The notes under the pieces were generated by a model that ran no database searches, was not told the origin of the DNA, and saw nothing but the letters and a program-made list of their open reading frames with translations. The position numbers and the translations under genes are program-made. From Siphonodentalium dalli (Eukaryota > Mollusca > Scaphopoda > Gadilida > Siphonodentaliidae), in assembly GCA_032622095.1 (NCBI GenBank), contig CP136062.1, positions 197,787,887-197,851,886 on the forward strand: a DNA stretch of 64,000 nt, in the 5' to 3' direction. Shown here one piece after another: positions 1 through 64,000 of this stretch; the stretch's first letter is position 1, and every line of letters starts with the position of its first letter.

Positions 1-40
1 GCAGGGAGGGTGGTTTGGGGGGCTAACCCCGGGATCTTCG

Positions 41-60
41 AAAGGGTCGAGTGACCCTTT
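41..60. other. Short perfect hairpin
   Basis: An 8-bp stem (AAAGGGTC/GACCCTTT) with a 4-base loop. It lies just beyond the poly(A) signal of the minus-strand remnant described next. No function can be assigned. Confidence 0.4.
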
Positions 61-81
61 CCTTAATTCTCATTTTGAGCT

Positions 82-87
82 TTTATT
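82..87 (-). promoter_or_regulatory. Candidate poly(A) signal AATAAA
   Basis: TTTATT on the plus strand reads AATAAA on the minus strand, 33 nt beyond the stop codon at 120-122. The spacing fits a 3' end for the adjacent minus-strand coding remnant. Confidence 0.4.
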
Positions 88-119
88 ATGAGAATCACAA
101 CAAAAAAAGAGCATTTTGT

Positions 120-598
120 TTAAGAGTTCATTTTCTCTTTTTTCTTCTTTTTTTTTTGATGTTTCGACGAGGATGGTGGTGGTGATGCTGGTGCTGTTTG
201 GAGTTTCTCCAGCTCAAGGTCTTGTTCTTTGCTCACTTGAGCCAATTTGGTGACCTCATCTGTAGCCCTATCCAGTTGTGATCGGAGTTCCATTAAGGCT
301 TTCTGTGCTTCTTCATCCTCAAAGTTGTTGGAACTCCGGTGTCCGAGGTGGAAGACAGTCCAACTCCACGTCGAAGCTGGCGGCAGGAACATCTGGGGTG
401 GTGTCCACGTCCCTGTCTCCGCTCGCGTCGACGACGACAGCAGGGACCCGGCAGATCCACCGAGTCCCTGCTAGCTGGTGCAATGTCGCCTGTCTCCATG
501 CAGGTCGGGAGTTCTGTGCGTCTCTCAGACAACTCCGACCTGCCGACTGCGACACTGGACGGCTGGACCACACGGGGGAGGGGTGATCGGTCGATCAA
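120..598 (-). pseudogene. Frameshifted coiled-coil coding remnant or broken 3' exon
   Basis: On the minus strand, protein-like sequence continues across three frames. A Ser/Arg-rich stretch (about 598-440) gives way to an acidic stretch ending PEFQQL (about 440-320). That is followed, after one more frame change, by EDEEAQKALMELRSQLDRA. The last part is a charged heptad-like helix that ends in a Pro/Ser run and a poly-Lys tail before a TAA stop. A poly(A) signal follows 33 nt downstream. GC content is higher than in the surrounding DNA. I do not recognise the family. A decayed mobile-element ORF, a degenerate gene end, or a real exon with sequencing indels are all possible. The continuity across frames is my inference; the coiled-coil C-terminus is directly readable. 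Confidence 0.35.
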
Positions 599-1435
599 CG
601 GTCACCCCCATCCTGCTCTTCCACTTCGCCCGTCTGTCAGCGTCCCAATAGTTGAGTTTGACAATGCGTAGGAAAATTGTCAACACGTCATTGACCTCTG
701 ATCTCTGACGTGATCTGCTATGCCATAAACCAATGAAATCGCGCGCTGTCTGCGCCACTCTCCAATGAAATGGAGGGAATCCCTTCAATACGGAACCTAA
801 TTTTAATAGACAGTTCTAGAAACGTAATTCCGATATAGGACTTTCGTCGGCTTTTCAAAGAGAATGCTGAAACTATATAACCAGAGAAAGCCGATCTGAA
901 GATTGGAAATACCCCGCCCAACTGATGTGTAATCAATCACAGTATTCATATATTTCTAATGTCCAATACAAATGGAAATTAGTCAAAACACAACGCACAA
1001 CTTAGTCGAGAAATTGTTATGAAATGAGTTGCGGACGACGCGTAGGATATATGTCACGAAAGATGAAATGTGACTATTCGCCGCTTACTGAAAGTTCGAT
1101 AAAATATTTAATGATGCGCTGTCTGATTTCACACTAAAGTATAGTCAATATGTCCTGAGTAAATTTTCAGCTTACCAGGCCAAATAAAATAAAAAATACT
1201 TGCCATCACCGCCATTCGTGCAACACATGCATCGCGAAAATCGACAACAGCATCAACCAGTTCGAGTTTAAAACGCGCCCAAAGGAAGACATAATTGAGA
1301 ACTTTCTTTATTTTATATACTTCTTTTGGTAAACGAAAGCATGGGTTCTCGCTCTTTATAAGAAACGACCATTGAAATGCTAGCATGACAAAACGTATTA
1401 AAACTTCCTCTTTCGAAAGTCGATATCTCACCATC
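599..1435. other. No recognised feature
   Basis: A-T rich DNA. Short open frames here show no domain, codon bias or repeat that I can support as a gene. Confidence 0.5.
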
Positions 1436-2083
1436 AGAATCTCACATTAATGGGCTCATGTGTAAGATCTAATTAAATCTCATATTAATTAGCTCATGTG
1501 TAGAATATAACCAAACCTCGTATTAATGGGTTCATGGGTAGAATCTAATTAAATCTCATATTAGTGGGCTCATGGGTAGGATCTAATTAACCATCATATT
1601 AATTAGCTCATGTGTAGAATATAACCAAACCTCGTATTAATGGGTTCATGGGTAGAATCTAATTAAATCTCATATTAATGGGTTCATGGGTAGGATCTAA
1701 TTAAACCGCATATTAATGGGTTCATGTGTATGATCTAATTAAACCGCATATTAATGGGTTCATGTGTATGATCTAATGAAACCTCATATTAATGGGTTGA
1801 TGGGTAGGATCTAATTAAATCTCATATTGATGGGCTCATGTGTAGGATCTAATTAAACCTCATATTAATGGGTTCATGCGTATGATCTAATTAAACCTCA
1901 TATTAATGGGTTGATGGGTAGGATCTAATTAAACCTCATATTGATGGGCTCATGGGTAGGATCTAATTAAACCTCATATTAGTGGGTCATTGGTAGGATC
2001 TAATTAAACCTCATATTAGTGGGTCATGGGTAGGATCTAATTAAACTTCGTTATAATTAGTTCATGGGTAGCATCTAATTATT
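1436..2083. repeat. 38-bp satellite array, about 17 units
   Basis: Tandem units of 38 bp carry the core CATATTAATGGGTTCATG followed by GATCTAATTAAA. The period is exact in the middle (1744 to 1782). In the first part a block containing AATTAGCTCATGTGTAGAAT recurs at 114 bp (1491 and 1605), which is three units and so a higher-order repeat. Units at the right end are more degraded. Unit variation is mostly base substitution with an occasional one-base deletion. Confidence 0.9.
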
Positions 2084-3409
2084 GGTCTAGAACACGCACC
2101 CATTGTAGTATTTTGTGTCAAATCCGATGGGGCATATTTAAGATTTTGAAGCAAGATGTGTTCTGTATTTATACCACACCTTTGTACAATGGTCAATGGA
2201 AGCACATCCGTGATTATAACTTCCATTGATACCAAATATATACCATATACTATCAGCAACCACCGAGGGTTCTTTTACCTAAGGCATGTGAATGACGTCA
2301 TATAATTTTTTCTATATCTATCAGTGATTTTTCAAGATCGCGGGTATAATTTTTGAGAAAATGTCATGTGAATTCCGGTTAGCAACCGTGTGGAGATTGC
2401 AAAAAACGCGGAATTGGAAATGAAGCATCGCAATAAAAATGAAAGTAACTACTTTTAGACCAATTTCGTTGGTCAGCTTAATGAATACGAAAAATGAAGA
2501 AGTCATGACGATAATCCAGACAAGATTTTACAATCCACGACACGTCTTGTCAATTTGGCATGTCGTCTCCGTCGTGACCACTGCATGCTGTTACATAAAT
2601 TATTCTTAGCGTTAGTTATGTCTCCGAAAAAAGCATATTTGAGGCACATCATGTGTGGTTGCTCCACTACGTGTCACGTACGATTCATATTATTACACTC
2701 TTGTTCCTATACAGTGTTGTTGCTGTTCCATTTTACAAATCCGTATGGAACGTCCGTTACATACGATTGTCGTTAATGTCAAATGACGTCGTATCAGCCA
2801 TGAAACGGAACTATCAAATAAAATCATGATCACACATGACAATATATACAAACCGTATGTGTGCTTAAATACACATTGTAAGCATGTATGCTTAATGCAC
2901 GGATTCTAGGACGGGTGACGTGTAATAAACACAGAACGTCGCGTGTGTTGTTGGGTTTATTGATAAAGCACATGTGCGCGGAAGGGTAGAACTCGAGGCT
3001 GCGCCCACTCGTTCTGTCATTCCGCGCTAGCACTCATGTCATATCAACAAATCCATTAACACACACGTGTCATTATGTGTATTTATTGCACCGCATTGGT
3101 TATTTCTTCAATTTATACAGACAAATACAAAAGGTTTCAAAAAATAATTCAAAACAATCCGTTTCAGTCTACCGTACACTGCCAGATAATTGCCTCAAAT
3201 CTGAGGAGAAACACAGTGCAAGGTCATTAAAATTATTCCTTCCACAACACAGTTCCTGGGCATATACGCTATACTGGTTTGCCCTTGCACAATACGGTCC
3301 CCAATAAGACTCAAATATCAATATTAAATCAGTTTCCCGATATGTTTGGCAAATTTAATTGATATGAGATTATGATTTATACCAGGCGATTCCCGTTTCA
3401 TTACAGTTC
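2084..3409. other. No recognised feature
   Basis: Unique-looking A-T rich DNA. Short open frames exist on both strands but none looks like a protein. Confidence 0.5.
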
Positions 3410-3498
3410 GGTACAGACACAGGCCCCTGGGGAAGAATACCAGATATACAAATATATACTATACCAGTGACAAGGTTCACAGGTCCAATTTTGGGGAA
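3410..3498 (+). repeat. Dispersed repeat fragment (inverted partner at 4895-4980)
   Basis: About 90 bp reading CAGGCCCCTGGGGAAGAATA through TGACAAGGTTCACAGG. The reverse complement of 4895-4980 matches it with a few mismatches and small indels. Two inverted copies 1.4 kb apart suggest remnants of one mobile family or an old inversion. Confidence 0.65.
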
Positions 3499-3834
3499 AA
3501 CACACCATCTATCATATTCCTCATATATTCTCAAAATCTTTCTTTTCAGTCACAATGTTTCATTGTGTCTTATTAGCCATGACATTTCCTTTCATTTGAT
3601 GTATAATTCGATAGTATCAAAAGAAGGGAAGTCGAGATATCGTATCGAAAACTAGCAAAACCTACCGACGAAAGGGGGTCGTCAGTTTCCCTGCCCGGTA
3701 ATAATTATACACGGGTACCAATTCAATTATTACGATCCCAATTACCGAACCTGCGAATTCCCCGTACGATATGTCGACTTCGCTTAAATAGACTTCGTCA
3801 GGTTTTATATCAAACGAACGAAAATGTTAAGTGA

Positions 3835-4725
3835 GGGTTAGGGCACAAGAATTGTTTTTTGACCAGAATCAATCGAGTCGAAGACGAGATTTATTCTGGT
3901 AAAGAACTATTCGCGTGCTCTGACCGACTTAGAGCACAATTGATCCCACATAATTGCAATCAACTGGAAATGTGCCGTTGAGCGTGTTTTGACCACGACG
4001 CATAATCCGTGCGCTGGCCGTGGTTGGACACAATAGCCGGTTAGCCACGCCCAACAACGTGATTAACATGAACTGATCGCCGTTAAATGTGAATAGATAT
4101 GTCCAAAACAACACGGATTGGTCCCACTTTGAAGCGCCCGTGCGATTTGTCTGTTATGAGTTGTGTGTGCCTGACACTGGGATAATCACTGAACTATTCC
4201 TTTGCCATATATCCTTGGGAATTGGTGTGCTTTAACAAAAATCAGGGAACGATTGTAACAATGGGATTGTGCTCTAAGTAAGGGTTGGAGCACATAATTG
4301 TTCTTTACCAGAATCAATCGAGTCGGAGACGAGATATATTCTGGTAAAGAACTATTCGCGTGCTCTGACCGACTTAGAGCACAATTGATCCCACATAATG
4401 CGATCAATTGGAAATGTGCCGTTGAGCGTGTTTTGACCACGACGCACAATCCGTGCGCTGGCCGCGATTGGATACAATAGCCGGTTAGCCACGCCCAACA
4501 ACGTGATTAACATGCATGTACTGATCGCCGTTGACTGTGAATAGATATGTTCGAAACAACACGGACTGGTCCCACTTTTAAGCGCCCATTCGATTTGTCT
4601 GTTATGCGTTGCGTGTGCCTAACAATGGGATAATCACTGAACTATTCCTTCGCCAGCCTTGGGAATTGGTGTGCTTTACCAAAAATCAGGGAACGATTGA
4701 AACAATGGGATTGTGCTCTAAGCCC
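3835..4725. repeat. 445-bp tandem duplication
   Basis: Two direct copies, roughly 3835-4280 and 4281-4725. For example, ACCAGAATCAATCGAGTCG occurs at 3862 and 4307, and the blocks GAGCGTGTTTTGACCACGAC and CAATAGCCGGTTAGCCACGC occur in both. Each copy contains an imperfect palindrome (CCAGAAT...ATTCTGG). The second copy differs by scattered substitutions and small indels, so the duplication is not recent. Confidence 0.9.
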
Positions 4726-4881
4726 TATAACAGACACTGGGTCATATTTTGGCTGAGTTGACAATTGTTTAGAATATCATGGAATTATACAGCAAAAGAA
4801 AGGAAATTTCATGGCCAATAAAACACATTGAAATATATTGTGACTGTTGTGAACGATTGTGAGAATATGCTAGATGGTGTG

Positions 4882-4898
4882 CCCCCCCCCCCCCCCCC
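4882..4898. repeat. Poly-C tract
   Basis: An uninterrupted run of 17 C. Similar C or G runs recur through the window (about 7167, 24884, 28071, 30648, 49788, 50195, 50325, 61689). They are prone to sequencing length errors. Confidence 0.9.
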
Positions 4899-4980
4899 AA
4901 TCGGACTTGTGAACCTTGTCACTGATGGTATAGTATATATTGGTATATCTGCTATTTTTCCCCAGCGGCCTGTGGGTACA
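4895..4980 (-). repeat. Inverted partner of the 3410-3498 repeat
   Basis: Its reverse complement matches 3410-3498 (shared blocks TATATACTATACCA and GTGACAAGGTTCACA). Confidence 0.65.
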
Positions 4981-5247
4981 GGTAGGTTCAAGGAATAGCT
5001 CTTGCATGTTTCGAATACGGTAAACCGAATAGCAAATATGGTGAGCTGCGTTTTCAACAAGGAGCGGCGACTCATATTTGGAATTCATGCCAACTTGGTA
5101 CCTCACCAAGTTGGCTGAGATAATATCCTAATATCCTGGGTTAAATTTTCCAAATTGAGAGTTCATTTTGGAAATATGGCTTGGCGAATGAAGTGACAGT
5201 AATAATGAATCGCATATAATCATAAAGCATGGATCGTCTAAACTGTA

Positions 5248-5870
5248 TAGATCATCTCACTCGTGTCTTCATAATTAAGAAGGGTGACGTCAGTCTTGAT
5301 TGGGAGTTATTAACCCTTTACCCAACAGAACGGCCCTGTGCCAATGCATTATCTTATATATGCGAGTCGACCATAGGTCGCCTCGCATATATAAGAGAAT
5401 GCATTGGCTTAACACATTAAAAATTATAAAATTGTTAAAGAATGTAAGAAAAAATGGTAAAAAGTGTTAAAAAAAGATTTTTTTTAGGCCAAGGCATTCT
5501 CTTATATATGCGAGGCGACCTATGGTCGACTCGCATATATAAGAGAATGCATTGGCACATGACATAACTGTAACCATCACAATATGGTTAATGAGCCGGT
5601 TCCAATGATATCCATATTTGTATGGTTTTATTGAGACAGACCCAAGATAATTTAGGCTGTTGCAGCTTTATTTGACCGTTTTTGGCCGGTTTGTTGGGTA
5701 AAGGGTTAACTCTACTCACTCGTGCTGCGCACGCGTCTAATCTGTAATGTATGTACATTAATTAATGTTGTCTAAATGTCATTACTTGATATAGATAATA
5801 AACTTGATTGAGATAATAACTTCCAATCAAGACTAACGCCACCCTTCTAAATTATGAAGACACCCGTTTA
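5248..5870. mobile_element. Foldback/MITE-like element split by a TTAA MITE
   Basis: The left arm (about 5261-5309) includes GTCTTCATAATTAAGAAGGG and CAGTCTTGATTGG. The right arm (about 5818-5866) is its reverse complement with mismatches (CCAATCAAGACT, CCCTTCTAAATTATGAAGAC). The 400-bp TTAA MITE at 5310-5709 sits directly inside the left arm, so this outer element is older than that insertion. No coding capacity is visible. Confidence 0.65.
5310..5709. mobile_element. piggyBac-like non-autonomous MITE, copy 1 (complete)
   Basis: The element is bounded by TTAA on both sides. Its inverted ends begin CCCTTTACCCAACA and end TGTTGGGTAAAGGG. TTAA targets and CCC-starting ends are the signature of the piggyBac superfamily (established knowledge). 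Inside are two copies (5340-5408 and 5490-5558) of a near-perfect 68-bp palindrome, CCAATGCATTCTC...GAGAATGCATTGG, whose centre is GTCGACCATAGGTCG. There is no ORF, so it would need a transposase in trans. Other copies: 15912-16629, 32242-32342 (remnant), 43056-43430 and 60076-60476 (truncated). Confidence 0.8.
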
Positions 5871-6536
5871 AGTTATCTATCCAATACTTATACCGAGCAC
5901 CATGTTGTGTTTGTTGACAAATCTCTAGTATTCTGTATAGTATTTATTAATTTGTTTAATAGTCTCAGTCATTTTTATTTTTTTATTTATACTTTCATAT
6001 TTATTGGAGATATGTTTTGAAAATTTACAGACATGTTTAGAATTGGAAGACATTTGAAATAAAATTGGAAGACATTAGAAATAATCCTGTCGTGGGAAAA
6101 CATATAACATAGTAACTAATATATATTTGTTCAGTATTTAGTATATAATTAAAACACAGGTGTAAGATCATTTGTTCATGAATTCAATTTTCATTAGACA
6201 CATGCGCGTGTAATTGCAGGTTGGGAGAATAATCATTTCACACAGATTCATTTGCAGGTTGAGAGAATTTACTCAAGAAAGCTAATCGTCGGACACAAAT
6301 CCAACGATTTTGGCTTTAAATAATACTCTTAAAATGTAGTTTATGTGGTAGTAAACGCGTTGTGTACATAATGTGTTTGAGGGGATAACTCAACATAAGC
6401 GACGACTCGCTTGTTGTTAAATCATCTTCACCCTCATCTATTCTAAATCATGTCATAAATAAAATTTATATATGTTCTATGAGGGTAGAATTAAATATTG
6501 TTTAAACCATAATGTGTTTGTACCGATGCATATATT
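5871..6536. other. No recognised feature
   Basis: A-T rich DNA with no support for a gene or repeat. Confidence 0.5.
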
Positions 6537-6603
6537 GCGACTCGGCTCGTTTTCGCGCAAGATCTCCTCGCCGCTGTGTTACCACGAAAACAAGCCGAGT
6601 CGC
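6537..6603. repeat. Inverted repeat, 18-19 bp arms
   Basis: GCGACTCGGCTCGTTTTCG (6537-6555) pairs with CGAAAACAAGCCGAGTCGC (6585-6603) with one mismatch, leaving a 29-base loop. Function unknown. Confidence 0.75.
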
Positions 6604-6862
6604 GGTACAAGATATGAGCTAAGTTTGGTTGCCAAAACATCCTTACAAGGACTGTATGCATTTATAATAACATATCAATTTACATTGTGTAGTGAACAGT
6701 ATAATACATGATATTAATATAGGTAATGAATAACCTCAGAGAAGCTGCATGTATAAAGGATCGTCTCTCATTGTGTGCGGAGAATAATCTTCGGATCATA
6801 TAACAAACTAAAGTGCATGTACAGTAATGCCATAAGTAATCGACTCCTTAACCACAGCATAA

Positions 6863-6992
6863 TTATGGGTGACTTTTCAGGATTTAGTCGGAAATATGGC
6901 TTGTTGCCATTCACCGGAAAGCTCTAGTGAGAGCTTTCCTATGAATGGCAACAAGCCATATTTCCGTCTAAATCCTGAAAAGTTACCCATAA
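6863..6992. repeat. Long near-perfect hairpin, arms of about 55-60 bp
   Basis: The sequence from TTATGGGTGACTTTTCAGG to CCTGAAAAGTTACCCATAA folds back on itself around GAAAGCTCTAGTGAGAGCTTTC, with only a few mismatches or bulges. If transcribed it would form a long stem. It may be a foldback element or a small-RNA-type hairpin. Confidence 0.85.
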
Positions 6993-7257
6993 TGGAAATC
7001 AGTTGGAAAATCTCCAACTTTATGGGATGTCGGGTTGAAAATTGGAAAGCGTGCATGAAGTGAAAGTTATAATGTTCCAACCCAAGAGTTGGGTGCAATG
7101 GAATTTAGCGAACTTGAGCGTTGGTCTGGTTCTAGGGGGGTGCTGTTGGAAAATTTAAATTTGGACCCCCCCCCCCAGATACCCTATACCCACGTCCCTG
7201 GTGTCGCTCTATCTAGTTGTAGTGATTTAACCATTTCTTTATTATAATTACTAAATT

Positions 7258-7402
7258 CTTTCATTCAGTTATAATAGTATACATTGGAAATTTCTATTTT
7301 TTCGTTGGGATGTTCAGGAAATATAAGCAGACGAAAATATCATTCGAGTTCAGAAGGATTGCTATTCATCGGTCGCAAATGTTTAGATAACAAGTTCAAT
7401 AA
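7258..7402 (+). repeat. Dispersed repeat, direct copy at about 26575-26730
   Basis: Shared blocks in the same order are AGTATACATTGGAA, GTTCAGGAAATA/GTCCAGGTAATA, GCAGACGA, TTCATCGGT/TTCATTGGT and AGATAACA. The copy at 26555-26791 has clear terminal inverted repeats; this one has lost them. Confidence 0.55.
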
Positions 7403-7927
7403 ACGGAAATTGTAATTTACACGAAGTAGCTTTAATTAGACGTGTGTGAGACAGCATTATGGATTCGATGGCTGTGGTTTTGTTCAATAAATGTGCCTCG
7501 CGCTAAGGAGTGTGACATAAAACACCACACCCAAAGACTGAGGACCTATTATTTATTACCCAATGGTAACAAAGAACGATATAATACATACATTGTTCAG
7601 TTTCATGTAATTCTAAAGGTTCACACAGACGGCGTCGTGAGAGGCCATGGGATTACTGCGTTGCCGATGTAAGATATGAAGTCGAAATATTAGACGCCAT
7701 TCGCATAATGAACTACTACTTATAACACTTACGAATACGGTAATACGTCACTATAATTTGTGTTATTTCCACCAACTCATTGCACAAATACATCATATAG
7801 TAATAACTTCGAGATAGTTTCTCCTGCACTGAATGTGGGAGCTCCCCCACTCAATCACCAGTTCTCTGTAATTTTGATCTACCGTATGTACTGTCTTCCA
7901 GAGTAGCTGACCAACACTTGACTAACA
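7403..7927. other. No recognised feature
   Basis: Nothing supportable as a gene or repeat. The last base, A7927, is the 5' flank of the first Helitron array. Confidence 0.5.
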
Positions 7928-8713
7928 TCTATTATATATTTTGGAAGATATGTGTGTCTGTGTGTCTGTGTGTGTGTGAGGGTGTGTGTGTGTGAGGGTG
8001 TGTGTGTGTGTGTGTGTGTGTCTGTCTGTCTGTTTCCAATGGACTCGAAAACGACCGAGCCGATTTCGATGAAACTTGCTATGTGGGGGTATTTTCGGCC
8101 GGGGAGTGACATAGGCCTATTAATTTGCCCGTGCGACGTGACCTTGACCTCGAAATCGGATCATTTCAAGGTCAAATGCACGAATATCACGGGATTTCGA
8201 TGAAACTTGGTATGTGGGGTATTTTCGGCCGGCAGTGCCATAGGCCTATTAATTTGCCCGTGCGACGTGACCTTCACCTTGAAATCGGGTCATTTCAAGG
8301 TCAAACGCCCGAATATCACGGGATTTTGATGAAACTTGGTACATGGGGGTACTCGTATGGGGAGTCTCATAAGCATTTTCATTTGCCCGTGCGACGTGAC
8401 CTTGACCTTGAAATCGGGTAAATTCAAGGTCAAATCGCCAATATTGATGGGATTTCGACGAAATTTGATACGTAGGGTTACTTTTGTCCACTGAGTGTAT
8501 TAGACGGGTCGAGTCGTGACCCCGACCTGACCTTCAAAATGATCAATTCGAGGTCAAATCGGGTAAAACTGGATGGATTTCGACGGGCACGTTTGTCGGG
8601 TACTTTTGTCCGGGCAGTGTTTTGGACTGGTCAAATCGTGAACCCACTTGACCTTGACATTCAAAATGGACAATTCAAGGTCAAAGCCCGGACGAAGTCG
8701 GGTCACCTTCTAG
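7928..8713 (+). mobile_element. Helitron-like element A1 (non-autonomous)
   Basis: The 5' end is TCTATTATATATTTTGGAAG after a host A. The 3' end is a small hairpin (CCCGGACGAAGTCGGG), then TCACCTT and CTAG. TC starts, CTRR ends with a hairpin just upstream, and A/T target flanks define Helitrons (established knowledge). The body is a GT/CTGT-rich tract followed by four or five degenerate modules of about 110 bp. Each module has a TGACCTTGAAAT...ATTTCAAGGTCA inverted pair and a TTTCGATGAAACTTGGTATG block. There is no Rep/helicase ORF; the stop-free frames across it are spurious. It abuts B1 with no intervening base. Confidence 0.8.
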
Positions 8714-9814
8714 TCTCATATATATTTTGAAGACCTCTGTCTGTATGTATGTTTGTTTGTTTGTTTGTTTGTCTGTCTGTCTGTCATTTATACAAATCTA
8801 CGGTTCTCGACCGATCGGGACGAAACTTGGTACGTGTGTGTAGTTTGACCGGGCGGTGAACGTTGTCGTATTGGCGAGCCCGTGCGGCGCCCGCTTCGCG
8901 CATGCGCAGACGAGATCTCGGAAACGGGTGGAGCTATCGACTTGAAATTTGCTATGTGAATGTATCTTGCCCCGGATACGAATTTTATCGGGTCGCCGAG
9001 CCCGTGTGACACCAGCTTCGCGCATGCGCAGACGAGATCTCGGAAACGGGTGGAGCTATCGACTTGAAATTTGCTATGTGAATGTATCTTGCCCCATATA
9101 CGAATTTTATCGGGTCGCCGAGTCCGTGCGACGCCAGCTTCGCGCATGCGCAGACGAGATCTCGGAAACGGGTGGAGCTATCGACTTGAAATTTGGTATG
9201 TGAATGTATCTTGCCCCGGATACGAATTTTATCGGGTCGCCGAGCCCGTGCGACACCAGCTTCGCGCATGCGCAGACAAGATCTCGGAAACGGGTGGAGC
9301 TATCGACTTGAAATTTGCTATGTGAATGTATCTTGCCCGGGACACGAATTTTATCGGGTCGCCGAGCCCGTGCAACGCCAGTTTCGCGCATGCGCAGACC
9401 ACATCTCGGAAACGGGTGGAGCTATCGACTTGAAATTTGGCTTCGCGCATGCGCAGACGAGATCTCGGAAACGGGTGGAGCTATCGACTTGAAATTTGCT
9501 ATGTGAATGTATCTTGCCCCGGATACGAATTTTATCGGGTCGCCGAGCCCGTGCGACGCCAGCTTCGCGCATGCGCAGACCAGATCTCGGAAACGGGTGG
9601 AGCTATCGACTTGAAATTTGCTATGTGAATGTATCTTGCCCCGGATACGAATTTTATCGGGTCACCGAGCCCGTGCGACGCCAGCTTCGCGCATGCGCAG
9701 ACCAGATCTCGGAAACGGGTAGAGCTATCGACTTGAAATCGTCGGGCTGGGTAGAGCTATCGACTTGAAATTTGTTTTTTGAATAGCCCGGGCAACGTCG
9801 GGCTCATCGGCTAG
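8714..9814 (+). mobile_element. Helitron-like element B1 with expanded internal repeats
   Basis: It starts TCTCATATATATTTTGAAG directly after the CTAG of A1. It ends with the hairpin AGCCCGGGCAACGTCGGGCT, then CATCGG and CTAG, and is followed at once by A2. A (CTGT)n/(GTTT)n tract lies near the 5' end. A unique lead-in (ACCGATCGGGACGAAACTTG) precedes the 122-bp tandem array. At 1101 bp it is the longest B copy; other copies are 404-546 bp, mainly because they hold only 2-4 repeat units. Confidence 0.8.
8885..9770 (+). repeat. 122-bp tandem array inside B1, about 8 units
   Basis: Unit order is CTTCGCGCATGCGCAGAC, AGATCTCGGAAACGGGTGG, AGCTATCGACTTGAAATTTG, TATGTGAATGTATCTTGCCC, then GAATTTTATCGGGTCGCCGA. 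Equivalent points recur at steps of exactly 122 bp (for example 8985, 9107, 9229 and 9351). One unit near 9433-9486 is cut to about 52 bp, so array growth was not perfectly in register. Almost every unit contains the palindrome GCGCATGCGC. Confidence 0.9.
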
Positions 9815-10428
9815 TCTATTATATATTTTGGAAGATCTGTCTGTGTGTCTGTGTGTGTGTGTCTGTCTGTTTCCAATGGACTCGAAAACGACCGAGCCGA
9901 TTTCGATGAAACTTGCTATGTGGGGGTATTTTCGGCCGGGGAGTGACATAGGCCTATTAATTTGCCCGTGCGATGTGACCTTGACCTTGAAATCGGGTCA
10001 TTTCAAGGTCATACTCACGAATATCACGGGATTTTGATGAAACTTGGTATGTGGGGGTACTTTCGTATGGGGAGTCTCAAAAGCCTATTCATTTGCCCGT
10101 GCGACGTGACCTTGACCTTGAAATCGGATAAATTCAAGGTCAAATCGCGAATTTTGATGGGATTTCGAAGAAATTTGATACGTATGGTTACTTTTGTCCA
10201 CTGAGTGTATTGGACGCGTCGAGTCGTGACCCCGACCTGACCTCGACCTTCAAAATGATCAATTCGAGGTCAAATCGGGTAAAATGGATGGATTTCGACG
10301 GGCACGTTTGTCGGGTACTTTTGTCCGGGCAGTGTTTTGGACTGGTCAAATCGTGACCCCACTTGACCTTGACATTCAAAATGGACAATTCAAGGTCAAA
10401 GCCCGGACGCAGTCGGGTCACCTTCTAG
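9815..10428 (+). mobile_element. Helitron-like element A2
   Basis: Same ends as A1 (TCTATTATATATTTTGGAAG at the start; hairpin, TCACCTT and CTAG at the end). It begins immediately after the CTAG of B1 and ends before a T and a TA/TG microsatellite. At 614 bp it lacks some of the internal modules of A1. This closes the three-element array A1-B1-A2. Confidence 0.8.
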
Positions 10429-10629
10429 TATGTATATATATATGTGTATATGTATATGTATGAGGGTGTGTTTGTTTGTGTGTGTGTGTGTGTGTGAGGG
10501 TGTGTTTGTTAGGGTGTGTGTGTGGGGGGTGTGTTTGTTTGTGTGTGTGTGTGTATGTATGTGTGTATCTATATAGCTATATATATATGTATATATATAT
10601 ATATGTGTGTATATGTATGTATATGTGTA

Positions 10630-10682
<53 letters not shown>

Positions 10683-10752
10683 CTATATATATGTATATAT
10701 ATGTATGTATATGTATGTATGTATATGTATATATATATTTATTTATATATGA
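10429..10752. repeat. TA/TG-rich microsatellite
   Basis: Compound (TA)n, (TG)n and GTAT tracts flank the 3' end of element A2. The long Tyr/Ile- or Val/Cys-rich translations across it are artefacts of dinucleotide repeats. Confidence 0.95.
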
Positions 10753-10794
10753 AGAAAATACCCCTTTGACAAAACCCTGCTCCAACATCAGTTA

Positions 10795-11074
10795 AGACGA
10801 ACCAAAAATCACATAAACCCCACCAAATGTTATAGCTATCAAATCATCCATAACCCATATATAGCAATATGCTCTGGAAGGCACTACAGCAATCACCATA
10901 AAATCACAAAATCTTGCATGTAAATATGTTCAGCTGTCATCTTGTAAACATTTTGTATCTAAATCGATTGTATTGGGAGAGGGGCTTCATAAGTTGAAAA
11001 AACTTGTGCCCCGATCCCTTTTGTATTATATGCAAATAAAAAGTCAAGTCACGTGGGAGCTAACTCCGATATTG
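10795..11074. other. No recognised feature
   Basis: About 280 bp of A-T rich DNA with no support for a gene. Confidence 0.5.
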
Positions 11075-12735
11075 TGTTCTTAAATTGTAATCGTCATGTG
11101 GCCACTTGGCGATTTGCGCTCCAAAATACACCTAATAATATTCGCTTTTAAATTTATCCCCGGTATCGAAATAGGTCGATAAATGCTTGAACTACCTTTC
11201 TACGAGCATTACACGTCCCATACAGACGCATTGAAGTCATAAAAAATACAACTTTGAACATGATGTTTTGGTCCCAAACAAAAACAGCCATTTGCACGAC
11301 ATGGAACAGAAAAGAGTTCCGTGTTATAGTTTATTCATGATATGGTAGAACAAACAGAACCATATCACCTTACTCAAAGTGCATGGTAAGAAGTTTGAAT
11401 TGTACGACTTTCTATAACAAACGGACTCGTAGTCGACAGTTCTGCGGAAAACGTTTTTGACCATTTGTATAAACAAACAGTTGTATAACATCTACACTTG
11501 GACGGACCAAAAACAGCTTCATTGATTCCCAATCCATTCTGATGATACAAGAGATGCCGGTTTCAATTTATTTTTGATACTGATATACTATTAGCTATTC
11601 GTAATTCTTATCAGTTGTATTTCATTATAAGAAAGCTGTCTATTAGCTCCGAATTAATATAATTCGGGCTTCGTGTTTTGCATTATTCTTTAAATGTGCC
11701 CACCATTCAATCAGAAGCGATTTGGAAGTTACCGGTATCACAACTTTTACTCTAAATGCGTTGACAGGTCTGATCAATTTCCGGCACCGCCGTCACTCTC
11801 CGTAATTGTAAGTGACGGAAACGTGCGAGTAAACACGCCGCACGAGATGTCCAATTACCGCACTTTCCTGTTCTTGCGTTTCACGCTTTCTTGATGACGC
11901 ACGCATAGTCCATGGGCAAAGACCACAAACATCGAAAACCGGTGTCAAATTAGGAACAAAGGTTGGTGTGTGTTCAATACAATACCTATATACTGATTGC
12001 TGAAAGTTGTCACATTCAGCCGACCTGTATCGGTATTTGTATCACGTATATAGCGCCCGTTACGACAGAGAGGGAGGTATTGTATTTTAAACGGACATAT
12101 ACTGCAAATTGTCACACCGATCAGCACCAATTACCGAACCGTGGCGGACTCGGCTGTATCCGACTAACCTCTTTAAAATACGCATCAATTGAGATATACG
12201 CACCCGTTCCCTCATTAAAATCAACATAGTTCGACCATTTTAGGGGAACTCCGCGAATTCGGGGACTTTCGCAAATATCTCCGCAAATAGGGGACCATGG
12301 CTCATTCGAACCTCCAATTTTTTTCTACGTAATTTGGAGCGACGGATATGATAGGTCGATAAATAAACGAACTATTGATATACCGACTTCATGTGCTCTG
12401 AAAAACACTTGCCGTTTTCAACTTTTCGCCAGGTCAGACAAACGCTCTTTATTGCTACCACATCAGAAATAGACTAACACGGAACGCTCTTTTCTGTGCC
12501 ATGCATGTCGTGCAAATGGCTGTTTTCTGTTTGGAACACACAAACACCGTATTCACAGTTGTATTTTTCATTACTTCAATGCGTCTTTTTGGGTTACACA
12601 ATGTCCTTAGAAAGGTAGTTAAGATATTTATCGACCTATTTCGATACCGGGGAAATTTAGAAGCGAATACTATTATGTGTATTTTGGAGCGCAAACCGCG
12701 TGTGGCTTTAAGAAATCGACATAATGAGCCTTTGT
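11075..12735. mobile_element. 1.65-kb element or segment bounded by inverted repeats of about 260 bp
   Basis: The left arm (about 11075-11335) and right arm (about 12475-12735) are imperfect reverse complements. Paired blocks include TTTGCGCTCCAAAATACA with TGTATTTTGGAGCGCAAA, ATCGAAATAGGTCGATAAAT with ATTTATCGACCTATTTCGAT, and AGCCATTTGCACGACATG with CATGTCGTGCAAATGGCT. A part next to the left arm (11340-11625) has another relative at about 24055-24230. No transposase was seen in between. It may be a decayed long-TIR DNA transposon or a local inverted duplication. Confidence 0.65.
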
Positions 12736-13119
12736 CCCTAATTTGATACCGATTTTACGTCCGGCCCACGGACAGGCAACTCCAGCGACGTGCGCCATGG
12801 GAATGCCCAATGATCTTACATTAATTTGTTCAACAATTCAGCGTCAGACGTACAGGAGTCGCGGGTGAAACGACGCCGCCCACATGAGCCTTCAGGCTAA
12901 TTCCATCTCAGTCATCTCATAATACGACAGAGCGACGCATCTGTGTACAAATATGCATGGTAACGAGGAGCATGAATACATGTATTTCTGTAATTGAAAA
13001 CACATTACAGCCGCTATAGACAATATTTCATAATATCAATCAAGAAACACATTTACATAATAACATAGTTTTTTACTTCCAGCACAAAAATGCCCGCCGC
13101 TAAGCCTGTTCAATCTCCA
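12736..13119. other. Downstream flank of the GPCR gene
   Basis: Probably holds the 3' UTR of the minus-strand GPCR gene. I see no AATAAA on the minus strand in the first 100 bases beyond the stop. Confidence 0.4.
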
Positions 13120-14415
13120 TTATTCTGGTAACATGAGGGTATAATCAGAATTAGCCTTAGATGTGTGCTGCGACCCATTGCATTTGGGATATGTTATTCG
13201 ATCGTTTTCTTGCTGCGGCACAACGCAGGATTCGGGGCGGCCATTATTTATTTCTAGAAGCGAAATTCCTTCTCCGGGGCCACCAATGCATGTAAATCTC
13301 TGATCACTGCTGTTGAGTGAACTGTTATATGTTGTTGACGTATAAAGTGTTTTGCGCGCATTTGCAGTATCATCTCTCCCATACACCCGTCGTTTCCTGC
13401 ACCACGTATAGCAACAACCGAAGGCTGTTCTATAGCCCACTTGAATATCGCTAAGTCTCAGTGCATATATGATTGGGTCCAACAAACAATTAAGTAACGT
13501 CAAAGCATATAAATACCGCGCCATTGTAGTCAGAGTTAACGCGTTCGTCGCCAACCAAACAGGATCCGTTAACGCCTTAACTACCAGAACAAATTCACAT
13601 ATTATCTTAGGCAAATAACAGATTGCGAAGGCGGTGATTATGATCAACGTCGTGACGGAGGCTTTCATTGTATTGTTCAGATTTCGGTTCATCGCTGGAG
13701 CCTCTCGGTTGAGTCTCCGGACGACACAATATACCCTTAGGTAAATGTATGAGATCAATGTAACACACACTGGTACGAGGCCGTACACTATATAGTCACT
13801 GTGAAATTTCGATGAGAACGTCAGATGTTCACAATAATTTAGGAATGGGTCTTCAGTGTAGCCTATTCCGCTAAGAAAGTTTGAAAATCCTCCCAAAATG
13901 GAGAGAAACCACATGCAACAAATGAGAATGACACCATTCCGTTTTCTCATTGCTTTCTGATACATGAAAGGCCAATTTATTGCGATATGGTGGTCGATTG
14001 CCATGGCAGCGAGATTCAGAAGAGATATCAGATGCGACATCACGTTGAACGCGTGAACAACTGAGAATAGACATGCCGCAAGCAGACGGTCGTTTGGTTC
14101 CGGTGAAGACGCGATATTGAAGATTTTGTTCATTTCGTGCAACAGGACACTAAGGCAAGTGCACGTGTCTGACACGGCCAAGCTTATTATGAGCTTCTTG
14201 TGTGTGGTCACTCCTCCGTGACAGTACTGGGTAGCTATGATGAGAGAAATATTCGTCAGAGCAGCAACAAATATTAGGATGAGCGTCAGTATCGGTGTAG
14301 GGTGCCATAGATACTCCCGCGCACGATCGCCGATATCAAGCGGAGGTTGGAAATAAGAATCATCAGTGCTGTTCCAAGTAGGAAACTGAGTGGATGTGTT
14401 TAAACTTGCCATCAT
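13120..14415 (-). CDS. Class A (rhodopsin-like) GPCR, orphan, MECA-like features
   Basis: An intact 431-residue frame without introns, starting at tandem ATGs. It is a seven-helix receptor of the plasma membrane that would couple an unknown ligand to G proteins. Visible landmarks: N-glycosylation sequons at N6 and N15; TM1 with N55; TM2 LAVSD with D83; C115 at the top of TM3 and C195 in ECL2 for the usual disulfide; DHH at 141-143 in place of DRY; W169 in TM4; P215 in TM5; CYLP (266-269) for CWxP in TM6; DPIIY (313-317) for NPxxY in TM7; and a Cys-rich CCYTWC stretch after helix 8, a possible palmitoylation site. The TM3-TM4 region and the LLDPIIYAL motif recall the melanocortin/EDG/cannabinoid/adenosine cluster; this subfamily call is inference. 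The tail is Ser/Thr/Asn-rich. The only convincing intact gene in the window. Confidence 0.9.
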   Translation of the reverse strand: MMASLNTSTQFPTWNSTDDSYFQPPLDIGDRAREYLWHPTPILTLILIFVAALTNISLIIATQYCHGGVTTHKKLIISLAVSDTCTCLSVLLHEMNKIFNIASSPEPNDRLLAACLFSVVHAFNVMSHLISLLNLAAMAIDHHIAINWPFMYQKAMRKRNGVILICCMWFLSILGGFSNFLSGIGYTEDPFLNYCEHLTFSSKFHSDYIVYGLVPVCVTLISYIYLRVYCVVRRLNREAPAMNRNLNNTMKASVTTLIIITAFAICYLPKIICEFVLVVKALTDPVWLATNALTLTTMARYLYALTLLNCLLDPIIYALRLSDIQVGYRTAFGCCYTWCRKRRVYGRDDTANARKTLYTSTTYNSSLNSSDQRFTCIGGPGEGISLLEINNGRPESCVVPQQENDRITYPKCNGSQHTSKANSDYTLMLPE

Positions 14416-14555
14416 CGAATGGAAATCACGTCATCAACACAAACTCCAACTAAAATCACTCAAAATATTCTAAAGTTGTGGTCTCAATTTGTGTCTGTTC
14501 AGTCAAGTTGTTCATGTGAGACGTGAAATAACATGAAACATAACGCAGGCGACAC

Positions 14556-14582
14556 TACCACGTGACTGATAAAGTTTATATC
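14556..14582 (-). promoter_or_regulatory. Possible core promoter of the GPCR gene
   Basis: On the minus strand a TATAAA-like word (about 14575-14582) lies about 160 bp upstream of the GPCR start codon, with a CACGTG E-box about 15 bp further on. The position suits a TATA box, but A-T rich DNA gives such words by chance. Confidence 0.2.
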
Positions 14583-15911
14583 ATATTTGATCAGATCCAA
14601 CAGTTTCCATAATCTGCCTACACTAACATGTAAACATCAATATTCAGCATTATCCTTTCATAATCTCGCCGTAGAATGGAATTATATATATACCGACACA
14701 CACGTTATTCCTGTGAAATATGGTATGGAAATGATCACTGCAAACACTATTCCAATGCGAAATGCAGATAGAAGTCTTAGGATGCAATTCCACAAAAACA
14801 CGTAGCTTCGGTTATCGGTATGATGATGCACCTGTGGAATGTACTTTCACAGAAAATTGAAGGCGTTAAAACAAAGACATCCGATTATTCCAGAATTGCA
14901 ACATATCGTTACTGTGTGGTCTCCAAAGCGCAATTATTTGCAGTTAGTCTTGGAAAATGCATTTATGACCCTCCATAAACGTTATCTTTAAACGAAAACG
15001 CGCCACGCACAACTAATGCCACCATGTGTAATAGCAATATCCCACCTAATGCCACCATGTGTAATAGCAATATCCCACCTATTTCTGCCCGTAATATTTC
15101 CAAAATAATACACGGTGTGTGGAATATTAATCTTATCTCGTCTTGTACTATCCGGTTCTTGTTAGGTAAAGATAATCAAGGTCTTAATCGTTGTTTTATG
15201 TCGATCACACACACTCGCTGATCCAATAAGACAATGGTGACAGCGGTGGTTAGTAACTAGTTCCCAAGCACCATAGCACCACAGATGAAGTAAAATAGAT
15301 CTCCTTGTGAGAATACGAGGCGAATCACTGTATAATAAATCGAGTATCTCCAAAATTCAGATGTTTAAATTGGCTTTGGTGTAATGCAGATTCGTCGCGT
15401 CAGCAACGACAGGGCACATAGTAAATCATCGGCCATACATAGAGATACCATATGGTGCTTAAACGATTTCCCGAAGGCGTCTAAAAAGTCGCATCAAGTC
15501 ATCTCGAGCATCGACAACAGACAGGAAGCGATGAACTGTAAACCACGTCTGGAGGAATTCGCCGATATACAGTGAAGTATATTAATCCCAAACACGGACA
15601 AGAATTAAACATATCGGTATCTCCAAATACAATGCGTCATGCACGAGCCACAGTAGTCACTCTGAATGATAGTGGTAATATATAACAGCTCTCCACCTGA
15701 ACGCTCGATACATAGTCGGTCAGCTGACCTGTTGAATTAATGCACACGACTTTCGACAGAGCCCGCGACGTTGCATTTTAAAACGGTTTAAGCAGCATAC
15801 CCAAGTTTACGCGAGGAGGGTGGTTTTGACACCACAAATATATCCGTTGTACTTTAGAAATCTTATCCAACATGTTCTGGCTCATCTTAGAGGTTTATCG
15901 TATAAACCGTT
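14583..15911. other. Upstream flank of the GPCR gene; mostly featureless
   Basis: The only structure I see is a 33-bp direct duplication (GCCACCATGTGTAATAGCAA repeated at about 15018 and 15051). No gene is supported. Confidence 0.5.
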
Positions 15912-16629
15912 TTAACCCTTTACCCAACAAACCGGCCAAAAACGCCCAAATAAAGCTTCAACAGCCTAAAATATCTTCGGTCTGTCTCAATAGAACCATA
16001 CAAATATGGATATCATTGGAACCGGTTCATTGACCACATTGTGGTAGTTACAGTTATGCCATGTGCCAATGCATTCTCTTATATATGCGAGGCGACCTAT
16101 AAAAGCCAATGCATTCTCTTATATAAGAGAATGCATTGGCACAGGGTCCTTCTGTTGGGTAAAGGGTTAAAGAATGTAAGAAAAAATGGTAAAAGTGTTA
16201 AAAAAGAATTTGTTTAGGCCAATGCATTCTCTTATATATGCGAGGCGACCTATGGTCGACTCGCATACATAAGAGAATGCATTGGCACAGGTCATAACTG
16301 TAACCATCACAATGTGGTCAATGAACCGGTTCCAATGATATCCATATTCGTATGGTGTTATTGAGACAGACCGAAGATATTTTAGGCTGTTGAAGCTTTA
16401 TTTGGGCGTTTTTGGCTGGTTTGTTGGGTAAAGGGTTAACAATTTTATAATTTTTTCTTACATTTTTTAACAATTTTTATAATATTTTTCTGCATTCTTT
16501 GACAATTTTATCATTTTTAATATGTGTTAAGCCAATGCATTCTCTTATATATGCGAGGCGACCTATGGTCGACTCGCATATATAAGAGAATGCATTGGCA
16601 CAGGGCCGTTCTGTTGGGTAAAGGGTTAA
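15912..16629. mobile_element. Cluster of rearranged piggyBac-like MITEs (copy 2)
   Basis: Four TTAA-adjacent termini occur at 15912, 16167, 16436 and 16626, with three copies of the GCATTCTC/GAGAATGC palindrome between them. 15912-16170 is a 259-bp unit with both ends. 16171-16439 looks like one half of a second copy. 16440-16629 is the reverse complement of the other half. The set fits nested insertion or internal inversion of members of the family at 5310-5709. Confidence 0.75.
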
Positions 16630-17107
16630 CGGCTTGGACAAATCGGTCCTATCATCTTACTACCTCCATCCGTCGAAAGCACCAAGCTGTGAAAGTAACT
16701 GCATGCCAGTCTAGTTATGGGTAATTAGAGTCCATTGTGGCGCATCATAATACATTTAGAAAGTGACTCGCTCTCCCAACAAAGACGGCTTGAATCTAAA
16801 ATAGAATACGCGTTATATTACACGCGCCATCCATCGTAGTTGTAGGTCATCCCTGTATTGCGCGTTTATCATTCAAGCTATTGGTTATTATCAAATGTCT
16901 GACCTTGGCGATAAGTACCACGGAGCATTCGCTTTCACAATACCAAACAAACATATTTGCTTACCCGAAACTCCACCCACCCATCCATTCAAGGATAACT
17001 CAATGGGTGAAGGGTACGGTCACACGGTGACAACTTTTCCTGCCGATTTTTCAGTTCCGGAGCCATTTTAATCCTTCCATGACTGGAGCTTTCTGAAATT
17101 TTTCGAA
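16630..17107. other. No recognised feature
   Basis: Nothing supportable between the MITE cluster and the degenerate palindrome downstream. Confidence 0.5.
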
Positions 17108-17290
17108 AACCCTGTACCAATGCTTTTTCCTATATATGCGATATTTAACTGGACTGTGAAAACCAATGCATTCTCTTATATACGCGAAACTCCCTATGGC
17201 AGACTCGCTGCTATATATAAGGGAATGCACGGGCCCAGGATCTTTATTGCTGCATCAGCGCAGCTCCATTTACGAAAGGGTTAAACCATC
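17108..17290. repeat. Degenerate relative of the TTAA-MITE palindrome
   Basis: CCAATGCATTCTCTTATATA, followed by a decayed mirror (TATATAAGGGAATGCA) and CGAAAGGGTTAA near the right edge, matches the MITE palindrome with many changes. It looks like an old copy of the same family. Confidence 0.55.
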
Positions 17291-17489
17291 GTTTCAAACG
17301 TTCGGTCAGCTGCTTTCTGGAACTCATGCAGTGGATGAGCCAGATATTGTTTGCAGCAGTTACTGTACTTACCAAGTGAAAGGGATTATTTTACGAACAT
17401 CTATTAAATGGTTGTGGTTTGTTTGTTGTTCAAAATCGGGGCATAATCAATACATATTTTCCTTTTAAACTTCAGTTATAAATATGACT

Positions 17490-17546
17490 TTTTAATGATT
17501 ACTGATTATTGATTATTGATTTTTAATGATTACTGATTATTGAATG
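17490..17546. repeat. Short tandem duplication
   Basis: TTTTTAATGATTACTGATTA occurs twice within about 60 bp, with ATTGATTATTG between. Confidence 0.7.
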
Positions 17547-17666
17547 TGCATTGTGAATTTCCTCAGCTCATGTATTATTTATATTTTAATATGTTTAAAC
17601 AATTTAAAATCAAAACCGCTTTGGGTTAGAGACTTGACTGGTGACGTAGGTTCCTGGTCCTGAGTT

Positions 17667-18114
17667 GGTTAGAAGGAACTAAATGTTTTCCATATATTGC
17701 ATTGTTATCGTTTGACTTCGCCCCCACTAAATCATCGAGTTCCGAAGTACACGATGTATGCGCTCGTGAAGACCAACCCTTTTCGGCATCTGTTCGCACA
17801 GAGTAACTTTCGAGCCATGCATTTTTCAAAAATCAACATACGTTTTCCACACTACCCCATGCACTTTTTGCACAGAATTTCAGTCTGACGAAGGCAATAC
17901 ACACCCACAATCTCCGCCGTTGTTTGGAGACGGACGCTTTTCTGACTAGGAAACGACCACGTTTTTACATGCTATGGATATTATATTTCTTGAATTTGTA
18001 AATTTATTTGTCATTTTATATAAGCCAATCGCGCGCCATTTTTTTTAACTCGTGTTCGAGATACCATGTAAAAACGAAAGGGACGTAATTCTACTTATTT
18101 AGTTCCTTCTAACC
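17667..18114. mobile_element. Candidate MITE with perfect 18-bp inverted ends
   Basis: GGTTAGAAGGAACTAAAT (17667-17684) is mirrored exactly by ATTTAGTTCCTTCTAACC (18097-18114). The enclosed 448 bp has no supported ORF. The flanks show no clear target duplication, so the mobile nature is inferred from the ends only. Confidence 0.45.
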
Positions 18115-18118
18115 AGTT

Positions 18119-18881
18119 AGACGTACATGCATGTAGTGGACTATATGCACCAGGATACGAAGAACAGACTACATATAAAATGAACATGGCCCACCGTATA
18201 CAGCGAATATGTGATACCCTATTTTTAAATTCTCATTTGTGTGACCTTCTGAATTTCACCTTACTCTTAACTAATTGGACTGGCTATTTCCAAAAGATCT
18301 TGATTACCATACATGATGTACAACAGAATATTCTTCCATAAACAATGCTACATCTTCAAACTGCAGTCGATTCATTGAAAAGCTACATCACTCAGCTGGT
18401 GCAATCATGGACCAAATGCCATCGGCCACAACAGCCTGTGGTTATCACCCTGAACAGTTCGCCCTTCTAGACAGCCATGTGTCATGCACGGCGGCGTCCG
18501 TGAATTGTCAAAATTGAACTAGTATGATATTGTGATATTTCTCACTATTTGTATATCGTATTTTCAGTGGGAAAATTATTTCACTGACAAACTTATCCGC
18601 TATAAACCAGACTTTCCCCAATACATGTCGAAGTATAATCCCGTGTACAATGGGCAGATCATTAATAACAAACACATTGTCAAATATATCCGCATGGTTT
18701 AATATTGCGGCATTAATTACAGTCCTATTCAATTCTACCGTGTATATAGTTATGCTAATCTAGCATTGTTTGTAACTTGGAAACTTTCACAAACACACAT
18801 GGATAAAAAGCTACGGTAATTTTCGATAGGGACGGGGTATCCATTTAGATACTGGTATACGATTGTTATGCTAGATGTATG

Positions 18882-18891
<10 letters not shown>
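18119..18891. other. No recognised feature
   Basis: A-T rich DNA before the second Helitron array. No gene support. Confidence 0.5.

Positions 18892-18915
<24 letters not shown>
18892..18915. repeat. (TA)n microsatellite
   Basis: A TA run directly 5' of element B2. Confidence 0.9.
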
Positions 18916-18919
<4 letters not shown>

Positions 18920-19331
18920 ATATATATTTTGAAGACCTCTGTCTGTTTGTCTGTCTGTTTGTCTGTTTGTTTGTTTGTCATTTATATATTTGGTATGTGA
19001 ATGTATCTTGCCCCGGATACGAATTTTATCGGGTCGCCGAGCCCGTGCGACGCCAGCTTCGCGCATGCGCATACGATATCTCGGAAACGGTGGAGCTATC
19101 GACTTGAAATTTGGTATGTGAATGTATCTTGCCCCGGATACGAATTTTATCGGATCGCCGAGCCCGTGCGACGCCAGCTTCGCGCATGCGCAGACCAGAT
19201 CTCGGAAACGGGTAGAGCTATGGACTTGATATTTGGTTTTCGAATATCCCGGACAACGTCGGGCTGGGTAGAGCTATCGACTTGAAATTTGGTTTTTGAA
19301 TAGCCCGGACAACGTCGGGCTCATCGGCTAG
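18916..19331 (+). mobile_element. Helitron-like element B2
   Basis: Starts TCTCATATATATTTTGAAG; ends in the GCCCGGACAACGTCGGGC hairpin, CATCGG and CTAG. It has two 122-bp units, and the lead-in before the array is missing, an internal deletion compared with B1. A partial duplication of the terminal 55 bp (GCTATCGACTTGAAATTTGG plus GACAACGTCGGGCT) precedes the real end. B3 follows with no gap. Confidence 0.8.
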
Positions 19332-19353
19332 TCTCATATATATTTTGAAGACC

Positions 19354-19390
<37 letters not shown>

Positions 19391-19735
19391 TTGTCTGTCT
19401 GTTTGTCATTAATACAAATCTACGATTCTCGACCGATCGGGACGAAACTTGGTACGTGTGTGTAGTTTGACCAGGCGGTGGTCGTTGTCGTATTGGCGAG
19501 CCCGTGCGACACCCGTGCAGCGCATGCGCAGACGAGATCTCGGAAACGGGTGGAGCTATCGACTTGAAATTTGGTATGTGAATGTATCTTGCCCCGAATA
19601 CGAATTTTATCGGGTCGCCGAGCCCGTGCGACGCAAGCTTCGCGCATGCGCAGACCAGATCTCGGAAACGGGTGGAGCTATCGTCTTGAAATTTGGTTCT
19701 TGAATAGCCCGGACAACGTCGGGCTCATCGGCTAG
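19332..19735 (+). mobile_element. Helitron-like element B3
   Basis: Same ends as B2 and directly abutting it. At 404 bp it is a short B unit: CTGT/GTTT tract, lead-in with ACCGATCGGGACGAAACTTG, two 122-bp units, terminal hairpin and CTAG. A3 follows at once. Confidence 0.8.
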
Positions 19736-20434
19736 TCTATTATATATTTTGGATGATCTGTCTGTGTGTCTGTCTGTGTGTTCGCGATGGACTCGAAAAC
19801 GGCCGAGCCGATTTCGATGAAACTTGGTATGTGGGGGTATTTTCGGCCGTGCGGCGTCACCTTGACCTTGAAATCTGGTAATTTCAAGGTCAAACGCCCG
19901 AATATCAAGGGATTTTGATGAAACTTGGTATGTGGTGCCACTTTCGGCCGGGGAGTGGCATAGGCCTATTAATTTGCCGTGCGATGTGACCTTGACCTTT
20001 ACATCAGGTCATTTCAAGGTCAAACGCCCGAATTTCACGGGATTTCGATGAAACTTGGTATGTGGGGGTACTTTCCTATGGGGAGTCTCATAAGCATATT
20101 CATTTGCCCGTGTGACGTGACCTTGACCTTGAAATCAGGTCAATTCAAGGTAAAATCGCCAATTTTGATGGGATTTTGACGAAATTTTATACATAGGGTT
20201 ACTTTTGTCCACTGAGTGTTTTGGATGGGACAAATCGTGACCCCGACCTGACCTTGGCCTTCAAAATGATCAATTCAATGTCAAATCGGGTAAAAACGGA
20301 TGGATTTCGACGGGCACGTTTGTCGGGTACTTTTGTCCGGGCAGTGTTTCGGACTGGTCAAATCGTGACCCCACTTGACCTTAAAAATGGACAATTCAAG
20401 GTCAAAGCCCGGACGAAGTCGGGTCACCTTCTAG
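19736..20434 (+). mobile_element. Helitron-like element A3
   Basis: Starts TCTATTATATATTTTGGATG; ends with the CCCGGACGAAGTCGGG hairpin, TCACCTT and CTAG before a T. It has several GACCTTGA/TCAAGGTC modules and no ORF. It closes the array B2-B3-A3. As in the first array, the last unit is family A and a TA microsatellite follows. Confidence 0.8.
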
Positions 20435-20462
20435 TATATATATATATATATATATATATAGC

Positions 20463-20498
<36 letters not shown>

Positions 20499-20499
20499 G

Positions 20500-20541
<42 letters not shown>
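20435..20541. repeat. (TA)n microsatellite with AGCT interruptions
   Basis: TA repeats interrupted twice by TAGCTA, following element A3. Confidence 0.95.
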
Positions 20542-20546
<5 letters not shown>

Positions 20547-21068
20547 CTGCTGTTAAATCTGTTGATCCATGTACAAATTAAAATGACTAATTCCCCGACT
20601 CTGATCTGTCTTCTTGAAATCTACAACCCGGAAATCAGCTCTATTACACTAGTATATTTGGTGAGGCAAATTATGTACGACTTTATGTTGTCATAAAAAT
20701 CTACCTGATTGCCTGGTTTCCGCCGTCCACTCTGTTTGATTCAAAAACAATATTATATAGGGCCGTCGCGACCAAACAATATTATTCCGATTTAGTTTTT
20801 CTAACTTATCCATCAAACCCAAAATATTATAAGATATCTACTCTTAAGTTCACAATTTATACCATTTTCAATTAAAATATCGATATAGTATATTTAACAT
20901 TAACACCAACCAGCAAACCTGAAACTACATACGCCATCATATTTTCTTATTGTATTATTTATTCAAGGGCAGCAGGAAGACGGCCAGTAGGTCATGCTGC
21001 TCCTGTACAATACTATTATATCAATGCTTTGTTATTAATTCTTATTTATTGTACAAATAAACATCTAC
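20542..21068. other. No recognised feature
   Basis: A-T rich DNA; no gene or repeat supported. Confidence 0.5.
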
Positions 21069-21577
21069 ATCGGTTGGGATGATGTTTTGGCCCAGTCCCG
21101 CCTCGTCGCTCTTCTGTAACGGACTTTTCAAAAGATGTACTATATGTATACGTGTGGCCGAGGCATTCACATACATCCCTGAAGACGTCTAGTCAACTGA
21201 TGTGTCCACGATTAATCTGTCTTCAAATTAATATAGCAATTATCGTGATAGAAAAATGTATAGTGATGATATGATCATTTAATGTATTGTTTGCATGCAT
21301 TTTCTGATAGCGCGATACTCGAAATTCTCCGAAAAACAAGGCTTTGTTTACTTATAAGTATTGTTGCTTTGATAGTTTACCGACTCTCGTATATGTGCAA
21401 GTTTACTATCATCATGATTGAGAAAGGCTGCCCTCTATGTTCATATACACAAAGTTTCCATTTGACCTAATCCGAAGACAAAGCAAGATAACTCCCGCCC
21501 ACTATTCTGGGCGTAAAGTCCGTTATAGAAGAGTAACGGGATGGGACTCGGTCCAAAACAGCATCATCCCAACCGAT
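21069..21577. mobile_element. Foldback/MITE with inverted ends of about 60 bp
   Basis: The left arm (21069-21130) includes ATCGGTTGGGATGATGTTTT, CAGTCCCG and TAACGGACTTT. The right arm (21514-21577) is its imperfect reverse complement. The 509-bp unit has no supported ORF. Confidence 0.65.
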
Positions 21578-22043
21578 ATTCCAAGCTGTTGTAAATTATC
21601 TCGCTTCAGTTCAGAAGAGATGTCTATTTTAATATGAATTAAAGTCAGTGAATTCAAATCTATTAAATTGCCCGCTGTGATGAATTGAGATTTACATGTA
21701 TGCATGCGAGTGTGTGACAAATTAATCACCGCATCGCCATATTAAGTCGTCGTTAGTTCTGTATGTGCTTATGGCTTTGGTCTCCGGAATATGCGGGTCT
21801 CGGGATATCAGCTGAAGATGATGAGGTTTAGTGTACACAATATTTTATTTCTCGAGCAGGCACATAAATATATTTATCACATAATTAATCCACAAAACCA
21901 GTTTCATAATTATTGGTAAGGCACACGTGTAATATTAGCGCGTGCGATGACGTCACGCCATTATTCAAATGACTTGCGACTCCTGAAGTTTATGATTCTT
22001 GTTTTCGATGAATGCTTCGCGTTTATTTGATCATGTGATAAAA
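21578..22043. other. No recognised feature
   Basis: Nothing supportable. Confidence 0.5.
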
Positions 22044-22190
22044 GGTATCTCAAACTCGTTCTATTTTATACGTAATTTACCAACCTCGTCCACTAAATTC
22101 TATTTGAGTTTCGGTAAATCTCGGCTCAAATCGAATTTAGTGAACTCGGTTGATAAATTCCGTATAAAATAGAAACTCGTGTGAGATCCC
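22044..22190. repeat. Long imperfect hairpin, arms of about 65 bp
   Basis: GGTATCTCAAACTCGTTCTA... pairs with ...GAAACTCGTGTGAGATCCC. Further paired blocks are TTTTATACGTAATTTA with TAAATTCCGTATAAAA and CACTAAATTC with GAATTTAGTG. The loop is about 12 bases. Confidence 0.8.
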
Positions 22191-22475
22191 CTATTCATAA
22201 CGTACGCAATAAGACATAATAGATAAAGGAATCTGGCAGTAAGCCTAGGCTTTTTCGTGGCCATAAAATTGCCGCGATATCAAAATTACTTCCTGGTTTG
22301 TTTTGGTCTCGAATAATAAATTGTTCGCCCCATGCACAAACACCCGCGAGCATACCCGTGGCTGATCGCTGCGTGTCCGACACCCCCCACCCCCTCCACA
22401 CATACACACACAACATCATTTTGCTATGTGAATGTGAGAGTACGCTTAGTTGATTTCACTACTCTGTAGATGATA

Positions 22476-22988
22476 TATAAGGATTAACTGTCATGTGGAC
22501 TGTTTTTATGGAGATGTAACCGTGAGGTAAGTGGACATAACTTGTGTAAAACCCGAAGGGTTTTACATACAAGTTATGACCACTTACCTCACGGTTACAT
22601 CTCCATAAAAATAGTCCACATGACAGTTAATCCTTATATTTATATACATTTAGCGAAAAAGCCACTTTTGTAAATGTATTTAAAACTAAAAGTGTATCGT
22701 GACAAAAACAGCCCAAAATACCCAATAGCACCCTTGGCAAAAGTTAATAGGAACAATTTCTTTTCATATTGAAACCCGATGATGTATTAAATCAATCCTG
22801 CGCGAGTCCAAATGCGCCCAAAACATTACGCGTTCGTCTTTCCAAACCCAATGACGTATCGATTGTGTTATGAGCTTGGTATTATGAGCCGTTGCGCATT
22901 CACCGAGAAATAACTGCAACTAGCCACGTGGGCGCCGACCAATCAGAATGCTGGATTTAGTGATGACAACACTTAGTATGTAAATATA
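22476..22988 (+). mobile_element. Hairpin-ended element D, copy 1
   Basis: The first 163 bp (22476-22638) form a near-perfect palindrome with 78-bp arms (TATAAGGATTAACTGTCATG outward, AACCCGAAGGGTT at the centre). A 350-bp body follows, containing CCACGTGGGCGCCGACCAAT. A second copy in opposite orientation lies at 27488-27999 and matches along the whole length; the two are 513 and 512 bp. No ORF and no clear target duplication. The superfamily is unknown. Confidence 0.8.
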
Positions 22989-23491
22989 TGTATATAAGTT
23001 TGTGGTGGTGCTCAGTTAAATCGTTTGGTTCTTCTATATGAAATTTTGTAGTGAAATGAAAATGACTGCATTTTCACTGTGCGTTAATTCAACCGATCCA
23101 TTAACCAAAGTGTTCATATTTAATGTCAGATTATGATCCACAAGACAGATGATGAGGCCTGAAGATGTTTGTTTGTTTTAAATCCGCCAATGGGCTCTAA
23201 TTGGCCATATAGGTAACATGTGTGATCAGACAGATTTCGGACAGCTGTCATATCCACCAATATCCTGGAGAAAAATGTCGCGGTTCGTGACATGACCCAA
23301 ATTCCAGCGGTCGTGTCAACATTATATGACATTGTTTTTATGTCACTCATATATACAAGCTACGTCGGTTGCACCTTAGTAATATAAGTAATAGTTGTAT
23401 TTACTCGGACACAATATGTGCAACATGAGATGAGAATTAGATAAATAACATGGCTAAACTACACTCAATATACAGAAGACAACAAAAATAT
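22989..23491. other. No recognised feature
   Basis: Nothing supportable as a gene. Confidence 0.5.
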
Positions 23492-23850
23492 AAGCATCAC
23501 CCATCATCACCATCATCATCACTATCGTCATTTCCATCGTCGTGATCGTCGTCGTCCTCGTTGGTAGTATCATCGTCATAAGTGTCGTCATCGTCTACGT
23601 CATTTTAACCATCATCATCATCATCTTTATCATAATCAATATCAACATCACCATCATCAGTATCACCGTCATCATCATCATCATCATCATCAGCACTCTA
23701 TAGTTATATTGTCATAATTGCCTACATCGTCATAAGCATCATAATTATCATCATCATCAACATCTATATCATCATTATTATCATCGTCGTCGTAATCATC
23801 TTCATCAACATCATCATCATCTTCATAATCAGCATCATCATATAGCCATA
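23492..23850. repeat. Impure (CAT/CGT)n triplet repeat
   Basis: Long degenerate run of ATC/GTC triplets with short unique interruptions. Confidence 0.95.
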
Positions 23851-24054
23851 ACGAATACTGGACACCTTTCGCATATTAACCTGCTCCTGATAAGATTTAC
23901 GAATAACTATCCTACTTCAATAAAAGGTGTGTTCTTTGTTCGATATAAGTTGTCGTTTTGCCATATCCGTAGTTTCGAGATGCAAATCATGGGCACGATA
24001 GCTTTGCATGCGTTAATCATGACTACCACCGGTAATGACCTGATAGCAGCACAA

Positions 24055-24230
24055 GTAAGTACAAATTACTCACGACAAACAGAACCCTATCACCTTACAT
24101 CGACTGGCAAGAAGTTTGAACGGCACTATTTTCACAAAAACGGACACGTCAAATCTGCGGTAAGGTTTTTCGACCATACGAAAACATTACGACTATACCA
24201 GTAGCTATTCGTAATTCTTATCAGTATATT
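24055..24230 (+). repeat. Dispersed repeat related to 11340-11625
   Basis: Shared ordered blocks are ACAAACAGAACC, TATCACCTTAC, AAGAAGTTTGAA, GACCAT and TAGCTATTCGTAATTCTTAT. Confidence 0.6.
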
Positions 24231-24682
24231 AGTTCATCCCAATTATTTCGCCCTCCGGTGTATTATCAGCTACAGTTTCTATGGGCGCATGGGGGTTTTA
24301 TTTATAGAAATTGGGATTTTGGGACGCATTATAAGTTATTAAACATGTTATTTAATATCGTTGAACTTTTTCATTTAGGTATACGCGACAAATATCGGCA
24401 TGTTATATTCTAAATGAATTGGGATGGTAATTATTAACCAATTCCCACGTTACTCCTTCCTGCTCTTTGTAAATATTGACTTTTTATTTCTTAGTATGCG
24501 GAATATATCGGAGCTATGAATAGAGATGTTATTAAGAAAAGTTCCAACACTAACCCTTCACATTGGTTGTTTAACATACAATGTGGCCTAATTCTAAACA
24601 TCATTTTTATTTATGTGTACCGAGGATATATCAGAATGTTATATGAATTGAAGAATATTCAGAAGTTACCCCCTTCCTGTGA

Positions 24683-25185
24683 CCATGTTTTAATTGATCC
24701 GCATGGGGAGGGGGCATATTATAATTAGTCCTCATTGGACCATATTTTAATTCACCCTCATGGGATTATATTGTATTTCACCCCAGTGGGACCGTAGTTT
24801 AATCAACACTGATGACACCATATTTTAATTTTAATTAACCCTCTTTAATGAAGTCACGTTGCCATATTTTAATTTCAATTACCCCCCCCCCCCCCCCCCC
24901 GTGGGTCCTTATTTTTATTAACCCTCATGGGACGATATTTTAATTAACAATCAAGGTACAATTTTAAATAACCATCCATCATGGGACCATATTTTTATTA
25001 ACCCTCATTGGACGATATATTAATTAACTCTCATGGGACCATATCTTATTTAACCGTGATGTAAGCATATTTTAATTACCCTCATCGGACCATATTTCAA
25101 TTAACCCTATCTGGGTGTGACCATATTTTAATTTACCCTCATGGAACCATACATATATTTTAATTAATCCTTATGATGGGTCATA
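24683..25185. repeat. Degenerate minisatellite of about 27 bp
   Basis: About 16 variable copies of a unit like CCCTCATGGGACCATATTTT plus AATTAA. A 17-18 base C run interrupts it at about 24884-24900. Confidence 0.85.
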
Positions 25186-25838
25186 TAAGGAGTGCATTAC
25201 CTGGGGCCCATTCTTAGATCAGCAATACGCCCTCCTAGGGTGTATATTGGCAAGTATATCTGACCCGGTGGTGATCTAAATGTGATTAAAACATACTCGG
25301 CATTTGCGTAATTGGATACTAAATGTGATTAGAAACGTGCTCGTACTTGAACCAAGTTGCGAAGATCTCAATTTTTTGCCCGATTGTTATTCTGCATGCC
25401 ATTTCATGCGCTACTCAGACCACTTTTTCAAATGAAATTAGAAACAAATAAAACATATAATCAACTACATAGGCTTTACATATATAGACATATTTTTCAC
25501 GATCACCACATTAAAGTTGTTATATTGTATATATGGCTAATATTATGATCTTGAGGGCGTTACCGTTACTGACTATGGTTTTCTTGTCCATAAATCAATC
25601 GTTGTTTCGCATCTACGCACAACAGATTTACAGCTCCGCGTAAGTGTTTTATGTTGGCGTCTTGCATGCTCTATTTTAAGTCACATTACACGAAATTGGG
25701 TTGAGGATAGTAAAATGTCCCAAATACTAAACATGCAGCGCGATATGAAATATTCAATTGCGAATCAATATACAAGGACATCAAACATGTTCAGTTGATA
25801 CAACATAAATATCAGCCAACCCTGCATGCACATACATG
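25186..25838. other. No recognised feature
   Basis: Nothing supportable. Confidence 0.5.
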
Positions 25839-26260
25839 TAGTGTGTCTGTCATTTGCAGAACGAGGTTCCGGGAGGGTGAATTTAGTTATGATATCCCAC
25901 ACATCGGGGTAGAATCACCAAATTCGCCCTCTGGGGACCTCATTCTGCTTAGTCCTCATCTTCTGGGAAGTATCTATAGTCTCAAATTAACATAGTTTTA
26001 GTTACTATTTCCCTTCTGAAAAGTTTCTGTATCCCCTAATTTGCAGAAGATATAATGCATAATCATCGCGGTGACTAATGGCTGAACATCACCAACTTCA
26101 ACTGGGGAACGTCAATCTGATTCTGGTCTACTATTGCAGTTGAGGGCTAAGCAGAATGAGGTTCACAGAGGGTGAATTTGGTTACGCTAGCCCGCCGTGT
26201 GGGATAGCGTCACTAAATTAACCCTTTGTGGACCTCATTCTGCAAATGACAGACACACTA
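25839..26260. mobile_element. MITE with nested palindromes and long inverted ends
   Basis: The ends are TAGTGTGTCTGTCATTTGCA and its exact reverse complement; the inverted similarity continues for about 110 bp. Each arm is itself a palindrome: GCAGAATGAGGT and GGGTGAATTTGGT are mirrored within the arm. The unit is 422 bp with no ORF. Confidence 0.75.
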
Positions 26261-26554
26261 TTTGCAGGCTTGATATCAGCACTCGTAGTTGAGTACTATA
26301 GCACACAGCACTAAGTGTGCTGTCAATATTCATCGTATACTGACGGCACTGTATGTTATATTGGACATTTCGTTGCCGACGAATACCCCAACAAATCGTC
26401 CACGCCGAACCTCCTGTAATTCGATTACCCTCTTAGTTGCTTTTAACTCATTGAAGAATGTGCCACTCCCAACACCCTACCTTTATATTTGTTTTTTGGC
26501 ACGGGCGATTCAGGCCATTTCCGGGCGGTACATGGGGTCATAACTGTCTTAACT

Positions 26555-26791
26555 CTTTCTATACTAAATGGATTCTCCCACTCAGTTGTAAAAGTATACA
26601 TTGGAACGGTATATTATACATTTAGAGGGGTGTCCAGGTAATAAACGCAGACGACAGACACAAAACATAATACAAGCAGAATGATTCATATTCATTGGTG
26701 GGAAATATTCAGATAACACATCCAATAGGGTCGTTTGTTGAACTAATTATCTGAACATTTCCTCAGGGAAATGAGTGTTTAGTATAGAAAG
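26555..26791. mobile_element. Small MITE, 27-bp imperfect inverted ends
   Basis: CTTTCTATACTAAA at the left is mirrored by TTTAGTATAGAAAG at the right. An inner inverted pair (GGGAAATATTCAGATAA with TTATCTGAACATTTCC) lies at about 26700-26762. The central part matches the older repeat at 7258-7402. Confidence 0.65.
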
Positions 26792-27109
26792 GTATACGTG
26801 ATTAAAATAAAAGGCTGGTACGCGAATTTGATTGACAAATTGTGGTATTTGCTGGTTAGAAAGGTCCTTTTAGCCATATTTAATCTTTGTACTGGTTTCG
26901 TTCTGTTAAGCGGGCGCTATTGTGTCAGTGACAGGCATTCGGGTACCAACCGCGCGCACCTCATACGAGCATCACTGTGTCTGGAATAGAGTGACATGAT
27001 TGTGTCTATCAGGAGGACCCTTGTCCTCAAAGTGGTTCAGTTTGGGAGATTGCTATTGAAACACTTTATGAAGATAGATGATATTGAAGTGTGAAATCTA
27101 TGTCCATCA
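26792..27109. other. No recognised feature
   Basis: Nothing supportable. Confidence 0.5.
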
Positions 27110-27385
27110 CATAGTCACCCTGACTGGTATTCAGGATTCGCCCCCTATATAGCTCTCTTGACTGATATTCATGATTCGCTCCCTTTCTTGACTGGGATTC
27201 ATGATTCACCTCGTGTTATCTTGTATATAGGATTCAACTCTCATGTTGTCTGGTATTCATGGTGCACCCCTCTGTTGGCTGACATGCATGATTCACCCCC
27301 TCTGTTAACTGGTATTCAAGATTATTTGATACTCATGATTCACCAGTAAACCCTCTGTTCACTGACATTCAGTGGTTGATTGTTG
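27110..27385. repeat. Minisatellite of about 30 bp (GGTATTCATGATTCACC type)
   Basis: Degenerate units like CTCTGTTAACTGGTATTCA plus TGATTCACCCC. The same family occurs at 32670-33100 and 34490-34830 and, inverted, at 58110-58400 and 58920-59260. Confidence 0.8.
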
Positions 27386-27487
27386 ATTGGTTGATTGTGG
27401 GTTTTACGTCGATTTAGCCACTATGCCATATCACGACCAAGAACAGAATCATGTATCAAAAAATATCGTAGCGACGCAACTGTGTAT

Positions 27488-27999
27488 ATTTACATACTAA
27501 GTGTGATTATCACTAAAGCCAGCATTCCGATTGGTCGGCGCCCACGTGGCTAGTTGCAATTATTTATCGGTGAACGCGCAAGAGGTCATAATTGCAGCCT
27601 CATAATTACATCGACGCGTCATTTGTTTTGGAAAGACAAACGCGTAATGTTTTGGGCGCATTTGGACTCGCACAGGATTGACTTAATAAATCATCGGGTT
27701 TCAAAATAAAGAGAAATTGTTCCTGTTAACTTTTGCCAAGGGTGCTATGGGATATTTTGGGCTGGTTTTGTCACGATACACTTTTCGATTTAAATACATT
27801 TACAAAAGTAGCTTTTTCGCTAAATATATATAAATATAAGGATTAACTGTCATGTGGACTGTTTTTATGGAGATGTAACCGCGAGGTAAGTGGTCATAAC
27901 TTGTATGTAAAACCCTTCCGGTTTTACACAAGTTATGACCACTTAGCTCACGGTTACATCTCCATAAAAACAGTCCACATGACAGTTAATCCTTATATA
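27488..27999 (-). mobile_element. Hairpin-ended element D, copy 2
   Basis: Inverted copy of 22476-22988. The body (27488-27834) comes first, then the palindrome (27835-27999) with 78-80 bp arms. The asymmetry in the loop (one arm has ATGTAAAAC where the other has GTAAAAC) is the same as in copy 1 when read in the same orientation, so the palindrome was present in a common source element. Confidence 0.8.
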
Positions 28000-29057
28000 T
28001 AAAACAGACAGTGTGTTAGATTAAAACAATGAGGTATGTACAAATACAAATATTTCCACGTGGAGTCAGGGGGGGGGGTCGGGCGAAAAAAATTACATAT
28101 ATAGGGCGAAAAAAATGTTTTTGCCCCTCTCGGGAACCCACCACCCCTCTACCTGCAATTATTTTTTTTCGCCCAATTTTTGGGACCAACCCCCAAAATC
28201 TCACAAAAAAACATAAAATATAAACCAAATCATAGCCTAGCAAAGAATTGTTCCGTTTCTTATTATTTAATACTATTCCAGCATTTTAATAAACCTCTAA
28301 ATGGAGATAATTCTATTAGTATAAAATGTGGAAATGCTGAATGCATGCACTTGAACACATTGGGCATAATGCCATAAAACATAATAATTATGAGGTAATA
28401 CATGTCCTGATATCCTAAATAACTCCATATTCTTTAATTTAACAATAGTATAAGATGTTTTAGAGCTAAGGCCCAATAGTAATACTGTAGTAATAGGGGT
28501 AGAATAAATTTTACCTCCCCTATTTCTGTGATATATATATCTGCACATGGGTATGATGGGACCCAAGGAAAGTCACCCTCACAGCAGCTCACAGTCTAAA
28601 TACATATTGTTATCCAAATAGTATGAACTTTTTGTAAGAGTTATTTTGTTTTATAGTTTTAAACCAGTGGAATATGGTGGAATTGTTATTTTTGTTTATA
28701 TCATCAAGTTTATCTTGATAACAAATAATATCCATTATGTGGATTAAGAACAGAAGATGGTAATCATTTCATAATTATGCTTATATGTAAGCATTGTCGA
28801 CTGATCGTGTCTGAGCATATAATTATGTTATAACAGTAAACAAATTTGTCAAAAGTAATTGCAAAATTCATCACAGAATTCATCAATATAAACTCAGCTT
28901 TATATCTTGTTCATACCCTTAAAGGGATACACATGTGTATATATATAGCTATAACATACACTTTGACATCCAATTGATAGGTTATCTTGGATATGCATAT
29001 TATAAATGTTTATTCTTGAGTTTTAATGTTTGTTATATGATTTGTTTATATATATAA
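28000..29057. other. Mostly featureless A-T rich DNA
   Basis: A 10-base G run at about 28071 and repeated GGGCGAAAAAAAT words (28080-28180, both orientations) are the only structure. No gene supported. Confidence 0.5.
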
Positions 29058-29871
29058 CTAGCAGGTGGACCCGACTTCGTCCGGACTGTTTCCCCTCTGC
29101 TTTTCGGCGAATTGCGCGATTTGACCTTGAATTGTCCATTTTGAAGGTCAAGGTCAGGTGGGTTCACGATTTGACCCGTCCAAAACAATGCCCGGACAAA
29201 AGTACCCGACAAAAGTAACCGTCGAAATCCATCCGGTTTTACCCGATTTTACCTTGAATTGATCATTTTGAAGGTCAAGGTCAGGTCGGGGTCACAATTT
29301 GACCCGTCCAAAAGACTCAGCGGACAAAAGTAACCCCACGTATAAAATTTAAGGTTAGGTGGGGTCACGATTTGACCGTCCAAAACATTGCCCGGACAAA
29401 AGTACCGTCGAAATACATCCGGTTTTACCCGATTTGACATCGAATTGATCATTTTGAAGGTCAAGGTCAGGTCGGGGTTACGACTCGATCCGTCCAAAAC
29501 ACTCAGTGGTCAAAACTTCGAAATCCCATAAAAATTCGCGATTTGACCTTGAATTGACCCGATTTCAAGGTCAAGTTCACGTCGCACGGGCAAATGAACA
29601 GGCTTACGACACTCCCCATACGAAAGTATCACCAGATACTAAATTTCATCGAAATCCCGTGATACTCGGGCGTTCGACCTTGAAATGACCCGATTTCAAG
29701 GTCAATGTCACATCGCACGGGCAAATTAACAGGCCCATGCCAGTCCCCGGCCGAAAGTACTCCCACATACCAAGTTTCATCGAAATCGGTTCGGCCGTTT
29801 TCGAGACCATCGCGAACAGACAGACAGACACACACACACACACACACATATCTTCCAAAATATATAATAGA
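29058..29871 (-). mobile_element. Helitron-like element A4
   Basis: Minus-strand copy. The 3' end (left) reads hairpin CCCGACTTCGTCCGG and CTAG preceded on its strand by CCACCTG, a variant of the usual family A end. The 5' end (right) is TCTATTATATATTTTGGAAG. It has many TGACCTTGA/TCAAGGTCA pairs, e.g. around 29540-29575 and 29670-29705. It abuts B4. Confidence 0.8.
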
Positions 29872-30381
29872 CTAGCCGATGAGCCCGACGTTGTCCGGGC
29901 TATTAAAAAACCAAATTTCAAGTCGATAGCTCTACCCGTTTCCGAGATCTGGTCTGCGCATGCGCGAAGCTGACGTCGCACGGGCTCGGCGACCCGATAA
30001 AATTCGTATCCGGGGCAAGATACATTCACATACCAAATTTCAAGTCGATAGCTCCACCCGTTTCCGAGATCTGGTCTGCGCATGCGCGAAGCTGGCGTCG
30101 CACGGGCTCGGCGACCCGATAAAATTCGTATTCGGGGCAAGATACATTCACATAGCAAATTTCAAGTCGATAGCTCCACCCGTTTCCGAGATCTCGTCTG
30201 CGCATGCGCGAAGCGGGCGCCGCACGGGCTCGCCAATACGACAACATCGACCGCCTGGTCAAACTACACACACGTACCAAGTTTCGTCCCGATCGGTCGA
30301 GAATCGTAGATTTGTATAAATGACAGACAAACATACAGACAGACAGACAAACAAACAGAGGTCTTCAAAATATATATGAGA
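29872..30381 (-). mobile_element. Helitron-like element B4
   Basis: On the minus strand it starts TCTCATATATATTTTGAAG (right edge, host T on the plus strand) and ends in the hairpin and CTAG, joined directly to A4. It has three 122-bp units with GCGCATGCGC. The 170-residue open frame across it is a repeat artefact. Confidence 0.8.
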
Positions 30382-31003
30382 TTAATATATCTTTCATCCG
30401 TCGAAATCTGGTACATTAATTTTGACATACATCAGCATACATACACCCCTAAATGGTAGTTAGTACTGGTTAGTATGTTTTAAATAGCCTAGTGGGTCAT
30501 ATGGTTGATATTAAGATTACATGAGCACAGAAACTGAGTGATTTTAAGTGGACGAAAAAATTAGCATTTTTTGTCGTCATTTACACATTGTTTCCGGGTC
30601 CAAATGACCCACCCACCCCCGCCCTGTGTACGGAATTTTGTGCGCGACCCCCCCCCCCCCGGTGGAGTCAGAAATATAAATAAAGCATAATATAAGCATA
30701 ATATAAAACGCATAAAAGTAGTACAATAATACATAATTAATAGCAAATAAATAAAATAAAATTACCAAAACTTCACAGCGAAATATGTAAAGTAATTTCT
30801 AACATAAGATTTTGCATTGATAATGTATTTATAATATTTGATGAATCGCGCACGAACCTTTATCAATACGTCAAGCTGACGGCCGAATGGGTAAGACAGA
30901 GTATCATCTTTCATCCAGCTGACAGCATACCCACCGCCAACGCCGCCCGTATCTTTAATTGATGGTCGAGCACTAACTATATTTTCTTTGCATCGAAATA
31001 GGA
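30382..31003. other. No gene recognised
   Basis: A 13-base C run lies at about 30648. The stretch CATACCCACCGCCAACGCCG (about 30928) resembles the right end of the TTAA element at 58438-58903 and may be a relic of it. Confidence 0.4.
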
Positions 31004-31859
31004 TACCTTACTCGTATTTAAATTCGCGCAGTACTATTTTTCGCTCAGTTTTGAATTCGCGCACCTAGCTGCGCGAATTCAAAACTGACAACAATATTTT
31101 CGTAAATGTCTTGGATCTCATGACAGTTTCAGTTCTTAATCATTCCTGGTGATATATATTTGTATTCAACACCATCACAATGGATTTATATCATGTAAAA
31201 CATATCTGCATCATCAATTTGTTGAAAAGATGGGTGTGTGTGCATGTGCTCTAAATAATTATTCTGACATTGAAATATTTATAGACATCATTGACATGAA
31301 CTCGAAAGAAGTAAAACCACAACAGCTGTCTCCAGAACAAAATCAACAATTGCGGGTTGTGTTCACATAACTACAATCCAGGCTGTTTGGTCACCCCACG
31401 GTTGTCCCGAGGACATGCTTTCGCACATCTTCAGTCTGGAACGTGTGTTTTTTTAAATTACAAGTACATGTATTTCAACATCGACGATGTTATGATGATT
31501 CATCGCTTCGTATATTAGTAATGTTTTTTATGTTGTTTGCCCGTACGTAAATATAGTCATACAAGCAGGCGTAATTGTCTATTCAGTCTATAACCTCCCG
31601 TATTGTAAGTGAATCATCAACACAGCGCTTGTATTTTGCCTGTTATTTGGTATATAAACTCAGGAGTCGTACTATATTTTTCGCTCAGTTTTAAATTCGC
31701 GCACCGATGGGTAAGAATCCCCTGATGTGGCACTCTGTTTGCCGTGAGGTACATCCCGTGATGTGCGGTGTATGAGTGGATACTAGGGCGGTCGTATAAC
31801 GCATGCACCGATGGGTGCGCGAAAAATAGTACTGCGCGAATTTAAATACGAGTAAGGTA
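31004..31859. mobile_element. DNA element with perfect 40-bp inverted ends
   Basis: Both ends carry ACCTTACTCGTATTTAAATT followed by CGCGCAGTACTATTTTTCGC in inverted orientation with no mismatch, each next to TA. Subterminal blocks TTTTTCGCTCAGTTTTRAATT plus CGCGCACC recur at 31036-31066 and 31678-31705, and a hairpin lies at 31048-31087. It also contains a segment (about 31716-31800) shared with both arms of the large inverted duplication. No transposase was seen. Confidence 0.75.
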
Positions 31860-32241
31860 GATGTTGCGCAGCCTTACACCTTTTATTTTTGAATTCATAG
31901 TCCCATATGGAACATGAGCGATCAGTTGCAGCATGTTAGACAGTTAGAACATGTTTTTGGTTTTGTGCAATCCTTATGGTCATGCATGTCCAGAATCAGA
32001 ACAGCGTGTTCAATGCTGGTGGATGTCCGCACCGATTGATGGACATAAGGTAACAATTCAAGGGTAATTTTTGTCCACCAACTGTCTTTGAAAGTCTATG
32101 GACTTCTGTAACTCCTTGCGGTGCCAACTCAGCCAACTTCTCCGACTCAGAAGAATCATCGATATCGTGAGTTCTCACCACAGCTATGCTACTGTCCAGT
32201 GTCTTGTGAAAAGACCAACACTGGTGTTTGTGGAATATATG
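31860..32241. other. No recognised feature
   Basis: Nothing supportable. Confidence 0.5.
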
Positions 32242-32342
32242 TTAACCCTTTACCCAACAAACCGGCCAAAAACGCCCAAATAAAGCTTCAACAGCCTAAA
32301 ATATCTTCGGTCTGTCTCAATAACACCATACAAATATGGATA
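32242..32342. mobile_element. piggyBac-like MITE, copy 3 (about 100-bp remnant)
   Basis: TTAA and CCCTTTACCCAACAAACCGG open the element, which then stops abruptly after ACAAATATGGATA. The break coincides with the outer edge of the left inverted-duplication arm. Confidence 0.8.
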
Positions 32343-32669
32343 CGAAAGAAACAACACACAGGAAAAAAGATCACACAACTAGAAACCAGGAAAAAAACAC
32401 AACAAATGACATATATTTAATCTGATAATCTGAAACACTGTGGAGAGGCATGCCTAGCCGATTGATTGAGTCAGGTCGACTAATCACCCTTTTGTAAGAG
32501 CTGTATGACCAAAGAGGATCATGAAGATCGATTCCTCACGTTATGCGACCGCCCTAGTATCCACATGACTCATACACCGCACCTCACGGGATGTACCTCA
32601 CGGCAAACAGAGTGCCACATCGGGGGATTCTTACCCCTCGATGTGGGGCGGTAAGCCTATTCTACACCG

Positions 32670-33100
32670 GGACCACACAGAGTATGACATTCAGTACTCA
32701 CCCTCTCTTAATTGGTATTGAGGATGCATCCCCTCTGTTAACTGGTGTTCGGTATTCGCCCCTGTTAACTTGTATTCATGGTTCACTCCGCTGTTCACTC
32801 ATATTCATGATTCACCCCTACCTTAACTGATACTTCGGGATCCGATCTCCTATATATTATCTGGTATTCAGGATACATCCCCTCTGTTAACTGGTATTCG
32901 TCATTCACCCCATATTTTAATAGGTATTCAGTTTTCACCCTCTGCATGTTAATTGGTATTCGAGATTCACCCCCACTCATTTAACTTGTATTCAGGATTC
33001 ACCCCCACTCATTTAACTTGTATTCAGGATTCATCCCCACTCATTTAACTTGTATTCAGGTTCACAAACTATGTTAACTGGTATTCAGAAGAATCCCTAT
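32670..33100. repeat. Minisatellite of about 30 bp in the left arm
   Basis: Degenerate CTGTTAACTGGTATTC units. The last three share CCCCCACTCATTTAACTTGT. The inverted partner is at 58920-59260. Confidence 0.8.
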
Positions 33101-33104
33101 ATCA

Positions 33105-34487
33105 TAAGGCCTGTTTTATACGACGTGTAATACACGTGTAACGTTAACTCGTCGTCAACACGACTTTTTAACGTTTGATTTATATGACGTGTTAACTTTA
33201 CACGTGTAATCTAGACTGGCGTCATGTAATTAATGTTAAAAATCCAACCGGCTATAAGAAAATGTGAAATATCCCAGATGTATCGGTCTCACTGATAACT
33301 CTCCGCCGAGACAAGAATATAGTTATGTAATGCCACACGGCGACCACGCGAAATTATAATTGATGACCGCCGCCGCTGATTCTTACATCTAGATTTCAGT
33401 TCAGCCCGACCAAAACAAGTTGTCATAACTCTTCTGCGCACGTGCGATCGCCCTGGGGCTCAAAATGGGGTGAAATATTATGCCATATTGTGTTCCGTTA
33501 CTCGTGTCATACCCGTCGTATAAATTGACGAACAAGTGATGAGTTACGCGTCCAGGCCAGTCCACAGGCGCTTGTGAATTTTTTTTTATATATATACTAT
33601 ATACATAGAAGGCCTGACAATCTGATGGCAAGATTGAGCAGCCATTGTTGATTCGGCCGTGTAGGAGTTAATGTGCACCGATTTTGTTCGGGTAAATGGC
33701 AAAATGTTTTATGACTTACGTTAAAAAACACATTAGTATACGAAATGTGCTACCTTGTGCCCTCTCTGCTTGAATTTTACAATATTTGGTATTACTAACT
33801 GTTGACAACGATAAAACATTGCACCTTGATCGGGAATCCATCCGTATTTCATCTTGAACCCGCAGTGAATTATTGATGTTCACCGATTGGCCGAGCTATT
33901 TCTGGATTATTTGCGGGAAATTTGAACTTACTTCCTGGTTGCAACTTCGAGCGTCCATATTTGACAGCATGTCGTTTTGTGTATCAACAAAAGTCATGTG
34001 ACATACGGAAAAAAAATAAAGAGGTATTTTTTTATTTCAACCAATCAGCGGCCAGCTACAATTCACTGTGAATATACGGACAAAATATTGACTTGTCACT
34101 TATATAAAATCATCTAAGATATCAAATACATACACTTTTGATTGGAATAAGGAAATAAGCAACATATGCAGTGGTAATCGCATATTGTACTGCATGTATA
34201 CGTAAGTTATTGTATATTTAGCCGTTTACCCGAATTAAATCGGTGCAGATTAACCCCCGCCGGCCAAGGCGGCAAACCAAATTTAAATTTGGCCGCCAGA
34301 ATGGCATACCTTTCTTTTTTTATAGTAAGTAATAAAATATTTGTTACATGTACCTGTGGGCCAGTCGTGTAATACGTCGACACGTGTAAGGACGAATTTC
34401 GACGAGTATCGTGGTTTTATACGACGTGTAATACACGATCAATTGCCGACTCTCTTATTTCACCAGGAAAATAGCCAGTTATACACG
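33105..34487. mobile_element. Left-arm-specific insertion of 1.38 kb
   Basis: The right arm reads straight through (its reverse complement CCCTATATCC joins CTAATTGACAG). The inserted DNA starts CATAAGGCCTGTTTTATACG and ends GTTATACACGTGT. Direct copies of TTTTATACGACGTGTAATAC occur near both ends (about 33113 and 34414). No ORF of a known family was seen. A TTAA-flanked MITE is nested inside. Confidence 0.7.
33668..34253. mobile_element. TTAA-flanked MITE nested in the left-arm insertion
   Basis: TTAA at 33668-33671 and 34250-34253 flank inverted ends of about 30 bp: TGTGCACCGATTTTGTTCGG with CGAATTAAATCGGTGCAGA, continuing GTAAA(T/C)GGC. It differs from the 5310 family in terminal sequence. 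No ORF. Confidence 0.65.
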
Positions 34488-34489
34488 TG

Positions 34490-34830
34490 TCTAATTGACA
34501 GTCCGTATTCACCCTATGTTATCTAGTATCTAGTATTCACCCCTGTGTTAGCTGGTATTCAGTATTCACCCTTCTGATAACTGATATTAAGTATTGACCC
34601 CTCTGTTAACTGATGTTAAGTATTGACCCCTCTGTTAACTGATTTTAAGTATTTACCACCTCTGTTAACTGATGTTAATTATTCACCCCCTCTGTTAAGT
34701 GATATTAAATATTCACCACCCTATGTTAACTGATGTTAAGTATTCACCCCCAGAGGGGTCAATACTTAATATCAGTTATCAGAAGGGTGAATATTAAATA
34801 TTCACCCCCTCTGTTAACTGGTATTCAGTA
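34490..34830. repeat. Minisatellite of about 30 bp with a local inversion
   Basis: TATTCACCCC/CTCTGTTAACTGAT units. At about 34750-34790 the repeats switch strand (GAGGGGTCAATACTTAATAT), a small internal inversion. Confidence 0.8.
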
Positions 34831-35622
34831 TTTATGGAGCAACACCCTCCATGACAGTAGAATTCCTACATTTGATAAATAGGTGGACACGTACTTTGCA
34901 AAAAACTGATTTTCCAGAATCCTCGTTAACGTTTTTATTTCTCAGATGCGAAACGAGTTTATAATCCAGTGACGGTTTGAAACATGAACTTGTGCTCCTT
35001 TTTGTTTCATACGGACATTATGTGGTAGAGACAGATTTATTTACGCCATAGAGTTACATGGTCTATTTCCAGCTGATTGTTCCATATTTGAATGGACACG
35101 CCTGCATAGCAACATGTGTGTTCATTGGGTTGTCTTTATTGTGATATATGGCTGTATGATGTTATATTATGCAATTAAACATTGCTGACCTAACGGACCG
35201 AAACAGAAATGATATTTCAACCTGTCAAATGTACTAACATAATTGTTTTTAAGTTTGTTTTCTACATTGTTCTAATTGTTCAGATTTTATGTACAATCAA
35301 TATAAGGATATTGAAATTCAACAGTGTTCGCCGGATAGATCCAGAAGACTTATGTGTTGAAAATGTCTTGCATTTTGTGTCTCGAATTATTGGAAACGCG
35401 TGTCTGGCCCTTATACATGCGATTTTAAATATGAAGATACAAAGTATCAAAATTTATCGATAGAGAGTTCTATAAATATGTTATACGAAGTTTAGTTGCC
35501 GTAGAAATACTTATTCAAGTCATAGAAATTTTTCTTCGGCAAGAATAAAAAATTCGTTCCTTGTAGGTCTATTCGTTGTTCGTTGCAAAAGAAATCTGCA
35601 AGATCGCCATGACGATATATAT

Positions 35623-36049
35623 GGTTATAATACACCAAATACAAATTAGTAGAGTGACTTCTCATGGGACCCCAAGCTAGGATCAGCATAAAAACAATCC
35701 TGGCAGCTGAATTGTCAATGACAGATGGATGAAAAGTGCACGAAAAAATTCACAAACGTGTTTCCCGACGAGAAACATCAAATATAGCCACATAGTGAAC
35801 GGTTACGGCTGTCAAATTGCTGAATAATTTATGGGAGGGGTTGGTGTTTTTTTTCGATGTCATTTTTTCTCCATTTTAAGGGTAGTGTGACGCAGTACGT
35901 TGACAAGTACTTTTGGACACATTTTCGTGTGTTTAAAATGACGTTCTTCAATTTTTGATACTCATGCAGAGTCAAATCTGTCCTGCGAATACAGGCCAGC
36001 GGGATTTGTTAACACTGAGGCCTATGCAAATCATTTGGTGTTTGTAACC
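35623..36049. mobile_element. MITE specific to the left arm
   Basis: The inverted ends are GGTTATAATACACCAAAT and, at the right, ATTTGGTGTTTGTAACC. ATAT flanks both sides. The right arm has an uninterrupted site (about 57151-57167, reverse complement CTACATATATGATGC). The 427-bp unit has no supported ORF. Confidence 0.75.
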
Positions 36050-36309
36050 ATATGATGCAACGATATTTGATCCCAACTATAGACTATATGTGTAGCATCA
36101 TGCTTATGTAGGATGTAACCTGATTCCCTGCATGTCACATCGAATCCATATTTGCTGATGTACCCTTGAAGCAGACACAATGGCACCAAGGTTGTCTTTT
36201 GAACGTGTCTTTTTGCGACGATTGGAGTATAGTTTCACTTGCACTTGAAAGATATGATAACATACAGTCTAATTTGTCAGCCAAGGAACATTAAGCGCAA
36301 ATACAACTT

Positions 36310-36760
36310 GAGTGCGCGGGCGGCTATTTACGGCCTTGCCAGTCTACACGGTACACATGTGCTAGATCATGACATGAATCTCGACTCTGGCAAACGCCCG
36401 TAGAGATCATATTCCACCAGTACATAAAATCTTTGAACTTTTTGAAGTTTTGACAGGGAACCTTATAAAGTTGAGAAAAAAATAATGCAGAAAAGCATAC
36501 AATTTAAAGTTCACCTTCAGCGAAGTACATTATTAAGGAACATGCAGATAATAACTAAGAAATATATTCCCCGCGTTATTTTATCAACTTCATATCATAA
36601 GGTTCCCTGTCAAAACTTAAAAATTTCCAAGGTTTTGTACTGGTGTGATGTGATCTCTACGGACGTTAGCCTATCTCAGTGTAGTTTCGTGGCATGATCT
36701 ACAACTGTGCGTGTTATAGTACCCGCGTAAGAAGCCATGTATAAATCGTACGTACCGTTG
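36310..36760. repeat. Inner palindrome of the left arm
   Basis: Arms of about 150-170 bp face each other. Paired blocks are TTTTGACAGGGAACCTTATA with ATAAGGTTCCCTGTCAAAA, CCAGTACA with TGTACTGG, and TAGAGATCA with TGATCTCTA. The same palindrome exists in the right arm (about 56560-56900), so it predates the large duplication. Confidence 0.75.
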
Positions 36761-37561
36761 TATAGGCTTACTCGACAGTACTCGTCCAAGTATAGCTTAC
36801 TAGTGTTATATACATGTAGTACTGAGTTAGACTTGGGCTGGAGGTCGGGGAATGGCAGACTATACACGAGCGTGAGTGTTTAGCGAGCAGCGGATCACTG
36901 GATTATATTGAGGTGTTTTCGGCATTGATGTCTCGCACCGAGCATGTATATTTATTTCTGCGATCCACAAGTCGGATTACGCACATGCATGTATCGAGCC
37001 AAATTTGATATGTTTTGGCTTTCGAAAGTTGGCGATGATGTAGGGTGACCACAAGCGGCTTTATCTCCGTCCGATGAGTACCCCATACTAACCGGTATAA
37101 TATAATGAGTTCCCAAATTATGGACTTGTTCCGGTACGTGAAACTGGTAAGTTAGTATTCAGGCACCATGCCAACTGGGAGAATGTAGCATTCCAACATC
37201 ATAGCCGAAAATGTGAAGCAAATTGACCGTACCACTCCAAAGAAAACATCGTCCGAACTACGCTCAAATGTAAATATTTACGTCTAGATTCGGGACGTAA
37301 CTATCGGCGATAAACTTACGAAAATGATTTCGCCATCGAAAGTCTCTGGATTTCATTAATATATAAGTATGATGGCGTGTGTTGTCAAATTAATATTTGT
37401 AAAATATAACCTCTTTGAGGAAGATTATTCACCATTTCTATGTGGTCACCCTACTGGAGTGTTTCATATCACTTTAATAATAAAGGCGCAAACAATTCGA
37501 AAGGCTCCGGTGCTAAAATGATACAGATTCAGACACAAATAGGCGATTGGGTGAGGATGTT

Positions 37562-39116
37562 GGAGTTTGATAAGTTTATTATGCCTTAGCTGCAAATCAA
37601 TACAGAACATAAGTGCATTAGTACATGAACAAAACATATTTACATATATATAATACAAATAGATATATACAAGAAGTGACCCCCGATTTGCCTATATTAT
37701 ATTATTTGTTTGTTTGTTTGTTTGTCTTTTTGGCCACGCTCATTCGCCTTTTGTGGTGTCAAATAAAATGCCGTCCGATTTAGTCAATTTTGTCAAGCTG
37801 GGTTTTCCCCTTTGCATGAAGCTGTATCCTGTATATTTAGCATCGATTGTGTGTATTACATGGGGTAATTTCTTAGCGATAACTTTAGAAAAACACATAC
37901 TTTCTTAAGGAGGCTCATATTTTCCACTGTTACTAGCCCACAAAATTTTGTCAGGTTAGGCGACTCCCAGTAGTACGTAGGTATATATTTAGCCCTCAGA
38001 GTTTGAAATTCTTTACAAATTAACACATGGTGGTATTCATCTCCTAATCCTTCCCTACATGCCCTGCATATTCTTTTCTCTTTAACCTGGTCATGCCATC
38101 GTCCTGACTCTATAGATAGTCTGTGGTTAGCTGTTCTAATCTTAACAAGATACTCAGATAATGTTCGCGGTAACTCAGTGAGGTATTTGCTAAAATTCAA
38201 TTTTGGTTTAATTTGTCGATATAGTAAACCCCGAGATGAATTCCCTATTTCAATTCGCCAACTGTCTTCAAACTGTTCAATCAAAACTGTTTTAACTTTC
38301 CTTATTTCCGATTTCGACAAGGGTGTTTGTGCGGTGAATGTTTCACTTAAACCACTTTCATTCATTATACATCTAATATTTTCTATCCATCTTATCTTTC
38401 CCGCGAATGAATCTGTGTCACTGCATGCGAACACAAGTTTATATATGTCTTTCGCTAATATAGACCCCTCTTGTGAAACTAACTTAGACCAATAAGAAAT
38501 ATTTCTGCATTTAATACCAATATTCATCGGGTATCTCCCCAACTCACCATAAACCATATAACTTGGCGTGCTTGATTTCATTCCCAGTAATATTTTACAG
38601 AATTTCAAGTGAACATATTCTATGTCTTTGATTAGTTCGAATCCCCACACTTCGCTCCCATATAACAAAATTGGAGCGATTTTATGTTCGAAGAGTATCA
38701 GCATGATATCAATTGGGAGGTCTAATTTTCTGGTCTTATCAAAAAGGCCGTACATGGCTTTTATCGCAACCTCTTTATTTCTTTTTATGGCTCTACAGAA
38801 CCGACCATTAAAAAAGAACTTCACTCCTAGATAATTAAATTCCTTGACGGTTTCAAGGACATTTTCATTGAAGGAGAATTTTGGTGGATTTTTTGGGAAT
38901 TGTTTGCAGAATATAGTAACTTTAGATTTATTAATATTGACATGTAATTTCCATGCTTCTGAATAATCTTCAAATGCCCGGAGTGCGCGTGTCATATCTC
39001 CTTCATTTTCTGTGAGTATTACAGTATCATCGGCGTATAACAAGCATAATAATTTTACATAGCACCCTATGTTTTTTAACATAATTTCATCCAAATATTT
39101 AAGGCTATTTATTGTT
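37562..39116 (-). mobile_element. 5'-truncated non-LTR retrotransposon specific to the left arm
   Basis: The site is empty in the right arm (55689-55712). TGTT flanks both sides (37558-37561 and 39113-39116) and occurs once in the empty site, so it is a 4-bp target duplication or microhomology. On the minus strand the 3' end is TCAAACTCCAA, 13 nt after AATAAA (37575-37580), without a poly(A) tail. The 5' end cuts into the reverse transcriptase domain. Confidence 0.85.
37856..39112 (-). pseudogene. LINE reverse transcriptase C-terminal part (5' truncated)
   Basis: About 419 codons stay open from the truncation point to a TAA. The frame enters as INSLKYLDEIM just before the catalytic YADD box (LLYADDTVIL), then has an FNYLGVKF thumb-type motif. 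After a long linker comes a C-terminal HX(n)C-rich module: IRTANHRLSIESGRWHDQ, then CRACREGLGDEYHHVLIC. This layout is typical of the RT and C-terminal zinc-finger region of APE-type LINEs. The N-terminal endonuclease and most RT motifs are missing, so it cannot act alone. The intact frame suggests a fairly young insertion. The clade is unresolved. Confidence 0.85.
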
Positions 39117-39527
39117 ACATGTGTGCATAAGTGGTTCGCACGTGTCCTTTAATCCCATTGACAACTTGTATCGTAATACGTATTGGCAATAACTATGTTT
39201 AAGCGATATAGAATGAATAAAAACACCCAGCATCGAAGGGAACAACTAATATACAATATATACAAGTCTAGGCAAAAAGTTATGAACGAATCTTCGCTCG
39301 TAGCTTTGCAGTCTTATATATAAATGAGGCTAAAAATGCAAGAACTAGTTGTATGCCGCTTTTGTGCTCCGCTACCCTGTCCCGAGTCGTATACAACTGT
39401 AAAAAGACACATATACCCGGCAGTCGTATAACTCGTAAGTTCATAGTATTAATTTGGTTGTACAATTGGGAATAGCGGCTAATTTCGTACAAGTACAACT
39501 GCCCAGAGCTTTATATCGCAGGTCCCC

Positions 39528-39612
39528 AGAACAAAAATTGACCCCACCCCAATAGTACTTATTCCTATTAAGTACTATTGGGGTGGTGTCAAATTTTTTT
39601 CTGGGGACCTGC
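39528..39612. repeat. 85-bp hairpin, present in both arms
   Basis: GCAGGTCCCCAGAACAAAAA pairs with TTTTTTTCTGGGGACCTGC around CCCCAATAGTACTTATTCC. The right-arm copy is at 55200-55293. Confidence 0.85.
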
Positions 39613-40465
39613 TCTTTATATCACATGGTCCTGGTCGGCTATGGATTTGGCTATGGACCTATCAGTTAAAAACTCTTCTCAGTCTCAATGTTTTAATTGC
39701 TCAGCAAGTACGACGTCGTGACCATTCTCAGATACAGTAAATTATTGATGGGTGGGTTTCTTTCTAAATGAGAACACTTATGAAATATCCTGAATCAAGA
39801 AAAACTAAGTGTCCTATCATGACCTTCGGATATGATACATGTATTACGGCTATATAAACTGCTCTTTTTGAAAAAAGTTCTAGTTTACAGAAGTTCTTCA
39901 AAAGTTGGCACCTGAAAATAGCAAAATTTTAAATATTGCTCATGCCATAATAGTATTGCACACGGGGTTATAATTATCAACGATTTGATGGTTCCTAAAT
40001 ATTGAATCACAATAATTGCCTGTACCAAATTTCAAAATACTTACAAACAGATTTTTAGAAAATTATCTTCATTGATAATAACAGTTATTATGAAAACACC
40101 AATATACAATACATTATTAAGCTTGCACATATCTTGTTCTTATTTATCCCTAATTGGGTACAATAACTGCGAGAATAAAGAGATTTTGATTGTAAAAGCA
40201 TAAACTTCAAACTTCGGTCGCTATTGAATACCGACGGTCAGCTGATTCAAATGGTCGCCGGACGTTTTCGTTGTGCTGCCAAAACTGGGCCCTGTACATA
40301 AACTGCACTTGTATACAACTTCTGAATGCGCGGGATGGCTACTTACGGGCGTGTGAGTCTAGCGTCTAGGGCCCTGTTTAAGGGTTAAAATTCCGTTCAA
40401 ATTACACGTTCGATCTATATTAAACTACCAAGATGTAGACACCCACGGTCACGTTATATATGATA

Positions 40466-41150
40466 CTAGCAGGTTAGCCCGCCACTGGCGTGGTTCGTCT
40501 CATGGCTTTGCAATTGCAACAGCTTCCGAGACACGTATGCTCTGTTCGAAAAAGCAATTGCAACAGCTTCCGAGACACGTATGCTGCACCTAGGTGTAAA
40601 ATTTCGTCGAAATCCGCCAGTTTTACCAGATTTGACCTTGAATTTATCATTTTCAAGGTCAAGGTCAGATCGGGGTCACAATTTAACCCGTCCATGACAC
40701 TTTCTGCACACAAGTAGCCCTAGGTAGCAAGTTTGAGCTCAATCGGTTCGAGTCTATAAAGGACACAGACATATATATCATGTGTGGGTATATACCCGTT
40801 TCAAGGTGAAGATTACATCAGGCGGAAAAAGTGACCCGATGAAAATCTCCCCCGTTCCTAGGAAGCCCTTAGTACGTAAGAATCACACAACACGCTCATG
40901 TCTGGATACAGTCATGCTCACGCCCGGACCCAGACGTAACAATTACATTACACGCATACGCTCTTTATCAACGACACTGTGGATACGAACGCTCTTTAAC
41001 TATCAACGCGATTAAACCCACAGTGCCGTTTTGTGTGACTGGGAGTGAAGAACGGGTGCTCGGAGCTTCTCCAAAATGCCGCGACGACCATTCCCGCGAG
41101 TTTTTACCATTAGATGGGAAGTTTGGTCTCGATCGGTGCAGCCGTTTTCG

Positions 41151-41204
<54 letters not shown>
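40466..41204 (-). mobile_element. Helitron-like element C1 (family C)
   Basis: On the minus strand the 3' end is the hairpin CGCCAGTGGCG, then GGCTAACCTG and CTAG before a host T. The body has TGACCTTGAAAATGATCAA/TCAAGGTCAAATC modules, like family A, plus unique segments. The 5' end runs into a (TA)n tract that stops at the CTAG of B5. The inner edge of the left duplication arm lies here; its counterpart is C2. Confidence 0.75.
41157..41204. repeat. (TA)n microsatellite
   Basis: A TA run at the 5' edge of element C1. The inverted-duplication match ends at it. Confidence 0.95.
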
Positions 41205-41205
<1 letters not shown>

Positions 41206-41644
41206 TAGCCGATGAGCCCGACGTTGTCCGGGCTATTCTAAAACCAAATTTCAAGTCGTTAGCTCTACCCAGCCCGACGTTGTCCGGGCTATTAAAAAAA
41301 CAAATTTCAAGTCGATAGCTCTACCCGTTTCCGAGATCTGGTCTGTGCATGCGCGAAGCGGGCGTCGCACGGGCTCGGCGACCCGATAAAATTCGTACTC
41401 GGGGCAAGATACATTCACATACCAAATTTCAAGTCGATAGCTCCACCCGTTTCCGAGATCTCGTCTGCGCATGCGCTGCACGGGCGTCGCACGGGCTCGC
41501 CAATACGACAACGACCACCGCCTGGTCAAACTACACACACATACCAAGTTTCGTCCCGATCGGTCGAGAATCGTAGATTTGTATTAATGACAGACAAACA
41601 GACAGACAAACAGACAGACAGAGGTCTTCAAAATATATATGAGA
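41205..41644 (-). mobile_element. Helitron-like element B5
   Basis: Standard B ends on the minus strand. It has two 122-bp units plus a duplicated terminal segment (AGCCCGACGTTGTCCGGGCT twice, at about 41214 and 41271), the same arrangement seen in B2. Confidence 0.8.
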
Positions 41645-41655
41645 TATATATAATA

Positions 41656-42201
41656 CTAGCCGATGAGCCCGACGTTGTCCGGGCTATTCAAATTTCAAGT
41701 CAATAGCTCCACCCATTTGCGAGATCTGGTCTGCGCATGCGATAGCTCTACCCGTTTCCCAGATCTGGTCTGCGCATGCGCGAAGCTGGTGTCGCACGGG
41801 CTCGGTGACCCGATAAAATTCGTATCCGGGGCAAGATACATTCACATAGCAAATTTCAAGTCGATAGCTCCACCCGTTTCCGAGATCTGGTCTGCGCATG
41901 CGCGAAGCTGGCGTCGCACGGGCTCGGCGATGCGATAGAATTCGTATCCGGGGCAAGATACATTCACATAGCAAATTTCAAGTCGATAGCTCCACCCGTT
42001 TCCGAGATCTCGTCTGCGCATGCGCGAAGCGGGCGCCGCACGGGCTCGCCAATACGACAACGTTCACCGCCCGGTCAAACTACACACACGTACCAAGTTT
42101 CGTCCCGATCGGTCGAGAATCGTAGATTTGTATAAATGACAGACAAACAAACAAACAAACAAACATACATACAGACAGAGGTCTTCAAAATATATATGAG
42201 A
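41656..42201 (-). mobile_element. Helitron-like element B6
   Basis: B-family ends on the minus strand, separated from B5 by 11 bp of TA-rich DNA. Three full 122-bp units plus one shortened unit near 41700-41735. It abuts B7 exactly. Confidence 0.8.
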
Positions 42202-42651
42202 CTAGCCGATGAGCCCGACGTTGTCCGGGCTATTCAAAAACAAAATTTCAAGTAGATAGCTCTACCCGTTTCCGAGATCTGGTCTGCGCATGCGCGAAGC
42301 TGGCGTCGCACGGACTCGGCGACCCGATAAAATTCGTATCGGGGGCAAGATACATTCACATAGCAAATTTCAAGTCGATAGCTCCACCCGTTTCCGAGAT
42401 CTCGTCTGCGCATGCGCGAAGCTGGTGTCGCACGGGCTCGGCGACCCGATAAAATTCGTATCGGGGGCAAGATACATTCACATAGCAAATTTCAAGTCGA
42501 TAGCTCCACCCGTTTCCGAGATCTCGTCTGCGCATGCGCGAAGCGGGCGCCGCACGGGCTCGCCAATACGACAACGTTCACCGCCTGGTCAAACTACACA
42601 CACGTACCAAGTTTCGTCCCGATCGGTCGAGAATCGTAGATTTGTATTAAT

Positions 42652-42687
<36 letters not shown>

Positions 42688-42727
42688 AACAAACATACAG
42701 ACAGAGGTCTTCAAAATATATATGAGA
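42202..42727 (-). mobile_element. Helitron-like element B7
   Basis: CTAG end joined to B6; start TCTCATATATATTTTGAAG at the right edge. Three 122-bp units and an ACAG/ACAA simple tract. The 204-residue open frame over it is a repeat artefact. Confidence 0.8.
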
Positions 42728-43055
42728 TATATACACATACACACATATATATATATTTATATACGAAGTCTCAAAATATATAGTAGATGTAGTGGTACAC
42801 CTATAATCTCTATATCTCTTATGTACTTTCGGGATTGTGCTCATTTTGTTCCAGGAACCTGTGACCAAAAGCGATTTTGTCTCCGTCCGATGAGTACGCC
42901 ATAATAACTTATATAGTTATAATGGAATGAGTTCCCACATTATTTTCAGCGTGTATAAATGAGATCTGGAGAGGGTGTTATGCATAAGTGGCTGGCACGC
43001 ATCATCCAATCCCAATACCAACTTGTATCATAATACGCATTGGTAGTCAATATGT

Positions 43056-43430
43056 TTAACCCTTTACCCAACAAACCGGCCAAAAACGGCCAAATAAAGC
43101 TGCAACAGCCTAAATTATCTTGGGTCTGTCTCAATAAAACCATACAAATATGGATATCATTGGAACCGGCTCATTAACCACATTGTGATGGTTACAGTTA
43201 TGCCCTGTGCCAATGCATTCTCTTATATATGCGAGTCGACCATAGGTCGCCTCGCATATATAAGAGAATGCATTGGCCTAAAAAAAAAATTCTTACATTC
43301 TTTAACAATTTTATAATTTTTAATGTGTTAAGCCAATGCATTCTCTTAAATATGCGAGGCGACCTATGGTCGACTCGCATATATAAGAGAATGCATTGGC
43401 ACAGGACCGTTCTGTTGGCTAAAGGGTTAA
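43056..43430. mobile_element. piggyBac-like MITE, copy 4 (complete, with empty sites in the window)
   Basis: TTAA at 43056-43059 and 43427-43430 flank inverted CCCTTTACCCAACA ends (one base change at the right: TGTTGGCTAAAGGG). It has two 68-bp palindromes. The paralogous sites at 39199-39202 (left arm) and 55611-55614 (right arm) hold a single TTAA with the same flanks, confirming target duplication of TTAA. Confidence 0.9.
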
Positions 43431-43569
43431 ACGATATAATGAATAAAACATCCAGTATCGAAGTAAACATCTGATATACAAGTGTAGGCAAAACAGTATC
43501 CGAACGAATCTTCGCTCGTCGCTTTGCAGACGTAATCGAGGCTAAAAAATACAAGGACGCTGTGGTTGT

Positions 43570-43875
43570 ATGCCGTTGCAGTATTCAGAATTCCTCGTGT
43601 CCCGAGTTGTACACAACTGCTGTAAAAAAAAGACACCTGTACCCGACATTCGTATACATAACTCGTACGTATGCCGTTGCAGTATTCACAATTCCTCGTG
43701 TCCCGAGTTGTACACAACTGCTGTAAAAAAAGACACCTGTACCCGACAGTCGTATACATAACTCGTGCGTATGCCGTTGCAGTATTCAGAATTCCTCGTG
43801 TCCCGAGTTGTACACAACTGCTGTAAAAAAAAGACACCTGTACCCGACAGTCGTATATAAATAACTCGTACGTTC
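43570..43875 (+). repeat. Three tandem copies of a 101-bp unit
   Basis: ATGCCGTTGCAGTATTCA begins units at 43570, 43671 and 43771. The arms have a single diverged copy at this point (39350-39440 and its partner), so the triplication is specific to this paralogue. Confidence 0.9.
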
Positions 43876-44269
43876 ACAGTATATATACATTTGGATGCGC
43901 ACTTGGGAATGGCGGCACATTTCCTACAAGTACAACTGCCCAGAGCTTTCTACAGTACAAGGTCCTGGTTAATGTCATTCCCAATTCATATGTTAACTTC
44001 AAACTTGTAGCAAGCGCGATAACTCTATGCATATAACCGTACGCATGAAAACTAAATAATAAAGGTCAGTACAACTAAACAAGGTTTATAACATGAGTGA
44101 TATTGATATACCAAGCTATAACTAGTAACCTCAGGGCCGTCGCTATATGGTTTCAATGGTGATGCACGTTTTGGATTTTACAAATCATCACCCCATGCAT
44201 GATTTGCTCAAAAATGGAGGCAAGATGTTACACCTGACAATTGTAACATTCGTCGATATGTTTTAAAGA

Positions 44270-46205
44270 TTTTTTTTTTTTTTTAATTTATTCATATTTT
44301 TGGTTACATTATACTCATAGTATTACATATTTTTATGAGTTTTATACATGAATACAAAATACAATACAATACAAAAATGTATAGATATTTAGCTTTATTT
44401 ACTTACTATTATTAATATCAATTTGTTAATATCATTTTTTGTTTTGTTCATATGAATCCTCTTCATCTTGCAATGCCAATTCAGATAATTTTAGCTTGGT
44501 CTCAATATTCTTTGATGTGTATCATCAGCCAATTTAACGTGGTTGGGTGTTGAGTTTCAACTTTCTGAAAGATTTCAGATAGTGAAATTTTCTTCATGGG
44601 ACGGTACATGTATGTGTACAGTCTATGTAGGATTTGCTATGTATATAGCGCAACACTTTATTTTTAAATAGTAAATGGAATTAAATTGTTTGTTAAAAGG
44701 CTAATATATATTGATTTTGGTCTAAGAAAACCACATGGTACTGCAGAGGTTTGGCTTTTTTTATTTTAGTTTTGTTTGTGTTATTATTTATTGAGTATAG
44801 TAATTTTTTTTCTTCTTTTTTGTATTTATCTGTGTTTTATTATACAAGGTTGCTGTTAATGAGCCGAAGGACACTGTCCCATTTTATACCTAAGAGTTTA
44901 GCTGTATGTTTGTTCCATTTACGGCTTGTTTCTCAATTTTGTATTCCTGTGAAATATACTGGTTGGCACCTTTTAATGAGAGCTCGGTCATTTTGAATCG
45001 AGTTATGTAAATATATCTTTTTGTTAGAAGAATTATATTATTTATTGCAAGAGAATGCTACTCTTTAGTACAGCCAAATATTATTTCTTCTTTTTTCAAG
45101 GGTTGGTCTAGCTCACATTTTTTAACAGTAATTTCGAGAAATGGTGCCATATTGGTTTTACTTTGTTGCATTCTACTAACAGTTATTGAATATTTTCTTG
45201 TTCTTCCCCACAAAAAGTACAAGCATTGCTTGTTACTATTTTACATTTTCTATAAAGACATTGGTAACTAACATATGGTTTATTTGGTACTGGAATGCTT
45301 GTAATTTAGTATTTGATGTTGTTTTAAATGTCCTTTTATATATTTGTTTCCAGTCGCTTTTTGAAAAGGTTTGGTCTAATTTATAGTTCCATCCAATTTG
45401 TGCACTGGGTTTATTTGGGAACAAAAGTTTCACAAATTCCCAATATAGAAAATGATTGAGGTTTTCCTTGTGTGCAATGGTCTGTAGGATCTTATTGACT
45501 TTTGGTTCATCAAGTTTGTGTTTTATATGTTTAAAGTCTTGTCGCCAGGCTGAGGGGATGGATAGCACCACGCCCTGTAAGGTTAAGTAATAAATTTTTA
45601 AGCCATGTATTTGAAAGAATTCCTCATTATTCATAAATGTGCCATCATCTTTTAGAATATCATTTATATATAATATATGTCTATCAGTCCATGATTGAAA
45701 GTAAATCGGTTTATACTGCCTTTTTATAAGGCTATTGTGAAATATTGGTTGGCTCATGTACTCGTCAGTGGTTTCTGGTTCTTTTTGTAATAAGGCATAG
45801 GCAAATATGACATCTTTCCAAAAAGGGTTGAAATGTTTTGCTAAAGTGATAAGACTGGCTTTATTTAAATTCAGTATTGTTGTGCCACCATATTTATTAA
45901 TTTTTTCCAGAAGGATCATTTTCCATTCTGAATAGTTAAGAGGGTCCATTATTTTTTTTAGCCATGTCACCTTAAGTGATTTCAAAAAGCATTTTACTTC
46001 TGGTAGCTTCAGTCCTCCATTATATTTTGAATGAGAGTCTCTCTTTTTAACCTATCCCTTTTACTATTCCAAAAAAAATTATAAAATATGTTTTGAATTT
46101 CTTTAATTAGAGAACTGGGTGTGTTATGTAGTACAGTCATGATTGGTATGAGGATAGGTAGTGCTAACATTTTAATTACTGTTATTTTTAGAGAAAAGTC
46201 CAATA
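44270..46205 (-). pseudogene. L1/Tx1-like LINE 3' part with poly(A) tail, frameshifted
   Basis: On the minus strand, KITVIKMLALPILIPI (about 46150-46190), a type of motif found just after the RT domain in L1/Tx1-type ORF2, leads to RLKRETLIQNIMED. A frame break at about 46005 follows, then a 249-codon stretch with SLKVTWLKKIMDP, NPFWKDVIFAYALL and QINHMLVTN. After another break comes CTFCGEEQENIQ, the usual Cys motif near the ORF2 C-terminus. Stops accumulate after that. A poly-T run at 44270-44284 is the poly(A) tail on the minus strand. The 5' end is truncated near 46205. Several frameshifts make it dead. Confidence 0.75.
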
Positions 46206-49080
46206 TTTTTTGGTGATGTCAGTGGTGGCAACAGTAACAATTAACCATGGTGCAGCAGACATGTTAGTATTCAATGTATAGAAGGCATACAAGCCAATTT
46301 TGTACATCAACCACAACTTGTAAGCGATTGCAGGACACCCTAGGGCAATATTTACCATTTTCCATATTTTGGAGGCCATTTTGAGCCAAAGTAAGAATTT
46401 TGGTTCCAGTGAGTTGGAATATTCATAAGTAATGGTATGCCTCACTTAATTGCAACCTTCTGTTCATTTCTTGTTGAAATATGACTAGAATCCCATTTGT
46501 GATTTTTTGTGAAATTTTATACCGCGTTCTGTAAAATCGAATTTTTGAGGGATCACAAGCGGATAGGACACCAATAATTGCATATTTAATTGCTCCAATG
46601 ATCAGTTAATGTATAAAATACAAAATAAAGTCATATTACTCAACCAGTTCCAGACAGCATGAACTGATCTAGAAGATATTTGTGAAAAAATGTAATATTT
46701 TCAACTTCAGGCGGCCATTTTGGTGGCCATCTTGGATGGTGAGTTTCAATTTTGGCCCAAAATAGTGTCATTATGTCTTAGCTTCATGAAAATATCTACA
46801 TTTTACTAGATTAGTCATGTGAATTTGCAACAAATTCCAAGTAACTGGTTTTACGTCTGGGGAAATCTGGGGGGGGGGGTGTATACTTTTTAGGGCGCTA
46901 TAAAAAAAATTGCTCAAGGCTGACAGATGGCCAGCCGATAAAATCTTGATGCCGGATACCTGAATTTACAAAATCAGCAGAGAAAAAAAAACACGAAAAC
47001 ACGCATTCATACTGTCCGAAGTAACCTCGCTGTCCAAAGTCACCCCATTTTATATACGGTACAGCAAATTTACCTGAACATTTTATTATGCATTGTATTC
47101 CCGCAATAAACTCGCCAAGAGTCGTCCAGCCATTGTTCGCACCAACATATCGAAAGCAATTACACTGTCATAAAATTTACATACCGCAACAATGAGCATC
47201 CGCGAAGATACATGGGCGAATACATACATCCTGCAAAAGTCTGCCGATACCGAAATTGCTAGTACCTTTTTAATCACATTTCTATAAATAGAACCCCCAT
47301 GTCTCCGCTGACATCCCCAGATGAAACACGCAATCAAAAAGCAGAATAATCGTCGGTCCAACGTCCTGTATAAGCAGTTCACATGCACCCTAACGCCCAC
47401 AATTATAAAAAAAAGGGAAACTTCATTTCCACCGCATGAAGTTCGAATTTTTAACTGATATCGCGAATGTTTACAACTGTTCGAACTCCCAAATGAACTC
47501 CTATATAGTATATGGTATGTGATTGATATGGACACGAACTTTCAAATTGTTGAAATACCGATCAAATGAGCGTGACGTCCAAATCCCCCTCTCTACGACC
47601 CTGTTTGCAAATATGCTCTCTGTTGTCCATGCATTTGATACTGTCACGTTATCGTACTATATGCCACGCTAATGGCGTTCGTCACACAATGGATGTATGC
47701 CCCTAAATGATAAATTATGTAATGCTCTTATAAGAGAACATGTACACGAATTCCAAGTAGATACGGCCGGTGTGATGGAAGATAAATTCATCACTATATA
47801 TTACCCCACACAAACTCCCACATCGTTGCCAAACAAATTATTATCTTTAAATGTACTCAATCCGATTCGATGGTCGCCATATTATCAGATTCCAACAACA
47901 GCAACAACAACAATTTTTTTTTTGAAATGCCGCTTCAATTATCAGAATCGAGTATTTTCCAAAAAATAATGCTAACCACAGTCAACTAAAGTATAAAATT
48001 GCCAAAACCTGTTATTTATCAACATTTCGTTCAACGAAATTTTGCCGGTTTGTCAGATATCTGACACAAAAAAGCCACTTGATTTTAGAGTTATCCATCT
48101 TCGTCCGCAATTTGGTCAGAGAAATTCTTCTCGTCGACTGCATGTTTACTGGGCTACTTAAAATTATCGGTGGTAAAATATAATAGATTGCAAACATCGA
48201 TATTTGATCACTCTGAGCTTTGATGGGCGGGTTCCTCGACTCGAATAAAATATTTTTTACACCCGAAGCTAAGGAAATGGTAATTTCCAAGGGTTAATTC
48301 GGATTATGCATCTTTAATAAATTGTAATATGTCTAAGAGATATGAACACCCCAAATTAGTTTCTCTTATTCTCAAAAGTAGCGTTTAACTGTTGCAATAT
48401 TCACGAAGGTGAGATGCTATGCTTTTGAATGATGTATAATATATATTGTTTCATTGCGTAAAACGCGAGAAAATTTAGCATATATTATTATATTTCTGTT
48501 CCTGTTCCTGTAAATATACTCGGAATAGTCACTTGTTAGTTGGAAGCTTTTCCTGTTCGTGGTGCCGTTCCTGTTACTCGAAATAGTCAATCCCTATATT
48601 ACAATTAAAAATGCACGAATGTGAGAACATTTACCAATTGTTTAGCTGAGATCAGTGGTTTGTACGTGTAGGGCTCAGTTACATTGTGGAAATAACCATG
48701 AACGCAGTCTTCGTCACCAAAACTGACAACATTGTGATATGGCTGAGCGGTCGAAACGAACACTAAAAGCCAAACCACACAAGATGAACGCCATAAGCGA
48801 AGTAACTCTACATATATACGAACGATAAGCAACGACACTGCTTGTGAACTACCGTCCACACGAATTGGTTGGTATGATCATACCCGGAACCAAAGCCATA
48901 ATTTTCTTTTAACAAAAAGACGGCCAGATATCTAAAACCGAAGTGAGTAGTAATCGTGTTTTTCACCTATATACACAACTCAACCAAAAATGTATACATT
49001 TTGCTATCTCATTGGGACTCATATACACATGTGCACATGACTGTTGAGAACATATATGTATATATAATAAGTGACTTAGA
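46206..49080. other. No gene recognised
   Basis: A 149-codon open frame at 47086-47535 (minus) has two hydrophobic stretches but no recognisable motif, and I do not call it. Words such as GGCCATCTTGGATGG near 46720 belong to the dispersed repeat described at 49081-50680. A 10-base G run lies at about 46870. The rest is featureless. Confidence 0.45.
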
Positions 49081-50680
49081 TCACAATTTTCCGAAGTTGT
49101 GAATTTGAACGCTATAATTTCCTAGCCATAGACGTCACCCGGAAGATCCATATGAAGTTTGGTGACGACCGGATGATAGATGTAGCCAATAGGGCGTACC
49201 GAAGGAATGAGTCACGTGAAGAGCAAAGTCCAAGATGGCTACCGGTGGCCATGTTTTTGATAGATATTCGTTAAAATTCAATAGCGCCCATCTAGATGTG
49301 ATCATAAACATGCCTGTAAATTTTAGAAACATTTATCAAATAAAAATGGGCTTCATGTAGGCCGATAGATTCAAATATAAGATACAAGATTGCCGCTAAC
49401 GGTCAAATGTTTCTACGAAACACGTAAACGAGAGAAAGGTGATGATTTTAATTTAATTTTAGTTTTGGCTCAATACATTAGATTTGTTTACAAGTTGGTA
49501 TAATAATGCTGTTTTCGTTGTTCTGTGCAATTCAATGTCCAACAAATAGGGATCAGAGGTCACCCAGAAGAGCCATATGGAGTTTTTGGGGATGAACAGG
49601 ATGAAAAACGTAGTCTGTACGGCGTCCGGAAGCATTTCGCCATGCATAGAATAAAATTCAAGATGTGTGTCAGCGGCTATGTTTTCATCAATAACTCTGG
49701 AAATTCAACAGCTGCCATCTAGAGGCGATACTAAACGTACCACGAATATTTAAAAAATATATTTCTCCTACAAATCTGGACTGCTCAGGGGGGGGGGGGG
49801 GGTGAAACAAAATTTTCCGGCACATATGCCGGGGTGGGTGGGTGGTCAAAGCCACCAACAAGCAATTTTTTCCGCAACTAAAAAACAAATTTCATGCTTG
49901 TTTTTTAGTGTTTTGGCAATGAGTTGGGCTTCAAAACCACTTTGAATGAGAGAAATAATGTAATTCTAACTGTAAACTGACTGCAGGCAGTTATCGTGTT
50001 GTATTTTGTTGCAAATTTTGAAATCCAAGATGGCCGCTGTCAGCCATGTTTTTTTGGCCGAATGACCTCAAAATGACTCATTCCTATTTACATGTCCATG
50101 TTAACATCCATGATAAATAGTATGCACAGAAATTCATATACAGCTGTTTACAGTGAATTTCCCCCCGCAAATCTCTGTTTTAGTGTTAAAAGGGGGGGGG
50201 GTGTCAAAAAATGGTCGGAAAAAACTGCCGAAAACGGAAACAAATTTGGCGGTGGGGGTGGGTGGGTACAAAAAATGATCGAAAGGGAAAAAATGCCATA
50301 CGTGCCTGAAAATTTTTTCCGACCCCCCCCCCCCCCCTGGACTGCTTGGAAACAATTGACGGCTCTCATCTTGATGTCACCTCGGAGGTCCAATGAAGTT
50401 TGGTGAGGATCTGAGGAGGGATGTGGCATGTAAAGTGTGCTAAAGTTTTAGTCTAGCTGCCATGATTTCACGAAATTCTGAAAAATATTGATGACTTCCA
50501 TTTAGTGGTCACCCCGCGATGATCCATATGAAGTTTGCATGGTGACGATCGAATGAGGGATGTGGCATGTGGGGTGTGCCGGAATGAAGTTTAGTGACGA
50601 CCGAATGAGGGATGTGGCCTGTAGCATGTGCCGAAATGAAGATTCGTGACGATCGGGTGAGGGATGCGGCCCGTATACCG
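49081..50680. repeat. Degenerate dispersed/tandem repeat with CAAGATGGC words
   Basis: About four divergent copies of a 250-400 bp module: GGTCACCCNGAAGATCCATA, TGAAGTTTGGTGACGAC, GGGATGTGGCATGT, then TCCAAGATGGCNG, GGCCATGTTTTT and CCATCTAGAGG. Copies begin near 49130, 49555, 50375 and 50508. A further copy is at 60995-61315. Poly-G/C runs interrupt it (49788-49803, about 50195 and 50325). Confidence 0.65.
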
Positions 50681-50817
50681 TGTTCTGAGGGAAACGTGCG
50701 TATACGTCCGTCCGTGCGTCCGTCAACAGTTTCCCTCATGCAGCAACACATGGCAATAGCTCGAACTTTACTTTGTCAAGTTGAGCAAAAAACAAATCTG
50801 TTCGATGTCAGGTTTTT

Positions 50818-51452
50818 ATACGCCCGTTTGAACAAAACGGTCGTATTATGTAAATGGGTTGTCCGTCCGTCGTCCGTCATCCGTCACTGTCCGCTTTTGG
50901 TTTCCGGATGATAACTTTAGATTGAATCGAGTGAACTGAACCAAATTTGGTTTGTTTGACCTGCCGGCTCCCGGGCGAACCCGCTCGCGTCGGTTTCCGG
51001 CGCCGGGGCAGTCGTTCGCCCGCGGGGCGGTTTACCTCGACGCAGATCAAGTTCGAATATGGGTTTCGTCCGCATTATTTTGACTGAGTTATGCCCCTTT
51101 TTCGACTTAGAATTTACCTGATTTGCGATTTCCGGATGATAACTTTAGATTGAATCGAGTGAACTGAACCAAATCTGTTATATATACATATCAAGTTCAA
51201 ATATGGGTCCTGTCTACATGATTTTGCAGGTCAAGTTTGAATTTGAGTCCGATCCGACCATATTTGCCAGAGGTATAGGATTGTTTTGTCTGAAAATAGC
51301 CGAAAATAAATATTTTAAATTGTGTTTTCGGTTTTTAGTCAAAATTACCACACTTGAAGTTATTGAGTTTTATTTTTGTTACTATTTCGTCTTAAGTCAA
51401 AGGTTTCAAACAAAACCTTGCCCCACTCTACTCCAGAAACGGGCGTATTATG
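50818..51452. mobile_element. DNA element with TACGCCCGTTT ends
   Basis: The left end TATACGCCCGTTTG and the right end AAACGGGCGTATTATG are inverted. Inside, a GTCCGTCCGT tract and two copies of TTTCCGGATGATAACTTTAG (about 50898 and 51128) are followed by ATCAAGTTCRAATATGGGT. The first copy carries an extra GC-rich block (50959-51045). No ORF. Similar repeats occur in marine invertebrate genomes (from memory, unverified). Confidence 0.6.
50959..51045. other. GC-rich block inside the TACGCCCGTTT element
   Basis: About 87 bases, roughly 70% GC, rich in CpG and small palindromes (CCGGCTCCCGGGCG, CGCCGGGGC, CGCCCGCGGGGCG). It separates GAACTGAACCAAAT from ATCAAGTTCGAATATG, which are about 11 bp apart in the second internal copy. 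Confidence 0.6.
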
Positions 51453-51785
51453 CCACCCCCCGACGGCGTGCACTTGTTTTGGCTGTTTTCGAGATGAGTT
51501 CGCGGGATAACTCATTAGTTTAGTAACTTGCTGATATCTTTAAAACATATGGACTTCCGGTATGACACGTGAGCGGTAAGGACGTTTTTTGGACCACGAG
51601 CTCCGGAAAAACATCATTTCAAATGATTGAAACGCAAACCAGCGTATACAAACAGATAACTAATGTCGGAAAATAGTCAAGAACATTAGTCAAGTCGGCA
51701 GTATTTCGAGACGACTAGTAAATACGAGCAGTTAGCTAATTTTAAAACGAACTCACGAAAATAGGTGACAAGAATCGGGGTGAAA

Positions 51786-52603
51786 ATGGGAACGAGACGA
51801 AACCAAACCGAAAAGAATAAGGACAAAGACAAGGAAAAAGACAAGGAAAACATGTACCAATGTAAGTCATTTGAGGACATTACCAAGTGCTTCCAAAATC
51901 CTCATACTTCAATCATTGGGCAAATAGGTGAAGTTGAAATCAAGGTGGAAAATCTGACTAAAAAGGTGATTGACATTGAAAAAGTAACCGATGAATCGAC
52001 AAAGCGAGTCTCCAAAATTGAAGACAGGATGGAGGAATATGAACAACGTTTCGCTGAAATAGAATCGACATACGAGCAGAAACTTACTGAAATGGAAAAT
52101 AAACTGAGTGAAACTAAAATTTCAGACGAATTGGTTGAAGATAAACTACAAGAATTAGATAATTCATTGACAAAGCTAGACCTGTGGGGACGCAAATGGA
52201 ACGTTATAGTTAAAGGTGTTATTGGTAGCAAACACGAATTAACATCAGAAACTTTAAAATTAGTGTTGTCATCCTTCAAAAAATCTCTCAGAATTTCAAC
52301 AAATCGAGTAGAAGAGATGTCAGGTTTTGCGGCTTGTCATAGACTGCCTTCAGGTAAACCAGATACCCCAGATATAATAATAAGATTCTTGAATCTCGAC
52401 GATAGAGACTTAGTGCTGGAAGCAGCTAAAAAAAACTCAAAGCGGGGACAGGATATGGCATATCGGTTGACCTGCCACCAAACATTGGGAAACTTCGTTC
52501 ACAACTTTTAAAACAAAGAAGTGAACTGCCTGATGACGAGAAGAAAAAAACGAAACTAATGTACCTCAAGAAACAACCAAGGCTTATCTTAAACTGGGAA
52601 TAA
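51786..52603 (+). pseudogene. LINE ORF1 (coiled coil plus RRM-like), one frameshift
   Basis: The ATG at 51786 (context AAAATGGGA) starts a Lys/Asp/Glu-rich N-terminus. A long coiled coil follows (about residues 45-135, heptads such as VEIKVENLTKKVIDIEK). Then comes an RRM-like domain: DLWGRKWNVIVKGV, SGFAACHRLPSGK and PDIIIRFLNLDDRDLVLEAA. This is the plan of L1/Tx1-type ORF1 proteins, RNA-binding chaperones that trimerise by the coiled coil. The frame breaks near 52440. In the next frame TGYGISVDLPPNIGKLRSQL and LMYLKKQPRLILNWE continue to a TAA at 52601-52603, so one indel restores the rest of the domain. No ORF2 start was recognised directly downstream. Confidence 0.8.
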
Positions 52604-53318
52604 AATGACTTCAGTGAAATGACTTTTGTAGTTTGTTATATTTCTCCACATACAGGTTCATGTTAATGGGAAAGGTTTATTACACATTACATTTTTTCTT
52701 TTCATTTTGTTTTGAACAGTCAAGACAAAAGAATACTTTAAATAGGGTCTGCTGGATGTGGAGAAGAGGGGCCGGAACCACGGCAATATATGTACTAAGA
52801 AAAATAATTTATTTATAACAAATCTGACATTGGTGTGCAGAAGTGATGAAAAGATTAACAAAGACCTTGGTCTAAATATTGCACAAAAACTGAATTTACC
52901 TTTACATATATCTCAGGATTTTGAATTTTAAATGTTGATATTGAGTAAGCGGTTTTAATTAGAAGATATAACCCATAATCAGTCTTCGTCATGCAAACAT
53001 ATTCCCAAATTAACAGTATTTATCACAATAAAACCAGGTCCCCCTAATGTCGGTCTGTAACACTGTCAGATATACACTACCGATAATTTAATTGCATATA
53101 TCTATTAAAATATTCATTCCGCGCAAAACTATCGACAGTTGGTGAATAATAGTGTCACAGAGATCACACATGACAGGAAAAATATATAAATTTGCATGTT
53201 AAATTCACTTAAAAAACACGCTAAACATTAGGGGGACACACAAAAAGTCGCCCTAATGTAAAAGTCGCCCTAATGTGGGTTATTTACACACAAATGTCTC
53301 CCTAATGTGGCTTCCGCG

Positions 53319-53320
<2 letters not shown>
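52604..53320. other. Possible LINE 3' flank, then short CCCTAATGT motif cluster
   Basis: No endonuclease or RT motif was seen. Between 53041 and 53310 the word CCCTAATGT (or its complement) occurs five times, twice as GTCGCCCTAATGT in direct succession. Confidence 0.5.
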
Positions 53321-53321
<1 letters not shown>

Positions 53322-53379
<58 letters not shown>

Positions 53380-54073
53380 TTTATAGAATCGAAAACGGCT
53401 GCACCGATCGAGACCAAACTTCCCATCTAATGGTAAAAACTCGCGGGAATGGTCGTCGCGGCATTTTGGAGAAGCTCCGAGCACCCGTTCTTCACTCCCA
53501 GTCACACAAAACGGCACTGTGGGTTTAATCGCGTTGATAGTTAAAGAGCGTTCGTATCCGCAGTGTCGTTGATAAAGAGCGTATGCGTGTAATGTAATTG
53601 TTACGTCTGGGTCCGGGCGTGAGCATGACTGTATCCAGACATGAGCGTGTTGTGTGATTCTTACGTACTTAGGGCTTCCTAGGAACGGGGGAGATTTTCA
53701 TCGGGTCACTTTTCCGCCCGATGTAATCTTCACCTTGAAACGGGTATATACCCACAAATGATATATATGCGTGTGTCCTTTATAGACTCGAACCGATTGA
53801 GCTCAAACTTGCTACCTAGGGATACTTTTGTGCGGAAAGTGTCACGGACGGGTTAAATTGTGACCCCGATCTGACCTTGACCTTGAAAATGATCAATTCA
53901 AGGTCAAATCTGGTAAAACTGGCGGATTTCGACGAAATTTTACACCTAGGTGCAGCATACGTGTCTCCGAAGCTGTTGCAATTGCTTTTTTGAACAGAGC
54001 ATACGTGTCTCGGAAGCTGTTGCAATTGCAAAGCCATGAGACGAACCACGCCAGTGGCGGGCTAACCTGCTAG
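53322..54073 (+). mobile_element. Helitron-like element C2 (family C)
   Basis: Inverted partner of C1: (TA)n, then AATCGAAAACGGCTGCACCG, a body with TGACCTTGACCTTGAAAATG, and the 3' end hairpin CGCCAGTGGCG, GGCTAACCTG and CTAG before T. It forms the inner end of the right duplication arm. Confidence 0.75.
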
Positions 54074-54430
54074 TATCATATATAACGTGACCGTGGGTGT
54101 CTACACCTTGGTAGTTTAATATAGACCGAACGTGTAATTTGAACGGAATTTTAACCCTGAAACAGGGCCCTAGACGCTAGACTCACAAGCCCGTAAGTAG
54201 CCATCCCACACACTCAGAAGTTGTATACAAGTGCAGTTTATGTACAGGGCCCAGTTTTGGCAGCACAACGAAAACGTCCGGCGACCATTTGAATCAGCTG
54301 ACCGTCGGTATTCAATAGCGACCGAAGTTTGAATTTTATGCTTTTACAATCAAAATCTCTTTATTCTCGCAGTTATTGTACCCAATTAGGGATAAATAAG
54401 AACAAGATATTTGCAAGCTTTATAATGTAT

Positions 54431-54731
54431 TTTATTACATATCTATCAACGTAATTCGCATGATTGCACGAGTTTCCAGGCGTGTGATAATTCTCAGAAT
54501 CGCACTAGTGCAATCTGTCGACGGAACTATTTCATTCAGTGTTAAAACTCAATTAAATTCACATTTTCTGTACCGGAGATGTACGATTGTGAGTCAATTT
54601 ACTATGATACGGAGATATGTAATAAAAATAGAACCGCATGAGTGTCTGGATTTTGACGTAATTATCGCACGAGATTTGTTGGCGGAGCGATACCTCGAGT
54701 GCGGGACGCAATATACATGCGGTTCTATCTA
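54431..54731. mobile_element. 301-bp insertion specific to the right arm, flanked by TGTAT
   Basis: TGTAT flanks both sides (54426-54430 and 54732-54736). Removing 54431-54731 gives exactly the left-arm sequence AATGTATTGTATATTGG (reverse complement at about 40110-40126). The ends have no perfect inverted repeat, but CGCATG and GCACGAG/CTCGAGTGC occur in inverted order near them. Confidence 0.65.
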
Positions 54732-55199
54732 TGTATATTGGTGTTTTCATAATAACTGTTATTATCAATGAAGATAATTTTCTAAAAATCTGTTTGTAAG
54801 TATTTTGAAATTTGGTACAGGCAATTATTGTGATTCAATATTTAGGAACCATCAAATCGTTGATAATTATAACCCCGTGTGCAATACTATTATGGCATGA
54901 GCAATATTTAAAATTTTGCTATTTTCAGGTGCCAACTTTTGAAGAACTTCTGTAAACTAGAACTTTTTTCAAAAAGAGCAGTTTATATAGCCGTAATACA
55001 TGTATCATATCCGAAGGTCATGAGAGGACACTTAGTGGGTGTTCTCATTTAGAAAGAAACCCACCCATCAATAATTTACTGTATCTGAGAATGGTCATGT
55101 CGTACTTGCTGAGCAATTAAAACATTGAGACTGAGAAGAGTTTTAACTGATAGGTCCATAGCCAAATCCATAGCCGACCAGGACCATGTGATATAAAGC

Positions 55200-55293
55200 G
55201 CAGGTCCACAGAACAAAAATTTACACCACCCCAATAGTACTTAATAGGAATAAGTACTATTGGGGTGGGGTCAATTTTTGTTCTGGGGACCTG
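55200..55293. repeat. Right-arm copy of the 85-bp hairpin
   Basis: GCAGGTCCACAGAACAAAAA pairs with TTTTTGTTCTGGGGACCTG. Partner of 39528-39612. Confidence 0.85.
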
Positions 55294-56559
55294 TGATATA
55301 AAGCTCTGGGCAGTTGTACTTGTACGAAATTAGCCGCTATTCCCAATTGTACAACCAAATTAATACTATGAACTTACGAGTTATACGACTGCCGGGTATA
55401 TGTGTCTTTTTACAGTTGTATACGACTCGGGACAGGGGTAGCGGAGTACAAAAGCGGCATACAACTAGTTCTTGCATTTTTAGCCTCATTTATATATAAG
55501 ACTGCAAAGCTACGAGCGAAGATTCGTTCATAACTTTTTGCCTAGACTTGTATATATTGTATATTAGTTGTTCACTTCGATGCTGGGTGTTTTTATTCAT
55601 TCTATATCGCTTAAACATAGTTATTGCCAATACGTATTACGATACAAGTTGTCAATGGGATTAAAGGACACGTGCGAACCACTTATGCATACATGTAACA
55701 TCCTCACCCAATCACCTATTTGTGTCTGAATCTGTATCATTTTAGCACCGGAGCCTTTCGAATTGTTTGCGCCTTTATTATTAAAGTGATATGAAACACT
55801 CCAGTAGGGTGACCACATATAAATGGTGAATAATCTTCCTCAAAGAGGTTATATTTTACAAATATTAATTTGACAACACACACCATCATTCTTATATATT
55901 AATGAAATCCAGAAACTCTCGATCATTTTCGTAAGTTTATCGCCGATAGTTACGTCCCGAATCTAGACGTAAATATTTACATTTGAGCGTAGTTCGGACG
56001 ATGTTTTCTTTGGAGTGGTACGGTCAATTTGCTTCACATTTTCGGCTATGATGTTGGAATGCTACATTCTCCCAGTTGGAATGGTGCCTGAATACTAACT
56101 TACCAGTTTCATATACCGGAACAAGTCCATAGTTTGGGAACCCATTATATTATACCGGTTAGTATGGCGTACTCATCGGACGGAGATAAAGTCGCTTGTG
56201 GTCACCCTACATCATCGCCAACTTTCGAAAGCCAAAACATATCAAATTTGGCTCGATACATGCATGTGCGTAATTCGACTTGTGGATCGGAGAAATAAAT
56301 ATACATGCTCGGTGCGAGACATCGATGCCGAAAACACCTCAATATAATCTAGTGATCCGCGGTTAGCTAAACACTCACGCTCGTGTATAGTCTGCAATTC
56401 CCCGACCCCGAGTCCAAGTCTAACTCAGTACTACATGTATATAACACTAGTAAGCTATACCTGGACGGGTATTGTCGAGTAAGCCTATACAGCGGTACGT
56501 ACGATTTATACATGGCTTCTTATATACGCGGGTACTATAACATGCCACGAAACTCCACT

Positions 56560-56900
56560 GATGTAGGCTAACGTCCGTAGAGATCACATTACACCAGTAC
56601 AAAACCGTGGACATTTTTGAAGTTTTGACAGGGAACCTTATGATATGATGTTGAAAAAATAACGCGGGGACTATATTTCTTAGTTATTATCTGTTCCTTA
56701 ATAACGTACTAAGGTGAACTCGAAATTGTTTTTTCGACTTTATAAGGTTTCCTGTCAAAACTTCGAAAAAGTTCCAAGGTTTTGTGTACTCGGGTGGAAT
56801 ATGATCTCTAAGGGCGTTAGCCAGAGTCGAGATTCATGGCATGATCTAGCACAGGTGTACCGTGTATATTGGCAAGCCCATAAATAGCCGCCCGCGCACT
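56560..56900. repeat. Inner palindrome of the right arm
   Basis: GTTTTGACAGGGAACCTTAT (about 56623) faces ATAAGGTTTCCTGTCAAAAC (about 56743). Counterpart of 36310-36760. Confidence 0.75.
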
Positions 56901-58109
56901 CAAGTTGTATTTGCGCTGCGTGTTCCTTGGCTGACAAATTAGACTGTATGTTATCATATCTTTCAAGTGCAAGTGAAACTATACTACAATCGTCGCAAAA
57001 AGACACGTTCAAAAGACAACCTTGGCGTCATTGTGTCTGCTTCAAGGGTACATCAGCAAATATGGATTCGATGTGACATGCAGGGAATCAGGTTACATCC
57101 TAGAGAAGTATAATGCTACACATGTCTATAGTTGGGATCAATACATCGTTGCATCATATATGTAGTCATGGCGATCTTGCAGATTTGTTTTGAAACGAAT
57201 AACGAATGGACCTACAAGGAACGATCTTTTTTTCCTTGCCGAAGAAAACCTTTCTAATTTCTATGACTTGAATAAGTATTTCTACGGCAACTAAACTTCG
57301 TATAAAATATTTACAGAACTCTCTATCGATAAATTTTGATAATTTGTTATTATGGTGTGTAACATAGGAGAGGATATCTTCATATTTCAAATCGCATGTA
57401 ATGGATGTATAAGGGCCAGACACGCGTTTCAATAATTCGAGGCAAAAAATGCAAGACATTTTCAACAAAGAAGTTTTTTGGATCTATCCGGCGAACACTG
57501 TTGAATTTCACATATCCTTATACTGATTGTACATAAAATCTGAACAATTAGAACTATGTAGAAAAAAATTATGTTAGTACATTTGACAGGTTGAAATATA
57601 ATTTCTTTTTTGGCCCGTTAGGTACCCAGACCTCCTAAAATAATTAATAATTTAACAACAATCATGTAGCTCATTGTCTTGACAACGAGATGAGGCTTTA
57701 TTTGAATCATAATAATTACAGCAATGTTTAATTGCATAATATAACATCATACAGCCATATATCACAATAAAGAATAGTGTCTACACATATATCAGCCCAA
57801 TGAACACACATGTTGCTATGCAGACTTGTTCATTCAAATATGGAACAATCAGCTGGAAATAGACCATGTAACTCTATGGCGTAAATAAATCTGTCTATAC
57901 CACATAATCTCCGTATGAAACAAAAAAGAGCATAAGTTCATGTTTCAAACCGTCATTGGACTATAAACTCGTTTCGCATCTGAGAAATTAAAACGTTAAC
58001 GAGGATTCTGGAAAATCATTTTTTTGCAAAGTAGGTGTCCACCTATTTATCTGCGTAAACAGATACACTGAACAAAACCCCGAAAATGTAGGAATTCTAC
58101 TGTCATGGA

Positions 58110-58400
58110 GGGTGTTGCTCCATAAATACTGAATACCAGTTAACAGAGGGGGTGAATACTTAACATCAGTTAACATAGGGTGGTGAATATTTAATATAAC
58201 TTAACAGAGGGGGTGAATACTTAACATCAGTTAACAGAGGTGGTAAATACTTAAAATCAGTTAACAGAGGGGTCAATACTTAACATCAGTTAACAGAGGG
58301 GTCAATACTTAATATCAGTTATCAGAAGGGTGCCAGCTAACACAGGGGTGAATACTAGATACCAGATAACATAGGGTGAATATGGACTGTCAATTAGGAT
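58110..58400. repeat. Minisatellite of about 30 bp, right arm
   Basis: CAGTTAACAGAGGGGTGAATACTTAA-type units, inverted relative to 34490-34830. Confidence 0.8.
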
Positions 58401-58437
58401 ATAGGGATTCTTCTGAATACCAGTTAAAGGCACGTGA

Positions 58438-58903
58438 GGCCTTAATTGTCGAAAATATTCATATTTGTTCCAATCACCGTAAACAGAAAAACATTAAAAC
58501 GCATACAGTTTCGTTCATATATACCATGACCATCGCGTAAACAGCATGTTATCACAAAGACCTACTATATTTTACCTAAGCAAGAGCCTGATTGTGTTAC
58601 AGAAGACAGCACAATGCTACTGGCTAATCACACACAAATGGCATAAACGCTCTTTATTAGTTCCATATCAGGAATTCACCAACAAAGAACGCTCTTTATG
58701 TTTACCATCATAATATAAACAAACACCAGAAAAGTAACTTTTTATACTTTTGTTTACATAACAATGGTCAAACAGATGACAATACCATACTGTTTATGCG
58801 ATATTTCTTATTTGTATACGGACAAAGTCTGTCTACATTTTGACGGGTGTAAATATTTTCACAGGATACCCACCGCCAAGGCCAACCGTACCTTTAACAG
58901 AGT
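58438..58903. mobile_element. TTAA-inserted element specific to the right arm
   Basis: TTAA at 58434-58437 and 58904-58907 flank a 466-bp unit starting AGGCACGTGAGG and ending CCGTACCT. AGGYACG is the short inverted end. The left arm has one TTAA at 33074-33077 with the same flanks. It has no hairpin like the 5310 family. A fragment like its right end lies near 30928. Confidence 0.8.
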
Positions 58904-58919
58904 TTGTGAACCTGAATAC

Positions 58920-59260
58920 AAGTTAAATGAGTGAGGGTGAATTCTGAATACCAGTTAACATAGGGGTACATTTTGCCTATCAGTTAACGGAGGGGGTGAA
59001 TCTCGAATACCAATTAACATGCAGATGGTGAAAACTGAATACCTATTAAAATATGGGGTGAATGACGAATACCAGTTAACAGAGGGAATGTATAGGAGAT
59101 CGGAGTACCAGTTAAGACAGGGGTGAATCATGAATATGAGTGAACAGCGGAGTGAACCATGAATACAAGTTAACAGGGGCGAATACCGAATACCAGTTAA
59201 CAGAGGGGATGCATCCTCAATACCAATTAAGAGAGGGGGTGAGTACTGAATGTCATACTC
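58920..59260. repeat. Minisatellite of about 30 bp, right arm outer part
   Basis: GAATACCAGTTAACAGAGGG-type units; partner of 32670-33060. Confidence 0.8.
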
Positions 59261-59789
59261 TGTGTGGTCCCGGTGTAGAATAGGCTTACCGCCCCACAGC
59301 GAGGGGTAATAATCCCCTGACGTGGCACTCTGTTTGCCGTGAGGTATATCCCGTGAGGTGCGGTGTATGAGTGGATACTAGGGCGGTCGTATAACGTGAG
59401 GAATCGATCTTCATGAACCTCTTTGGTCATACAGCTCTTACAAAAGGGTGATTAGTCGACCTGACTCAATCAATCGGCTAGGCATGCCTCTCCACAGTGT
59501 TTCAGATTATCAGATTAAATATATGTCATTTGTTGTGTTTTTTTCCTGGTTTCTAGTTGTGTGATCTTTTTTCCTGTGTGTTGTTTCTTTCGTGTCATGT
59601 CTCTTTGAATTTCGTCTTCATGACTGTTAAATGTTTCAATCTTGTAATGTTCAAACCTGTCTCGCTGTGGGGAAGTATCGGGAGGCTGCTATATGCAGTG
59701 GCTAAACGGATCACCGCTTCAGCTTTGGCCCGACCATAATTCGAAGTCCGAGGCGGCTGCTGGGCTAGTTGTCGATTATTTGCTTTTCA

Positions 59790-60075
59790 TATGGCAACTC
59801 AAAAAGCAAAACGTAAGAATGATAACTCGTTCAGTTCCACTCATGTTGAGGTATATCCTCACTCAGTACTTGTTCTTGGTTTTGATTCGAATGTCAAGAG
59901 ACCATCTGTATTTGGTATCGATCTGTATTTGGTATCGATCTGTATTTGATATCGATAAAATGTCACAAGGCATAGCCCGACAATTAAAATATGTCAAACC
60001 AATTTGGACCTGGCCAATAAGTGGCTCTATCTGGTTGAATGTTCAAGAAACATTCAATCTGACACTCTTTTGCAA
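59790..60075 (+). pseudogene. Possible LINE gag-like ORF1 N-terminus, cut by a TTAA MITE
   Basis: MATQKAKRKNDNSFSSTHVE and VLVLGFDSNVKRPSVFGID read in one frame. A tandem duplication of a GTATTTGGTATCGATCT-type unit (about 59910-59955) then breaks the frame. Beyond it DKMSQGIARQLKYVKPIW and, in another frame, LANKWLYLVECSRNIQSDTLL follow. The order resembles gag-like ORF1 proteins of some invertebrate LINEs (from general memory, unverified). The sequence stops where the MITE at 60076 begins. Function, if any, is lost. Confidence 0.4.
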
Positions 60076-60476
60076 TTAACCCTTTACCCAACAGAACGGC
60101 CCTGTGCCAATGCATTCTCTTATATATGCGAGTCGACCATATGTCGCCTCGCATATATAAGAGAATGCATTGGCTTAACACATGTTAAAAATGATAAAAT
60201 TGTCCAAGAATGTAGAAAAATATTATAAAAAATGTTAAAAAATGTAAGAAAAAATTATAAAATTGTTAAAGAATGTTAGAAAAAATGGTAAACAGTGTTA
60301 AAAAATAATTTTTTTAGGCCAATGCATTCTCTTATATATGCGAGGCGACCTATGGTCGACTCGCATATATAAGAGAATGCATTGGCACAGGGCATAACTG
60401 TAACCATCACAATGTGGTCAATGAACCGGTTCCAATGATATCCATATTTGTATGGTGTTATTGAGACAGACCGAAG
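60076..60476. mobile_element. piggyBac-like MITE, copy 5 (right end missing)
   Basis: TTAA plus CCCTTTACCCAACAGAACGG opens it. Two 68-bp palindromes (60106-60174 and 60319-60388) follow, but it stops after GAGACAGACCGAAG without the right terminal repeat. A duplicated AAAAATGTAAGAAAAAATTA-type spacer makes its centre longer than in copy 1. Confidence 0.8.
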
Positions 60477-60994
60477 CATGTATATGATCAAGTTTGGTTA
60501 AAAGTGTTTGTGTCGCATTATCCCATACTACATCTCCATACTCCTTTATGGGGGCGGAAATGTATATGTTTTAAACATAATTTCTATAGTTTTACGAAGC
60601 TGAGAAAGACGACTCGAGAATCTATACCGACTTCATGTTTGACTGTATTGTTACACCTACGAGTTTGTGACTACTTACTTGTACGATTGGTTCATTATCT
60701 AGGCTCAAGTTTAATAATGTGTCGTTTGTCGGGTAAGTGACATATTTATCGATTTAGTTTTTGTAACATATAAAAGTGACCAACCACTGCTCCGACGAAA
60801 TGGATCTGTCAATGTCATATTTGAGAACTCTGGTGCATAGGTCTAATGAAAATTGTTTGGCGAAAAACATGTACCATCTGCCTAGATCAGAGTAGGGGAT
60901 TTTATCGAAGAAACAATATCGTGAATGTATAATTTACTCTGCTGATGTCACACAGACAGGACCACGCACAGTGATTGATTGTGACAAGTGGAAT
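60477..60994. other. No recognised feature
   Basis: Nothing supportable. Confidence 0.5.
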
Positions 60995-61315
60995 TCTGCA
61001 GTAGTACTATGCTATATTTGATGACTGTCGGCGGCCACGTTTTTCGTCGAAAATTGTTCAAATTTGATAGCGCTCATTTAGAGGTGCTTCTAAACATTCA
61101 TGTAAATTTTCAAATAAATTTTCAAATAATTGCGGGCTCCGGGGTGAATTTGAAATTCAAGATGGCTGTTGGTGGCCATGTTTTTAAAAAAATTCGGTCA
61201 AAATAGGAAGCTCCCATTTAGCGGTCACCCCGAAGATCCGTATGATGTTTTGTGATTATCGGAGAAGGGATGTGGTTTGTAGAGTGTGCCAAAGGATTTA
61301 GTCATGCAAAGAGTA
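60995..61315. repeat. Further copy of the CAAGATGGC dispersed repeat
   Basis: GGCGGCCACGTTTTTC, TTCAAGATGGCTGTTGGTGG, GCGGTCACCCCGAAGATCCG and GGGATGTGGTTTGTAG appear in the order seen at 49081-50680. Confidence 0.65.
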
Positions 61316-61650
61316 AAATCCAATATCATCTGAATGGGGGTTTAAAACAGAATTGGCTTCTTTTTCATCTCAGTCGCTAGGTGTGGCCATTTTATTCAGT
61401 CAAAATCTCGACTTCGAAATACACAACTCTATTAAAGATGTCTCTGGAAATTACATAATAATTGACGTAACTGTAGATAAACTTAGAATGACTATAGCTA
61501 ATATATACGGCCAAACGAAGATAACCCTGAGTTCTACAATAATTTGAAGGATAAGCTTCTTAAAGTCGGTAACACCCAAATAAAAATATGTGGCGATTGG
61601 AATATGGTTCAGGACCAATCGATGGATACTTATCATTATAAACATATTAG
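61316..61650 (+). pseudogene. LINE endonuclease (APE-type) fragment
   Basis: SSEWGFKTELASFSSQSLG, GVAILFSQNLDFEI and NYIIIDVTVDKLRMTIANIY read in one frame. A frameshift follows at about 61525. NPEFYNNLKDKLLKVG and IKICGDWNMVQDQSMD then continue in another frame. IANIYG and GDWN(M/T)V are the hallmarks of the exonuclease/endonuclease/phosphatase-type endonuclease of L1/Tx1-like LINEs. Flanking parts of ORF2 are missing; the long-TIR element at 61648 begins right after YHYKHI. Confidence 0.75.
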
Positions 61651-63850
61651 TCCGTGGGCCAATTCTCAGAAAGCCTCTAGTGTAGAAGTTCGCTGAACAC
61701 CCCCCCCCCCTCCAACAAAGGTTTGTATATATCAAATTGAAGGTCATTGTATGACGCATCCGATTTTGCTTGTTGCCCGCTTCAGATTGTGTCCCAAAAT
61801 AGATTTTTCAGGGAAGACAACTCCTAACCCTAAAATAAAATAAATTTTCTTCGAGTACAAGTGTCAGCGTATAAAAAAATGACTGCGGTTATAAAGTGAA
61901 CAAGATATTGTTTATATTAATTATAGATCACCATAAAACAACTTGAGATACAACACTGGACCAATGTACAAGCTAGTTCGAAAAAAATGCGATAAATATT
62001 TTGAAATTGCGAAAAATTACTTGGATTTAGAAAAATAGTGTCACATATAATTGGCTATAACTTGTGAAACACAAGGGCTATTGACGCGCAACATATCTGA
62101 AAAATTGCCCCAAAGACATAGCAAAACAATTTGGATGATGGAATGCCAATTATATTTCTGTGAAAATGCGCTGTGGGCATAAACTTAACCCCAATCCCTA
62201 AAATATAATTTTTCTCAGAAAAATTAATTGTATAGTTTACACTTAGAATGCCGCATGCAAAGAAGGCTTTAGGGGCATAAAATGACACATTGTAGAGATT
62301 TATGAAGGTGAATCATAAACAATCTTGTCTGAACGTATTCTAAGATGAATATTTGGGGGGAAATGGTGAAAAATGGTAATTTTGACTAATTTCTCAAAAA
62401 TTGACAACACTGGTCCAGAATTTGTAAATTTATTAAACCTCATGAGGTTTTATGAATTGCACATGATCACTGTTTTGTCAACTATTTTATATTTTTATTT
62501 GAATTTTTGTACAAAGCCGATTATATATTTTTATATTTCAACTGGTCACATATAGCTACCTGAGGCTGATGAGTGAGACTCACGTTTTAGGGAGGTATTT
62601 TCTTATTTTCTGGCGCATTTTGTGACACTAGACACAAATTACGATATATACAGCATCGGACACTTCAGTTTGATAATTGTTTTAAGATGGCGACCAAAAC
62701 GGCCACCAACATCGAATATTTTCAATCTTACCGACACAAATTAAACTGGGTTCGTCATATGCGGATAAGGGAATTAGTCATTAAGAAATGCATTCACTGG
62801 TGCTCCGTATCAAGTATTCCCCCAATAAATGAGTATCTATAGTCCTTAAGATAATCAATTACCCATTAGCTTAAATTAATTGAAACAATAGTAGGGTTCT
62901 TCGGTTTGTTTACGGGTACCAATTAACTCATCATTAACAATTCCCTTGTCCCCAGATAACGAACTCAGCCACGTTTGTGACGGAAAGTGTGAGAAAGTTC
63001 GATTTTGTTGGCCGTTTTGGATGCCATCCTAAACTTATTGTCAAATATGTAGCGCATGTAATGCCATATCTATTGTCATTTGTGATCACTCTCCCGACAT
63101 GCGCGGCACTAGTTAAAATTCTCATTTTTTCATAAAAAAATATTTCAAATTTTAATCTTAGATCACATTCAGACACCGTTATTTATAATTCCCTTCATCA
63201 CTCTATACACTCTTTCAGTTTACGCTTCTAAAAACAACTTGACATGCAGCATTCTAAGTGTAAACTACATAATTCGTTTTTCTGCAAAAGTTATATTTTA
63301 GGGGGTGGGGTTAAGTTTACGCTCATATAACATTTTCACAGTAACACTCTTGGCATCCATTATAAAAATCGTTTTGATATGTCAATGGGGCAATTTTTTA
63401 GCCATGTTGCGGATCAATATCCCATGTGGTTCACAAGTTATGGCCATTTATATGTGACAATTGTTTTCAAAATCCAAGTCATTTTTCGCGATTTCAAAAT
63501 ATTTATCGTAATTTATTCTAACTAGCTCTAAGAATGGTCTAGTTTTGTATCTCGTGTCATTTTATGATCATTTCGTAATAATGTAAACGATATATTGTGC
63601 AGTTTATGACCGCAATTATTTGTTTATGCCCTGACACATGTACTCGAGAAAATTTTAATTTTGTTTTAGTGGTAAGAGTTGTCTTCCCTGAAAAATCTAT
63701 TTTGGGACACTTTCTGAAACGGACAACAAGCAAAATCTGATGCGCCATATGATGACCTTTAATTTGATATATAAAAACCTTTGTTGTGGGGGGGGGATTG
63801 AAGCCAACTCGAAAAATATCTGGTTTGGCCCACGGACTATCATGGGTCTT
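61648..63850. mobile_element. 2.2-kb element with inverted ends of about 550-600 bp
   Basis: The left arm (61648-62265) and right arm (about 63250-63845) are imperfect reverse complements: TAGTCCGTGGGCCAA with TTGGCCCACGGACTA, AACAAAGGTTT with AAACCTTTGTTG, GACGCATCCGATTTTGCTTG with CAAGCAAAATCTGATGCGCC, and ATTTTTCAGGGAAGACAACTC with its complement. Small indels and substitutions give roughly three-quarters identity by eye. The 1-kb centre has no transposase I recognise. It may be a foldback-type or decayed long-TIR DNA transposon. Confidence 0.75.
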
Positions 63851-64000
63851 ATCAGTCTTCAATCTGTAAGTTCAGGACTTTGTCTGCTAGTACCAACTCT
63901 TATGTATTGGAACCGTTTTAATTTTGATAATAAAATCACCAAATTATCTTCAGTAAATTATGAAGAATAATAACTAGATTCAGATTGTACATGTAACTTG
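63851..64000. other. Window end, no recognised feature
   Basis: About 150 bases of A-T rich flank of the long-TIR element. Confidence 0.5.

Follow-up and report, generated by a model that had tools for sequence, protein, structure and literature searches.

Several described systems resemble parts of the locus studied here. The palindromes of mammalian sex chromosomes undergo gene conversion from arm to arm (PMC8981503). Insertion into (TA)n microsatellites is described for plant elements: MuTAnT of Medicago is Mutator-like, 0.2–4.9 kb long and bounded by terminal inverted repeats (PMC4486113), and SaTar of guayule and rice, likewise Mutator-like with terminal inverted repeats, forms arrays, its guayule copies measuring 0.4–1.7 kb (PMC5907723). 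Micron and TAFT are named alongside these two (PMC4486113, PMC5907723). Among giant elements, Teratorn is of the piggyBac type, targets TTAA and carries herpesvirus genes (PMC6431247, PMC10175614). The endogenous nimaviruses of sesarmid crabs insert into (AT/TA)n repeats, measure 265–285 kb and carry viral genes, a Ginger2-like integrase and a 46-bp terminal inverted repeat (PMC10871703). Here and in the comparisons below, we draw on excerpts of these papers.

We analysed 64,000 nucleotides of the scaphopod Siphonodentalium dalli (the window; GCA_032622095.1, contig CP136062.1, positions 197,787,887–197,851,886), which hold a large inverted duplication. The duplication is real, and it is part of a locally triplicated, rearranging stretch of chromosome. 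In itself it is an ordinary kind of structure. The mobile part of the locus is not the arms but a transposon of ~40 kb, here called G, that lies beside TA repeats and of which the window retains only the tip.

In line with the original prediction of about 5.4 kb of shared sequence, comparison of the window with itself gave six collinear reverse-complement blocks, with 5,386 bp common to both arms. With gaps counted, identity is 97.5% (53333–54435 / 41204–40104), 96.0% (54732–55700 / 40108–39113), 91.4% (55697–57159 / 37561–36050), 82.2% (57155–57623 / 35623–35188), 81.7% (57719–58397 / 35187–34491) and 90.3% (58894–59596 / 33077–32339) from the inner to the outer end. The sums of paired coordinates drift through indels as predicted, in discrete steps, starting at 94.5–94.8 k next to the spacer and reaching 92.0 k at the outer end, and the spacer between the arms is 12.1 kb long and gap-free. 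The outer end itself had been placed too early, at 59592: homology of the right arm with L2, the left arm of a second unit, continues through a MITE, which begins with what we take to be a piggyBac-like end, and L1 lacks that stretch. The 700-bp element in the innermost part of the arms occurs in at least 31 places outside the cluster (85–94% identity). A Pfam scan of the six frames of the right arm (53301–60500) found no family at E 0.01, and the arm was thus rejected as a gene. The one left-arm open reading frame sent to domain search (37859–39148) is LINE-derived, with an RVT_1 domain. No Rfam matches or tRNAs were found within the window.

Each arm also carries insertions of its own (Table 1; L1–L3 and R1–R3 are the left and right arms of units 1–3, unit 1 being that of the window). 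Four of the insertions predicted as private to one arm were confirmed as present, namely the 301-bp and ~0.47-kb ones on the right and the LINE-derived 1.55-kb and ~1.4-kb ones on the left. Some indels are common to all left or all right arms, as expected from the predicted separate evolution of the arms, which indicates that left and right had separated by the time of the amplification. The ~0.47-kb element is of one repeat family with two parts of G, namely the inverted repeat next to the transposase gene (85%) and a unit of the left array (90.6%).

Table 1. Features of the arms, their insertions and the spacer, in window coordinates.
Feature	Position	Strand	Observation
MITE remnant, truncated outer end of L1	32240..32342	.	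98% to another MITE copy; junction read
Left arm L1	32339..41204	-	Collinear minus-strand matches to 53333-59596
~1.4-kb left segment	33078..34490	-	Without counterpart in R1
~0.44-kb stretch	35624..36049	-	In L1, L2, L3; missing from R1, R2, R3
LINE-derived 1.55-kb insertion (RVT_1)	37562..39112	-	L1 only
(TA)n tract, inner end of L1	41155..41204	.	Sequence read
Helitron-like element, 122-bp tandem repeats	41205..42727	-	In L1, not L2; hairpin and CTAG end at TA tract
F, arm-contiguous sequence in L2	42730..44269	+	Second, inverted copy in unit 2
LINE 3' fragment	44270..46189	-	Dispersed matches; longer LINE in unit 2
Fragment with ORF1-like frame	51555..52910	+	Read as 5' part of same LINE kind, opposite orientation
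Remnant of G, last ~0.42 kb	52906..53321	+	99.5% to L002 over 435 bp
(TA)n tract, inner end of R1, beside G remnant	53322..53378	.	Sequence read
Right arm R1	53333..60476	+	Homologous to L1 as far as 59596 and to sister copy L2 as far as 60476
700-bp dispersed element, innermost arm part	53385..54084	.	Left copy about 40455-41154
~0.3-kb (301-bp) insertion	54436..54731	+	In R1, R2, R3; missing from L1, L2, L3
~355-bp dispersed repeat within arm core	55774..56142	.	85-88%, 33/40 scored places among matches listed
95-bp stretch	57624..57718	+	In R1, R2, R3; missing from L1, L2, L3
0.47-kb right-arm element	58424..58893	+	TTAA near both ends
MITE, outer end of right arm	60076..60476	.	Begins TTAACCCTTT; self-comparison, L2 comparison, end read

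The original prediction was of a single pair of arms. However, the genome search shows three such inverted pairs on one chromosome, all inside a 330-kb stretch (C2:197.82–198.15 Mb), of which the window contains one. The right flank is triplicated as well, with copies 97–98% alike to the window. In units 2 and 3 the spacer of the window is inverted and accompanied by a direct part copy; L3, R3 and unit 3 were read in part. The copies are low in number, confined to one locus and highly identical, with inverted arms, as in segmental duplications.

Divergence between left and right arms forms a mosaic. Fixed left/right differences number 2–7 per kb in the inner and outer parts versus 30–50 in the middle. 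For a middle block whose limits were chosen after viewing identities in 300-bp bins, this amounts to 70 of 1,573 sites, compared to 11 of 3,273 elsewhere (p = 4e-24), and left-private differences are not elevated there (27/1,573 vs 95/3,273). The sharp borders between similar and older diverged stretches are best explained by gene conversion between the arms. The same pattern would be left by the capture of two haplotypes, if the duplication joined haplotypes that differed strongly only in the middle. L1, L2 and the right arms are about equally distant from each other in the inner and outer parts, and hence the inverted duplication may be young, even as young as the amplification. Yet, a block of ~3–5% fixed differences would have to be confined between flanks of 0.2–0.7%, which is possible but less direct. 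We regard the two-haplotype explanation as the strongest of the alternatives considered here, though an unlikely one, and prefer gene conversion.

An alternative explanation for the cluster as a whole might be that the tandem units are, wholly or partly, an assembly artefact that placed diverged haplotypes end to end. L2 and L3 are 99.8% alike over 4.3 kb, and per 300-bp bin the right arms are 98–100% identical, versus mostly 95–99% for L1/L2. Identity as high as that of L2/L3 and the right arms lies within the range of allelic divergence of a polymorphic invertebrate. Against an artefact, the copies number three and not two, unit 1 differs in structure from units 2 and 3, and the 270 kb joined around the window contain no Ns. 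Moreover, an artefact would leave unexplained why inverted arms with lineage-specific indels occur inside one unit. We consider it slightly less probable than the capture of two haplotypes. The uneven identities between units, which a single amplification would not produce, also count against the course of events proposed below.

The inner boundaries of the arms lead to G. In L2, the arm is followed by a short TA tract and then by F; in unit 2, G interrupts that same TA sequence, which is found in part beside the second F copy and in part beside the right arm. Hence, G sits in a TA tract of which L2 holds the empty paralogous site. In each of the other units G has both its ends, at distances of 37.3 and 38.6 kb, and the remnant in the window is an exact right end (C2:197841184 in the genome listing). 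Genome-wide there are 137 exact right ends, 112 of them followed by ACATATA, with ATATA beginning at only 0.64% of positions in the 270 kb. All 11 left ends read lie directly behind TA runs of 10–90 bp, and TA-rich simple repeats adjoin these as well as all 17 right ends read. The outermost bases of G form no long inverted repeat by eye, and a target duplication, 8–11 bp long in the plant Mutator-like elements, would be unreadable inside TA repeats. Our results point to G as a young family of elements of ~40 kb in TA microsatellites. G might instead consist of small TA-targeted elements that came together by chance, like the SaTar arrays of plants, since its leftmost ~10 kb is made up of arrayed, related units that carry the terminal motif. 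This is very unlikely, because a 6.9-kb interior stretch is collinear in 23 of 23 scored places (96–100% identity and full or nearly full length in 16, of which 14 outside the cluster; in parts in 7 more) and the ends pair far beyond chance: among the matches listed, 23 of 38 left ends have a partner at 16–85 kb (median 39 kb), versus 0.14 expected. The remaining 15 left ends are without a partner among the matches listed, which cover 100 of the 137 right ends, and these count against a single large element as the best explanation.

A piggyBac-type transposase gene lies within G. DDE_Tnp_1_7 was found in three pieces (E 1.5e-20, 3.4e-20 and 5.4e-29), and no open frame spans the region in any of the three G copies read. 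It was the only domain detected in the 24 kb of one copy that were scanned, between the left array and the last ~1 kb. A late insertion of the gene into one G copy was rejected, because the 6.9-kb stretch that carries it is collinear across copies. Given the TTAA-flanked inverted repeats around the transposase, it may be an old element nested in the ancestor of the G family. More speculatively, and we think doubtfully, G may represent an undescribed class of giant animal transposons that are mostly non-coding. Their piggyBac-derived machinery would have shifted from TTAA to (TA)n microsatellites and would act in trans on units of ~40 kb, for which TA tracts would be safe places to land and whose arrival would give rise to large inversions and deletions.

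Both inner ends of the arms had been predicted to stop at a Helitron-like element and a TA tract. This holds for the left end, where we take the adjoining element to be Helitron-like by its hairpin and CTAG end, an assignment made on general criteria; the right end meets a (TA)n tract and the end of G, which is unrelated. A Helitron-type end thus occurs at the inner end of L1 only, the outer ends lying at the MITE, and L2 lacks the element, so that a Helitron was rejected as the origin of both inner ends. The arm had been proposed to be possibly mobile or Helitron-captured, but such a unit, inserted twice in opposite orientations, is highly improbable. The Helitron-like element beside L1 and two small dispersed repeats inside the arm speak for it. 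Against it, a search with the core alone located the core, among the matches listed, nowhere outside the C2 cluster (all 33 matches scored elsewhere cover no more than the ~355-bp repeat), the Helitron-like element is missing in L2, and the right arms meet a different element, G.

We consider it likely that the locus passed through an inverted duplication, the insertion of G, amplification with conversion, and finally an inversion and a deletion in unit 1. An inverted duplication at one locus would have included the MITE, the core, the 700-bp element, the TA tract, F and the 3' part of the LINE, after which the arms diverged. G (~37 kb) would then have entered the right arm at its TA tract, parting F from the core there, and the locus would have been amplified to three tandem units. 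Left and right arms may have exchanged sequence in their inner and outer parts by gene conversion. The simplest account of the G copy of the window is an inversion between inverted F/LINE copies, followed by a deletion of ~44 kb with a 3-bp overlap that would have taken most of G and left the spacer. The junction between LINE and G end shares CAT with the sequences of units 2 and 3.

Compared to the excerpts on known systems, the locus resembles mammalian palindromes in its inverted arms and the apparent exchange between them. However, its arms share 5.4–7 kb, the right arm is without a Pfam family, and an unconverted middle is kept. Like MuTAnT and SaTar, G inserts in (TA)n microsatellites, and like SaTar it is partly arrayed. 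In contrast to these plant elements, G occurs in an animal, spans 16–85 kb between its ends and showed no Mutator-type domain in 18 frames of the 24 of ~37 kb scanned in one copy. With Teratorn it shares giant size and a piggyBac-type transposase, but G lies beside TA tracts and not TTAA, its transposase frame is broken, and the same 24 kb held no viral domain. Crab nimaviruses, likewise giant animal elements inserting in (AT/TA)n repeats, were the only fit in the literature examined on giant TA-targeting animal elements; they differ from G in that the 24 of ~37 kb scanned in one G copy showed neither an integrase nor a viral domain. In these sources, (TA)n targeting is described in endogenous viruses of crabs for giant elements and in plants for small ones. 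The present locus holds the empty, inserted and deleted states of a giant transposon side by side, which makes the movement of very large DNA units, and microsatellite targeting as a route to host tolerance, testable.

The comparison of the window with itself and of arm with arm by blast confirmed the large inverted duplication as six collinear inverted blocks with 5,386 bp of shared sequence between the left arm L1 and the right arm R1. Block identity, from inner to outer and with gaps counted, was 97.5, 96.0, 91.4, 82.2, 81.7 and 90.3%. The window occupies C2:197787887-197851886 in a genome of 2.23 Gb on 9 contigs, and the 270 kb joined around it contained no Ns. On the outer side the duplication ends in a MITE, of which L1 retains a remnant, and the alignment of R1 with L2, the left arm of a second unit, continues to window 60476.

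Among the best 40 candidates scored, a genome search with the right arm returned three inverted pairs (L1/R1, L2/R2 and L3/R3, the arms of units 1, 2 and 3), all within C2:197.82-198.15 Mb, with spacers of 12.1, ~54 and ~56 kb. Beyond this cluster, the matches were mostly to a dispersed 700-bp element that makes up the innermost part of the arm and is present in at least 31 places outside the cluster. A search with the arm core only (window 54740-57150) found the same six arms at 7 of the 40 scored places (L1 as two pieces), and at the remaining 33 only a ~355-bp dispersed repeat within the core. Weak partial matches of this repeat and of another stretch elsewhere in 260 kb had 72–82% identity. 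This composition of the best core matches speaks strongly against the original suggestion that the arm might be mobile or captured by a Helitron; judged from its matches, the arm is neither single-copy nor dispersed. The 3.5 kb flanking the right arm on its outside is likewise present three times, at 97–98% identity to the window, and the homology of L1 and L2 extends outward to window 27363 (tested from 24114), so that the inverted pair forms part of a tandem triplication. Outside the window, the same contig carries a second, fresh inverted duplication, whose 202-aa open frame had no Pfam match. The region of the window's receptor-like frame had no second copy of at least 600 bp in the 260 kb compared.

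Coordinates of features in the window (plain numbers) and on contig C2
Feature	Position	Description
Left arm L1	32339-41204	
Spacer	41205-53332	
Right arm R1	53333-59596	
Dispersed repeat inside arm core (~355 bp)	55774-56142	at least 33 places genome-wide, 85–88%
MITE marking outer end of inverted duplication	60076-60476	start TTAACCCTTT
Further MITEs of this family	5310-5710, 15912-16140, 16209-16629, 43049-43430	inverted ends
Elements with ~122-/~130-bp tandem repeats	8001-10750, 18988-20541, 29117-30390, 41205-42727	Helitron-like where read; several adjoin long TA tracts
LINE fragments, opposite orientation	44270-46189, 51555-52910	3' part, 5' part
Remnant of G	52906-53321	
Open frame	13123-14430 (-)	436 codons; rhodopsin-family GPCR domain PF00001, E 5e-23
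Second inverted duplication	C2:197899369-197914333	5.9-kb and 1.0-kb blocks, 99.6–99.7%; ~1.1-kb spacer
LINE of unit 2	C2:197942000-197950000	minus strand; apparently full-length
G in unit 2	C2:197957774-197995088	

In a joint alignment of R1, R2, L1, L2 and parts of R3 and L3, insertions of ~300 bp at 54436 and 95 bp at 57624 were common to all right arms and one of ~445 bp to all left arms, while a 1,555-bp LINE-derived insertion was confined to L1, and a 1.9-kb insertion in L2 was found in part in L3. These side-specific insertions bear out the separate evolution of the arms, and indicate that left and right arms parted before the locus was amplified. Counting substitutions only, in 300-bp bins, right arms were 98–100% identical to each other, L2 and L3 mostly 99.5–100% (one bin 96.7%), and L1 and L2 mostly 95–99% (one bin 93.5%, disregarding a poorly aligned bin where L1 is truncated).

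The differences between the sides are unevenly distributed. Positions at which the left arms L1 and L2 share one state and the right arms R1 and R2 another numbered 70/1,573 in 56300-58100 vs 11/3,273 elsewhere (p = 4e-24), with limits set after viewing the alignment and the minisatellite at 58100-58894 left out. Left-private differences showed no rise in the middle (27/1,573 vs 95/3,273). The likeliest explanation of this mosaic is gene conversion between the arms in their inner and outer parts, the middle being older, unconverted and indel-bearing. Because L1, L2 and the right arms are roughly equidistant in the inner and outer parts, a young inverted duplication that captured two haplotypes could likewise account for the pattern.

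Both inner ends had been placed at a Helitron-like element and a TA tract. The TA tract indeed terminates both arms, and the Helitron-like element applies to L1 only. In L2, the core passes through a short TA tract into F, the sequence that continues from the arm (window 42730-44269). In L1, TA tract and F are separated by a Helitron-like element that contains 122-bp repeats; on the minus strand this element has a hairpin and CTAG end directly ahead of the tract, which we take to be the mark of a Helitron. In R1, R2 and R3 the tract is followed by a sequence Q, and unit 2 has a second, inverted copy of F that ends in the same TA sequence and is followed by a sequence P. With core, TA and F contiguous in L2, and P and Q behind the same TA sequence, L2 is the empty-site paralogue, and P and Q are the two ends of one insertion in the TA tract, a giant element here called G.

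All 40 scored candidates for Q, its own place included, matched at 97–100% on all nine contigs; 39 of them aligned along 1,444 bp or more of the 1,445-bp query, the last along 1,407 bp. Interior segments of G were also dispersed; a 6.9-kb segment occurred at 96–100%, complete or nearly so, in 16 places, which include units 2 and 3, and in parts in 7 more. Segment order was the same in the copies compared by coordinates (C1:75.9, C2:34.8, C4:272.4 and C8:154.2 Mb). The exact right end occurred 137 times genome-wide (reversed control, 0), directly followed by ACATATA in 112. Right ends read outside the window lay at an uninterrupted TA run of at least 11 bp in 13 of 17 cases and at a shorter interrupted tract in 4, and all 11 left ends read adjoined TA runs of 10–90 bp; two of these right ends and one left end belong to the local units. 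Flanks past the tracts were unrelated, except for matches of 37–92 bp on the right-hand side and a single 242-bp match (83%) on the left. A same-strand downstream right end was found at 16–85 kb (median 39 kb) for 23 of the 38 full left ends listed (expected 0.14), two of these pairs being units 2 and 3, one duplicated insertion. The pairing used 100 of the 137 exact right ends and two others, with C8 and C9 nearly absent, so the true number of left ends without a partner would be 15 at most. G is a young dispersed family of ~16–85-kb elements in (TA)n microsatellites, with a broken piggyBac-type transposase gene.

In unit 2, the left ~10 kb of G consists of related units in an array, each ~0.9 kb where the array is most regular; the motif CCTTAGGGAGAC occurs there 17 times, counting both strands. 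In the 24 kb of one copy scanned in 18 frames, the only Pfam family found was DDE_Tnp_1_7, a piggyBac-type transposase. Leaving introns out of account, no single open frame crossed the 1.42-kb transposase region in three of three copies, the longest frames having 217, 242 and 141 codons. TTAA and inverted repeats border the gene, and these inverted repeats belong to one repeat family with the array units and the right-arm element at 58424-58893. G would be moved by a transposase acting in trans.

Units 2 and 3 contain the window spacer inverted and repeat its first part in direct orientation. The unit 2 LINE has an RVT_1 frame, an ORF1-like frame and a third frame, taken by eye for an endonuclease, with no family match; the window retains a 3' and a 5' part of this LINE as two fragments facing opposite ways. 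In the window, the junction between LINE fragment and the last 0.42 kb of G (~52906-52918) shows a 3-bp overlap, CAT, relative to units 2 and 3. The window order may have come about by an inversion between the inverted copies of F/LINE and a later deletion of ~44.5 kb (unit-2 lengths).

Inverted segmental duplications with conversion are of a known kind. No earlier description of G was found in searches of open-access papers, and the word 'microsatellite' is absent from a giant-element review (PMC6431247). In plants, (TA)n targeting is known from small elements (PMC4486113, PMC5907723), and endogenous nimaviruses of sesarmid crabs, at 265–285 kb, combine (TA)n targeting with a Ginger2-like integrase (PMC10871703). 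G resembles both in its target, but their enzymes were not found in the 24 kb scanned. Compared to Teratorn, G is without TTAA ends and herpesvirus genes were not found in the same 24 kb, yet both have a piggyBac-type transposase.
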